The notes below the pieces were generated by a model. It made no database searches. It saw nothing but the letters and a program-made list of their open reading frames with translations, and was not told the origin of the DNA. A program made the position numbers and the translations under genes. Shown here piece by piece: positions 1 through 64,000 of a DNA stretch of 64,000 nucleotides. The DNA comes from Caenorhabditis remanei (taxonomy: Eukaryota > Nematoda > Chromadorea > Rhabditida > Rhabditidae): assembly GCF_010183535.1 (NCBI RefSeq), contig NC_071331.1:18910001-18974000 (forward strand), read 5' to 3'. Position 1 is the stretch's first letter. Every line of letters starts with the position of its first letter.

Positions 1-781
1 TTCGAACTCATTTCCGACATGTCTCATATTTTCGAAAAATGAAAACAATCAGAGCTATTTTTCCTTAATTTTTGATCGGGAGCAACTATACTGGAGTATA
101 GAAAAATGATACAGATGAGTTGTATTTTTTTACCACATCTAATCACCTCTGCCGTCCTTGAAAAAAATTTTTGGAGGGTGTCACATTTTCAAATATTGGC
201 TTTATTGGGTGTGGATGTGTGGATGTGAAAATGTGTTTCATATATTCCCCAAGAACTACATAAAATTTGCTACAATTATGTGTGAAGTCCATTTTTTTAA
301 CAAACCGGGAAAGTAGACAAAAAAATTCATGAAAATATTCCATTTTTTGTAAAATCTCAATTTTGTAAAACCATGTCACGTCACAAAAAAAATTTTTGTT
401 TCAAAACGGGCCTTTCAAATTTTGTTTCAAAACGGGCCGAGAAAAAATGTTGATTGTGGACCGGGTCCAGTAAGACCAGTTGTTATTACTGTTCAGTTTC
501 CCAGAACCTCTCTGTCACTCAGATCCTTCTCGAACATTTTTATTCCTCCTCCTATCACACCTCTTCTTCGTACTCATTCACATTCCTATAGCTCACTTAA
601 TTTGTTGACAGTGTAGCTAACACACATCCACACCCAATACGACCAATATTTGCCATTCCCATAGCAATCTATTCTTGACAAGAACCTTCTCGAACGTTCT
701 TCTCTCCTCTCCATCCTTCACTCCTACTCATTATATCTCTCTCAACCTACTATTACTCGTCTGTCGATTTCCTTCTCCAAA
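1..781 (+). promoter_or_regulatory. 5' flank of first F-box gene; no gene seen
   Basis: No convincing coding region is visible. A direct repeat of GTTTCAAAACGGGCC lies at about 398-441. From about 480 the DNA is pyrimidine-rich and closely resembles the flank of the second F-box gene (about 4,485-4,620): both carry CCCAGAACC, CTCTGTCACTCAGA and CCTTCTCGAAC blocks. The promoter was therefore duplicated together with the gene. The CTTCTCGAAC block occurs twice here (about 526 and 687). Confidence 0.6.
672..700. promoter_or_regulatory. Heat-shock element (HSF-1 site) upstream of F-box gene 1
   Basis: The stretch reads TTCttGAcaaGAAccTTCtcGAAcgTTC, which is alternating GAA/TTC pentamers in 5-nt register. 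Four consecutive units (682-699) are perfect and the flanking GAC unit is imperfect. Three perfect inverted units are the accepted minimum for HSF binding. It lies about 85 bp upstream of the predicted ATG at 782. A weaker two-unit version is at about 527-539, and a decayed one sits upstream of the second gene at about 4,524-4,531. Heat induction is an inference. Confidence 0.6.
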
Positions 782-3321
782 ATGAACCAACCCAAACCAC
801 TCCCAATCCTCCGTCTACCATTTCTAGCTATTGAAGAAATCTTCAAAGCAATGCACCCAACCGAAATGTAAGTTACTTAAACTTTCTCAAATTGTAAAAA
901 AGAATTTCTCTTCCAGAATCAATTTCTCAATGATTTCCAAACGGGCAAGATCAGTAACAAAAAATAAGACTTTCTATTCAAAATATGATATCCGTCTTTA
1001 TATAGATAAACCCTTGGGAATAGCAATTCAGGGAACAAATAATCTGGTGGTATGTCTTTATCTAATGGCATCAGGCGAAGAAATGAAGGAAAAAACTGCG
1101 GATATGATAGGTAGTGATTACATTATACGGAGGGTATTCAAGTATTCAAAAGATCCAATAGAGGATTGGAAACAATTGTGTAAACATGTATTGGAAATAT
1201 TCAAGAGAGAGGCAATCGACGTTTTATCAATGCGAATGGATGCATTCGTAGATCAAAACATTTCGATTATTGACTTTTTGAAGACTAATGTGAAATCAGT
1301 GGACAAATGCAGTGTGCGTCAGTCGGAAGAAGAGAATGACGTAGATGAACACGCCGCATATCTTCTGGATAATTTAAAAGTTAACATTGAGTTCAATTCT
1401 TATCTACATATTAAAAACGCCAATTTCTATAAGAAAATTCCAAAAAATCTGAAGGAGTTATATATTCGCAACTCGCAATGGATCAGATATGAGAGACTGC
1501 TGGAAATAGATTGTGAGCATGTATCGCTGGAAAATAATCAGTTCACAAATACAGGATGGAATATGTTTATTAAGAAATGGATAGCAATGGAGACTCATTT
1601 GAATTTGAAATGCTTGAAATTTGATTTCAAATCACTGGAAGATCTCACAGTGTTTGTGTTGCATGATATACCGCATGAAGTGGTGGACGAAAGAGTCAAA
1701 CGAACCCTGATAACGTGAGTTAATAATGGTTCAGTGTCACCTTTTTGTACAGTAGCCAGTTCGGTATATTTCCACAATCGCCCCCCACTCCGGAAGGACC
1801 CCCCACGTTATGGTATCACCCCCCATCCCACAGGTTTGGGGTATGATTCCATAGTGGGGGGTTATAACAGAGCGGGGGGTGATCATGAACTTTCGACAGT
1901 CCATGATCGCCCCCCAAGAACGGGAATGGGGGGTCATTCTGAACCCTTAGGTATACTTCCACTATCACCCCCAATGAAGTTCACAATTGCCCCCCTACTT
2001 GTACGGTATATTATCTCCCCCCCATGGGGGGCAATCATGGAATCACTATCAGAGTGGGGGAGGAAAGTGGAAGTACTATATGTTTCCACAATTGCCCCCG
2101 CCCGGTTCGAGTAAAGACTGGATCTTTGAACCTAAGCCTAAGATCTAGAAGAATCCTAAGCCTAAGATTTAGAAGAAGCCTAAGCCTAAGATCTAGAAGA
2201 AGCCTAAGCCTAAGATTTAGAAAAAAAACCTAAGCCTGAGATTTAGAAAAAGCCTAAGCCTAAGATTCAGAAGAAGCCTAAGCCTAAGATTAAGAGAAAA
2301 ACTAATTGATGAGCCTGAAAATGTGGGGGAGGAATGTGGAACTACTCCAAGTTTCCACAATCACCCCTCATAGAGTTCATAATTGACCCCCTACTTCTAC
2401 GTGGGGGGTAATTATGGAATCCTTATCAGAGTGGGGGAGGAATGTGGAAGTACTATATGTTTCCACAATTGCCCCCGCCCGGTTCGAGTAAAGACTGGAT
2501 CTTTGAACCTAAGCCTAAGATCTAGAAGAATCCTAAGCCTAAGATTTAGAAGAAGCCTAAGCCTAAGATCTAGAAGAAGCCTAAGCCTAAGATTTAGAAA
2601 AAAAACCTAAGCCTGAGATTTAGAAAAAGCCTAAGCTTAAGATTCAGAAGAAGCCTAAGCCTAAGATTAAGAGAAAAACTAATTGATGAGCCTGAAAATG
2701 TGGGGGAGGAATGTGGAACTACTCCAAGTTTCCACAATCACCCCTCATAGAGTTCATAATTGACCCCCTACTTCTACGTGGGGGGTAATTATGGAATCCT
2801 TATCAGAGTGGGGGAGGAATGTGGAACTAGTCCATATATCCATAATCACCCCCAATAGAGTTCACACATGACCCTTACTTACCCCTAATGGTCCCTACTT
2901 GCCTCTATAACCATCCTGGAGTCTTCGATAAGTCGAAATAAATAAGAAATCCTAATAAAAACGAACTGCTACTACGAACTCGAGGGACACGCGGTGCATT
3001 GAAAGGTCACGAATTTTTAAAACTGAATCGATAATGAAAGGAAAATGGGGGGCCATTCCCTACCGTGCAGGTGGGGGGCAATTGTGATAGAGGTGGGGGA
3101 TGAAAGTGAACGTACACCGCCAGTTCGACTATTATTCTTTTTGTGAAGCATAATAATCTAAACGTTTCCAGTTTTTTTTTCCCTTGAAGTTTCCATTTAT
3201 TTTCAGTGATCGTGATAAAACTGAAGAGATAAGCGGAGGCGTCGACATTAGAAGAATTGATGGAAAGGCGGCAACATTCTTTGCGGAATATGATATTTTT
3301 TCGATGATGATTGTTCACTGA
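782..3321 (+). CDS. F-box protein with FBA_2 domain, gene 1 of a tandem pair
   Basis: Exons are 782-867, 917-1714 and 3207-3321 (999 nt, 332 aa plus stop). The junctions use GTAAGT and GTGAGT donors and TTCCAG and TTTTCAG acceptors, and the frame stays open throughout. The N-terminus (PILRLPFLAIEEIFKAM, then NFSMISKRAR) is an F-box, which binds SKR/Skp1 in SCF ubiquitin ligases. The rest matches nematode FBA_2 (F-box-associated) proteins, with NVDEHAA-like, W-I-Y-ERLLEID and KWIAME motifs, and would be the substrate-binding part. Exon lengths 1 and 2 (86 and 798 nt) equal those of the neighbour. Intron 2 is 1,492 bp against 245 bp in the neighbour because of repeat insertions. The last residues differ from the paralog in a way that suggests a frameshift. 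Substrate unknown. Confidence 0.8.
1777..2100. repeat. G/C-tract repeat cluster inside intron 2 of F-box gene 1
   Basis: Runs of 5-7 C or G recur every 20-40 bp, often as C-run/spacer/G-run pairs that could form short hairpins or G-quadruplexes. Phrases such as GGGGGGTCAT and TCCACAATCGCCCCCC recur. A second cluster of the same style lies at about 11,770-12,480. Open frames across it are composition artefacts. Confidence 0.7.
2024..2840. repeat. 377-bp tandem repeat containing telomere-like minisatellite
   Basis: Two full units and the start of a third have a period of 377 bp; GCCCCCGCCCGGTTCGAG begins at 2094 and again at 2471. Each unit holds about seven copies of a 23-25 bp minisatellite, CCTAAGCCTAAGATYTAGAA (about 2128-2296 and 2505-2673). 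CCTAAGCCTAAG is two units of the nematode telomere repeat read on the C-rich strand (complement of TTAGGC). The rest of the unit is the G/C-tract DNA. The array lies wholly inside intron 2 of the first F-box gene. Confidence 0.85.
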
Positions 3322-3640
3322 CATTTTCTTTCAATAATTACAGCTCTTTTGCGTCTCCATGCGCACTTCTATCTCTCACACATTGTTATTTTCTTACCAT
3401 TTCACCTCTCACCCTTCGTTCTACACCCGTGGGTCACTCCCACTCCCGGACCAGTATACAAAGCCAAACGCAAGCTCATTCTAGGCCGATCCGGACTCTT
3501 AACTTTTTCTTTTCCCTCAGCGCCATTTTTATTTGTAACCTCTTAAGGTATAATAAATCCTAATAACGATTTATGGTTACACGATTATTATTCTTATATA
3601 TACATACCAGCATCTCTTCCCCGCCTTCGGCGGGTTCAAT
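3322..3640 (+). other. 3' flank of F-box gene 1
   Basis: There is no gene beyond the F-box stop. An AATAAA at 3552-3557 could serve as poly(A) signal. If the reading frame of exon 3 is shifted by one, it stays open past 3321 in a frame aligned with the paralog's GATGATTGT codons, so part of this flank may be former coding sequence. Confidence 0.4.
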
Positions 3641-3646
3641 CGGCTC

Positions 3647-3965
3647 ACAGGGTCTAGGGGTGAGTATTGAAATCGTATGCGCTCCACTAGACATTTGCGG
3701 CAAATTCAAATTTTAATTTTTTTCAATTCGACCTTAAGCATTGCATTTTGATACGCAGCTTAATCGACCACTTTTTGAGCCGATTTATGTCCGTTTTCCC
3801 GCATTTTTGGCCAGTTTTTCGACTGTCTCGCATATTTTCAAGATCAATTCTATTAAATAAATAAATAAAATTTTAAAATAAAACATTTATTTTGAATTTC
3901 GCGCTAAAACTTTGGCTGATTTCAGCGGAGCGCGTTTATTTTCACTACTCATCCCGAGACCCTGT
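3647..3965. mobile_element. Small inverted-repeat element (MITE-like)
   Basis: The left end, ACAGGGTCTAGGGGTGAGTA (from about 3647), is an imperfect inverted match to the right end, ACTCATCCCGAGACCCTGT (to about 3965). The similarity continues inward through GCGCTCC and GCGAAATTCAAA on each side for roughly 70-80 bp. The centre is AT-rich and non-coding. A terminal-inverted-repeat non-autonomous DNA element is the simplest reading; no clear target duplication was found. Confidence 0.5.
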
Positions 3966-4011
3966 GTCGGCTGGCCTCTTCACATTTACGTGGCGAACCT
4001 TTTTGAAACGT

Positions 4012-4090
4012 GCACGCATGGCCGAGTGGTCTAAAGCGGCGGTCTTGTTCAAACACGCTAGTTCGGTTTTGCCCGCTGGCTTAGTTTCTA
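4012..4090 (+). pseudogene. tRNA-Leu(CAA)-like fragment
   Basis: TGGCCGAGTGGTCTAAAGCGG at 4019 is a near-perfect tRNA-Leu D-arm and A-box (TGGCCGAGTGG). CAA occurs in the expected anticodon area (TTCAAAC at about 4049). The downstream AGTTCGGTTTT is a poor B-box, and no 3' acceptor strand complementary to GCACGCA (4012-4018) follows. I read it as a degenerate or truncated tRNA, or the head of a tRNA-derived repeat. Confidence 0.4.
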
Positions 4091-4624
4091 TTCTCTTTCC
4101 AAAACCGTTGCGGACAGCGCCTCAGACAACGCCCAATTGTCTTTTATATATAAGAATGATATACCGGCTGTAGGCTCTGTCTGTGGATGAGTGTTTTTCA
4201 GGACGTCCTCATTTTACTTTCATTTCCAAAATTAACGCGCCGAAGACGCGTCAGCCTAATTTATAAAAAGAAAAAACATTACTCTAGGAGTGTGGCACAC
4301 TTATTAACACCAATAATTCTAAAACTAAAATTTTCTTACTCCCGACAAAAAGATTTACGCTAAAAATAGAAGAAATAAAGTTGTAGACCTGCAATTTTCT
4401 CAAAAATGTCGTTTTGTGAGAGTAGATCAAAAATTTCCTTGTATTTCTTTTTGGAGACTGGGAGACCTTGCATTAGTTGTTCTTATTGTTTGGTTTCCCA
4501 GAACCCCTCTGTCACTCAGACCCTTCTCGAACAGTCTTATTCCTCCTTCCTTCGACTATTGTCTCATTCTCACTCATTCCTTGTCCCTCGTTTTCCCTTT
4601 TCGTCTATCGATTTTCTTCTCAAA

Positions 4625-5928
4625 ATGGACACTACGAAACCATTTCCGATACTCCGTCTACCGTATCTAGCTATTGAAGAAGTTTTCAAAGCTATGCACC
4701 CATTTGAAATGTAAGTTGTCTAGTGTCAAAACTACAGTACTCTTCATCGTCTTTTTTTCAGCATAAATTTCTCTCTAATCTCTAAGAGAAGCAAACAAGT
4801 TACAAAGAGGATGACCTTTTATCCGAAATATACAGTTGTACTTTCTATTGATAAAAACCTGGAAATAGAAATTCGTGGAACCAATGAGAAAATCTCTTAC
4901 AGTTATGTGATGACGTCAGATGAAGAATTGGGTAGAGTAATTAAGCAATGGAAAAAGGATGATTTCTTCAAGCTGAAAATATATAAATATTCGAAGAATA
5001 CTATCGAAAGATTCCAAATCTTGTGTAAATATGTATTGGAAGTATTCAAGAGGCAGAACATTGATATTTTATCAATGTATATGGATGAATCCGTAGATCA
5101 TAACGTTTCAATTATTGACTTTTTGAAAACAAATGAGATATCTGTAGACGGATGTTATCTCTTTCATACCGATTCTGATATCAACGTGGATGAGCATGCC
5201 GCATATCTCCTGAAGAATATAAAAACTAATGATCTAATGTATTTCTTTCTACATATCAATAACGAGAATTTTGATTTGAAATTTCCAAAAGGTCTGAAGA
5301 AATTAGAAATGGTCAAGTCGCAATGGATTGGATATGAGCGACTACTGGAAATAGATAGTGCCCAAGTGATTCTTGGAACAAATCAATTCTCAAACAAGGA
5401 CTGGAATTCGTTCTTCAAGAAATGGATTGCAATGGAGGCTCATTTGAATCTGGAATTCTTGGACTTTGAATTCAAATCAATGGAAGAATTCAAAGAATTT
5501 GCGTTGCATGATATCCCATATGAAGAGGTTGACAAAGGAGTCAAACGAATCATGAAGACGTGAGTTGATAAGTGACTTACACTAGGGAAGGATCTAGACC
5601 TAAATAAAAGTTTTCTGCCTTGATATATATCATTTGAAAGTTGACTTTGTGAGAGTTACGAATACATGCTCAAACAAAAAAGTAAAAATCATATAACTAG
5701 GTCAGTTTTGGAAATAAGCAAAGTTTGAAAACACGTTTCGAAGTCACAATTTGTTAGCTTTCAAATGATATAGATCACTTCTGAAATTCACTATTTATTT
5801 TCAGTAGTAACGATGGTCCGATAGAGATAAACGGAGGCATCGACATCAGACGTATCGATGGAAAGACTGCAACATTTTCCGTTCGTCATACTTCATTGTG
5901 GGATGATTGTTTGGTGTTTATTAATTGA
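4625..5928 (+). CDS. F-box protein with FBA_2 domain, gene 2 of a tandem pair
   Basis: Exons are 4625-4710, 4762-5559 and 5805-5928 (1,008 nt, 335 aa plus stop), joined by GTAAGT/TTTCAG and GTGAGT/TTTCAG with open frame. The F-box is at the N-terminus (PILRLPYLAIEEVFKAM and NFSLISKRSK). The FBA_2-type region follows (W-I-G-YERLLEID, FKKWIAMEAHLNLEFL), and the C-terminus carries GGIDIRRIDGK followed by a W-DD-C-L motif typical of these nematode proteins. It probably acts as an SCF substrate receptor. AATAAA at 5970-5975 is a likely poly(A) signal. Exons 1 and 2 match the upstream paralog in length, so this is a tandem duplicate with the better preserved C-terminus. Substrate unknown. Confidence 0.85.
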
Positions 5929-6483
5929 TTTCAATTATCTTACCTCATTATTTAAATCTTTCGTCCTTCAATAAAAGTTTATAATTTTTCAAAAGCTTTT
6001 AATTTCATAAAATCATCGATGGTTTCGGAGGGTACATTTCCAAGTTTGCTTCTTTTTTAAAAATAAATCCGGGTTTCTAAAAATGTTGGATTGTGGATTT
6101 TGTTTCCAATTGTTATCAGGAGCATTTGTACCGACTATGAACAAAATTTGATCTCCATTATTAGGCATCTGAATTTTATTTGTAGCATTGGTTCTCTGCC
6201 ATTTTCTGATTTACCAATAGGTTACAATTTTCAGGAAACTCTTACAGAGAATCCAAATATATGGAATAGTAAGAAAAAGCGAAAGCATTGAGATTAGAAG
6301 TGACAGAAATGTGAGCAAATTGAATTGAAAAAGTTTGAACTATTTGTAGAAACGTTTTGAAACGGTAAGTCTTGACGCTTTTTGGAGGTTGTACACAGCG
6401 GAGAGCTATGATAAAAGTCAAGAGTTGATTATGAGATGTTTTGAAACAGTAACGTTTCAAAACTTTTATTAGCACGACACACA

Positions 6484-6600
6484 TCTTACAACCGCGCTCT
6501 TCCAAAACCAAAGTAAATTGTGGGAGAAATCGAGAGACTCAGAGAAAAATGGATATTTCTCAAGAGGATTTCGGTGGAGCGCAGTTGTAAGAGCTGTGCT
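6484..6600. repeat. Short inverted-repeat element, 'ACAACCGCGCTC' family
   Basis: TCTTACAACCGCGCTC at the left pairs with GAGCGCAGTTGTAAGA at the right, separated by about 90 bp that includes GAGAGACTCAGAGAAAA. Related copies lie at about 16,335-16,450 and 51,430-51,535, and right halves near 14,555, 35,130, 38,620 and 47,480. Non-coding, about 115 bp. Confidence 0.6.
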
Positions 6601-7179
6601 GAGCTACTAAATCATAATGAGGAGAGCCGCGCCCTTGAGTTTAAAGTCTAGAGTTTAAAGACGTTGGAAAACTATAGCATGAACTATTTGAAGCGGTAGA
6701 AATTATCAATGTATAAAAACATATATCACTGTTCCAAGACTTTCACATCATGATGCGGGTACCATGACCCATATTGTCATAGTGATTTTAAGTCGGTTTC
6801 AGTACTCAAAGCTAAATGTTCTGATACAGCCGTGTTTGATTAAATCTGGAAATTCAAGTTTCCTGTTTCACAATATTCAGAATTATTAGGCACTCTTTCT
6901 TGTTGAAGTGAACAATTTCAAAAATTCTAGTTTTAGGTAATCTCGAATTTTATATCTGAATTTTCCTGTTTCAATAATTTTTCATTACGAACACGACTAG
7001 TTGGGTAATCTTGATTTTTTGACTTCTTGACACATTGACTTTTCTGAAACTATAAACCCTGTTTCAGAAATTCTTTTTTTTTCGATTATGTAACAATTCA
7101 ACATTGCGGTTCTGTATTTCAGATAAAATTTCACTGTTTCACAATTTTTTTGAATTCTATTGTAATTGTCCGTAGTTGA

Positions 7180-7200
7180 TAATTGTTCTTTAGATAATTC
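7180..7200 (+). ncRNA. Predicted 21U-RNA (piRNA)
   Basis: The core is CTGTTTCA at 7134-7141. TGAT (YRNT) places the 5' T 39 nt after the core end. Prediction from motif geometry only. Confidence 0.45.
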
Positions 7201-9336
7201 CGTAAATTTCACTGTTTCATGATCTTTTTATGAGATGTTCAGAAAAACAACACATTGGTAGATTTAGAAATATAACATTTCACTAATTTCCCAACAATTG
7301 CTTATTTAAATCTTTCTCACTATGCGAAAAAGGCGCACTTCAAACAAACTGTTCTGATACCGGAAGTTATAAAAAACTCACGATTAAAAAAAAAGATTCC
7401 ACTAACAAAAAAGTTCATAAGGACTTTACAAAAACATTGAAACGGTACAAAATTATAACTTCCTATAAACATTTTCTGTTTCAATAATGTTGTTTTTTTT
7501 CTAAATAAAACTATGCAATCACTCTCTGAAGCATAGAAAGAACATTTGAAACGTGTATCCAAAAACATTGACTGTTTCACAGGCGACTAATAGTTTATGA
7601 GAACTGACCCTGGAGTTCTCACAATCAGCATAATTAATGATTTTCTCCTTTTAGAGAATGTCATGTAAAAAGTGGAAACGAAAATACTGAAAATAAAAGA
7701 AATTATTTCAGATAAAATTTTATTGTTTCACAATGGTTTTCAGATCTATCGTAATTGTTCGTAATTGATAGATATTGAGATATTCAATCAAAAACATGTT
7801 ACTTTTTCATATATTTTATTGTTTTATGAACTTTTTATGAGATTTTCAGAAAATACATAGTGGTAGACATTATCGCAGCATTTCAATCTTTAAAAATCAT
7901 TCCCACTACGCCAAACAGGTGCACTTCAAACAAACTATTCTGTTACCGAAAGTGAAAAATCGAAGCAGTGAATGTTTTAAAAACACCTGTTTTAATTAAT
8001 TTGTCAGAATCCACTAACGGCAGTTCCATTAAGAGAACGTGTTCAAAAGAACTTTACAAAAACTGTGAAACAGTACAAAACTATAACTTTCTATAAAAAT
8101 TTTCTGTTTCAAAAAAGTTGCTTATTTAAAAAAAGAAACTATGTAATCAATCCCCATAGAATTTAAAAAACTGGACAAACCATATTTGGAAAGAATGGGT
8201 TTTACGCCAAGAAGCATAACGACACACAACTTTTAAATGGGCTACAAACATTTGTACGTTCTAAAGGCGTATCGTGGTCAGTTATGATATTTTGCTATAA
8301 TTTCGGAAAAATGTGTCAGTTCACAAACCAAAAGTTTTCGACCCCTGAACACTCACCTGATTTTCAATAGCAGTGTGCTCAATCATCTTTTCAATCGTCA
8401 ATAAATTACAGCTTCCAGTGAACTGTCTAATCGATTTCACCAGATCCTTTTCATGTTTTTTCAACTGTTGTGGGTTCAATCCATAGATAATCATCTTAAA
8501 TCTATTGGTCGACTCGATTACATTCACAACAACATCTGCCTTCGAGCACAACTGCTGACCGGATATTGGCGAGTCACAAGCGGATACCTTGAAATAAATT
8601 ATTTGAATTTCGAAATACTTTTCAGGTAGAACTACTTACTCTAAACTCGAATTGGCAACGGAGGAAACTGCTCCGAAGTAAGTGGTCAATCCGAGATCCG
8701 AATCATAAACAAATCTAGGCACATTGTCATTCACATCCAGTACAGTAATCGAGACAAGTGCATAGTCGGTGTGAGTTCCAGCGGTTACGGTCACATTCAG
8801 GAGGTATCTGTAATTAAGAATGAAATGGGGAAGACGATAGGGTGATTGAAATTATATTACGGCACAATACTTTATGCGATAAACGCTGCATTCTATTTGT
8901 TTCTATCACTAATAATATCACTAATAAATTCTAGATTTTTCTGTTTTTCGTTCCCTGAAAATCGTGATTTTTGTCTGCTAGCGCCAACATAAATAAAATT
9001 AAGACGCTGGGAATCTGAAAATCGTCGCTTTGAAACTTGAAAGTTTCAAAACTTAGGTGAAATTTCTGTTTTAATGTTTCGATACCAAAAATCGTTGAGA
9101 GCTATATTTTTCTCGAATACCAGGTCTCGCGGGCAAAAACTAAGTATATATTCGGAATGAGCGTTTTCTCAGCTGTCCAATTATATAAGTCACGTCCCAT
9201 AGATCAAAACTGACTCCATGACCTTGGCTAGTAAATTTAGAAAATGTAAAATCATCACTCACTCATTCAACGATTAAAAATTTTCGTGAATTTTTAATAG
9301 ACCTTATTGAAACAGAACATTTAAACTTTCAAATTT

Positions 9337-9357
9337 GAAAATAAAAAAATGCGATAA
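9337..9357 (-). ncRNA. Predicted 21U-RNA (piRNA)
   Basis: The minus-strand core is at 9396-9403. TAAT (YRNT) puts the 5' T at 9357, 39 nt after the core end. Confidence 0.4.
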
Positions 9358-10530
9358 TTAATTGTAATTTTCAGTAAAGTCTCCCTTTTTATTTCTGAAA
9401 CAGTAAAAATAAAAACTCACCTCTCAACAGTCTCCCTATCCAACTCCATCTGCGTTCTCAGCTCACAATTTCCATCATTTCCAGCAGTGACTCCGAATGC
9501 TCCACGATAATTTCCAGATACAATATTACAAATGATAAATCTGGTATCTGTTGGTTTATTCATCACTGACAGTACTTGGACCAAATGGGGTGGACGGACA
9601 GCTTCAGATACAGAAGCACTGAAAAAGTTATAATTTTAATTGGAGTAAAAGTTTAAAACTCACGTATAATTTCTCAAACTGAACTGCAACTCTCCCTCAT
9701 TCGGTGTATTCAAGACAGGCGATGCGTCAGGAATCAAGTGAGATGATGTGGCAATCACGTTGATGAGTACTGTAGTTGTGGAGGAGAGTGGTGGCATTCC
9801 ACTGTCGGCTCCCTCGATTCGCAACTGAAATCAACCTTTTCCAGTCACGATAAAGACAGTAACCTACCGTAATCTTCTCCCCGGCGAATGCATCAATAGG
9901 CCTTGCCAAAGTGATCAATCCACTCTTAGCGTTCACATTGAAATGGGCTTCCAGACCACCTGCAGACAGGAGACGGTACCGGATACGGTTGTTTGGATCC
10001 TGAAAATTGGGAGAGATGATCAGAGATTTGACAATTGAGAGAAGATTTAATGATGAAACAGAAAAATATTTTGTAACAGTTTCGGAAATTGTATTATTGT
10101 TGTGAATACTGTCAGAGGTAGTCCTGGTCGCTTTTTACTCACAAAACAATCAGCACAACGATTACCTGATTTCTAGAGCTTCAATGGTTATTCTACTAAA
10201 AATATGAACAAAAAAGTGCTGTTTCTCCAGTTTCAGAAATATCAATGAAGTGTCAATCTGTCATTGGAAGCTCTGCAAGTTTTCGAGTTTCTCATTTTTT
10301 TGTGGAATGAGCTTTCAAAAAAAATAAGCGTTTTGTTTCAAATCTTACTTGACTTTTACACCAAATATCCCTGTTCCGGATGTTATATGAACGTGCATAA
10401 GGAATTTATAAGATAATAAAACTCCTGTCTAACTTCTTAAACAATTCAGGTAAAGATGGATAAAATGAAAACATAACTTTTTTTGCTGTTTCAGTCCGGT
10501 AATATTTTAACTTTACACTGATGGAAGTAG

Positions 10531-10551
10531 TAGAGTTCGATAAATAGAATG
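10531..10551 (+). ncRNA. Predicted 21U-RNA (piRNA)
   Basis: The core is at 10486-10493. TAGT (YRNT) puts the 5' T 38 nt after the core end. It lies in the intron between exon equivalents 9868-9999 and 12864-13043 of the third cadherin copy. Confidence 0.5.
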
Positions 10552-11216
10552 ACCAATTAGTTAATTCGATTTTTCAGATTTTCGGTTTTAAGTTGAAAAA
10601 ATTAATATGTGATTAAAATGCTCGGTTTCATAGCTTTATAAAAACAAATTCTTGTGAGTTCGTTTTACTTGAGAAATCTTGTCCATAAAACAAGGAAATA
10701 AATAATTTAAAATATGAGGAGAGAACTTGGAAACTTACATTTAACTCCTTTTTTAATATTTAAAATTACGAATTTTACAGTTTCAATAATGTTAACAAGT
10801 GTGATAGATTTTTTTTTGAATTATGGATTTTTCCGCATACTTAAAAATGCTCACAAGTGTAGCCATACAACAAAATTATGCGGTTTCAAATAAAATTTGA
10901 AGTCGGGTTTCAGAACAATTAGTAATGTGCAGAATATACACTGGACAAATAAGGTTTGTACAAAATAAATCCCTCTAATTACTTATACTGTTTCAACAGG
11001 TATGTGAATTCATCTAAAAAACTACGAAAATTTGTTGGAAACATTAAGAAAACGAAGAATTGAACAAATCCGAGAGGACTACACGGCCGCGCGGAAAAAC
11101 TCTTCCACGAAGGTTCGTTCAGAGTCAGGAAAACGGGAATTGTGGCGTTCAGAGCAATTTTTAGCATATACTCTAATGATGAAAGCTTCTTAATATTGTC
11201 TGAAGAATTCTAACTA

Positions 11217-11629
11217 GGGAATGACTTACACAAAGTATGGAGAAACACAACATGATATATATCGCTGGAAAGCTGACGTTTCCCTGATTCCGAATCTATA
11301 TTCTGTTTTTGCAGTGGCCCTCTCAGTTTTGAGAAATTCGGCTCCAAAGTTAGGGTAAATTTTAGTGCTCAAACTCAAGTTGTCAACCCGCGTGTTTTCA
11401 ACCGCTGATTTGTCTACCTACCGAATGGATTCACGTTTTGGGGCAACACGCGGGTTAACAACTTGAGTTTGAGCACTAAAATTTACCCTAACTTTGGAGC
11501 CGAATTTCTCAAAACTGATGTGAGAGGGCCACTGCAAAAACAGAATATAGATTCGGAATCAGGGAAACGTCAGCTTTCCAGCGATAAAAATCATGTTGTG
11601 TTTCTCCAACCTATGTGTAAGTCATTCCC
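11217..11629. mobile_element. Palindromic MITE with TA target duplication
   Basis: Nearly the whole 413 bp is an inverted repeat. GGGAATGACTTACAC at the left returns as GTAAGTCATTCCC at the right, and AACTTGAGTTTGAGCACTAA near the centre is the complement of the left arm. The loop is about 11,390-11,450. TA dinucleotides flank it (11215-11216 and 11630-11631), as expected for a Tc1/mariner-type non-autonomous element. A short open frame inside one arm is incidental. Confidence 0.8.
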
Positions 11630-11769
11630 TAGTAAGCTTGAAATAAAAATTATTTCAGCCCTCCTTTAAGACATTATTAATTAAAATTTACTGTTTCATA
11701 ACTTTTTAAAAAAACTAACTCTTGTGAGTTCGTTTTACTTGTGCACGCTTGTACATGTGGGTATATTTA

Positions 11770-12480
11770 CTTTTCGTCCCCCCCTATATTGAAGAATGAC
11801 CCCCCCAAAAAGGACCTGGGAAAAGCTCCCCACCTGATTGATTATTGACCCCCCACCCATTGAACATTAGCCCCCCTCCCTTTTCTCTTTTTTCGCTTAT
11901 ACTCCTGAACCATTTAGTCCAAAATAATTCAACTATACCCGAATCTTCAGGCTTAGGTAAAAAGACCCGGAAAGACATTTTCGGCATAATTTATATTTAT
12001 GATGTTCAAGCTTATAGTCTGAAAACGTGCTTCCATTTGTTTCATTCATAGTGTGGAATTCAATAGTGGGGGCCTGATGTTCTATGATGGGGGTCTATTG
12101 TTAAACAGTGGGGGTTTTAAAGTCATTAATGGGGGACTTATATTCAATGATGGGGGTCTAATAATCCATAGGTGGGGGACCGATGTTCAATGGTGGGGGC
12201 TATCAATAAATGATTACAGCTAAAGATAAACAGTAAGAATTACGACTCCACTCCCGGTGGGGGGCTCTAGGGGGGTGGGGGCGATAAGTCATGAATACCA
12301 GGTTCTTGAACAATCGCCCCCCACTTTGTACTGGTGGGGGGTCATTGTTTCACACCAAAACAGAAGTAGAGCCCCCCGCCGTGAGGAAAAAGCCCCCACC
12401 TGTTTTGTACTGGGTGGGGGGCTCTTCCTAGGTAAATTTCAACGTGGGGGACTCTACTGATGTGGGGGGCGATAAGTAAA
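11770..12480. repeat. G/C-tract repeat cluster, second locus
   Basis: C-runs at 11,780-11,880 and then G-runs from 12,065 to 12,470 recur in phrases such as TGGGGGTCTA, AATGATGGGGG and GGTGGGGGGC. The style matches 1,777-2,850. No gene is visible. Confidence 0.65.
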
Positions 12481-12687
12481 GAATCCCGTACATGTTTTAC
12501 TTGAGTTTCACCACAACACAAAAAACGGAAATATTATTTTTTTTTAATGAGGAGAAACTTAGAAACTTACATTTAATTCCTTTTTCAATATTTAAAATTA
12601 CGAATCACCGGGCCGAACTTTGGTAAAAACAACAAAATTATGCTGTTTCAAACAAAATTTGAAGTCAGGTTTCAGAAAAATTGGTAA

Positions 12688-12708
12688 TCGACAGTAGAGA
12701 CACACTTG
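12688..12708 (+). ncRNA. Predicted 21U-RNA (piRNA)
   Basis: The core is at 12643-12650. TAAT (YRNT) puts the 5' T 38 nt after the core end; a second YRNT lies at +35. Confidence 0.4.
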
Positions 12709-15700
12709 TTACATAATAAATTCTGCTGAGTTAACCTTCAAACCTAATTACTTCTACTGTCTCGAAAACGACATGTGAATTCATCTTTAGTTTCATAAAA
12801 ATATTCAATCGCTCCCAGTTGAATGTAAAATTCACAGTTCCAAAGTGTTTTCACCAAACTCACATCTCTATCCTGATCAAATGCATTGACTTGTCCCACA
12901 ATAGTCCCCGGAAGAGTGTCTTCCTTAACATCGAATTCATATGATCCACTTTCAAAGTTTGGAATCCAGTCGTTCTTATCAGCGACGTTAATTGTGATGC
13001 TAACGAAATGAGCGAGTTTTGGATCCACTTCCATTGTTTGGGTTTGGAGAAAAATAAATAAATAAAAAGTAAAAATAAGAAAATAAACCTCCGAAGTGGA
13101 AACTTGAATAGTGACAGTCGAATTGGCCTCTGCATCCAATGCTCTCAATAAATTAATAGATCCAGAATAAGAAGAAACAGAGAAAAGACTGGGATCTCCT
13201 TTAGGAGCTTTCGTGCCACTTGAGACTCATTTTTATCCATTTTTTACTGTGATTATATTTCAGAACAATTTGAAAAAAACGTATTGTTATCTTCCCGTTT
13301 TGACTGACAAACAATTTCTTCATAAAAATATTTTCTGTTTCAGTTGCTTCCCAATGTATTCGAAATAGTATGTGTATTCTTAATTCCTTTTCTGCGCTTT
13401 TTGCAATAAATCCAGGTTTCTAAAAAATGTTTGAAGTTTCTTCCAATTCCAGATTTTGTTGCCAATGGTTATCAAGAGCGCTTTCTATGAGCAAATGTTG
13501 AGCTCGGCATCTGAATTTACTTTGAGGTTGCTGTGGTTTCTGGCCATTTTCTGATTTTCCAATTGGTTACGATACATTTCTCTGTTTCAGGAACTCTTGA
13601 AAAGCAAATTTGTATTATTAGCTCAATACGTTCTGTTTCTTATTCTGAATGCAGTCTATACTCGAGTGATAATCAAAAAAAAAATGTTTCAGAATAAAAT
13701 TATAAGTTAATCAATTACGCATTAAAACCAATTGTATCGCAATCGGAACGCATTTTTAAGATAATTTTTTATATTTCAATTAATAAAATTATTCAAATAA
13801 ACTTCATACATTAATAAATAAATACACCGTTTCAATCAATATGTATACATATTATAAATCTTTTAAAGTTTAATAATAACATTAAATATTATGATTTAAA
13901 AAAAAAAATTGTCACTGAAACGGCGGTGGACAAATCACTGGCAAATTGGAGAGAGGATTGGGAGGAGAAGTTATAGAAATTTCAGAAAGAATTGAGCACC
14001 TATGTTTGGTTCACAAGGAGAGAAAATTGAGCGGAAAAATGCTAAAACGAAAGAAAAAATGGGAGAAGAAAAAGGGGGGGGGGGAACAAATGAGATTCTG
14101 TGGGATGAAAGAAAATGAGAAATAGAAAAAGGACAAAGTTACAGTATACTTTTGTGTTGATTCGGATGAGTACGCTGATGATAGTCGGGTGTTGGAATCA
14201 CGATTGCCTGTATACGTCTGAAAAAGAGAGAACTTATAGTTAGGTATGGTGATGTCATGAAACAGAGAATCCAAATATTTGGAGCAGTAACAGAAAGCGA
14301 AGATTAGAAGTGCCAGAAATGTGAGCGAATTGAATTGAAAAAAGGTTGAACTATTTGGAGAAACGCTTGAAACGGTAAGTTTTGGAAATTCAGAAGGCTG
14401 TGGAGAAGGCTGTGGAGAACTATGATAACTATGATAAAATTGAAGAGTAGATTTTGAGATGTTTTGAAAGAGTAATGTTTTCTATTAGCATTACAAACGT
14501 CTAACTCTAACGAAACGAAAGAAAATTGCGTGCATTTCTCAAAAAGATTTCGGTGGAGCGCAGTTGTAAGAGCTGTGCTGAGCTAATAAATCATAATAAG
14601 AGTAACCGGGTCCTTGAATTTGAAGTCTAATAGTCAAAAGACGTCAAAACATGAAAAGTGCTTTTTGAATCAGTAGAAGTTACCCAAGCATAAAATAAAT
14701 ATCCCTGTTGCAAGACTTTTAAATCATAATGAAGATGACATGACCCATATTATTATCGCGTTATTGTTTGATAGTTGTGAATAAGACTGTTAATTTAAAA
14801 TCAGATTCCCACTGAGCTCAACTTTTGAAGTCAAATCGTAATTTAAAAGAAAGAAACGTGGAAGTTGCAGATATCTGAATATTCAAGTTTGCTGTTTCAC
14901 AATATTCAAAAATTGAAGTTTTAATAAATTTCGAAATTCGTATCTGATTTTTTCCTGTTTTAATAACTTTTCATTATGAAGACAATTAGATGGCTAACCT
15001 TGATTTGATTAACAGTGTTGTTTCCAAATCAACTTATCTGACACTAAATAATTTCCCTGTTTCAGAAATCCAATTTTACTTTATTATGTAACAATTCCAC
15101 ATTGTCGTTCTGTTATCGATTGTTGTGTTGATAATTTATTGGTTTTTTACAGTAAAAACTATCGAATGAGATTTCATGTTGGGCTAATAGGTGTCTGATA
15201 AAACAGAAAAAAATTGAAAGCTCAACAATTAACAGAACTGTTCCTTGAAATTCACATTAACATTTCTCAATTTTCAGTAAATCAGTGTCTCATAGTCGGT
15301 GAGATCTTAAAATATTAAAGCGGCCATTTCTTTTATTAAACTAAAAGTTTACTAATTCAAAAAAAGCTGTTCCGCATGTACTGTCAAATAGTGTCGGAAA
15401 ATTTTAAAATGGAACAGTTGAAACAGGAAGTGTTGGGGTTTAATATATTTAACTATCCCAACAAAATCTGAATTCAATTACGGAACTAGATTACTTTGAG
15501 AAGAAAACAATAGCAATAAAATTTAAAATTTTCTGTTTCCCAGAGTTTTCATCAAAAACACTAACTGTACTAACTGCGTACTACTGTAAGGCGTTTCTGG
15601 AATTCGAAGTAGGAATGAGACCTAATTTACCCATCTGATTCGATAATTGTCTATCAATGTAATTTGATTTAAAAAAAAAGAAAACATGAAACAGTAAAAT

Positions 15701-16236
15701 GCATTTACTTTTTGAATGTAAGTTTTCTGTAGTACCAACTTCTTACTAAACGTTAGACATTCAGATTTTTTTCTCATTTTTGAGATTTATCATTGCTGAT
15801 CCTTACTAGTTAAAGGTTATGACCAAATCCTACTATTTCAAACTTCATCCTTGACATTCTTAACTCCACTCTCAATTAACATTTACATTTCCTAGTCTTA
15901 GTTACAGTACCCTTTAATGAAACTGAAACAATGTAATAAAGCCATGCAAAACAGAGAAGCGCATGTCTCGTCAAGAAACCGATTGGATTAGAAAACGAAA
16001 AGAAGCATTAAAACCGAAAGCGTTTTGATATAGATATCTTACTTGTTGTTCGCGGTAAATTCGTCGGAAGAATTACTCGACTGAAAATTATATTGAGATG
16101 ATACAAATGAAAGTTTAGAATTTAAAAAAAGGGCTGAAAAAAGGTTAGGAATGAAACTCACTTCGTAACCGGATCCAGTCGTCCTGATGGATTAATTGCG
16201 TACATCGATTCTTCTATGCTGAAATAAGGCATTTTT

Positions 16237-16257
16237 AGATAATGGGAAAAAAACGCA
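16237..16257 (-). ncRNA. Predicted 21U-RNA (piRNA)
   Basis: The minus-strand core is at 16295-16302. TATT (YRNT) puts the 5' T at 16257, 38 nt after the core end. It sits between the transmembrane exon and the next tail exon of the second cadherin copy. Confidence 0.5.
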
Positions 16258-16850
16258 ATATTTTTCACTGTAGAGAATCACCTTCACATTTTTGTGAAAC
16301 AGTAAAATTTTGAAAAACTTATTAGCACATCACGCTTCTTCAAACCGCGCTCTACCGAAACCGAAGAAATTGTGTGCAAAATTGAGAGACTCAGAGAAAA
16401 AGAGACATTTTTCAAGAGGATTTCGGTGGAGCGCAGTTGTAAGAACTGTGGCGAGTTAATTGCTTTAGAATAAATTTTCATCCAGCTTGAAAAACGCGCG
16501 TTTTTCGTTTAAATGGACTGAAAAAGCTGAAAACAAGGCGAGTTAAAATCAGACACCAATTTGTTACAACAAACAACTTTTTAAAAAATTAGAACATTTT
16601 CACAGATTCGCGAAACAGCAGAATTTTAATAAATTTAACTTTAATTCAACTTGAAAAACACGCTAATAATGTATCAGAACAGCCGATTTCGAAGTAAGTT
16701 CTGACAGTTTGAAGTTCGGCGAGAGACACAGAGAAGCTAGACATTCTCGTTTCTCTGCGCCCTCTCACTCTCTTCTCCTGAACTTTGAATAATCATAACT
16801 ACACTCAAACCTTCTCGTTTTTAAAACACTTTTTTTCTCCCTACACTCAC

Positions 16851-17344
16851 CTAAAATCTCCTTCGTAAGCCGTACTCTGTGCAGGCCTATATCCATAAGT
16901 TCTATAACTCTGATTTCCTCCTCCTCCACCCCCTCCTCCATTCATCTGTGGTCCCCCAGGTCCTCCGAATCCAGGACCTCCAAACTGTGGCCCTCCACCA
17001 CCCATTCTCTGATGTGCTGGCACTCCAATCGATCCACTCTTCATTGTCAAATCCTCATCAGAAATCAACATATTCACATTTTGTGTCTCATAATCATACT
17101 CTGTTCGTGGATCCATTCCCATTGTTGGATGATAGATTGGACCCAACTTCTGAGGATATGAGTGGGAGAAGTTGGATGCATTCCGTTGCGCTGTCTTGTA
17201 TCGATTCCAGAAGACACAAATGGCACAGATTCCAATTATAGCTCCGAGAGCAACGGTGACAGCGAGGATGATCAAAAGAATGTTGGATGTCTTCCAGTTG
17301 GTTGACAGAATCCCTCCATTCGACATATTTCCTTCCTCTCCGGC
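16851..17344 (-). CDS. Transmembrane and Gly-rich tail exon of the second cadherin copy
   Basis: This 494-bp exon is open and bounded by TGTAACAG-type acceptor and GTGAGT donor, the same length as 51935-52428. It encodes AGEEGNMSNGG, a hydrophobic helix ([20 protein letters not shown]), a basic stop-transfer segment (WNRYKTAQR) and a Gly-rich tail ending YEGDF. Only a few residues differ from the intact copy (for example M for L in the juxtamembrane segment). Its preservation contrasts with the nonsense codon farther upstream in the same copy; recent duplication or gene conversion could explain this. Confidence 0.6.
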
Positions 17345-18399
17345 CTGTAACAAATTGATTTCTGAAACTAAATGGAAAAACAATACTCACATCCTCTGAA
17401 ATTCTTTCCAGTCTGAACCATGGCTGCACTTTTCCAGCAATCAATTGAACATTCGACGTCTCGAACAACTTTCGAATGTCCTGTTTCTTGCAAATCTTCT
17501 TTGTTGTGGGGTTCACTGCGTACCAGTAGATGTCCGTTCGGATCTGGAAACCGATTTTTTTGATTGTCGGAAAATTTGTAACTTGTTTTCAAAAATATCG
17601 ACTGTTTTACAGGTGACTAAAAGTTTATGAGAGCTGGCCCTGGAGTTCTCAAAATGATTTACGATTTCTTTCTTTTAGAGAATGTCATGGAAAAATTGGA
17701 AGCGAAACAGTAGGATATTTCAGATAAAATTTCACTGTTTCACAAATTTTTTGAATTCTATTGTAATTGTCCGTAGTTGATAGTTCCTCTATTTAGATAA
17801 TTCCATAAATTTCACTGTTTCGTGGTCTCTTTATGAGAGTTTCAGAAAAAAACACACCGGTAGACTTGGAAATATAATGTTTCACTAATTTCCCAGCAAT
17901 TGCTTATTTAATTCTTTCTCACTATGCGAAAAAGGCACACTTCAAACAAACTGTTCTGGTACCGGAAGTTATAAAAAACTCACGATTAAAAAAAAAGATT
18001 CCACTAACAAAAAAAGTTCATAAGGACTTTACAAAAACATTGAAACGGTACAAAATTATAACTTCCTATAAACATTTTCTGTTTCAAAAAAGTTGCTTTT
18101 TTTTCTGAATAAAACTATGCAATCACTCCCGGATTCATAAAAAGAACATTTGAAATATGTATCCAAAAATATCGATTGTTTCACAGGCGACTAAAAGTTT
18201 ATGAGAACTGACCCTGGAGTTCTCACAATCAGCATAGTTAATGATTTTCTCCTTTTAGTGAATGTCATGTAAAAAACTGGAAACGAAAATACTGAAAATA
18301 AAAGAAATTACTTCTGATAAAATTTATTGATTGAAGGACCAAAGGCCGCTTATACATATCAAGGTAAAAAAAATATATACGAAGTAAAAATACGAAACA

Positions 18400-18780
18400 T
18401 TAAAAGTTAAAATTGTTGAGAATCAGAAAATTGTCAAAGTTATATGATGCAATATGGGATTTGAAAACAATAGATGAGGGACGTTGGGGGAAAAAGTGAG
18501 AAGGGAGGGCATTCCAACAACGCAAAGTTCTGTTAATGAGAAATTTGGAACCTATTTTAGAGGAATTCGACAGGAGAGAGCGTATATGGAAATTATGCCG
18601 ACGTAAGTTAGATACATTAGAAAATTTTACAAAAGAAATATTCGGAATAATTATTTCTTTGGAGACAAGGAGTTTATGACGCACTCTCTGACTCGTTCGA
18701 TCACCCATGTTCACCCGAAAAAAGTCGACCATCTCCGATTTGCCAATTCTTTTGATCGAAGATAGTATCAAGTGTTCTCC
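18400..18780 (-). pseudogene. C-terminal reverse transcriptase fragment
   Basis: An open minus-strand frame reads SSIKRIGKSEMVDFFRVN, then RTLRCWNALPSHFFPQRPSS and VFKSHIASYNFDNFL, the typical C-terminal end of CR1/Jockey-like RT proteins. It is continuous in sense with the RT at 21,783-22,574 but is separated from it by the palindromic insertions. Confidence 0.7.
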
Positions 18781-20628
18781 GCAAATGGGGGTACTTTTTG
18801 GCCGGGTCCGTCACCTAGGTACCTAGGAAAACCAAAAAATCTATATTTTTCGAAAATTTTTCCTGAAGTAGTTAGCTATGAAATCTTGACGGGAAATTAA
18901 TGTAGACACTATTTTAAGCATTTTTTGTGTTCAAAAGAAAATTTCAGCTCAACACCTTCATAGTGAAATATTTCAAAATGTGTGGAATTTTCGGGTTTTT
19001 TTCATGAAATTGTTCTTATCTCGGCAGTGATCCGAGAAGACAGCGTTTTTTATTTGAAATTCGTAATCTACATAAAATTTGGTATTGGGTGCATGCTGTC
19101 CCTACTTGTAACTCTTTCTCCAAAGAACGGTTTTTTAGGGAAGTATGAGAAAAACTGCCATTTCAATTTTTGAGGCATTCCGGTAAATCATTTTGGATGT
19201 TTCAAAATGATGGTTTCTTTAAGTTTTTCATTCAATCATGACATTTTTCAGCAATTTCAACACAATATTCGATCATACCACAAAAAAATTTCAAAAAATT
19301 GAATTTTTGATTTTTTTGAAATTTTTTCTTGAATTGAATCATTCGAACTGAAATATTAAGGATATCATTATAAAATCAAAAGAATATAGTCAGAACATAA
19401 TTTGGGTTCATGAAACAACTAGTTTCGATTATCGGGTCATCTGCAACTTACGTTTTCGAGATGAAATTTAGAGAAATGTTCCACTTGGGAAGTTGATGAA
19501 ATGGTACATCACACTTTCAACGTTATTTGACAGAGGATTGCAAGGAATGTAACTGGAAAAGTAAGAAAACTGCAAAAATTGATTGATTTAGCAAAATTTT
19601 CAAAAAGAAAATTGAAAAAAATAAGACTCATACGTATGCAATGGACTGATCTTTTTGTGGAAGTCAGAAAAGTGTTTTTCAATTTTCTTTTTGAAAATTT
19701 TGCTAAATCAATCAATTTTTGCAGTTTTCTTACTTTTCCAGTTACATTCCTTGCAATCCTCTGTCAAATAACGTTGAAAGTGTGATGTACCATTTCATCA
19801 ACTTCCCAAGTGGAACATTTCTCTAAATTTCATCTCGAAAACGTAAGTTGCAGATGACCCGATAATCGAAACTAGTTGTTTCATGAACCCAAATTATGTT
19901 CTGACTATATTCTTTTGATTTTATAATGATATCCTTAATATTTCAGTTCGAATGATTCAATTCAGGAAAAAATTTCAAAAAAATCAAAAATTCAATTTTT
20001 TGAAATTTTTTTGTGGTATGATCGAATATTGTGTTGAAATTGCTGAAAAATGTCATGATTGAATGAAAAACTTAAAAAAACCATCATTTTGAAACATCCA
20101 AAATGATTTACCGGAATGCCTCAAAAATTGAAATGGCAGTTTTTCTCATACTTCCCTAAAAAACCGTTCTTTGGAGAAAGAGTTACAAGTAGGGACAGCA
20201 TGCACCCAATACCAAATTTTATGTAGATTACGAATTTCGAATAAAAAACGCTGTCTTCTCGGATCACTGCCGAGATAAAAACAATTTCATGAAAAAAACC
20301 CGAAAATTCCACACATTTTGAAATATTTCACTATGAAGGTGTTGAGCTGAAATTTTCTTTTAAACACAAAAAATGCTTAAAATAGTGTCTACATTAATTT
20401 CCCGTCAAGATTTCATAGCTAACTACTTCAGGAAAAATTTTCGAAAAATATAGATTTTTTGGTTTTCCTAGGTACCTAGGTGACGGACCCGGCCAAAAAG
20501 TACCCCCATTTGCGGAGAACACTTGATACTATCTTCGATCAAAAGAATTGGCAAATCGGAGATGGTCGACTTTTTTCGGGTGAACATGGTCTGTTGATCG
20601 ATGCTCGATCGTCTCTGAGAGTGCGTCT
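18676..20628. mobile_element. Large palindrome (about 0.95-kb arms) that includes host RT sequence
   Basis: The left arm (18,676-19,620) and right arm (19,676-20,628) are near-perfect inverted copies, separated by about 55 bp (ACTCATACGTATGCAATGG in the loop). The inner part (TTTTTGGCCGGGTCCGTCAC inward) has no coding capacity. The outer roughly 105 bp of each arm is reverse transcriptase coding sequence (CGCACTCTC through the AAAAAGTCGACCATCTCC block), present in correct orientation on the left and inverted on the right. Confidence 0.8.
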
Positions 20629-20632
20629 TATA

Positions 20633-21780
20633 CAGTAGCGAGCATAAGTGAGTATACCTCCATACTTTCATATGTATCTCAGCTGAAACAAGTCCGTTTT
20701 GCATAAATTTTTTTTTCAAAGATAGCTGATGTATCCAGTAAAATTGACATAAGTTTTTTGTTTGAGGTGATCAGCTGATTTTTAAGATTATCGATTTTTC
20801 CTGATCTTGATTTCAAAATCCAAAAAAAAAACTTTTTATTTTTGAACTGGACCCTACGATTTTTTAAATCAAAAATGTTGAGTAATGTTCATAAAAACAA
20901 AATATAATGTTAGAATGCTTCTGTGAATCTTCATCATCGTGCTACAGCTCCAGAAGTCCAAAGTGGTATGCTTGGCTAAATCGCCATAACTCATTGAAAA
21001 ATGATTCAAATTGGTTGAAAATTGCGGGAAAAGATGCGTAATATGTTTATCAACAATCTTATATTCAAAAATAATAATTTTGAGAACTTTTTTTTTCGAA
21101 TTTTTTTCACTCGAAAAATTTTGGTTTCCAACTTTTGCCCAATTTTTCATGTTTTTTGATTATAAAACAGTAACAATTTGCGAATTTTAGTTGAATTTTA
21201 CATGAAACATCGAAATTAGATTTTCATTAATTCTATTACAGCTATTTTATAATCAAAAAACAGGAAAAATTGGGCAAAAGTTGGAAACCAAAATTTTTCG
21301 AGTGAAAAAAAATTCGAAAAAATGTTTTCTCAAAATTATTATTTTCAAATATAAGATTGTTGATAAAGATATCACGCATCTTTTCCCGCAATTTTCAACC
21401 AATTTGAACCATTTTTCAATGAGTTATGACGATTTAGCCAAGCATACCACTTTGGACTTCTGGAGCTGTAGCACGATGATCAAGATTCACAAAAGCATTC
21501 TAACATCATATTTTGTTTTTATGAACATTACTCAACATTTTTGATTTAAAAAATCATAGGGTCCAGTTCAAAAATAAAAAGTTTTTTTTCGGATTTTCAA
21601 ATCAAGATCAGGAAAAATCGATAATCAAAAAAAATCAGCTGATCACATCAAACAAAAAACTAATGTCAATTTTACTGGATACTTCAGCTATCTTTGAAAA
21701 ACAAGTTTATGCAAAACGGACTTGTTTCATCTGAGATACATATGAAAGTATGGAGGTATACTCACTTATGCTCGCTACTG
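20633..21780. mobile_element. 1.15-kb palindromic element, CAGTAGCGA family, copy A
   Basis: The termini are CAGTAGCGAGCATAAGTGAG and its complement, flanked by TA (20631-20632 and 21781-21782). Nearly the whole element is an inverted repeat, with the loop at about 21,160-21,240. It disrupts the RT frame after DLSFM. Same family as 27869-29019 but clearly diverged. No transposase is encoded, so it should be a non-autonomous Tc1/mariner-type element. Confidence 0.8.
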
Positions 21781-21782
21781 TA

Positions 21783-22574
21783 CATGAAAGAAAGATCTAA
21801 TAATAGTCTGCGCCGCTCTAGCGGCTCTAAGTGGCAATGTAAAAGTGAGTCAAAATAAGAGGAGTAGTTGATATGAAATTTTTTGAAAACACGAAAAACG
21901 AAAGATTTTTGAAACGATTCTAATTTTCTAATTTGTTCTTTTGTGATAGGGGAGGAAATAATTGTGCCGTATTCTAAAAGAGGCCTAATATAGATTGTGA
22001 AACATTTAATGAAAATTTCGAAACAAGCATTTTTAAGGACATTAAAAAGAATATTTACCCTTTGGTTAGCTATTCGGATGGAATTTTCTAGATGAGATGA
22101 AAAAGTACTATCAGAAGAGAAAAGTAAGCCTAAATCTCGAATTTTGTCTGTGCTTGGGAGTAATTGATCATTGATGGTGAAATCAACTTGGCGGTTAGTT
22201 GTTTTTCTGGAGTGGACAAAAGTTATTACTTCACATTTGTTGGGTGCAACAGACATTTGCCACTCTTTGCACCACAAAGATAGACAGTTCAGATCACTCT
22301 GAATCTGGCTAGCATCTGTGGAGAAAAGCTTCAAATCATCGGCATATAGAAGGAAATCAGATTAAAAGTCGTCTCCGATATCATTGATAAACAATAGAAA
22401 CAGGAGAGGTCCAAGAACTGATCCTTGGGGGACGCCAGACAGTACAGGTTTTTCGAAAGACAAAACATCGTCAACACAAACTTTTTGAGTCCTGTTTGTT
22501 AGAAAAGCGCATAACCAATTCACGTATTCCATAGCTTCTGAGTTTGGTTTGGAGTTTCGGAATGGACACCGTGT
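21783..22574 (-). pseudogene. Reverse transcriptase core of the retrotransposon
   Basis: The minus-strand reading gives NWLCAFLTNRTQKVCVDD, GVPQGSVLGPLLFLLFINDI, an in-frame TAA at 22362-22364, then LLYADDLKLF, SLWCKEWQMSVAPNKCEV and GLLFSSDSTFSSHLENSIR. This order (motifs B', C/YADD, D, thumb) is that of non-LTR RTs. The 5' part including the endonuclease is missing. Confidence 0.85.
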
Positions 22575-23087
22575 CTTCTGATAAAATTTTACTGTTTCAC
22601 AATGGTTTTCAGATCTATCGTAATTGTTCGTAATTGATAATTCCTCTATTGAGATATTCAATCAAAAACATGTTACTTTTTCATATATTTTACTGTTTCA
22701 TGATCTTTTTATGAGATTTTCAGAAAAAAACACAGCGGTACTGTTTCACAAATTACCCAGAAATTGCTTATTTAAACAATTCTCACTATGCCGAACAGAT
22801 GCAATAAACTATCATGCTGCCGGAAGTTATAAAAAACTCGAAGACAAAAATAATCATTCCACCGAAAAAAAATATTCATAAGAATTTCATAAAAACATTG
22901 AAACGGTACAAAAATATAACTTTATATAAAAAATTTCTGTTTCAAAAAATTTGTTTATTTTTCTAAATAAAACTATGCAATCACTACCTGAAGTTTTCTA
23001 GTTCTGATAAACTTGTTATTGAAAAGAGCAGTCTATTCGAACCACTACACCACGAAAAGGACAAGATATTCATCTGGTTCTAATTTA

Positions 23088-23292
23088 AAGATCATCAGCA
23101 AATGCGATGGAATACACATCTGATGGAAGGGACTGAATCAGATCATTGATATAAATCAAGAACAGGAATGGACCCGTTACAGTACCTTGAAGAACACCAG
23201 AGACGTTATTAAAACTATTATCTGAAATGTAGTCGTCTATTTTGACTCGAGATTCGCGGTTGGACAAAAAGGATCTGAACCAATCGCAAAGC
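23088..23292 (-). pseudogene. 205-bp reverse transcriptase core fragment between 55-bp direct repeats
   Basis: The minus-strand frame contains [16 protein letters not shown], then [20 protein letters not shown] and SIAFADDL, the B' and C motifs of a second non-LTR RT. Identical 55-bp repeats beginning CTATTCGAACCACTACACC flank it at 23033-23087 and 23293-23347. Only the catalytic core is present, with neither retrotransposon end. Confidence 0.75.
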
Positions 23293-24310
23293 CTATTCGA
23301 ACCACTACACCACGAAAAGGACAAGATATTCATCTGGTTCTAATTTATTCAGAACGAACCGGAAAAAACCATATCTGGAAAATGTGGTTTTTAAGCCACG
23401 AAGCATAAAGTCACACAACTTTTAATTTCGAAAAATGTGTCAGCTCTCGAACCAAAACTTTTGGACCCTGAACACTCACCTGATTTTCAATGGCAGTGTG
23501 CTCAATCATCTTTTCAATCGTCAATAAATTACAGCTTCCAGTGAATTGCCTAATCGATTTCACCAGATCCTTTTCATGTTTCTTCAACTGTTGTGGGTTC
23601 AATCCATAGATAATCATCTTAAATCTATTGGTCGACCCGATTACATTCACAACAACATCTGCCTTTGAGCACAACTGTTGACCGGATATTGGTGAGTCAC
23701 AAGCGGATACCTAAAAACAAATTATTTGAATTTTGAAATACTTATTAGGTAGAACTACTCACTCTAAACTCGAAAAATTGAAGTCGATTTCTGCTTAAAA
23801 TCGTTGACATGCTCTGTTTCGTACTGATTTCACCGAATGGAGAAATGGAAAAGTATTTGGAATGGGCGGAGAGTGGATCCAATGCATAGTTCACGAGACT
23901 ACTGTTTCCAAGATCTGCGTCTTCAGCCTAAAATATATATTAGAGGTTAAAGGCGTATTGCGGTCAGGCGGTCAGTTATTATATTTTCATATCATGATGT
24001 ATCCGTTTCGGCGAGTTCATTTTCATACTTCAATAATTTTTCAATTCGGCCCACAACCCACTGAAAATGAGCGCTGGAAAGTTTTGTCAGTTAAATGACC
24101 GAAGAAAATTGGGTGGCGGTGGCCTAGAAATTCAACTTCGGCCGCTGTGAATTTTTTGAGTTTTGAGGGTATTTGATTTTTTTTTCTCACTGACCAAACT
24201 TTTCTGCGCTCGCGTTCAGCGAGTAGGGCCCGGAATTAAAAAATTCTTGAAGTATGAAAATGAACTTGCCGAAACGCGCGCATTTTGATACGAAAATATC
24301 ATAACTGATC

Positions 24311-24331
24311 CCAATTTACGCAGATAAGTTA
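24311..24331 (-). ncRNA. Predicted 21U-RNA (piRNA)
   Basis: The minus-strand core is at 24369-24376. TAGT (YRNT) puts the 5' T at 24331, 38 nt after the core end. The equivalent site in the intact gene is 54490-54510. Confidence 0.5.
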
Positions 24332-26546
24332 CTATCACAGAAAGTTTTCTAAAAACTCATATTATTAATGAAACAGTAACACTTACCTTCACTGTGAGCA
24401 CCTTTGTGAACGCATTGGCCACCGAGGAAACTGCTCCGAAGTAAGTGGTCAATCCGAGATCCGAATCATAAACAAATCTAGGCACATTGTCATTCACATC
24501 CAGTACAGTAATCGAGACAAGTGCATAATCAGTTTGAGTTCCAGCGGTTACGGTCACATTTAGGAGGTATCTGTAATTAAGATTGAAAGGGGGAAGACGA
24601 TAGGGTGATTGAAATTGCTTTGAAGATTCAATACTTTATGCAAAAAACTCCGCATTCTATTTGTTTCAATCACTAATAAATCCTAGATTTTTCTGTTTTC
24701 GTTCCTTGAAAATCGTGATTTTGGTCTGTTTGCTCTAACGTTATAATTTGTAGTCAAACTTTCAGACCAAAATGATGTTGGTCTGCTAGTTCGACTACAA
24801 AATACTGCTAGTAGACCAATATAGGTTTTGCGTCGAGTTTTGATATAACACTGGAATTTTTTGCTTAAAAATAGTGAATAGATAAATTAAGACGCTGAGA
24901 ATCTGAAAATCGTAGCTTCGAAACTTGAAAATTTGAAAAATTAGGTGAAATTTCGGTTTTAAAGACTTAATTCTAGATACCAAAAATCGGCAAATAGTAG
25001 ATAATTTTATTTTTCTCGAATACCAGGCCAAAAGTAAATAATCAGCGTTTTCACAGCTTTCCAATGATATATAACACATCCCATAACTCCAAACTGACTC
25101 CATGACTTTCTTTAGTAAATTTTGAAAAATTCAAATCATCACTCACCCACACAACGCGTAAAAAATGTCGTAATTTTTCATAAGACCTCATTGAAACAGA
25201 ACATTTAAATTTTCAAATTGGAAAATAAAATAATGCGATAAGTATTGATAATTCCCGGTACAGTCTCCCTTTTCATTTTTGAAACAGTAAAAATAAAAAC
25301 TCACCTCTCAACAGTCTCCCTATCCAACTCCATCTGCGTTCTCAGCTCACAATTTCCATCATTTCCAGCAGTGACTCCGAATGCTCCACGATAGTTTCCA
25401 GATACAATATTACAGATGATAAATCTGGTATCCGTTGGTTTATTCATCACTGACAGTACTTGGACCAAATGGGGTGGACGGACAGCTTCAGATACAGAGG
25501 CACTGAAAAAGTTATAATTTTAATTGGAGTAATAGTTTCTACAATTGAACTCACGTATAATTTCTCAAACTGAACTGCTATTCTCCCTCATTCGGAGTAT
25601 TCGAGACAGGCGATGCGTCAGGAATCAAGTGAGATGACGTGGCAACCACGTTGATGAGTACTGTAGTTGTGGAGGAGAGTGGTGGCATTCCACTGTAGGC
25701 TCCCTCGATTCGCAGCTGAAATCAACCTTTTCCAGTCACTATAAGTACAGTAACCTACCGTAATCTTCTCCCCAGCGAATGCATCAAGAGGCCTTGCCAA
25801 AATGATCAATCCACTCTCAGCGTTCACATTGAAATGGGCTTCCAGACCACCTGCAGACAGGAGACGGTACCGGATACGGTTGTCTGGATCCTGAAAATGG
25901 GTAAGATGAAATATTGAAAAACAATTTGAAAATTGCGAGAGGATTTAGTGATGAAACAGAAAAATGTTTAGTTGCTGTTTCGGTAATTGTATTATTGCTA
26001 TCACAGGTAGTCCTTGACGCATCAGCACAACGATTACCGGATTTCTAGAGCTTCAATGGTTATTCTACTAAAAATATGAACAAAAAAGTACTGTTTCTCC
26101 ACGCTGTTTTGTTTCAAAATATGAAAACTAACAGCTTTGTTTTGAATCTCTCTTGAAGTTTTACGGCAAACATCCCTGTTTCAGATGTTTTTTGAATGGC
26201 ACAACGAGTTTTATCGATAATATTGTTGGACGTTGAACTTAATGTACACAAATGGAAGTAGTAAACACTGTGTTCAATAGAACAATTAATTAATTAAATT
26301 GATTTTTTTTTAGCTTTTCGGTTTCAAGTTCAAGAGCTTAATAATTAAATGTACTGTGTCATAACTTTTTAAAAACAAATTCTTGTGAATTGGGTCGAAA
26401 ATCTCCTTTTTCTTAGTTAGTTCAGTTCTTCTTTCAATATTAATATTACAAACTTTACTGTTTCAATAATTTTATTGAGTAGGAGATAATTTTTTGATTT
26501 ATTGATTGTTCCGATAGACTACAAATTTTTACTTACGCAGCCATAT

Positions 26547-26732
26547 TACCCATAGCCGTTGGCTGGCTGCTCGCTCAGTTCAGGATGAGGTGTAGGTCTC
26601 GTTGCGACTACCGTACTTTAAAACTTTTTTATGGGTAAAGTTCGATAGAGAGCTACCGTAAATCGAAATTCTGTAACGAGACCCACACCTCGTGTATTGA
26701 CCGAACTTTGAGAGCCACTTGCAGAATGGGTA
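26547..26732. mobile_element. Small inverted-repeat element, TACCCATTCGCC family
   Basis: Ends are TACCCATAGCCGTTGGCTG and AGCCACTTGCAGAATGGGTA. Copies lie at 31086-31280 and 43431-43625 (in array units 1 and 3) and a shorter one at 58022-58160. All carry GTTCGATAGAGAG or GTAGAGAG and CGAGACCCA-like internal blocks. Termini and flanking TA suggest a MITE. Confidence 0.65.
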
Positions 26733-27868
26733 ACACAACAAAATTATGCGGTTTCAAACAAAATTTGAATATTAGTTTTCAGAAAAATTATTAATCGGCA
26801 GAATAAACAGCCCTTTAACATGGTTTTTACAAAATAAATTCTGCTGAGTGAACACCTAAAACCTAATTACTTCTCTACTGTTTCAACATTCATGTGAATT
26901 CATCTTTAGTTTCATACAAATATTGACTAGATCACATCTAAAATTCACAGTTCCAAAGTGTTTTCACCAAACTCATAAATAAATAAAAAGTAAAAATAAG
27001 AAAATAAACCTCCGAAGTAGAAACTTGAATAGTGACAGTCGAATTGGCCTCTGCATCCAATGCTCTCAATAAATTAATAGATCCAGAATAAGACGAGACA
27101 GAGAAAGATCTCCTTTATGAGCTTTCGTGATACTCGACACTCATTTTCATTGATTTTTTACTGTGATTATATTTCAGAACAATTTGAAAAAAACGTATTG
27201 TTATCTTCCCGTTTTGACTGACAAAAAATGTCTTCATAAAAATATTTTCTGTTTCAGTTGCTTCCCAATGTATTCGAATTAGTATGTGTTTTCTTAATTC
27301 CTTTTCTGCGCTTTTTGCAATAAATCCAGGTTTCTAAAAAATGTTTGAAGTTTCTTCCGATTTGTTGCCAATGATTATCAAGAGGTTGTCTTGGTTTTCG
27401 GCCATTTTCTGATTTTCCAATTGGTTACGATACATTTTTCTGTTTCAGGAACTCTTGAAAATAAATTGTGTATTATTAGCTTAATACGGTTTGTTCCTTA
27501 ATCTGAATGCAATCTATACTTGATAATCAGAAAAAATTAATGTTTCAGAATAAAATTATCACTTAATCAAATACGCATTAAAACCAATTGTATCGCAATC
27601 GGAACTCATTTTTAAGATAATTTTTTATTTTTCAGTTTAAAAAAAATATTCAAATAAACTTCATATATTAATAAATAAATACACCGTTTCAATCAATATG
27701 TATACATATTATAAATCTTTTAAAGTTTAATGATAACATTAAATATTATGATTAAAAAAAAAAAATAATTGTCACTGAAACGGCGGTGGACAAATCACTG
27801 GCAAATTGGAGAGAGGATTGGGAGGAGAAGTTATAGAATTTCAGAAAAAAGAAAGAATTGAGCACCTA

Positions 27869-29019
27869 CAGTAGCGATCATAGGTGAGTACACCTGCATA
27901 CTTTCATATGTATCTCAGCTGAAATAAGACCGTTTTGCAAAAACTTTTTTTTCAAAGATAGCTGAAACATTCAGCAATACGAAAATCAGTTTTTTGAAAT
28001 GGTTCCAATTCTGATTTTTTTTTGATAATCGATTTTTCCAGATCGTGATTTGAAAATTCGAAAAAAAACTTTTTATTTTTCTCTTGGAGTTATTGAGTTT
28101 TTAATGTCAAAATGTTGGAAAACACTCAAATAAACAAAAAATTATGTTGAATCGGCATTCTACCTTCTGAGCATCGTGCCACAGCTCCAGAAGTCAAAAG
28201 TGGCGCCCTCGGGAAAACTTTCATAACTCATCAAAAAATGCTCCAAATTAGTCAAAACATGTACCAAAAGATGTGTCTTGAGCTTATCTACAAACAAACA
28301 TCAAAAAGTTACATTTTTAGAAAAAAAAATTTTTTCTAATTTTTTTCACTCAAAAATTTTTTATTCCCATTTTTTTTCCTAATTTTCGATATTTTCTGGC
28401 TATAAAACAAAGAAAGAATGCAGAAATGTGTTTGATTATGTGTGAAAAAACACTTCGTGCCCAGTATGTGAGAGGTATGTTCGTTTTGTAGCCAGAAAAT
28501 ATCGAAAATTAGGAAAAAATGGGAATAAAAAATTTTTGAGTGAAAAAAAATTAGAAAAATTATTTTTTCTAAAAATGTAACTTTTTGATGTTTGTTTGTA
28601 GATAAGCTCAAGACACATCTTTTGGTACATGTTTTGACTAATTTGGAGCATTTTTTGATGAGTTATGAAAGTTTTCCCGAGGGCGCCACTTTTGACTTCT
28701 GGAGCTGTGGCACGATGCTCAGAAGGTAGAATGCCGATTCAACATAATTTTTTGTTTATTTGAGTGTTTTCCAACATTTTGACATTAAAAACTCAATAAC
28801 TCCAAGAGAAAAATAAAAAGTTTTTTTTCGAATTTTCAAATCACGATCTGGAAAAATCGATTATCAAAAAAAATCAGAATTGGAACCATTTCAAAAAACT
28901 GATTTTCGTATTGCTAAATGTTTCAGCTATCTTTGAAAAAAAAGTTTTTGCAAAACGGTCTTATTTCAGCTGAGATACATATGAAAGTATGCAGGTGTAC
29001 TCACCTATGATCGCTACTG
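27869..29019. mobile_element. 1.15-kb palindromic element, CAGTAGCGA family, in unit 1
   Basis: Termini are CAGTAGCGATCATAGGTGAG and its complement, with TA on both sides (27867-27868 and 29020-29021). The empty site is visible at 14,000 (GAGCACCTATGTTTGG), so exactly TA was duplicated. Arms are about 0.55 kb, loop at about 28,400-28,480. No transposase; open frames in the arms are mirror images of each other. Confidence 0.85.
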
Positions 29020-29164
29020 TATGTTTGGTTCACAAGGAGAGAAAATTGAGCAGAAAAATGCTGAAACGAAAGAAAAAATGGGAGAAGAAAAAGGGGGGAA
29101 ACAAATGAGATTCTGTGGGATGAAAGAAAATGAGAAATAGAAAAAGGACAAAGTTACAGTATAC

Positions 29165-29232
29165 TTTTGTGTTGATTCGGATGAGTACGCTGATGATAGT
29201 CGGGTGTTGGAATCACGATTGCCTGTATACGT
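29165..29232 (-). pseudogene. Cadherin tail exon copy in unit 1 (first)
   Basis: A 68-bp exon equivalent between TTTTTCAG and a GTATAC donor, encoding NRDSNTRLSSAYSSESTQ in the open frame. The following exon equivalent (27772-27865) is separated from it by the palindrome. Confidence 0.5.
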
Positions 29233-29404
29233 CTGAAAAATAGAGAACTTATAGTTAGAGATGGTGATGTCATGAAACAGAGAATCCAAATATATGGAGT
29301 AGTAAGAGAAAGCGAAAGCATAAAGATTAGAAGTGCCAGAAATGTGAGCGTAACGGAATTGAAAAAAATTGAACTATTTAAGGAAATGTTTAAGCATTTA
29401 AAAA

Positions 29405-29701
29405 ATCGTTGACATGCTCTGTTTCGTACTGATTTCACCGAATGGAGAAATGGAAAAGTATTTGGAATGGGCGGAGAGAGGATCACTGTCCACTGTCGGC
29501 TCCCTCGATTCGCAGCTGAAATTCGGAGCTCATTTCTATTTTTCAGCCACAATAAGAACAGTAACCTACCGTAATCTTCTCCCCTGTGAATGCCTCAATA
29601 GGCCTTGCCAAAGTGATCAATCCATTCTCAGCATTCACATTGAAATGGGCTTCCAGACCACCTGCAGACAAGAGACGGAACCGAATACGGTTGTTTGGTT
29701 C
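29405..29701 (-). pseudogene. Chimeric cadherin EC exon fragments
   Basis: A piece of the [17 protein letters not shown] exon (about 29,408-29,485) is joined directly to the start of the [11 protein letters not shown] exon, followed by the [14 protein letters not shown] exon (29570-29701). The last has lost its acceptor (CTTCA where CTGAA stands in the intact copy) and carries substitutions ([18 protein letters not shown]). Not codable as a unit. Confidence 0.7.
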
Positions 29702-30397
29702 CTTCAACATAGGAAAGATGAAGAATTGAAAAAGGATTTGACAATTGAGAGAAGGTTTAATGATGAAACAGACAAATATTTTGTAACAGTTTCGGAAATT
29801 GTATTATTGTTGTGAATACTGTCACAGGAAGTCCCTATAACTTTTGAGTCTCATACCTGATTTCTAGAGCTTCAATGGTTATTCTATTAAAAATATGAAC
29901 AAAAAAGTACTGTTTCTAAAGTTTCAGAAATATCAATGAAGTTTCAATCTGTCATTGGTAGCTCTGCAAGTTTTCGAGTTTCTTATTTTTTTGTGGAATG
30001 AAGTTTTCAAAAAAATAAGCGTTTTGTTTCAAATCTTATTTGACTTTTACACCAAACATCCCTGCTCCGGATGTTATATGAATGGCATAAGGAATTTATA
30101 AGATAATAAAACTCTTGTCTAATTTCTTAAACAATTCAATTCAGGTAAAGATTGATAAAATGAAAATATAACTTTTTTGCTGTTTCAATCTGGTAATATT
30201 TTAACTTAACACTGATGGAAGAAGCTTAACACTGATGGAAGACTTGAGCAGGCTTGTCCATAAAACAATAAAATAAATAATTTAAAATATGAGGAGAGAA
30301 CTTGGAAACTTACATTTAACTCTTTTTTTAATATTTAAAGTGACGAATTTTACTGTTTCAATTATGTTAATAAGTGTGATAGTTTTTTTTAAATTAT

Positions 30398-30418
30398 TGA
30401 TTTTTTCGCATACTTAAA
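30398..30418 (+). ncRNA. Predicted 21U-RNA, duplicated in unit 3
   Basis: The core is at 30353-30360. TATT (YRNT) puts the 5' T 38 nt downstream. The identical locus is at 42743-42763. Confidence 0.5.
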
Positions 30419-31038
30419 AATGCTCAAAAGTGCAACCATACAACAAAATTATGCGGTTTCAAATAAAATTTGAAGTCGGGTTTCAGAACAATTAGTAATG
30501 TGCAGAATATACACTGGACAAATAAGGTTTGTACAAAATAAATCCCTCTAATTACTTATACTTTTTCAACAGGTATGTGAATTCATCTAAAAAAAAAACT
30601 ACGAAAATTTGTTGGAAATATTGAGAAAACCAAGAATTTAACAAATCCAAGAGGACTACACGGCCGCGCGGAAAAACTCTTCCACGAAGGTTCGTTTAGA
30701 GTCAGGAAAACGGGAATTGTGGCGTTCAGAGCAATTTTTAGCATATACTCTAATGATGAAAGCTTCTTAATATTGTCTGGAGAATTGTAAGTCTGAGATA
30801 AAAATTACTTCAGTCCTTTAAGAGATTTTTAATTAAAATGTACTGTTTCATAACTTTAAAAACAACTAATTCTTGTGAGTTCGTTTTACTTGAGCAAGCT
30901 TGTCCATACAATGAAACAAATATTTTAAAACATGACGGGGAACTTAGAAACTTGCATCTAGTTCCTTTTTGAATATTAAATTTACGAATATTACTGTTTC
31001 AATAATGTTATTAAGTGAGATAGCATTTTTTGACTTAT

Positions 31039-31059
31039 TGAGTTATATACGTACCGCAT
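31039..31059 (+). ncRNA. Predicted 21U-RNA, duplicated in unit 3
   Basis: The core is at 30994-31001. TATT (YRNT) gives a 5' T at +38. The identical locus is at 43384-43404. Confidence 0.5.
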
Positions 31060-31085
31060 ACCAATTTTCACTTATGCGGCCATAT

Positions 31086-31280
31086 TACCCATTCGCCGAT
31101 GGCTGATGGCTCGCACAAGTTTCGGCCCGGGGACGCGGGGTGGGTTTCGACGTGACTACCATACTTTAAAACTTTTTTATGGGTAAAGTTCGATAGAGAG
31201 CCGCTGTATATCGAAATTCCGCAGCGAGACCCATACCTCGTCCCAGGGCCGAACTTTGAGAGCCACTGGCGAAATGGGTA
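31086..31280. mobile_element. TACCCATTCGCC MITE in unit 1
   Basis: Ends are TACCCATTCGCCGATGGCTG and AGCCACTGGCGAAATGGGTA. The unit 3 copy is 43431-43625. Confidence 0.65.
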
Positions 31281-31541
31281 ATACAACAAAATTATGCGGT
31301 TTCAAACTAAATTTGAAAAACAGTTTTTTTAAAGAAATTAATAACACAAATGTTCTGTTTCATAACTTTTTTAAAACAAATTCTTGTGAGTTCGTTTCAT
31401 TTGAACGAACTTGAAGAATGGCAAAATTCTTTTAAAAATTGAGGAACAGAGAAACTTTGATTTAGTTCCTTTTTCAATCTTAAAATTACAAATTTTACTG
31501 TTTCAATAATGTTAATAAGGGAGATAGAAGTTTTTGAATAA

Positions 31542-31562
31542 TTAACTTAAGGCATTCAACAA
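31542..31562 (+). ncRNA. Predicted 21U-RNA, duplicated in unit 3
   Basis: The core is at 31498-31505. TAAT (YRNT) gives a 5' T at +37. The identical locus is at 43887-43907. Confidence 0.45.
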
Positions 31563-31783
31563 AATTATACGGTTTCATAAAAAATTTTAAGTTCGGTTTC
31601 AGAAAAATTGGTAATCGACAGTAGAGACACACAAAAGTTACTAAATAAATTAGGATGAGTTAACACCTAAAACCTAATTACTTCTACTGTTTGACCGATA
31701 AGTGAATTCATCTTTAGTTTCATGAAAATATTCACTCGCTCCCAGTTGAATCTAAAATTCACAGTTCCAATGTTTTCCCCAAA

Positions 31784-32105
31784 CCTCTATCCTGATCAAA
31801 TGCATTAACTTGTCCCACAATAGTCCCCGGAAGAGTGTCTTCCTTAACATCGAATTCATATGATCCACTTTCAAAGTTTGGAATCCAGTCGTTCTTATCA
31901 GCGACGTTAATTGTGATGCTAACGAAATGAGCGAGTTTTGGATCCACTTCCATTGTTTGGGTTTGGAGAAAAATAAATAAATAAAAAGTAAAAATAAGAA
32001 AATAAACCTCCGAAGTAGAAACTTGAATAGTGACAGTCGAATTGGCCTCTGCATCCAATGCTCTCAATAAATTAATAGATCCAGAATAAGACGAGACAGA
32101 GAAAG
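31784..32105 (-). pseudogene. Cadherin EC exon pair fragment in unit 1
   Basis: It contains the [20 protein letters not shown] / [13 protein letters not shown] exon and the [20 protein letters not shown] exon. The acceptor between them reads CCAA instead of CCAG, and the donor end is deleted (CCCAAACCTCTATCC). Same damage in unit 3 (44129-44450). Confidence 0.7.
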
Positions 32106-32143
32106 ATCTCCTTATCAAGAAGATCTCCTAGAGATCTCCTTAT

Positions 32144-32372
32144 CAACCTGTCAAATTATAGATCTCGGTGAGCTCTACTCAAATCTATTTTCAGTTTTAC
32201 TGTGCGTTCAGTGAGAGCCGCAGTACAATCCATTTAGTGGCCGGGCCGTGAACAGCCGGGCCTTGAATCACGGCCCGGCCACTAAATGGATTGTACTGCG
32301 GCTCTCACTAAACTTACAGTAAAACTGAAAATAGATTTGAGTAGAGCTCACCATCTATAATTTGACAGGTTG
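32144..32372. mobile_element. 229-bp perfect-arm palindrome
   Basis: CAACCTGTCAAATTATAGAT at the left is mirrored by the right end ATCTATAATTTGACAGGTTG. The arms run through CAGTTTTACTGT, GAGAGCCGCAGTACAATCC and GTGGCCGGGCCGTGA to a GC-rich centre. A repeat in unit 3 lies at 44489-44717. Short foldback element with no coding capacity. Confidence 0.75.
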
Positions 32373-32450
32373 ATCGACTCCTAATTTTCATTTTGAAGCA
32401 AGTTATTCAAAGGCCCGCTCACGGCCCGGACAAGGCCCGGTTGCAAGTAT

Positions 32451-32679
32451 GGTAGTTGTGGAGGAGAGTGGTGGCATTCCACTGTCGGCTCCCTCGATTC
32501 GCAGCTGAAATCAACCTTTTCCAGTCACAATAAGTACAGTAACCTACCGTAATCTTCTCCCCAGCGAATGCATCAAGAGGCCTTGCCAAAGTGATCAATC
32601 CACTCTCAGCATTCACATTGAAATGGGCTTCCAGACCACCTGCAGACAGCAGACGGTACCGGATACGGTTGTTTGTATC
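32451..32679 (-). pseudogene. Cadherin EC exon fragments in unit 1
   Basis: A truncated [17 protein letters not shown] exon (about 32451-32504) is followed by a complete [14 protein letters not shown] exon (32548-32679). The first exon's donor half is lost beside the CGGCCCGG-rich edge of the 229-bp palindrome region. The equivalent in unit 3 is 44796-45024. Confidence 0.65.
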
Positions 32680-34498
32680 CTGAAAATGGGTAAGATGAAA
32701 TATTGAAAAAGAATTTGAAAATTGAGAGAGGATTTAATGATGAAACAGTGAAATATTTTTTTACTGTTTCGGAAATTAGGTAATTGTTGTGAATACTATC
32801 ACAGGTAGTCCTGGTTGCTTTTTACTCACAAAACAATCATCACAACGATTACCTGATTTTTAGAGCTTCAATGGTTATTCTATTAAAAATATGAACAAAA
32901 AAGTACTGTTTCTAAAGTTTCAGAAATATCAATGAAGTTTCAATCTGTCATTGGAAGCTCTGCAAGTTTTCGAGTTTCTTATTTTTTTGTGGAATGAAGT
33001 TTTCAAAAAAATAAGCGTTTTGTTTCAAATCTTACTTGACTTTTACACCAACAATCCCTGTTCCGGATGTTATATGAACGTGCATAAGGAATTTATAAGA
33101 TAATAAAACTCCTGTCTAACTTCTTAAACAATTCAGGTAAAGATGGATAAAATGAAAACATTTTAACTTTACACTGATGGAAGTAGTAGAGTTAGATTAG
33201 TAGAATGACCAATTAGTTAATTCGATTTTTTCAGCTTTTCGGCTTTAAGTTGAAAAAATTAATATGTGATTAAAATGCTCGGTTTCATAGCTTTATAAAA
33301 ACAAATTCTTGTGAGTTCGTTTTACTTGAGAAATCTTGTCCATAAAACAATGAAATAAATAATTTAAAATATGAGGAGAGAACTTGGAAACTTACATTTA
33401 ACTCCTTTTTAATATTTAAAATTACGAATTTTACAGTTTCAATAATGTTAACAAGTGTGATAGATTTTTTTTTGAATTATGGATTTTTCCGCATACTTAA
33501 AAATGCTCACAAGTGCAGCCATACAACAAAATTATGCGGATTCAAATAAAATTTGAAGTCGGGTTTCAGAACAATTAGTAATGTGCAGAATATACACTGG
33601 ACAAATAAGGTTTGTACAAAATAAATCCCTCTAATTACTAATACTTATTCAACAGGTATGTGAATTCATCTAAAAAACTACGAAAATTTGTTGGAAATAT
33701 TGAGAAAACCAAGAATTGAACAAATCCGAGAGGACTACACGGCTGCGCGGAAAAACTCTTCCACTAAGGTTTGTTTAGAGTCAGGAAAACGGGAATTGTG
33801 GCGTTCAGAGCAATTTTTAGCATATACTCCAATTGTTGAGGAGGTTTATAGGGTTGGTGAACCCAAACCAACTCAAGAAGTGAAAGGTACAGTAACTTAG
33901 AAAGCAAGACAAAGAGGAATAGATTAAAACGGTTTATTAAAGTTATTCTCAAGAAGATAGATACCTTTGCCTGGCGACGAAGAACGCACGGTTCCAGTGG
34001 AGGAAGTACAAAAATGTTTGAAGTTTCTTCCAGATTTTGTTGCCAATGGTTATCAAGAGCGCTTTCTATGAGCAAATGTTGAGCTCGGCATCTGAATTTA
34101 CTTTGAGGTTGCTGTGGTTTTCGGCCATTTTCTGATTTTCCAATTGGTTACGATACATTTCTCTGTTTCAGGAACTCTTGAAAAGCAAATTTGTATTATT
34201 AGCTCAATACGTTCTGTTTCTTATTCTGAATGCAGTCTATACTCGAGTGATAATCAGAAAAAAATAAATGTTTCAGAATAAAATTATAAGTTAATCAAAT
34301 ACGCATTAAAACCAATTGTATCGCAATCGGAACGCATTTTTAAGAGAATTTTTTATATTTCAATTAATAAAATTATTCAAATAAACTTCATACATTAATA
34401 AATAAATACACCGTTTCAATCAATATGTATACATATTAAAAATCTTTTAAAGTTTAATGATAAAAAGTATAAATAAAATAATAAATATTAAATAATTG

Positions 34499-34806
34499 TC
34501 ACTGAAACGGCGGTGGACAAATCACTGGCAAATTGGAGAGAGGATTGGGTGGAGAAGTTATAGAATTTCAGAAAAAAGAAAGAATTGAGCACCTATGTTT
34601 GGTTCACAAGGAGAGAAAATTGAGCGGAAAAATGCTGAAACGAAAGAAAAAATGGGAGAAGAAAAAGGGGGGAAACAAATGAGATTCTGTGGGATGAAAG
34701 AAAATGAGAAATAGAAAAAGGACAAAGTTACAGTATACTTTTGTGTTGATTCGGATGAGTACGCTGATGATAGTCGGGTGTTGGAATCACGATTGCCTGT
34801 ATACGT
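34499..34806 (-). pseudogene. Second tail-exon pair in unit 1
   Basis: Exon equivalents 34739-34806 and 34499-34592 match 14150-14217 and 13912-13999 of the second copy. Here the palindrome is absent, so this is an empty-site version. In the final exon a 6-nt net insertion with a T loss creates a TGA in the frame that is open to CPPPFQ in 13912-13999. Confidence 0.55.
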
Positions 34807-36727
34807 CTGAAAAATAGAGAACTTATAGTTAGAGATGGTGATGTCATGAAACAGAGAATCCAAATATATGGAGTAGTAAGAGAAAGCAAAGATTAGAAGT
34901 GCCAGAAATGTGAGCGAATTGAATTGAAAAAAGGTTGAACTATTTGGAGAAACGCTTGAAACGGTAAGTTTTGGAAATTTAGAAGGCTGTGGAGAAAGCT
35001 GTGGAGAACTATGATAACTATGATAAAATTGAAGAGTAGATTTTGAGATGTTTTGAAACAGTAATGTTTTCTATTAGCATTACAAACGTCTAACTCTAAC
35101 GAAACGAAAGAAAATTGCGTGCATTTCTCAAAAAGATTTCGGTGGAGCGCAGTTGTAAGAGCTGTGCTGAGCTAATAAATCATAATAAGAGTAACCGGGT
35201 CCTTGAATTTGAAGTCTAATAGTCAAAAGACGTCAAAACATGAAAAGTGCTTTTTGAATCAGTAGAAGTTACCCAAGCATAAAATAAATATCCCTGTTGC
35301 AAGACTTTTAAATCATAATGAAGATGACATGACCCATATTATTATCGCGTTATTGTTTGATAGTTGTGAATAAGACTGTTAATTTAAAATCAGATTCCCA
35401 CTGAGCTCAACTTTTGAAGTCAAATCGTAATTTAAAAGAAAGAAACGTGGAAGTTGCAGATATCTGAATATTCAAGTTTGCTGTTTCACAATATTCAAAA
35501 ATTGAAGTTTTAATAAATTTCGAAATTCGTATCTGATTTTTTCCTGTTTTAATAACTTTTCATTATGAAGACAATTAGATGGCTAACCTTGATTTGATTA
35601 ACAGTGTTGTTTCCAAATCAACTTATCTGACACTAAATAATTTCCCTGTTTCAGAAATCCAATTTTACTTTATTATGTAACAATTCCACATTGTCGTTCT
35701 GTTATCGATTGTTGTGTTGATAATTTATTGGTTTTTTACAGTAAAAACTATCGAATGAGATTTCATGTTGGGCTAATAGGTGTCTGATAAAACAGAAAAA
35801 AATTGAAAGCTCAACAATTAACAGAACTGTTCCTTGAAATTCACATTAACATTTCTCAATTTTCAGTAAATCAGTGTCTCATAGTCGGTGAGATCTTAAA
35901 ATATTAAAGCGGCCATTTCTTTTATTAAACTAAAAGTTTACTAATTCAAAAAAAGCTGTTCCGCATGTACTGTCAAATAGTGTCGGAAAATTTTAAAATG
36001 GAACAGTTGAAACAGGAAGTGTTGGGGTTTAATATATTCAACTATCCCAACAAAATCTGAATTCAATTACGGAACTAGATTACTTTGAGAAGAAAACAAT
36101 AGCAATAAAATTTAAAATTTTCTGTTTCCCAGAGTTTTCATCAAAAACACTAACTGTACTAACTGCGTACTACTGTAAGGCGTTTCTGGAATTCGAAGTA
36201 GGAATGAGACCTAAGGGTCCTTGAAAAAAATAATAAGAGTAACCGGGTTCTTGAAAATTGAAGTCTAATAGCAAACACTGAGGGTCTTCCAGCAAACACT
36301 GAATTCAATTACGCAACTAGATTACTTTCTGAAGAAAACAGTTGCATTAGAATTCCTTAATCTGAATGCAATCTATACTTGATAATCAGAAAAAATTAAT
36401 GTTTCAGAATAAAATTATCACTTAATCAAATACGCATTAAAACCAATTGTATCGCAATCGGAACTCATTTTTAAGATAATTTTTTATTTTTCAGTTTAAA
36501 AAAAATATTCAAATAAACTTCATATATTAATAAATAAATACACCGTTTCAATCAATATGTATACATATTATAAATCTTTTAAAGTTTAATGATAACATTA
36601 AATATTATGATTAAAAAAAAAAAATAATTGTCACTGAAACGGCGGTGGACAAATCACTGGCAAATTGGAGAGAGGATTGGGAGGAGAAGTTATAGAATTT
36701 CAGAAAAAAGAAAGAATTGAGCACCTA

Positions 36728-37877
36728 CAGTAGCGATCATAGGTGAGTACACCTGCATACTTTCATATGTATCTCAGCTGAAATAAGACCGTTTTGCAAA
36801 AACTTTTTTTCAAAGATAGCTGAAACATTCAGCAATACGAAAATCAGTTTTTTGAAATGGTTCCAATTCTGATTTTTTTTTGATAATCGATTTTTCCAGA
36901 TCGTGATTTGAAAATTCGAAAAAAAACTTTTTATTTTTCTCTTGGAGTTATTGAGTTTTTAATGTCAAAATGTTGGAAAACACTCAAATAAACAAAAAAT
37001 TATGTTGAATCGGCATTCTACCTTCTGAGCATCGTGCCACAGCTCCAGAAGTCAAAAGTGGCGCCCTCGGGAAAACTTTCATAACTCATCAAAAAATGCT
37101 CCAAATTAGTCAAAACATGTACCAAAAGATGTGTCTTGAGCTTATCTACAAACAAACATCAAAAAGTTACATTTTTAGAAAAAAAAATTTTTTCTAATTT
37201 TTTTCACTCAAAAATTTTTTATTCCCATTTTTTTTCCTAATTTTCGATATTTTCTGGCTATAAAACAAAGAAAGAATGCAGAAATGTGTTTGATTATGTG
37301 TGAAAAAACACTTCGTGCCCAGTATGTGAGAGGTATGTTCGTTTTGTAGCCAGAAAATATCGAAAATTAGGAAAAAATGGGAATAAAAAATTTTTGAGTG
37401 AAAAAAAATTAGAAAAATTATTTTTTCTAAAAATGTAACTTTTTGATGTTTGTTTGTAGATAAGCTCAAGACACATCTTTTGGTACATGTTTTGACTAAT
37501 TTGGAGCATTTTTTGATGAGTTATGAAAGTTTTCCCGAGGGCGCCACTTTTGACTTCTGGAGCTGTGGCACGATGCTCAGAAGGTAGAATGCCGATTCAA
37601 CATAATTTTTTGTTTATTTGAGTGTTTTCCAACATTTTGACATTAAAAACTCAATAACTCCAAGAGAAAAATAAAAAGTTTTTTTTCGAATTTTCAAATC
37701 ACGATCTGGAAAAATCGATTATCAAAAAAAATCAGAATTGGAACCATTTCAAAAAACTGATTTTCGTATTGCTAAATGTTTCAGCTATCTTTGAAAAAAA
37801 AGTTTTTGCAAAACGGTCTTATTTCAGCTGAGATACATATGAAAGTATGCAGGTGTACTCACCTATGATCGCTACTG
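36728..37877. mobile_element. 1.15-kb palindromic element in unit 2
   Basis: Same element and same TA insertion site as in unit 1, with one T fewer in a T-run near the left end. A partial right end is duplicated at about 38,052-38,203. Confidence 0.85.
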
Positions 37878-38006
37878 TATGTTTGGTTCACAAGGAGAGA
37901 AAATTGAGCAGAAAAATGCTGAAACGAAAGAAGTCGGGTGTTGGAATCACGATTGCCTGTGTACGTCTGAAAAATAGAGAACTTATAGTTAGAGATGGTG
38001 ATGTCA

Positions 38007-39501
38007 TGAAACAGAGAATCCAAATATATGGAGTAGTAAGAGAAAGCAAAGATTAAATCAGAATTGGAACCATTTCAAAAAACTGATTTTCGTATTGCTA
38101 AATGTTTCAGCTATCTTTGAAAAAAAAGTTTTTGCAAAACGGTCTTATTTCAGCTGAGATACATATGAAAGTATGCAGGTGTACTCACCTATGATCGCTA
38201 CTGTATGTTTGGTTCACAAGGAGAGAAAATTGAGCAGAAAAATGCTGAAACGAAAGAAGTCGGGTGTTGGAATCACGATTGCCTGTATACGTCTGAAAAA
38301 TAGAGAACTTATAGTTAGAGATGGTGATGTCATGAAACAGAGAATCCAAATATATGGAGTAGTAAGAGAAAGCAAAGATTAGAAGTGCCAGAAATGTGAG
38401 CGAATTGAATTGAAAAAAGGTTGAACTATTTGGAGAAACGCTTGAAACGGTAAGTTTTGGAAATTTAGAAGGCTGTGGAGAAAGCTGTGGAGAACTATGA
38501 TAACTATGATAAAATTGAAGAGTAGATTTTGAGATGTTTTGAAACAGTAATGTTTTCTATTAGCATTACAAACGTCTAACTCTAACGAAACGAAAGAAAA
38601 TTGCGTGCATTTCTCAAAAAGATTTCGGTGGAGCGCAGTTGTAAGAGCTGTGCTGAGCTAATAAATCATAATAAGAGTAACCGGGTCCTTGAATTTGAAG
38701 TCTAATAGTCAAAAGACGTCAAAACATGAAAAGTGCTTTTTGAATCAGTAGAAGTTACCCAAGCATAAAATAAATATCCCTGTTGCAAGACTTTTAAATC
38801 ATAATGAAGATGACATGACCCATATTATTATCGCGTTATTGTTTGATAGTTGTGAATAAGACTGTTAATTTAAAATCAGATTCCCACTGAGCTCAACTTT
38901 TGAAGTCAAATCGTAATTTAAAAGAAAGAAACGTGGAAGTTGCAGATATCTGAATATTCAAGTTTGCTGTTTCACAATATTCAAAAATTGAAGTTTTAAT
39001 AAATTTCGAAATTCGTATCTGATTTTTTCCTGTTTTAATAACTTTTCATTATGAAGACAATTAGATGGCTAACCTTGATTTGATTAACAGTGTTGTTTCC
39101 AAATCAACTTATCTGACACTAAATAATTTCCCTGTTTCAGAAATCCAATTTTACTTTATTATGTAACAATTCCACATTGTCGTTCTGTTATCGATTGTTG
39201 TGTTGATAATTTATTGGTTTTTTACAGTAAAAACTATCGAATGAGATTTCATGTTGGGCTAATAGGTGTCTGATAAAACAGAAAAAAATTGAAAGCTCAA
39301 CAATTAACAGAACTGTTCCTTGAAATTCACATTAACATTTCTCAATTTTCAGTAAATCAGTGTCTCATAGTCGGTGAGATCTTAAAATATTAAAGCGGCC
39401 ATTTCTTTTATTAAACTAAAAGTTTACTAATTCAAAAAAAGCTGTTCCGCATGTACTGTCAAATAGTGTCGGAAAATTTTAAAATGGAACAGTTGAAACA
39501 G
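38007..39501. promoter_or_regulatory. piRNA promoter cores in array unit 2
   Basis: Six exact cores: + starts at 38967 and 39132; - starts at 38007, 38333, 38540 and 39494. Confidence 0.65.
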
Positions 39502-40213
39502 GAAGTGTTGGGGTTTAATATATTCAACTATCCCAACAAAATCTGAATTCAATTACGGAACTAGATTACTTTGAGAAGAAAACAATAGCAATAAAATTTA
39601 AAATTTTCTGTTTCCCAGAGTTTTCATCAAAAACACTAACTGTACTAACTGCGTACTACTGTAAGGCGTTTCTGGAATTCGAAGTAGGAATGAGACCTAA
39701 GGGTCCTTGAAAAAAATAATAAGAGTAACCGGGTTCTTGAAAATTGAAGTCTAATAGCAAACACTGAGGGTCTTCCAGCAAACACTGAATTCAATTACGC
39801 AACTAGATTACTTTCTGAAGAAAACAGTTGCATTAGAATTCCTTAATCTGAATGCAATCTATACTTGATAATCAGAAAAAATTAATGTTTCAGAATAAAA
39901 TTATCACTTAATCAAATACGCATTAAAACCAATTGTATCGCAATCGGAACTCATTTTTAAGATAATTTTTTATTTTTCAGTTTAAAAAAAATATTCAAAT
40001 AAACTTCATATATTAATAAATAAATACACCGTTTCAATCAATATGTATACATATTATAAATCTTTTAAAGTTTAATGATAACATTAAATATTATGATTAA
40101 AAAAAAAAAATAATTGTCACTGAAACGGCGGTGGACAAATCACTGGCAAATTGGAGAGAGGATTGGGAGGAGAAGTTATAGAATTTCAGAAAAAAGAAAG
40201 AATTGAGCACCTA

Positions 40214-41364
40214 CAGTAGCGATCATAGGTGAGTACACCTGCATACTTTCATATGTATCTCAGCTGAAATAAGACCGTTTTGCAAAAACTTTTTTTTCAA
40301 AGATAGCTGAAACATTCAGCAATACGAAAATCAGTTTTTTGAAATGGTTCCAATTCTGATTTTTTTTTGATAATCGATTTTTCCAGATCGTGATTTGAAA
40401 ATTCGAAAAAAAACTTTTTATTTTTCTCTTGGAGTTATTGAGTTTTTAATGTCAAAATGTTGGAAAACACTCAAATAAACAAAAAATTATGTTGAATCGG
40501 CATTCTACCTTCTGAGCATCGTGCCACAGCTCCAGAAGTCAAAAGTGGCGCCCTCGGGAAAACTTTCATAACTCATCAAAAAATGCTCCAAATTAGTCAA
40601 AACATGTACCAAAAGATGTGTCTTGAGCTTATCTACAAACAAACATCAAAAAGTTACATTTTTAGAAAAAAAAATTTTTTCTAATTTTTTTCACTCAAAA
40701 ATTTTTTATTCCCATTTTTTTTCCTAATTTTCGATATTTTCTGGCTATAAAACAAAGAAAGAATGCAGAAATGTGTTTGATTATGTGTGAAAAAACACTT
40801 CGTGCCCAGTATGTGAGAGGTATGTTCGTTTTGTAGCCAGAAAATATCGAAAATTAGGAAAAAATGGGAATAAAAAATTTTTGAGTGAAAAAAAATTAGA
40901 AAAATTATTTTTTCTAAAAATGTAACTTTTTGATGTTTGTTTGTAGATAAGCTCAAGACACATCTTTTGGTACATGTTTTGACTAATTTGGAGCATTTTT
41001 TGATGAGTTATGAAAGTTTTCCCGAGGGCGCCACTTTTGACTTCTGGAGCTGTGGCACGATGCTCAGAAGGTAGAATGCCGATTCAACATAATTTTTTGT
41101 TTATTTGAGTGTTTTCCAACATTTTGACATTAAAAACTCAATAACTCCAAGAGAAAAATAAAAAGTTTTTTTTCGAATTTTCAAATCACGATCTGGAAAA
41201 ATCGATTATCAAAAAAAATCAGAATTGGAACCATTTCAAAAAACTGATTTTCGTATTGCTAAATGTTTCAGCTATCTTTGAAAAAAAAGTTTTTGCAAAA
41301 CGGTCTTATTTCAGCTGAGATACATATGAAAGTATGCAGGTGTACTCACCTATGATCGCTACTG
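40214..41364. mobile_element. 1.15-kb palindromic element in unit 3
   Basis: Same sequence and TA site as 27869-29019. It was carried by the unit duplication rather than inserted independently. Confidence 0.85.
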
Positions 41365-41749
41365 TATGTTTGGTTCACAAGGAGAGAAAATTGAGCAGAA
41401 AAATGCTGAAACGAAAGAAAAAATGGGAGAAGAAAAAGGGGGGAAACAAATGAGATTCTGTGGGATGAAAGAAAATGAGAAATAGAAAAAGGACAAAGTT
41501 ACAGTATACTTTTGTGTTGATTCGGATGAGTACGCTGATGATAGTCGGGTGTTGGAATCACGATTGCCTGTATACGTCTGAAAAATAGAGAACTTATAGT
41601 TAGAGATGGTGATGTCATGAAACAGAGAATCCAAATATATGGAGTAGTAAGAGAAAGCGAAAGCATAAAGATTAGAAGTGCCAGAAATGTGAGCGTAACG
41701 GAATTGAAAAAAATTGAACTATTTAAGGAAATGTTTAAGCATTTAAAAA

Positions 41750-44700
41750 ATCGTTGACATGCTCTGTTTCGTACTGATTTCACCGAATGGAGAAATGGAA
41801 AAGTATTTGGAATGGGCGGAGAGAGGATCACTGTCCACTGTCGGCTCCCTCGATTCGCAGCTGAAATTCGGAGCTCATTTCTATTTTTCAGCCACAATAA
41901 GAACAGTAACCTACCGTAATCTTCTCCCCTGTGAATGCCTCAATAGGCCTTGCCAAAGTGATCAATCCATTCTCAGCATTCACATTGAAATGGGCTTCCA
42001 GACCACCTGCAGACAAGAGACGGAACCGAATACGGTTGTTTGGTTCCTTCAACATAGGAAAGATGAAGAATTGAAAAAGGATTTGACAATTGAGAGAAGG
42101 TTTAATGATGAAACAGACAAATATTTTGTAACAGTTTCGGAAATTGTATTATTGTTGTGAATACTGTCACAGGAAGTCCCTATAACTTTTGAGTCTCATA
42201 CCTGATTTCTAGAGCTTCAATGGTTATTCTATTAAAAATATGAACAAAAAAGTACTGTTTCTAAAGTTTCAGAAATATCAATGAAGTTTCAATCTGTCAT
42301 TGGTAGCTCTGCAAGTTTTCGAGTTTCTTATTTTTTTGTGGAATGAAGTTTTCAAAAAAATAAGCGTTTTGTTTCAAATCTTATTTGACTTTTACACCAA
42401 ACATCCCTGCTCCGGATGTTATATGAATGGCATAAGGAATTTATAAGATAATAAAACTCTTGTCTAATTTCTTAAACAATTCAATTCAGGTAAAGATTGA
42501 TAAAATGAAAATATAACTTTTTTGCTGTTTCAATCTGGTAATATTTTAACTTAACACTGATGGAAGAAGCTTAACACTGATGGAAGACTTGAGCAGGCTT
42601 GTCCATAAAACAATAAAATAAATAATTTAAAATATGAGGAGAGAACTTGGAAACTTACATTTAACTCTTTTTTTAATATTTAAAGTGACGAATTTTACTG
42701 TTTCAATTATGTTAATAAGTGTGATAGTTTTTTTTAAATTATTGATTTTTTCGCATACTTAAAAATGCTCAAAAGTGCAACCATACAACAAAATTATGCG
42801 GTTTCAAATAAAATTTGAAGTCGGGTTTCAGAACAATTAGTAATGTGCAGAATATACACTGGACAAATAAGGTTTGTACAAAATAAATCCCTCTAATTAC
42901 TTATACTTTTTCAACAGGTATGTGAATTCATCTAAAAAAAAAACTACGAAAATTTGTTGGAAATATTGAGAAAACCAAGAATTTAACAAATCCAAGAGGA
43001 CTACACGGCCGCGCGGAAAAACTCTTCCACGAAGGTTCGTTTAGAGTCAGGAAAACGGGAATTGTGGCGTTCAGAGCAATTTTTAGCATATACTCTAATG
43101 ATGAAAGCTTCTTAATATTGTCTGGAGAATTGTAAGTCTGAGATAAAAATTACTTCAGTCCTTTAAGAGATTTTTAATTAAAATGTACTGTTTCATAACT
43201 TTAAAAACAACTAATTCTTGTGAGTTCGTTTTACTTGAGCAAGCTTGTCCATACAATGAAACAAATATTTTAAAACATGACGGGGAACTTAGAAACTTGC
43301 ATCTAGTTCCTTTTTGAATATTAAATTTACGAATATTACTGTTTCAATAATGTTATTAAGTGAGATAGCATTTTTTGACTTATTGAGTTATATACGTACC
43401 GCATACCAATTTTCACTTATGCGGCCATATTACCCATTCGCCGATGGCTGATGGCTCGCACAAGTTTCGGCCCGGGGACGCGGGGTGGGTTTCGACGTGA
43501 CTACCATACTTTAAAACTTTTTTATGGGTAAAGTTCGATAGAGAGCCGCTGTATATCGAAATTCCGCAGCGAGACCCATACCTCGTCCCAGGGCCGAACT
43601 TTGAGAGCCACTGGCGAAATGGGTAATACAACAAAATTATGCGGTTTCAAACTAAATTTGAAAAACAGTTTTTTTAAAGAAATTAATAACACAAATGTTC
43701 TGTTTCATAACTTTTTTAAAACAAATTCTTGTGAGTTCGTTTCATTTGAACGAACTTGAAGAATGGCAAAATTCTTTTAAAAATTGAGGAACAGAGAAAC
43801 TTTGATTTAGTTCCTTTTTCAATCTTAAAATTACAAATTTTACTGTTTCAATAATGTTAATAAGGGAGATAGAAGTTTTTGAATAATTAACTTAAGGCAT
43901 TCAACAAAATTATACGGTTTCATAAAAAATTTTAAGTTCGGTTTCAGAAAAATTGGTAATCGACAGTAGAGACACACAAAAGTTACTAAATAAATTAGGA
44001 TGAGTTAACACCTAAAACCTAATTACTTCTACTGTTTGACCGATAAGTGAATTCATCTTTAGTTTCATGAAAATATTCACTCGCTCCCAGTTGAATCTAA
44101 AATTCACAGTTCCAATGTTTTCCCCAAACCTCTATCCTGATCAAATGCATTAACTTGTCCCACAATAGTCCCCGGAAGAGTGTCTTCCTTAACATCGAAT
44201 TCATATGATCCACTTTCAAAGTTTGGAATCCAGTCGTTCTTATCAGCGACGTTAATTGTGATGCTAACGAAATGAGCGAGTTTTGGATCCACTTCCATTG
44301 TTTGGGTTTGGAGAAAAATAAATAAATAAAAAGTAAAAATAAGAAAATAAACCTCCGAAGTAGAAACTTGAATAGTGACAGTCGAATTGGCCTCTGCATC
44401 CAATGCTCTCAATAAATTAATAGATCCAGAATAAGACGAGACAGAGAAAGATCTCCTTATCAAGAAGATCTCCTAGAGATCTCCTTATCAACCTGTCAAA
44501 TTATAGATCTCGGTGAGCTCTACTCAAATCTATTTTCAGTTTTACTGTGCGTTCAGTGAGAGCCGCAGTACAATCCATTTAGTGGCCGGGCCGTGAACAG
44601 CCGGGCCTTGAATCACGGCCCGGCCACTAAATGGATTGTACTGCGGCTCTCACTAAACTTACAGTAAAACTGAAAATAGATTTGAGTAGAGCTCACCATC

Positions 44701-45024
44701 TATAATTTGACAGGTTGATCGACTCCTAATTTTCATTTTGAAGCAAGTTATTCAAAGGCCCGCTCACGGCCCGGACAAGGCCCGGTTGCAAGTATGGTAG
44801 TTGTGGAGGAGAGTGGTGGCATTCCACTGTCGGCTCCCTCGATTCGCAGCTGAAATCAACCTTTTCCAGTCACAATAAGTACAGTAACCTACCGTAATCT
44901 TCTCCCCAGCGAATGCATCAAGAGGCCTTGCCAAAGTGATCAATCCACTCTCAGCATTCACATTGAAATGGGCTTCCAGACCACCTGCAGACAGCAGACG
45001 GTACCGGATACGGTTGTTTGTATC
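41750..45024 (-). pseudogene. Cadherin EC exon fragments in unit 3
   Basis: Copies of the unit 1 fragments: chimeric piece 41750-42046, exon pair 44129-44450, and 44796-45024, with the same lost acceptors. Not codable as a gene. Confidence 0.65.
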
Positions 45025-46843
45025 CTGAAAATGGGTAAGATGAAATATTGAAAAAGAATTTGAAAATTGAGAGAGGATTTAATGATGAAACAGTGAAATA
45101 TTTTTTTACTGTTTCGGAAATTAGGTAATTGTTGTGAATACTATCACAGGTAGTCCTGGTTGCTTTTTACTCACAAAACAATCATCACAACGATTACCTG
45201 ATTTTTAGAGCTTCAATGGTTATTCTATTAAAAATATGAACAAAAAAGTACTGTTTCTAAAGTTTCAGAAATATCAATGAAGTTTCAATCTGTCATTGGA
45301 AGCTCTGCAAGTTTTCGAGTTTCTTATTTTTTTGTGGAATGAAGTTTTCAAAAAAATAAGCGTTTTGTTTCAAATCTTACTTGACTTTTACACCAACAAT
45401 CCCTGTTCCGGATGTTATATGAACGTGCATAAGGAATTTATAAGATAATAAAACTCCTGTCTAACTTCTTAAACAATTCAGGTAAAGATGGATAAAATGA
45501 AAACATTTTAACTTTACACTGATGGAAGTAGTAGAGTTAGATTAGTAGAATGACCAATTAGTTAATTCGATTTTTTCAGCTTTTCGGCTTTAAGTTGAAA
45601 AAATTAATATGTGATTAAAATGCTCGGTTTCATAGCTTTATAAAAACAAATTCTTGTGAGTTCGTTTTACTTGAGAAATCTTGTCCATAAAACAATGAAA
45701 TAAATAATTTAAAATATGAGGAGAGAACTTGGAAACTTACATTTAACTCCTTTTTAATATTTAAAATTACGAATTTTACAGTTTCAATAATGTTAACAAG
45801 TGTGATAGATTTTTTTTTGAATTATGGATTTTTCCGCATACTTAAAAATGCTCACAAGTGCAGCCATACAACAAAATTATGCGGATTCAAATAAAATTTG
45901 AAGTCGGGTTTCAGAACAATTAGTAATGTGCAGAATATACACTGGACAAATAAGGTTTGTACAAAATAAATCCCTCTAATTACTAATACTTATTCAACAG
46001 GTATGTGAATTCATCTAAAAAACTACGAAAATTTGTTGGAAATATTGAGAAAACCAAGAATTGAACAAATCCGAGAGGACTACACGGCTGCGCGGAAAAA
46101 CTCTTCCACTAAGGTTTGTTTAGAGTCAGGAAAACGGGAATTGTGGCGTTCAGAGCAATTTTTAGCATATACTCCAATTGTTGAGGAGGTTTATAGGGTT
46201 GGTGAACCCAAACCAACTCAAGAAGTGAAAGGTACAGTAACTTAGAAAGCAAGACAAAGAGGAATAGATTAAAACGGTTTATTAAAGTTATTCTCAAGAA
46301 GATAGATACCTTTGCCTGGCGACGAAGAACGCACGGTTCCAGTGGAGGAAGTACAAAAATGTTTGAAGTTTCTTCCAGATTTTGTTGCCAATGGTTATCA
46401 AGAGCGCTTTCTATGAGCAAATGTTGAGCTCGGCATCTGAATTTACTTTGAGGTTGCTGTGGTTTTCGGCCATTTTCTGATTTTCCAATTGGTTACGATA
46501 CATTTCTCTGTTTCAGGAACTCTTGAAAAGCAAATTTGTATTATTAGCTCAATACGTTCTGTTTCTTATTCTGAATGCAGTCTATACTCGAGTGATAATC
46601 AGAAAAAAATAAATGTTTCAGAATAAAATTATAAGTTAATCAAATACGCATTAAAACCAATTGTATCGCAATCGGAACGCATTTTTAAGAGAATTTTTTA
46701 TATTTCAATTAATAAAATTATTCAAATAAACTTCATACATTAATAAATAAATACACCGTTTCAATCAATATGTATACATATTAAAAATCTTTTAAAGTTT
46801 AATGATAAAAAGTATAAATAAAATAATAAATATTAAATAATTG

Positions 46844-47151
46844 TCACTGAAACGGCGGTGGACAAATCACTGGCAAATTGGAGAGAGGATTGGGTGGAGA
46901 AGTTATAGAATTTCAGAAAAAAGAAAGAATTGAGCACCTATGTTTGGTTCACAAGGAGAGAAAATTGAGCGGAAAAATGCTGAAACGAAAGAAAAAATGG
47001 GAGAAGAAAAAGGGGGGAAACAAATGAGATTCTGTGGGATGAAAGAAAATGAGAAATAGAAAAAGGACAAAGTTACAGTATACTTTTGTGTTGATTCGGA
47101 TGAGTACGCTGATGATAGTCGGGTGTTGGAATCACGATTGCCTGTATACGT
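46844..47151 (-). CDS. Candidate terminal exons of the intact cadherin gene
   Basis: Exon equivalents are 47084-47151 and 46844-46937. They are the first tail-exon copies downstream of 51145, so they are the best candidates for the 3' end. Phase is a problem: joined from the TTTTTCAG acceptor they give an early stop (VYRQS). An alternative acceptor 10 nt inside (TATACAG) keeps NRDSNTRLSSAYSSESTQK open, then ends after CSILSFF here. In the second copy (13912-13999) the last exon instead stays open to SPPNPLSNLPVICPPPFQ. cDNA is needed to choose, or these may be 3' UTR. Confidence 0.35.
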
Positions 47152-48746
47152 CTGAAAAATAGAGAACTTATAGTTAGAGATGGTGATGTCATGAAACAGA
47201 GAATCCAAATATATGGAGTAGTAAGAGAAAGCAAAGATTAGAAGTGCCAGAAATGTGAGCGAATTGAATTGAAAAAAGGTTGAACTATTTGGAGAAACGC
47301 TTGAAACGGTAAGTTTTGGAAATTTAGAAGGCTGTGGAGAAAGCTGTGGAGAACTATGATAACTATGATAAAATTGAAGAGTAGATTTTGAGATGTTTTG
47401 AAACAGTAATGTTTTCTATTAGCATTACAAACGTCTAACTCTAACGAAACGAAAGAAAATTGCGTGCATTTCTCAAAAAGATTTCGGTGGAGCGCAGTTG
47501 TAAGAGCTGTGCTGAGCTAATAAATCATAATAAGAGTAACCGGGTCCTTGAATTTGAAGTCTAATAGTCAAAAGACGTCAAAACATGAAAAGTGCTTTTT
47601 GAATCAGTAGAAGTTACCCAAGCATAAAATAAATATCCCTGTTGCAAGACTTTTAAATCATAATGAAGATGACATGACCCATATTATTATCGCGTTATTG
47701 TTTGATAGTTGTGAATAAGACTGTTAATTTAAAATCAGATTCCCACTGAGCTCAACTTTTGAAGTCAAATCGTAATTTAAAAGAAAGAAACGTGGAAGTT
47801 GCAGATATCTGAATATTCAAGTTTGCTGTTTCACAATATTCAAAAATTGAAGTTTTAATAAATTTCGAAATTCGTATCTGATTTTTTCCTGTTTTAATAA
47901 CTTTTCATTATGAAGACAATTAGATGGCTAACCTTGATTTGATTAACAGTGTTGTTTCCAAATCAACTTATCTGACACTAAATAATTTCCCTGTTTCAGA
48001 AATCCAATTTTACTTTATTATGTAACAATTCCACATTGTCGTTCTGTTATCGATTGTTGTGTTGATAATTTATTGGTTTTTTACAGTAAAAACTATCGAA
48101 TGAGATTTCATGTTGGGCTAATAGGTGTCTGATAAAACAGAAAAAAATTGAAAGCTCAACAATTAACAGAACTGTTCCTTGAAATTCACATTAACATTTC
48201 TCAATTTTCAGTAAATCAGTGTCTCATAGTCGGTGAGATCTTAAAATATTAAAGCGGCCATTTCTTTTATTAAACTAAAAGTTTACTAATTCAAAAAAAG
48301 CTGTTCCGCATGTACTGTCAAATAGTGTCGGAAAATTTTAAAATGGAACAGTTGAAACAGGAAGTGTTGGGGTTTAATATATTCAACTATCCCAACAAAA
48401 TCTGAATTCAATTACGGAACTAGATTACTTTGAGAAGAAAACAATAGCAATAAAATTTAAAATTTTCTGTTTCCCAGAGTTTTCATCAAAAACACTAACT
48501 GTACTAACTGCGTACTACTGTAAGGCGTTTCTGGAATTCGAAGTAGGAATGAGACCTAAGGGTCCTTGAAAAAAATAATAAGAGTAACCGGGTTCTTGAA
48601 AATTGAAGTCTAATAGCAAACACTGAGGGTCTTCCAGCAAACACTGAATTCAATTACGCAACTAGATTACTTTCTGAAGAAAACAGTTGCATTAGAATTG
48701 TCATCATTGTGATGTACACAGATCATCGTCTATCAATGTAATTTGA

Positions 48747-50757
48747 CCAGTCGGTTAACGCAGCCTAACGGCTGCTCAACCTCCTTCTCTACACCACCCT
48801 TCTGGGTGTTACAGCGCCTGCGGCGCTTCTTAAATGGTTCAAACTATCAAAGTCTCAGAATTTTCTCCTTCTCCTGGATTGTATTAATTTTCTTCACTTG
48901 TCGGTAGTTTTTGTTAGCTAAACAGCCCGTTCCGGTAGAGAACAATTAAAACATCTCTGCATTTCTGATACGATTTCGACAAATTTACTCGGTGACTTTT
49001 CTATCCTGAGGAAAAAAGGATTTCAATATGAGCAGTTTTCAATTCACTAATCGAAACTGTGTTCATTTTTTCTGCTTTTTCTAACATACTATTTCAAAAG
49101 AACAGGAACTTTTAACTCTCCGTTCTCCCTCCTCAAGAGGCGAGTCATCTTTCAAATATTAATGTCAAACTTCGGCGACAATGCTGTCTCCCTTCTCTGA
49201 ATATGGCAGACTGAGACCATGTTTTAACAAATCCTCATCCTAGAAATTATTACCTTTTGAAGGTAACTGATCAACGACAAAGTTACTTATTCACAAATCA
49301 CCACCACTTTTTGAGTAGTGTTTTTTCATTCAATTTATTTCTATTAAGCTTCTGACTGTTGAACTTCTTTAATGATGGAGACATCCGAAGTCTCAGAATG
49401 AATCGTACTAAACACAGCAAATGACTTTTTTGGCTTCAGACTGAGAAAGCCTTACCAACTCTTTTACTGAAGCTTAGAAATTTGGAAATTTTTCTATTCA
49501 CATCTTTAAAAAATTAACCTAAAGTACTACTTTTAAGTTTTTGACTGATCGGCAGTCATGCCGCCTCCCTCCCCAAAATCTTTCAAGATTGTTTCTCATA
49601 TCCACGGAAATCTTCTCTTCAGTCTGGTTTGATCTGAACTGTTCTGCTTTCTGATTTTTTTTCTCTAAAAGACTTCAAAGCTATTCTACATATTTCTAAG
49701 TGTGAAAGTTAGACAGCCGGTAAAAATGGAGTACAGTAATGGCCATAAATCGAACAACTTTGACCGTTTTTCAGTTAAAAATGTCCAACTTTGAAAGGGT
49801 GTCAAGAAAAGAGATTCTATTCCAGTTTAGATGTCTTTTGAAAACTCGAACGTCCCTTAAAACACTTAAACGTTCTTTAAAACACTTAGACGTCCCTCAA
49901 AACATTTAAACGTTCTTTGGGGTCCCAAAAATGCTCAGAAATGTCTAGACGTCCCAAAACCGTTCAGATGTCCCTTGAAATCCCAAACTTTTATTTAACC
50001 GTCGTTCAAAAAATATTTGGACGTCCCTTAAACTTTCAAAACCAAGAGCTTGCTGTGACACCTGCAAGTAGTGATTGCCTAAAAACAAAAACGTCCTTGA
50101 ATCTTGACATGATAATGGCTCAGCACCCGGGAAGTAGTGGATTCCTTAACACAGAGACATCCAGCATCTAGCTTAAAGTTATGGAAAAAAGTGCAAGCAA
50201 GCATCAGTGTGTCTATGTTTTAAGGAAGCCACGTCTAAACATTTTATGGAACTTTTAAACGTTTTTTGGGACAACTAAATGTTTTTTGGGACGTTTGAAC
50301 ACTTGAAAAGAAGTCTTAACTTTCGGAAAAAATTTAGGGCATGACAGGGCGTTTAAGTGTTTTAAGGGACGTCTTAGTGTTTCATGGAACGTTCGAGTTT
50401 TCAAAGGATATCTAACCTGGAATAGAACCAAAAAAATTGTTTAAACCCACGCATTTTTCCTGACAATTTGAAGAAATGAATTCATATGAAGAATGAAAAA
50501 GTTCTATAACTATTTTCCCCGTGAACTCCTATTTCCCTATTACGGAAATGAAAGCCACTGAAAGGCTTGAAAACCACTTTTTTTCACGTAGTGACCTAAT
50601 TTAGAACTATTTTAACTAAAAAAATAGACGGGCATCATCCGGGACAAATTTCCAATCGATCTGTGTAAATTTCATTGAAAACGGTTCAGTACAGAAGGCG
50701 CTAGAGTCGGCGACAAACGGACAGACAGACAGATCTGCTGAATATTATTAGTAAAGA
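48747..50757. mobile_element. 2.0-kb non-coding insertion with 5-bp target duplication
   Basis: TTTGA flanks it (48742-48746 and 50758-50762), and the uninterrupted site is seen at about 15,660 in the second cadherin copy. It starts CCAGTCGGTTAACGCAGCC and ends with GGTTCAGTACAGAAGGCGCT, CGACAAACGGACAGACAGAC and ATTATTAGTAAAGAT. The last motifs resemble 3' ends of RTE/CR1-like retroposons. Internally, AAACGTTCTTTAAAACACTT-type repeats at 49,840-49,920 occur inverted at 50,230-50,420. No long open frame. It also lacks CTGTTTCA cores. Confidence 0.6.
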
Positions 50758-51144
50758 TTTGATAAGAGGAAAACATGAAATAGTAAAATGAATAAACTTT
50801 TGGATGTAAATTTTCTGTAAAACTTTAGAATTTTTGAGATTTCAAAGAGTTTGCTTTACTGTTTCACGGATTTTGCATTACATTTTGGAGATTCATCGTT
50901 GTTGGTTAAAGGTCATTGACGAATCGTACTATTTCAAGCTTTATCTTTTACATACTTAACTCCACCCTCAATTAATATTTGTAGTCCAAAATCTTAACTA
51001 CAGTACCCTTTAATGAAACTGAAACAATGTAATAAAGCCATGCAAAACAGAGAAGCGCCAGTCACGTCTCGTCAAGAAACCAATTGGATTAGAAAACGAA
51101 AAGAAGCATTAGAACCGAAAAGCGTTTTGATATAGATATCTTAC

Positions 51145-51313
51145 TTGTTGTTCGCGGTAAATTCGTCGGAAGAATTACTCGACTGAAAATTATATTTACG
51201 AAAGAAAGTTTCGAATTAAAAAAAGGGCTGAAAAAAAAGATAAGAATGGCACTCACTTCGTAACCGGATCCAGTCGTCCTGATGGATTAATTGCGTACAT
51301 TGATTCTTCTATG
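51145..51313 (-). CDS. Small cadherin tail exons
   Basis: 51257-51313 (57 bp) encodes [19 protein letters not shown], bounded by TTTCAG and GTGAGT. 51145-51182 (38 bp) follows with TTTTCAG and GTAAGA. From the strong acceptor the frame reads [12 protein letters not shown]. An acceptor 5 nt inside would give [11 protein letters not shown] followed at once by TAA. Both exons are conserved in the second copy (16162-16218 and 16043-16080). Confidence 0.6.
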
Positions 51314-54300
51314 CTGAAATTAAGGAACTATTTGAAAATGGGAAAAGGAAATCAATTTTTTAATCAGTTTCATAGCTTTATGAAACAGGAAAGTTTTGAA
51401 GAACTTATTAGCGCGGCACGTATCTTACAACCGCGCTCTACCGAAACCGAAGAAAATCGTGTGCGAAATTGAGAGACTCAGAGAAAATGAGACATTTTTC
51501 AAGGGCATTTCGGTGGAGCGCAGTTGTAAGAACTGCGTCCACCGAGTAGCCATATAATTTATGTCCAGCTTGAAAAGCGCCCATGTTATACTTCAAATTT
51601 TGCTGAAAAAAGATGAAAACAAGGTTTTAAATCAGAAACCACTTTGTTACAACAAACAACTTTTTCAAGAATTAGAAAATTTTCACAGTTTTTCGAAACA
51701 GGAAAGTTTTGAAAATTTTCATAAATTTTACTTTAATTCAACTTGAAAACCTCGTTTTTAGCTTCAAAACGCGATGAAAGTGGATCAGAACAGTCGAATG
51801 TTTGGCGAGAGACACAGAGAAGCTAGACATTCTCGTTTCTCTGCGCCCTCTCACTCTCTCCTCCTGAACTTTGAATAATCATAACTACACTCAAACCTTC
51901 TCGTTTTTTCATTGATTTTTCTCCCTACACTCACCTAAAATCTCCTTCGTAAGCCGTACTCTGTGCAGGCCTATATCCATATGTTCTATAACTCTGATTT
52001 CCTCCTCCTCCACCCCCTCCTCCATTCATCTGTGGTCCCCCAGGTCCTCCGAATCCAGGACCTCCAAATTGTGGCCCCCCACCACCCATTCTCTGATGTG
52101 CTGGCACTCCAATCGATCCACTCTTCATTGTCAAATCCTCATCAGAAATCAACATATTCACATTTTGTGTCTCATAATCATACTCTGTTCGTGGATCCAT
52201 TCCCATTGTTGGATGATAGATTGGACCCAACTTCTGAGGGTATGAGTGGGAAAAGTTGGATGCATTCCGTTGCGCCGTCTTGTATCGATTCCAGAAGACA
52301 CAAATGGCACAGATTCCAATTATAGCTCCGAGAGCAACGGTGACAGCAAGTATGATCAAAAGAATGTTGGATGTCTTCCAGTTGGTTGACAGAATCCCTC
52401 CATTCGACAGATTTCCTTCTTCGCCGGCCTGTAACAAATCGATTTCTTAAACTAAATGGAAAAAACAATACTCACATCCTCTGAAATTCTTTCCAGTCTG
52501 AACCATGGCTGCACTTTTCCAGCAATCAATTGAACATTCGACGTCTCGAATAACTTTCGAATGTCTTGTTTCTTGCAAATCTTCTTTGTTGTGGGGTTCA
52601 CTGCGTACCAGTAGATGTCCGTTCGGATCTGGAAGTTTTTTGATTTCCAGAAAATTTGAAACATTTTTTCAAAAATATCAATTGCTTCATAGGAAACTTA
52701 AAGTTTATAAGATTTGACCCTGGAGTTCCCTGTAGTGTAGGATTTCCTCCTTTTAGAGCTATGTGAAAACTGAAAGTAAACAAAATATTTCAGATAAAAA
52801 TTCACTGTTTCACAAATTCTTTGAGATCTATAGTAGTTGTTTGTAATTGATAGTTTCGTTAATTGTAAGAGATATCCAATCAAAAACATGTTAGTTAACC
52901 AAATATTTTACTGTTTCATCATATTTTTTAAAGATTCTTAGAAAGAAAACACAACGGTAAATTGATGAATATAATGTTTTCCTAAATTTCCAAAAATCCC
53001 TTCTTTTAAGATGAAATAGTCATTAACGTATCGTTTAATACTTGAAAAATCATTCCCACTACGCCAAACAGGTGCACTTCAAACAAACTATTCTGTTACC
53101 GAAAGTTGTGAAAAAATCGAAGCAGTGAATGTTTCAAAAACACCTGTTTTAATTAATTTGTCAACGGCAGTTCCATTAACAGAACGTGTTCAAAAGAACT
53201 TTACAAAAACTGTGAAACAGTACAAAACTATAACTTTCTATAAACAAATTTCTGTTTCAAAAAAGTTGTTTATTTTTCTAAATAAAACTATGCAATCACT
53301 CCCGGAATCATACAAAGAACATTTGAAATATGCATCCAAAAATATTAACTTTCTCGAAACCAGTTTATAAAAAAATGTTATAAAAAACTCACGATCAAAA
53401 AAAAAGATTCCACTTACAAAACAAGTTCATAAGAACTTTCCAAGACATTGAAACGGTAAAAAATTATAACTTTCTATAAACATTTTCTGTTTCAAAAATT
53501 TTGTTTTTTTTTCTAAATAAAACTATGGAATCACTCTCTGAAGCATAGAAAGAACATTTGAAACGTGAATCCGAAAATTATCGACAGTTTCATAAGGGAC
53601 GAATATTTTAAGAGATATGACCCTGGAGTTTTCAAAATAGTTTACGATTTCCTCCTTTAAAAAAAATTCATGTAAAAAATTGGAACCGGGACAAAAAATT
53701 TCAGATAAAATTTTACTGTTTCACAATTGTTTTCAAATCTACCGTAATTGTTCGTAATTGATAAATTGGTAATCGAGATATCAAATCAAAAAATATGTTA
53801 TAACTTTCTATAAATATGTTCTGTTTCAAAAATGTTGTTTATTTTTCTTAATAAAGCCTTGCAATCACTCTTGGAAACACCTACACTGAAAAACAATATC
53901 TGAAAAATTTGGTTTTTAAGCCGAGACACATAACTTTTAAGTGAGCTACAAGCATTTGAACATTTTGAATGATGCACCATTTCACCTCCCAAACCAAAAC
54001 TTTTCGACCCCTGAACACTCACCTGATTTTCAATAGCAGTGTGCTCAATCATCTTCTCAATTGTCAATAAATTACAGCTTCCAGTGAATTGCCTAATCGA
54101 TTTCACCAGATCTTTCTCATGTTTCTTCAACTGTTGTGGGTTTAATCCATAGATAATCATTTTGAATCTATTGGTCGACCCGATTACATTCACAACAACA
54201 TCTGCCTTCGAGCACAACTGCTGACCGGATATTGGCGAGTCACAAGCGGATACCTTGAAATAAATTATTTGAATTTTGAAATACTATTCAGGTAGAATTA

Positions 54301-57300
54301 CTTACTCTAAACTCGAAAAATTGAAGACGATTTCTGCTTAAAATAGTTGACATGCTCTGTTTCGTACTGATTTCACCGAATGGAGAAATTGAAAAGTATT
54401 TGGAATGGGCGGAGAGTGGATCCAATGCATAGTTCACGAGACTACTGTTTCCGAGATCTGCGTCTTCAGCCTAAAATTTTTATTAGAAGTTACTGCCATT
54501 CAATGAATTACTATCACAAAAAGTTTTCTAAAAACTAATATTATTATTGAAACAGTAACACTTACCTTCACTGTTAGCACTCTTGTGAACGCATTGGCCA
54601 CCGAGGAAACTGCTCCGAAGTAAGTGGTCAATCCGAGATCCGAATCATAAACGAATCTAGGCACATTGTCATTCACATCCAGTACAGTAATCGAGACAAG
54701 CGCATAGTCGGTTTGAGTTCCAGCGGTTACGGTCACATTTAGGAGGTATCTGTAAAAAGGATCGAATTGAAGGGGGGAAAACGATAGGGTGTATGCATTT
54801 ATTTTGAAAACACAATATTTTATTCGTAACGTTTTTTTGAAGCAATACTAACTAAGGAAGGTCATGGAGTCAGCTTGGAGTTGTAGGACGTGACATATAT
54901 TATTGGAAAGCTGAGAAAACGCTGATTCCAGACGTATATTCAGTTTTTGTTCTTGAGGTTTGGTGTTCGAGAAAAAGAAAAGAAGGTCAACGTTCGGAAA
55001 AATGAAAAATTATCGGTTTTCTGTTTTCATTCCCTGAAAATCGTCATTTTGGTCTGCTAGTTCCAATTTTGTAGTTTGTAGTGAGCTAGCAGACCAAATG
55101 GGTGTGCTGGTTCGACTACAAACTACTGTCTTTGAGCTAGCAGACCAATATAGGTTTTGCGTTGCGTTTTGAAATAAAACTGGATATGCTGAAAAACGAT
55201 GCCTAGATAAATTAAGACGCTGGGAATCTGAAAATTTGAAAATTTAGGAAAAACTTCTGTTTTACAGTTTCGACACCAAAAATCGTTGAGAATTTTATTT
55301 TTCTCGAATACCAGGTTTCGCGGGCAAAAACTAAAGATATTTTTGGAATCAACCTTTTTTCAGCTTTCCAATTATATAAGTCACGTCCCATAGATCAAAA
55401 CTGACTCCATGACCTTGGCTAGTAAATTTAGAAAATGTAAAATCATCACTCATTCAACGATTAAAAAATGTCGTGAATTTTTAATAGACCTTTTTGAAAC
55501 AGAACATTTAAATTTTCAAATTTGAAAATAAAACAATGCGATAATTAATTGTAATATTCGGTAAAGTCTCTCTTTTCTTTTTTGAAACAGTAAAATAAAA
55601 AAACTCACCTCTCAACAGTCTCCCTATCCAACTCCATCTGCGTTCTCAGCTCACAATTTCCATCATTTCCAGCAGTGACTCCGAATGCTCCACGATAGTT
55701 TCCAGATACAATATTACAGATGATAAATCTGGTATCCGTTGGTTTATTCATCACTGACAGTACTTGAACCAAGTGAGGTGGACGGACAGCTTCAGATACA
55801 GATGCTCTGAAAAAATTATAATTTTAATTGGAGTAATAGTTTTTTTAAACTCACGTATAATTTCTCAAACTGAACTGCAATTCTCCCTCGTTCGGTGTAT
55901 TCGAGACAGGCGAGGCGTCAGGAATCAAGTGAGATGACGTGGCAACCACGTTGATGAGTACTGTAGTTGTGGAGGAGAGTGGTGGCATTCCACTGTCGGC
56001 TCCCTCGATTCGCAGCTGAAATTCGGAGCTCATTTCTATTTTTCCAGTCAATACAGTAACCTACCGTAATCTTCTCCCCGGCGAATGCATCAATAGGCCT
56101 TGCCAAAGTGATCAATCCACTCTCAGCATTCACATTGAAATGGGCTTCCAGACCACCTGCAGACAGGAGACGGTACCGGATACGGTTGTTTGGATCCTGA
56201 ATATGGGAGTGATGAAATATTGAAAAATAATTTGAAAATTGAGAAAAGATTTAGTGATGAAACAGAAAAATTTTTAGTTGCTGTTTCGGTAATTGTATTA
56301 TTGTTGTGAATACTGTCAGAGGAAGTCCTGATTGCCAGTACAGCATTTACCTGATTTCTGGATATTCAATGGTTATTCTACTCAAAAATGAACAAAAAAG
56401 TACTGTCTCTCCAGTTTAAGAAATATCAATGAAGGTTCGATCTGTTATTAGTAGCTTCATCTGTTTTGTTATTTTTGTGAAATGAAGTTTCCTGTTTCAA
56501 TTAAAAAATGATTGTTTTGTTTCAAAATTTTCTTGAAGTTTTATGGGAAACATCTCTGTTTCAGATGTTTAATGAATGGCATAAGGAATTTTATACATAA
56601 TAACACTAACTTCGGACATTTTGTAAATAATTCAATTCAGCTAGTTAATTAACTTGATTTTTTCAGCTTTTCGGTTTCAGAAATGTTCGGTTTCAAGTTT
56701 AGATAAGACGAAAACCACAAACTTTTTGGAATTAGTGAACTATGTCTAAAGGAAATACTAATTAATTAATTGGCTTTACGATTTTAAGTATAAAAAAATT
56801 GATAATTAAAACGTACTGTTTCATAACTTTTAAAAACAAATTCTTGTGAGTTTGTTTCACTTGAACGAACTTTTAAAATGAAGAAACTTAGAAACTTACA
56901 TTTAGCTTTTTTTAGACATTAAAATAATTAATTTTACTGTTTGGTAAAATAATGTTATTAACTGAGCTAGAATTTTTTGAATTATTGACTTTTCTGCTTT
57001 TCATATTACCCATTCACCGGTGGCTGACCTTCAAACAAAATTTGAAATAGTTTACAGAAAAGTTTTTAATGTGCAAAAAATACACTGTACAAGTAAGGTT
57101 TTAACAAAATAAATCAAGATGTGTTAATCCTCAAACCTAACTACTCCTACTGTTTCAACATTCATATGAATTTTTTTTTCATAAAAATATTATTCACAGT
57201 TTGAATGTTTTCAGTTTTGAAACCTCACAAACCAATGTGTTTCCCCAAACTCACATCTCCATCCTGATTATTTTTTATTTAATTTTTACACTGATGTAAC

Positions 57301-60300
57301 TAGTAAATTCTTCGTTTCAATTAGTTTGATTTTTTCAGCTTCTCAGGTTCAGGTTTAAGAAATTAATAACAAAAATGTTCTGTTTCATTATTTTTCTAAA
57401 GTAAATACTTGTGAGTTCGTTTCACTAGAATGTAATACGTTTTTTTAATTGAAAACTTAGAAACTTTGATTTAGTTCTTTTTTTAATATTAAAATTACGA
57501 ATTTTACTTTCAATAACGTTAGTCAAATATAACTTTTTTGGATTATTAAGTTAATCAACAAAATAATGCTGTTTCAAAAAAAATTTGAAGTTAGGTTTCA
57601 GAAAAACTAGTAATCCAAAGAGGAGACATCCCTTTAACATGCTTATTACAAAAATTATGAATGGTATGAGCAATTTTATAGATAATAAAACTCTTGCCAA
57701 ATTTCTGACGTTTTCTAAACAATTCAGTTAATTAATTAGTTTGATTTTTTCAGCTTCTCAGTTTCAGGTTTAAGAAATTAATTACAAAAATTTTCTGTTT
57801 CATAACTTTTTTAAAACAAATTCTTGTAAGTTCGCTTTGCTTTAGCTACCACAAAAAGCAAAACTATTATTTTTTTAATGAGGAGAAACTTAGATACTTA
57901 CATTCAATTTCTTTTTCAATATTTAAAATTCCGAGTTTTACTGTTTCAATAATGTTATTAAGTGAGATAGAATTATTTGAATTATTGGATAACGCGAAAA
58001 TACAATCAATTTTCACTATACTACCCATTTTCCGATGGCTCCGTGCTCGCGCAAAGTTCGACCCGGGGTGTGGTAGAGAGGCGCCGTAAATAGAAATTCC
58101 GCAACAAGAAACACACCGCATCCCAGGACCGAACCTTGAGAGCCACTGACGAAATGGGTAACACAACAAAATTATGCGGTTTCAAACAAAATTTAAAAAT
58201 CAATGATCAGAAAAATTATTAATCGGCAGAACAAACAGCCATGGTTTTTACGAAATAAATTCTGCTGAGTGAACACCTAAAACCTAATTGCTTCTCTACT
58301 GTTTCAACATTCATGTGAATTCATCTTTAGTTCCATACAAATATTGACTCGATCACATCTAAAATTCACAGTTCCAATGCGTTTCCCCCAAACTCACATC
58401 TCTATCCTGATCAAATGCATTAACTTGTCCCACAATAGTTCCCGGAAGAGTGTCTTCCTTAACATCGAATTCATATGATCCACTTTCAAAGTTTGGAATC
58501 CAATCGTTCTTATCAGCGACGTTAATTGTAATGCTAACGAAATGAGCGAGTTTTGGATCCACTTCCATTGTTTGGGCCTGGACAAAAATAAATAAATAAA
58601 ATGAAAAAATAAGAAAATAAACCTCCGAAGTGGAAACTTGAATAGTGGCAGTCGAGTTGGCTTCTGCATCCAATGCTCTCAATAAATTAATAGATCCAGA
58701 ATAAGAAGATACAGAGAAAAGACTGGGATCTCCCTTATGAAGAACGTATGTAATCGTTCCAGACAACCCATCTGGATACGTGGCATGGGCTTTCGTAATC
58801 TCTACTTGTGACTCATTTTCATCGATTTGTACTGTGATTTGAGATGGTTTGAAGACTGGAGCAAGTCGTTTTTGAGCTGGTTGAGGAGGCGGAGCTTGAG
58901 TGACTGGTGGAGCCATTTTTGTTGTTGGGTGGGATGGAAGTTCCTGGAACAAAGAGTATGATGAGAGGGAATGAGAGAGAAGAAGTAGATCAAGCACAAG
59001 GCAGAAAATGGGAATGATGCAAATGCGCTCTATTGGAGTGTATTTTTTGTGATAAGAGATAAGAGAGCACAGAGAAACAAGAGTTTCTGGCTTCTCTGCG
59101 TCTCTTACTAACCTTACAGTTTGAGAAGAAAGTTGAGCTAAGTTTTGTAAAGAAAAAAGTTCAAAATTATGAGAAATATTATGTTTCAATCATTACAAAA
59201 ATTGCCGGATCTGTTTGAATACTTATTAACAAGCGCAACGTCTCGAGCAAATTATTAATTCACAGAAAGTATGATTACCATCAAAATGAGCCAAAAGATG
59301 AGCCAAAAACCATCCAAAATGTGGGATTTCCACGAATTTATGATCTTTCAAAAATAGAGGGTGAGAGATGAGAGATCGCAGAGAAACAAGAGTGTCTAGC
59401 TTCTCTGCGTCTCTAACCTTACTTGAAAAACTTGTTGTAAATAGGTTTTCTGAACATTTTGAAAATGAATTGAGATGGTTTCAGTTATTTTGAAAAGTGA
59501 AAAAAAAACTTTTTCTTAAACAAAATATTCCGTTTCAACCGTTACGAAAATTACCGAATCTGTTTGAACACTAATAGACAAGCCATAATCTCCAACAAGT
59601 TATTGATTTACAGAAACGTTGATTACTTTCAAAATGAACCAAAAATCAGCTCAAAATGAGGGATTTCAACAAATTTATGACCTTTCAAAACTAGAGGGTG
59701 AAAGATAAGAGAGCGCAGAGAAACGAGAGTGTCTGGCTTCTCTGCGTCTCTTATCAAATATGAAACTACAGGTTTTCTGAATAGTATGAGAAGAAAGTTG
59801 GCATGGTTTAAATTATTCTGAAAAATGAAAAAAAAAACTGTTTTTTCTTAAACAAAATTTTCTGTTTCAACCGTTATGAAAATTGCTGGATCCGCTTGAA
59901 CACTAATTGGCAAGAGCAAAGTGTCTAATTAATTTTTAATTGAAAAAAAAACGTTGATAACCTTCAAAGTGGCTCAAAACGTGGGATCTCAGCGAATTTT
60001 TGATCTTTCAAGAATAGAGGGTGAGAGATGAGAGAGCGCAGAGAAACAAGACTGTCTGGCTTCTCTGCATCTCTCTTTCTCCAACTATCAATAGAGCGCA
60101 TTTGCATTCCCTTATTTCTCAAAGACCCATTTCATGACCACCAATCTAGCAACGTCCAAGCAAATTCCAAACAAATAAATAAATGAAAAAAAAGAAATAT
60201 TGTTAGTTAAAGTGCTCGAGGGGCGTAGAAGCATGCACTACCTGACTGGTGCCGAATTCCTCTTGCCACGAATTCTCGATCTCTGCATTCTCTGCATTCT

Positions 60301-63300
60301 CCGTGGATGGTTCTGTGTGATTCTCAGGCATTTCGGTGGTTTCCAGTGCGATATCGGGTGTTTCAGGTGCAGTTTCAGGTGCTGGTGCAGTGGATTCGGT
60401 ATCTGGGGGCACTGTGCCAAACGTGTCGGTTTCAGTTGTCTCAGGGAACTCGGATATTTCAGACCAAACGCCGTGTACTTGAGTCGTGCTACTCGTGCTA
60501 CTTGCCTCTTGTCCATATTCTTCCGAATAATCCGGTTGGGGTACTGTAGCCGTCGGTACGGTGGGTACCGTATCCGGATACTCTTCAGGATTCTCGGTTT
60601 CCTCTTCTTCGGTTTCCTCGTCGATCTGGAATGGATATGAACTGAGGAAAATGAGGGATGGTTTGGAATTTAAGAACTTAAAAAGGGGGAGGAACTCTGA
60701 AATTTGAAACTGAAATCGGAATTGGGACGGAGAAACTGAAAAAGCGTGAAGTTGACATAAAATAAGCGGGAAAAGAGGGAAACTAATATGGAATAATGAA
60801 TCTGAAACTCTAAATAAAATTTTTGACACAACTCTGAAACAGTGAAACTAACCTGAGGATGTGGACTGAGTGTTGGGAAAGTGGGGAATTGTGGGAATTC
60901 TGGTTCCGGAGCAGACGTCTGTACAGGTGCCGGGAACGAGGAGAATATCTGTTGAGGGACCTGGTTTTTGGTGGATGGAGGCATGGTGACGGTTTGAAGG
61001 AACTCGTCTGGATTCGTGGTTTGTGGCTCTTCTTCGACGCTTGAAGTGTACTCGAATACTTCGTTCTGAAATTATTTTAATGAGAATTTTGAACATGGGA
61101 TGGGCTAAGAAACTATTTACTGTTTCAACAAATTTTTGAATTTTTGAAAAAGAAACTTGAGCGTTATCATTGTTGATTAAGTGGCCTACAAAAGAAGTTC
61201 CGAATCTTATAAACGAGTTTTTCGTGCATTCAAATTTAGTAAATAAACACATCTCCCTTGTTATGTTTCTCGAGAGATTTCTCTTTCAACAATTGAAATG
61301 AATTTTGTCGAATTAATTTTAATTGCAATGGATCTCTATAGTCATCTAAACCCTGTTCATATATGTCAAGCCTGATGTTTCAGAGCTAAACATTCATTAT
61401 GCAGCTTAGTGTTTTTCTACTCAAAAAACGTGTCGAATACACATAAATTAATAACAATAAAAGTTCCTGTTTCTCAAATGTTCATAAAACTTATTGAATG
61501 TTTTTTTATCAATCCGTCTAAACCCATTACTGTTTTCAACAAAAACTAAGTTGTCACAAAAGTTCTCCTGTTCCAATATTAATCAGATAGTGATTTTTAC
61601 AGTTTTCGAATCTTATAGGATATGTGAAAGACAAAATGTTTCAAACTAGAAACTATCTCTTACTCACCGTCGGCGCTACCGTTGCCATAGTGATCAAAGT
61701 TCCGAATATAGAAATTTGCACTCTGGCTCTTGTTTCAAGTGATGGTTCTCCATGATCTCTTGCTACAATTGTGACATCATGCTCTCCAAAATGAGCAGCA
61801 GTAAAGTCTCCATTGACACTCAGAATTCCTTCATTGGAGATAGCGAACAGTCTGAAACAGAAATTTTAAAAAGAAGCTGTTTCCATCGGGCATAGAGCTC
61901 ACTTATTGTGTGGTGGCATTATTCTCAATTCCAATCTTCCGTTATCATCAGCATCTGCATCTTCTACTCCAATCTTTCCGATGATCATATTTGCAGTCAA
62001 CTGCTCGATGTCATCAATACTTAATCTTAGACGAATTGGCTGTGGATCAGTGAAAATCGGTGAGTTATCATTGACATCCATTACAGTAACCTGGGCAAGT
62101 GTCCAATATAAATGTTGATCTGGATTACGAGATCTCGTTTCCACTTGGAGAGAATACATTGCTGTCTTCTCACGGTCCAACTCGTCAGCGGTTACGATGG
62201 TGCCACTGAAAAGTTTTTCGGATATCGAAGAACTATTAAAGTGTGTATGCAGAACGCATTTAAGTAATTTCTGTAACAGTAAATTCAAAAATAAACTCAC
62301 GCATCATCAATAGCGAATTTGCCTTCCTCATTGCCACCGACAATGTTGAAATACGTCAAATCTTTGGAAGACTCATCACCCAATGAAACCACAACCGTGT
62401 TAGCTGGGGTGTTCTCATTGACTTCGGTGACAAATGTTTGGATGGTTTCTTCGGATTCTGGAATTAAAATCGAAAAAAATGGAGCAAAATTGATTGAGCT
62501 TGAAGGGAGATACGAAGTTTTGAAGTTTTGGAGCTGAAGATCAGAGACGCAGAGAAGCTAGATGCCCTCTCCGTCTCAAAAATCTTTGCCGATACCAACC
62601 TGCACTAGTGACCATAGTCCCTGGAGTCGTAGCCATAGCCAATGGATTCGGCATAAAAGTTTCCATCCCTGGAAGTGGTGCCAACGAACTAAACGTGTGT
62701 TGAGATGGATCCATTGCCAGGACAATCACAATAGCCTGAGAGCTTCTGCCACCTCCATCAGTTGCTTCTATTACAACTTGATATCTCTCTCCAGGAGTCA
62801 AATGGCCAGTAGCCAGGAGCATATTGGTAGCTGGCTCGTAACGGAATTTGTCTTCGGCTCCGTTGGTTACCTGGAACAAGATTTTATAATGAGACATTTA
62901 TTCTGTTTCCCGATAAAACCTGAGCAATAGCATAAGTGACTTGTCCAAATGCTCCGGAATCCACGTCCGTCGCCACCACTCTGACCACATCTCTTTCCTC
63001 TCCATTTGCAGTCGTATTCGCCATATAAATCGGTTGTTCGAATTGTGGAGAATTGTCGTTTACGTCCAAAATGTGGATTGTGATGGTGACGGGTTCACTT
63101 CGACGCGTTGGGATTGTGTTCACCTCGCGGGCTTCAACCTGGAAAAGAGAATTTTGCAGTTTCAGAGAATATATTTGGAAAACATGTGGTGTTATTTGAT
63201 TGGTGGATATGGCCTTAGTTAAGCGACACTCAAAAATGGACAGGCGTGCCGATTTGGAGTGGGCGGAGCTAGTCCAAAAAACAAGTTTCTATAATTTTGA

Positions 63301-64000
63301 GGTGCAGTCATTTTTTGAATAACTTTTTTCGTTGTAGAGATTTTCGAAAAGTTATTTTCTGTCCGTCTTATATTAACATAAGTAAAATTTACTGTTTCAT
63401 TCTTATATAAACAAATAATTCTTGTTAACATGTTTGCTGAAATTGGCTCTATTTCGAACTATGTATTTTAAGTTTGCATAGTATCGACTCTGAGTTATCA
63501 CTATTATCAGTTCAGGAACACTTGCCAGAAGGTGTTAAAGACGCATCTAATTTGTTTGAAATGGTCTCAAAGCGTAAAACGTGATTTGCAGTACTTTTCT
63601 GACCTGCCAAGCTCAAAAACACGGCATTTGATCTTTTTGAGACCATTTCGCGAAACCTCCAATAAACTAGATGCACCTTCAACACCCTCGGCACGAGTTC
63701 GCAAACCGATAATACCAGCGATATGGAGCCAAGAAAAAAGCTCGTGGTGTCACATAAAATTTTAGAAAAAAAATCTGTTTCATAATTTCACTAACCTTAA
63801 AATAAAAACTACCGTTCTATTAGTCCTAGTATTTTCAAAACAACTCACATTCAACTGATAGGTCGATGGATTTGGTGGATCCGCATCAATTTTTGGTACA
63901 TTCAAATACACATATCCTCTCTGGTCAACTGCGAAGATAGTTGCTCCGAGACCAGTCAGAATGTATTGATACGTGGCAGGTGGCATTCCAGGTTGCTGAA
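51145..64000 (-). CDS. Large single-pass cadherin, protocadherin-15/Cad99C-like; 5' end outside window
   Basis: Exons in gene order: 63849-64000, 62920-63138, 62600-62870, 62301-62457, 61903-62205, 61668-61851, 60853-61065, 60242-60625, 58623-58943, 58398-58577, 56065-56196, 55855-56015, 55609-55806, 54566-54749, 54306-54470, 54023-54253, 52476-52628, 51935-52428, 51257-51313 and 51145-51182. Phases agree at every junction and there are no internal stops. The product has about eight EC repeats, three with the calcium-binding DVNDN linker motif ([27 protein letters not shown]) and one degenerate ([10 protein letters not shown]). A P/T/E-rich linker, a membrane-adjacent domain, one TM helix and a Gly-rich tail follow. 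Expected at the plasma membrane as an adhesion or microvillus/tip-link-type receptor. The PCDH15 relation rests on domain order and the juxtamembrane domain; I do not assign a worm gene name. The C-terminus is unresolved. Confidence 0.85.
51430..51540. repeat. ACAACCGCGCTC inverted-repeat element
   Basis: TCTTACAACCGCGCTCTACC at the left mirrors GGTGGAGCGCAGTTGTAAGA at the right. Same family as 6484-6600 and about 16,335-16,450; it sits between tail exons in the same place in both cadherin copies. Confidence 0.6.
51935..52428 (-). CDS. Cadherin exon: transmembrane helix and cytoplasmic tail
   Basis: 494 bp. Short acidic juxtamembrane start ([11 protein letters not shown]), TM helix of about 26 residues ([20 protein letters not shown]), basic WNRYKTAQR, then [29 protein letters not shown] and a Gly-rich run ([20 protein letters not shown]) with tyrosines near the end ([15 protein letters not shown]). 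No catenin-binding motif is seen, so this is not a classical cadherin tail. Confidence 0.9.
52476..54253 (-). CDS. Cadherin exons: membrane-adjacent (MAD-like) domain
   Basis: Exon 54023-54253 continues past the last EC strand ([20 protein letters not shown]) into [17 protein letters not shown] and the IEKMIEH segment. Exon 52476-52628 gives [20 protein letters not shown] and IRKLFE. The pattern of a hydrophobic strand, a helix, a strand, D-x-YAxxPxTxxx and a final helix resembles the ferredoxin-like membrane-adjacent domain of PCDH15. The intron between the two exons (1.4 kb) holds seven piRNA cores. Confidence 0.65.
54023..58943 (-). CDS. Cadherin exons: membrane-proximal EC repeats
   Basis: Exons run from 58943 to 54023. 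Visible motifs in order: [12 protein letters not shown] (EC start), [10 protein letters not shown] (degenerate linker), [104 protein letters not shown] and [10 protein letters not shown]. This is four EC repeats. Every exon of this block is duplicated in at least one of the downstream copies, except 54306-54470, which is only fragmentary in the third. Confidence 0.85.
54490..54510 (-). ncRNA. Predicted 21U-RNA (piRNA)
   Basis: The minus-strand core is at 54548-54555. TAGT (YRNT) puts the 5' T at 54510, 38 nt after the core end. Orthologous in position to 24311-24331 with a changed 21-mer. Confidence 0.5.
54850..55425. mobile_element. Inverted-repeat element in cadherin intron
   Basis: AAGGTCATGGAGTCAG with GGACGTGAC and TTGGAAAGCTGA at the left is mirrored by TCAGCTTTCCAA, GTCACGTCCC and CTGACTCCATGACCTT at the right. 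The centre holds a nested GGTCTGCTAG/CTAGCAGACC hairpin. The other copies keep only parts (about 9,120-9,235 and 24,720-25,115). Confidence 0.6.
57986..58006 (+). ncRNA. Predicted 21U-RNA (piRNA)
   Basis: The core is at 57941-57948. TATT (YRNT) gives a 5' T at +38. Antisense to the cadherin intron. Confidence 0.5.
58022..58160. mobile_element. Shorter TACCCATTCGCC-family MITE
   Basis: Ends are TACCCATTTTCCGATGGCTC and AGCCACTGACGAAATGGGTA. It lies in the intron between 58398 and 56196 and is shorter inside than the copies at 26547 and 31086. Confidence 0.6.
58345..58365 (+). ncRNA. Predicted 21U-RNA (piRNA)
   Basis: The core is at 58299-58306. TATT (YRNT) gives a 5' T at +39. Confidence 0.45.
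59040..60080. repeat. About 330-bp tandem repeats with a GCAGAGAA/TTCTCTGCG hairpin
   Basis: Four degenerate units lie in the intron 58944-60241. Each ends in a hairpin such as AGCGCAGAGAAACGAGAGTG followed by TCTGGCTTCTCTGCGTCTCT (about 59057-59107, 59361-59415, 59701-59753 and 60021-60075). The rest of the unit includes CCGTTTCAACCGTTACGAAA and ATTTATGACCTTTCAAAA. Single hairpins of the same kind lie at about 16,725-16,775, 51,805-51,860 and 62,540-62,578. Confidence 0.7.
60242..61065 (-). CDS. Cadherin exons: Pro/Thr/Glu-rich linker
   Basis: Exons 60853-61065 (71 aa) and 60242-60625 (128 aa) are both phase 0. Composition is P, T, S and E rich with many PET/PEP/TVP motifs and EETEEEETE. 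No cadherin fold is visible. It is probably an extended, O-glycosylated spacer that separates two groups of EC repeats. Such a linker is unusual inside an EC array. Confidence 0.75.
61165..61185 (+). ncRNA. Predicted 21U-RNA (piRNA)
   Basis: The core is at 61120-61127. CGTT (YRNT) gives a 5' T at +38, in the intron between exons 61668-61851 and 60853-61065. Confidence 0.45.
61668..64000 (-). CDS. Cadherin exons: N-proximal EC repeats in the window
   Basis: Six exons. 63849-64000 ([15 protein letters not shown]) and 62920-63138 (DVNDNSPQF, then [20 protein letters not shown]) end one EC repeat and open the next. 62600-62870 carries the conserved [10 protein letters not shown], and 62301-62457 starts another repeat ([14 protein letters not shown]). 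61903-62205 has [14 protein letters not shown] and DVNDNSPIF. 61668-61851 has [19 protein letters not shown], which completes a repeat. The DxD, LDRE and DVNDN calcium ligands are visible, so these are calcium-dependent repeats. Confidence 0.85.
63438..63458 (+). ncRNA. Predicted 21U-RNA (piRNA)
   Basis: The core is at 63392-63399. TGCT (YRNT) gives a 5' T at +39, in the intron between exons 63849-64000 and 62920-63138. Confidence 0.45.

Follow-up and report, generated by a model that had tools for sequence, protein, structure and literature searches.

A predicted type I 21U-RNA cluster overlapping a duplicated cadherin locus on chromosome IV of Caenorhabditis remanei

Why does one octamer, CTGTTTCA, recur so often in a single stretch of a nematode chromosome? 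The stretch analysed here over its whole length of 64 kb (the window) is chromosome IV:18,910,001-18,974,000 of C. remanei PX506 (chromosome IV, 25,790,997 bases) and lies inside the right arm of that chromosome, which begins at 17.1 Mb in Table 1 of PMC10461856. A preliminary description had counted about 104 octamers, with none in positions 1-6,000 and only a few expected, and had read them as the promoter cores of a chromosome IV-type cluster of type I 21U-RNA (piRNA) genes in the introns of a cadherin locus. According to a review (PMC6468775), profiling of small RNAs has been done in C. remanei, which expresses 21U-RNAs, two to three times more than C. elegans. We estimate, with a probability of roughly 0.93, that the window is part of a C-type, type I 21U-RNA cluster holding 50-60 distinct autonomous genes (104 in all). 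Directly observed in support are the promoter anatomy, its spacing, the clustering, the genomic place and a slower divergence upstream of the 21U start. The kind, which produces guide RNAs directed at foreign DNA in the germ line, is already known, in C. remanei too; new are the coordinates and the predicted starts. C-type clusters are described in PMC6436959, the main text of which does not name C. remanei, and a literature search mostly covering papers outside subscription found no C. remanei piRNA cluster on PX506 coordinates. A dense stretch of this type is now placed on the chromosome-level assembly of the species.

6442-63841, both strands: part of a predicted type I 21U-RNA (piRNA) cluster, 104 cores, continuing to the right of the window

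An exact scan of the window found 104 CTGTTTCA sites (67 on the + strand and 37 on the - strand), as counted before; the first is at 6,442, with zero starting earlier, and the final one at 63,775-63,782. This octamer ranks second among the 8-mers of the window, behind poly-A/T. The expectation of only a few copies also held, since 100 dinucleotide shuffles of the window gave a mean of 4.27 (sd 1.73) and a maximum of 9. The whole assembly contains 19,000 sites (9,483 + and 9,517 -) in 130.47 Mb (130,466,896 bases), and 6,781 sites (3,454 + and 3,327 -) of the reversed word used as a control. Set against shuffled and genome background, as had been proposed, the count is thus 104 versus 4.27, and the density is 11.2 times the genome mean. 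The contig 1 control was restricted to the + strand; among the 100 sites listed there, the 81 on the + strand extend to 2.99 Mb and the 19 on the - strand end at 0.51 Mb. The + strand density of the window is ∼39 times that of this control (first 2.99 Mb, among the sites listed).

Between 6,442 and 63,782, with a duplicated block described below excluded, we counted 18.4 cores per 10 kb. Twenty 10-kb samples of chromosome IV contained 116 cores in total, 50 of them in one sample, whereas the other 19 had 0 to 9 cores each (mean of 3.5 per 10 kb). An equal density elsewhere, which would have spoken against the preliminary description, was not found in these 19 samples (18.4 versus 3.5 per 10 kb on chromosome IV). 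The exceptional sample (L019, C4:23,700,001-23,710,000) is a repeat-rich tract with 50 CTGTTTCA sites (37 + and 13 -) and no start-site peak. It is a warning that octamer counting alone can mislead.

L019 shows that octamer-rich repeats without promoter anatomy exist, and the octamer of the window could likewise be a frequent word of an inert local repeat family, its number being due to DNA duplication. The window does contain many paralogous segments and one exact 8.9-kb duplication, found by blastn of the window against itself.

27494-36354, + strand: first copy of an 8,861 bp block, 100% self-match
39839-48699, + strand: second copy of the 8,861 bp block, identical to 27494-36354

This exact duplication may have arisen in tandem very recently, or else be an artefact of the assembly. 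The DNA between both copies consists of near-identical pieces of the block, and 36,354-48,699 repeats other window DNA at 99.7-100% and contains 21 of the 104 cores. Non-redundant counts omit these and retain 83 cores. Among the 83, there are 62 cores with distinct flanks (ungapped comparison, >70% alike collapsed) and 51 paralogue families by gapped alignment, a count still far above chance.

To a repeat word, we can oppose the position of the start sites. In C. elegans, the 8-nt core is followed by an A/T-rich spacer of ∼35 to 42 nt, and the G of the core is most often at -44 (PMC3597512), which places the core start at -46. The YRNT position to be tested was fixed beforehand from this spacing. 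In the 62 distinct-flank cores, a YRNT has its T at +45 in 16 cases and at +46 in 19 (4.5 expected each), that is, 35/62 where 9 are expected (p 1.6e-12). With one core per family, the T is at +45 in 13/51 and at +46 in 15/51 (3.7 expected each), giving 28/51 versus 7.4 expected (p 5e-10). The 66 cores of the 19 other chromosome IV stretches have the same peak (17 at +45 and 20 at +46), whereas L019 has none at these two positions (3 and 2 of 49 cores). As the peak persists across 51 families and is shared by cores elsewhere on chromosome IV but not by L019, we regard the repeat-word explanation as highly improbable. An origin from a satellite or simple repeat was also considered and is excluded by the 51 families with a start-site peak.

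A YRNT with its T anywhere at 42-49 accompanies 83% of the 104 window cores and 83% of the 66 others, compared with 41% of 49 cores in L019; the chance level would be ∼45% (eight positions, background rate of 0.072). It is absent from 18 of the 104 cores; once the duplicated block is excluded, 11 of 83 cores lack it. Offset 42 is likewise raised (T in 16/62 and 13/51), indicating that the starts are not sharply confined to two positions. We assigned a predicted 21U to 86 of the 104 cores, with the chosen T at +45 or +46 in 59. These predictions are directly comparable with small-RNA data, and examples based on the sequence are as follows.

7059-7125, + strand: predicted unit, core 7059-7066, predicted 21U 7105-7125, T at +46
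8008-8073, - strand: predicted unit, core 8066-8073, predicted 21U 8008-8028, T at +45
9337-9403, - strand: predicted unit, core 9396-9403, predicted 21U 9337-9357, T at +46
12643-12708, + strand: predicted unit, core 12643-12650, predicted 21U 12688-12708, T at +45
15057-15123, + strand: predicted unit, core 15057-15064, predicted 21U 15103-15123, T at +46
22592-22658, + strand: predicted unit, core 22592-22599, predicted 21U 22638-22658, T at +46
25893-25959, - strand: predicted unit, core 25952-25959, predicted 21U 25893-25913, T at +46
26878-26944, + strand: predicted unit, core 26878-26885, predicted 21U 26924-26944, T at +46
31355-31421, + strand: predicted unit, core 31355-31362, predicted 21U 31401-31421, T at +46
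32682-32748, - strand: predicted unit, core 32741-32748, predicted 21U 32682-32702, T at +46
52805-52871, + strand: predicted unit, core 52805-52812, predicted 21U 52851-52871, T at +46
54490-54555, - strand: predicted unit, core 54548-54555, predicted 21U 54490-54510, T at +45
57380-57446, + strand: predicted unit, core 57380-57387, predicted 21U 57426-57446, T at +46
63392-63458, + strand: predicted unit, core 63392-63399, predicted 21U 63438-63458, T at +46

The flanks and spacer around the window cores are AT-rich (base profile of 62 cores). When scored with a flank matrix trained on the 66 other chromosome IV cores, the core itself excluded, 55 of the 104 cores in the window exceeded the 95th percentile obtained from 5,000 random positions of the window, as did just 9 of 49 in L019; the matrix is weak, because only 25 of the 66 training cores pass this threshold when left out. 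Past the predicted 21U, the GC content drops modestly, being 0.350 over the 20 nt that follow the T and 0.285 over the subsequent 20 nt (54 aligned units, p 0.0014), and A/T-rich motifs after the 21U have been reported in C. briggsae (PMC9683057). The core, the AT-rich flanks and a YRNT at the C. elegans distance, a combination that L019 lacks, thus support the type I 21U-RNA reading of the preliminary description.

Some variant cores behave in the same way. CGGTTTCA and CCGTTTCA (14 each, duplicated block excluded, paralogues not collapsed) have 9 and 8 starts at +45/+46, with 2 expected each, which indicates that exact-octamer counts miss units. In the window scan, CTTTTTCA and CAGTTTCA have no T peak. 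ATGTTTCA, the female-type core of C. elegans, has no clear peak at +45/+46 (3/15 versus 2.2 expected) and has a YRNT at 42-49 in 14/15.

The organization resembles that of C. elegans type I clusters in its CTGTTTCA core, AT-rich spacer and start ∼46 nt from the core start, and in its units lying on both strands, within and between genes, on chromosome IV. A possible difference is that, in C. remanei, the start peak is also seen with cores whose second base is G or C. The type I clusters reported for C. briggsae (chromosomes I and IV; PMC9683057) have the same motif, YR initiator and AT-rich post-21U stretch. Factors, transcription, processing and function would be as in C. elegans and C. briggsae, from which they are carried over. 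Each unit would be a Ruby-type promoter, made of an AT-rich flank, the CTGTTTCA core and an AT-rich spacer, that by analogy recruits USTC (PRDE-1, SNPC-4, TOFU-4/5) and RNA polymerase II. The YR of YRNT, ∼43 nt from the start of the core, would serve the polymerase as initiation site, and the short capped precursor would be trimmed to a 21-nt RNA beginning with T and loaded on PRG-1. The genome has 67 Piwi-domain matches, among which the PRG-1 gene was not singled out. The locus would then be a major piRNA source.

How far does the cluster extend, and what is its relation to the cadherin locus? To the left, the 10 kb outside the window contain a single core, without a YRNT at 42-49, and together with the core-free first 6.4 kb this defines a sharp left edge. 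Two F-box-associated (FBA_2) domain genes (828-1715 and 4724-5560) are located in this core-free left end. To the right, two 10-kb stretches contain 17 and 21 cores, with YRNT commonest at 46 and 47, and no right edge was found within 20 kb beyond the window. The host gene was recognized from the following exons.

58389-58895, - strand: cadherin-domain exon of the host gene (Pfam Cadherin, 2.2e-11)
12855-13202, 31768-32076 and 44113-44421, - strand: further copies of the cadherin exon (tblastn), with a fragment at 27007-27087
51934-52628, - strand: last two host exons, C-terminal part (tblastn with C. japonica protein P0006)
16850-17543, - strand: second copy of the C-terminal exons (tblastn with C. 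japonica protein P0006)

The C-terminal tail of the host is conserved in C. japonica, a genome search with the C-terminal exons gave no match beyond 16850-17543 and 51934-52628, and no named C. elegans gene was matched by the host cadherin. Outside the duplicated block, 69 of the 83 units sit in the cadherin span (8.3-60.85 kb). Three of the 104 cores, two of them mutual copies, fall in exons, with 8.6 expected by length (17 coding intervals beyond 6 kb), a weak avoidance. The proposal of a cluster in cadherin introns thus stands in part: the cluster overlaps the locus, but runs for at least 20 kb to the right of the window. Since the right-flank cores have the same density, the cluster overlaps the cadherin locus and exceeds it.

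With most window units (69/83) within the cadherin span, a P-type organization could be considered, as in Pristionchus (PMC6436959), where units also lie inside introns; the piRNAs would then be intronic products of a germline-active host gene. Such units should be confined to introns and dispersed over autosomes. Here, the signal passes the gene boundary and runs on for 20 kb at the same density, the chromosome IV samples are patchy and the contig 1 control (+ strand, first 2.99 Mb) is low; location inside genes is also found for 45% of C. elegans piRNAs (PMC6436959). Unlike the Pristionchus loci, the C. remanei units are dense, clustered and extend outside the gene, and we give the P-type organization very little credence. 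The samples and the left edge instead show the dense subclusters, with poor regions between them, on chromosome IV, that characterize the C-type. In such a C-type cluster, the duplicated cadherin gene is very probably a passive host of most units in the window.

In the cadherin span, duplicated block excluded, 45 units are antisense and 24 sense to the cadherin gene. The ratio is 36:12 for distinct flanks (p 0.0007) and 27:10 for family representatives (p 0.008), whereas sense and antisense are about equal among the genic units of Pristionchus (PMC6436959). The same strand prevails outside the gene within the window (11:3), and the right flank has opposite counts (13 + and 25 -). As the right flank lacks the same strand excess, we take the antisense excess as a local bias.

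The paralogous copies allow the divergence of promoter and product to be compared within one genome. We calculated the mean substitution per pair and site in 29 paralogue families, with one alignment per family; the sample is a single locus and the families are partly non-independent. Divergence is 0.160 at -90 to -60, 0.12-0.13 at -60 to -20 and 0.086 at -20 to 0. The core has a value of 0.076 and the spacer one of 0.11-0.13, compared with 0.213 for the 21U part and 0.18-0.21 past it; the core value is understated, because sites were picked for an intact core. The 21U exceeds the spacer by 0.091 (p 0.0016). Within the 15 families whose cores are all intact, however, 21U and flank do not differ significantly (p 0.21). 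Only the upstream part is slower, and the 21U diverges like the DNA after it. A faster divergence of the 21U than of all its surroundings appeared only in a first pairwise BLAST and was dropped (0.213 versus 0.206 at 67-87). The slower upstream divergence agrees with published work on nematodes, which reports little selection on piRNA sequences and a maintained biogenesis (PMC9683057).

These values also bear on whether the cluster is genuine but largely silent, its promoters being remnants in chromatin now closed to transcription. For C. elegans Ruby motifs, detectable 21U-RNAs are reported for 74% in regulated but <2% in active chromatin (PMC6436959), so that the motif alone is no proof of output. 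However, when paralogues are compared, the promoter has diverged less than the 21U. Moreover, 8 of 12 C. elegans cadherins have narrow, nervous-system expression (PMC11844738), and such narrowly expressed genes, to which the host might belong, are the sort that we would expect in regulated chromatin. A silent cluster is therefore improbable, if somewhat less so than the repeat-word and P-type explanations. We tentatively propose, as a possibility that we do not favour over others, that serial duplications of the host gene multiply piRNA genes, with the promoter kept by selection while the 21-nt product drifts; the antisense strand bias may belong to the same process. If true, the expansion of a gene family would be a generator of new piRNA sequences.

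An Rfam scan of the window gave nothing at gathering score, and a tRNA scan (bacterial code setting) gave none. The core-free stretch 18087-22591 contains an inserted palindrome.

18705-20589, no strand assigned: inserted palindromic repeat, 915 nt arms 99% alike, 55 nt loop

Its family is dispersed: one arm alone has at least 84 matches, spread over contigs 1 to 6, with 40 of 180 candidates scored. Near it lies a reverse transcriptase fragment (RVT_1, 1.5e-07) at 21762-22361 on the - strand. Another palindrome, with 360 nt arms and a 138 nt loop, is present in three copies, at 28016-28873, 36874-37731 and 40361-41218, and the stretch around it is ∼73% like 20630-21782.
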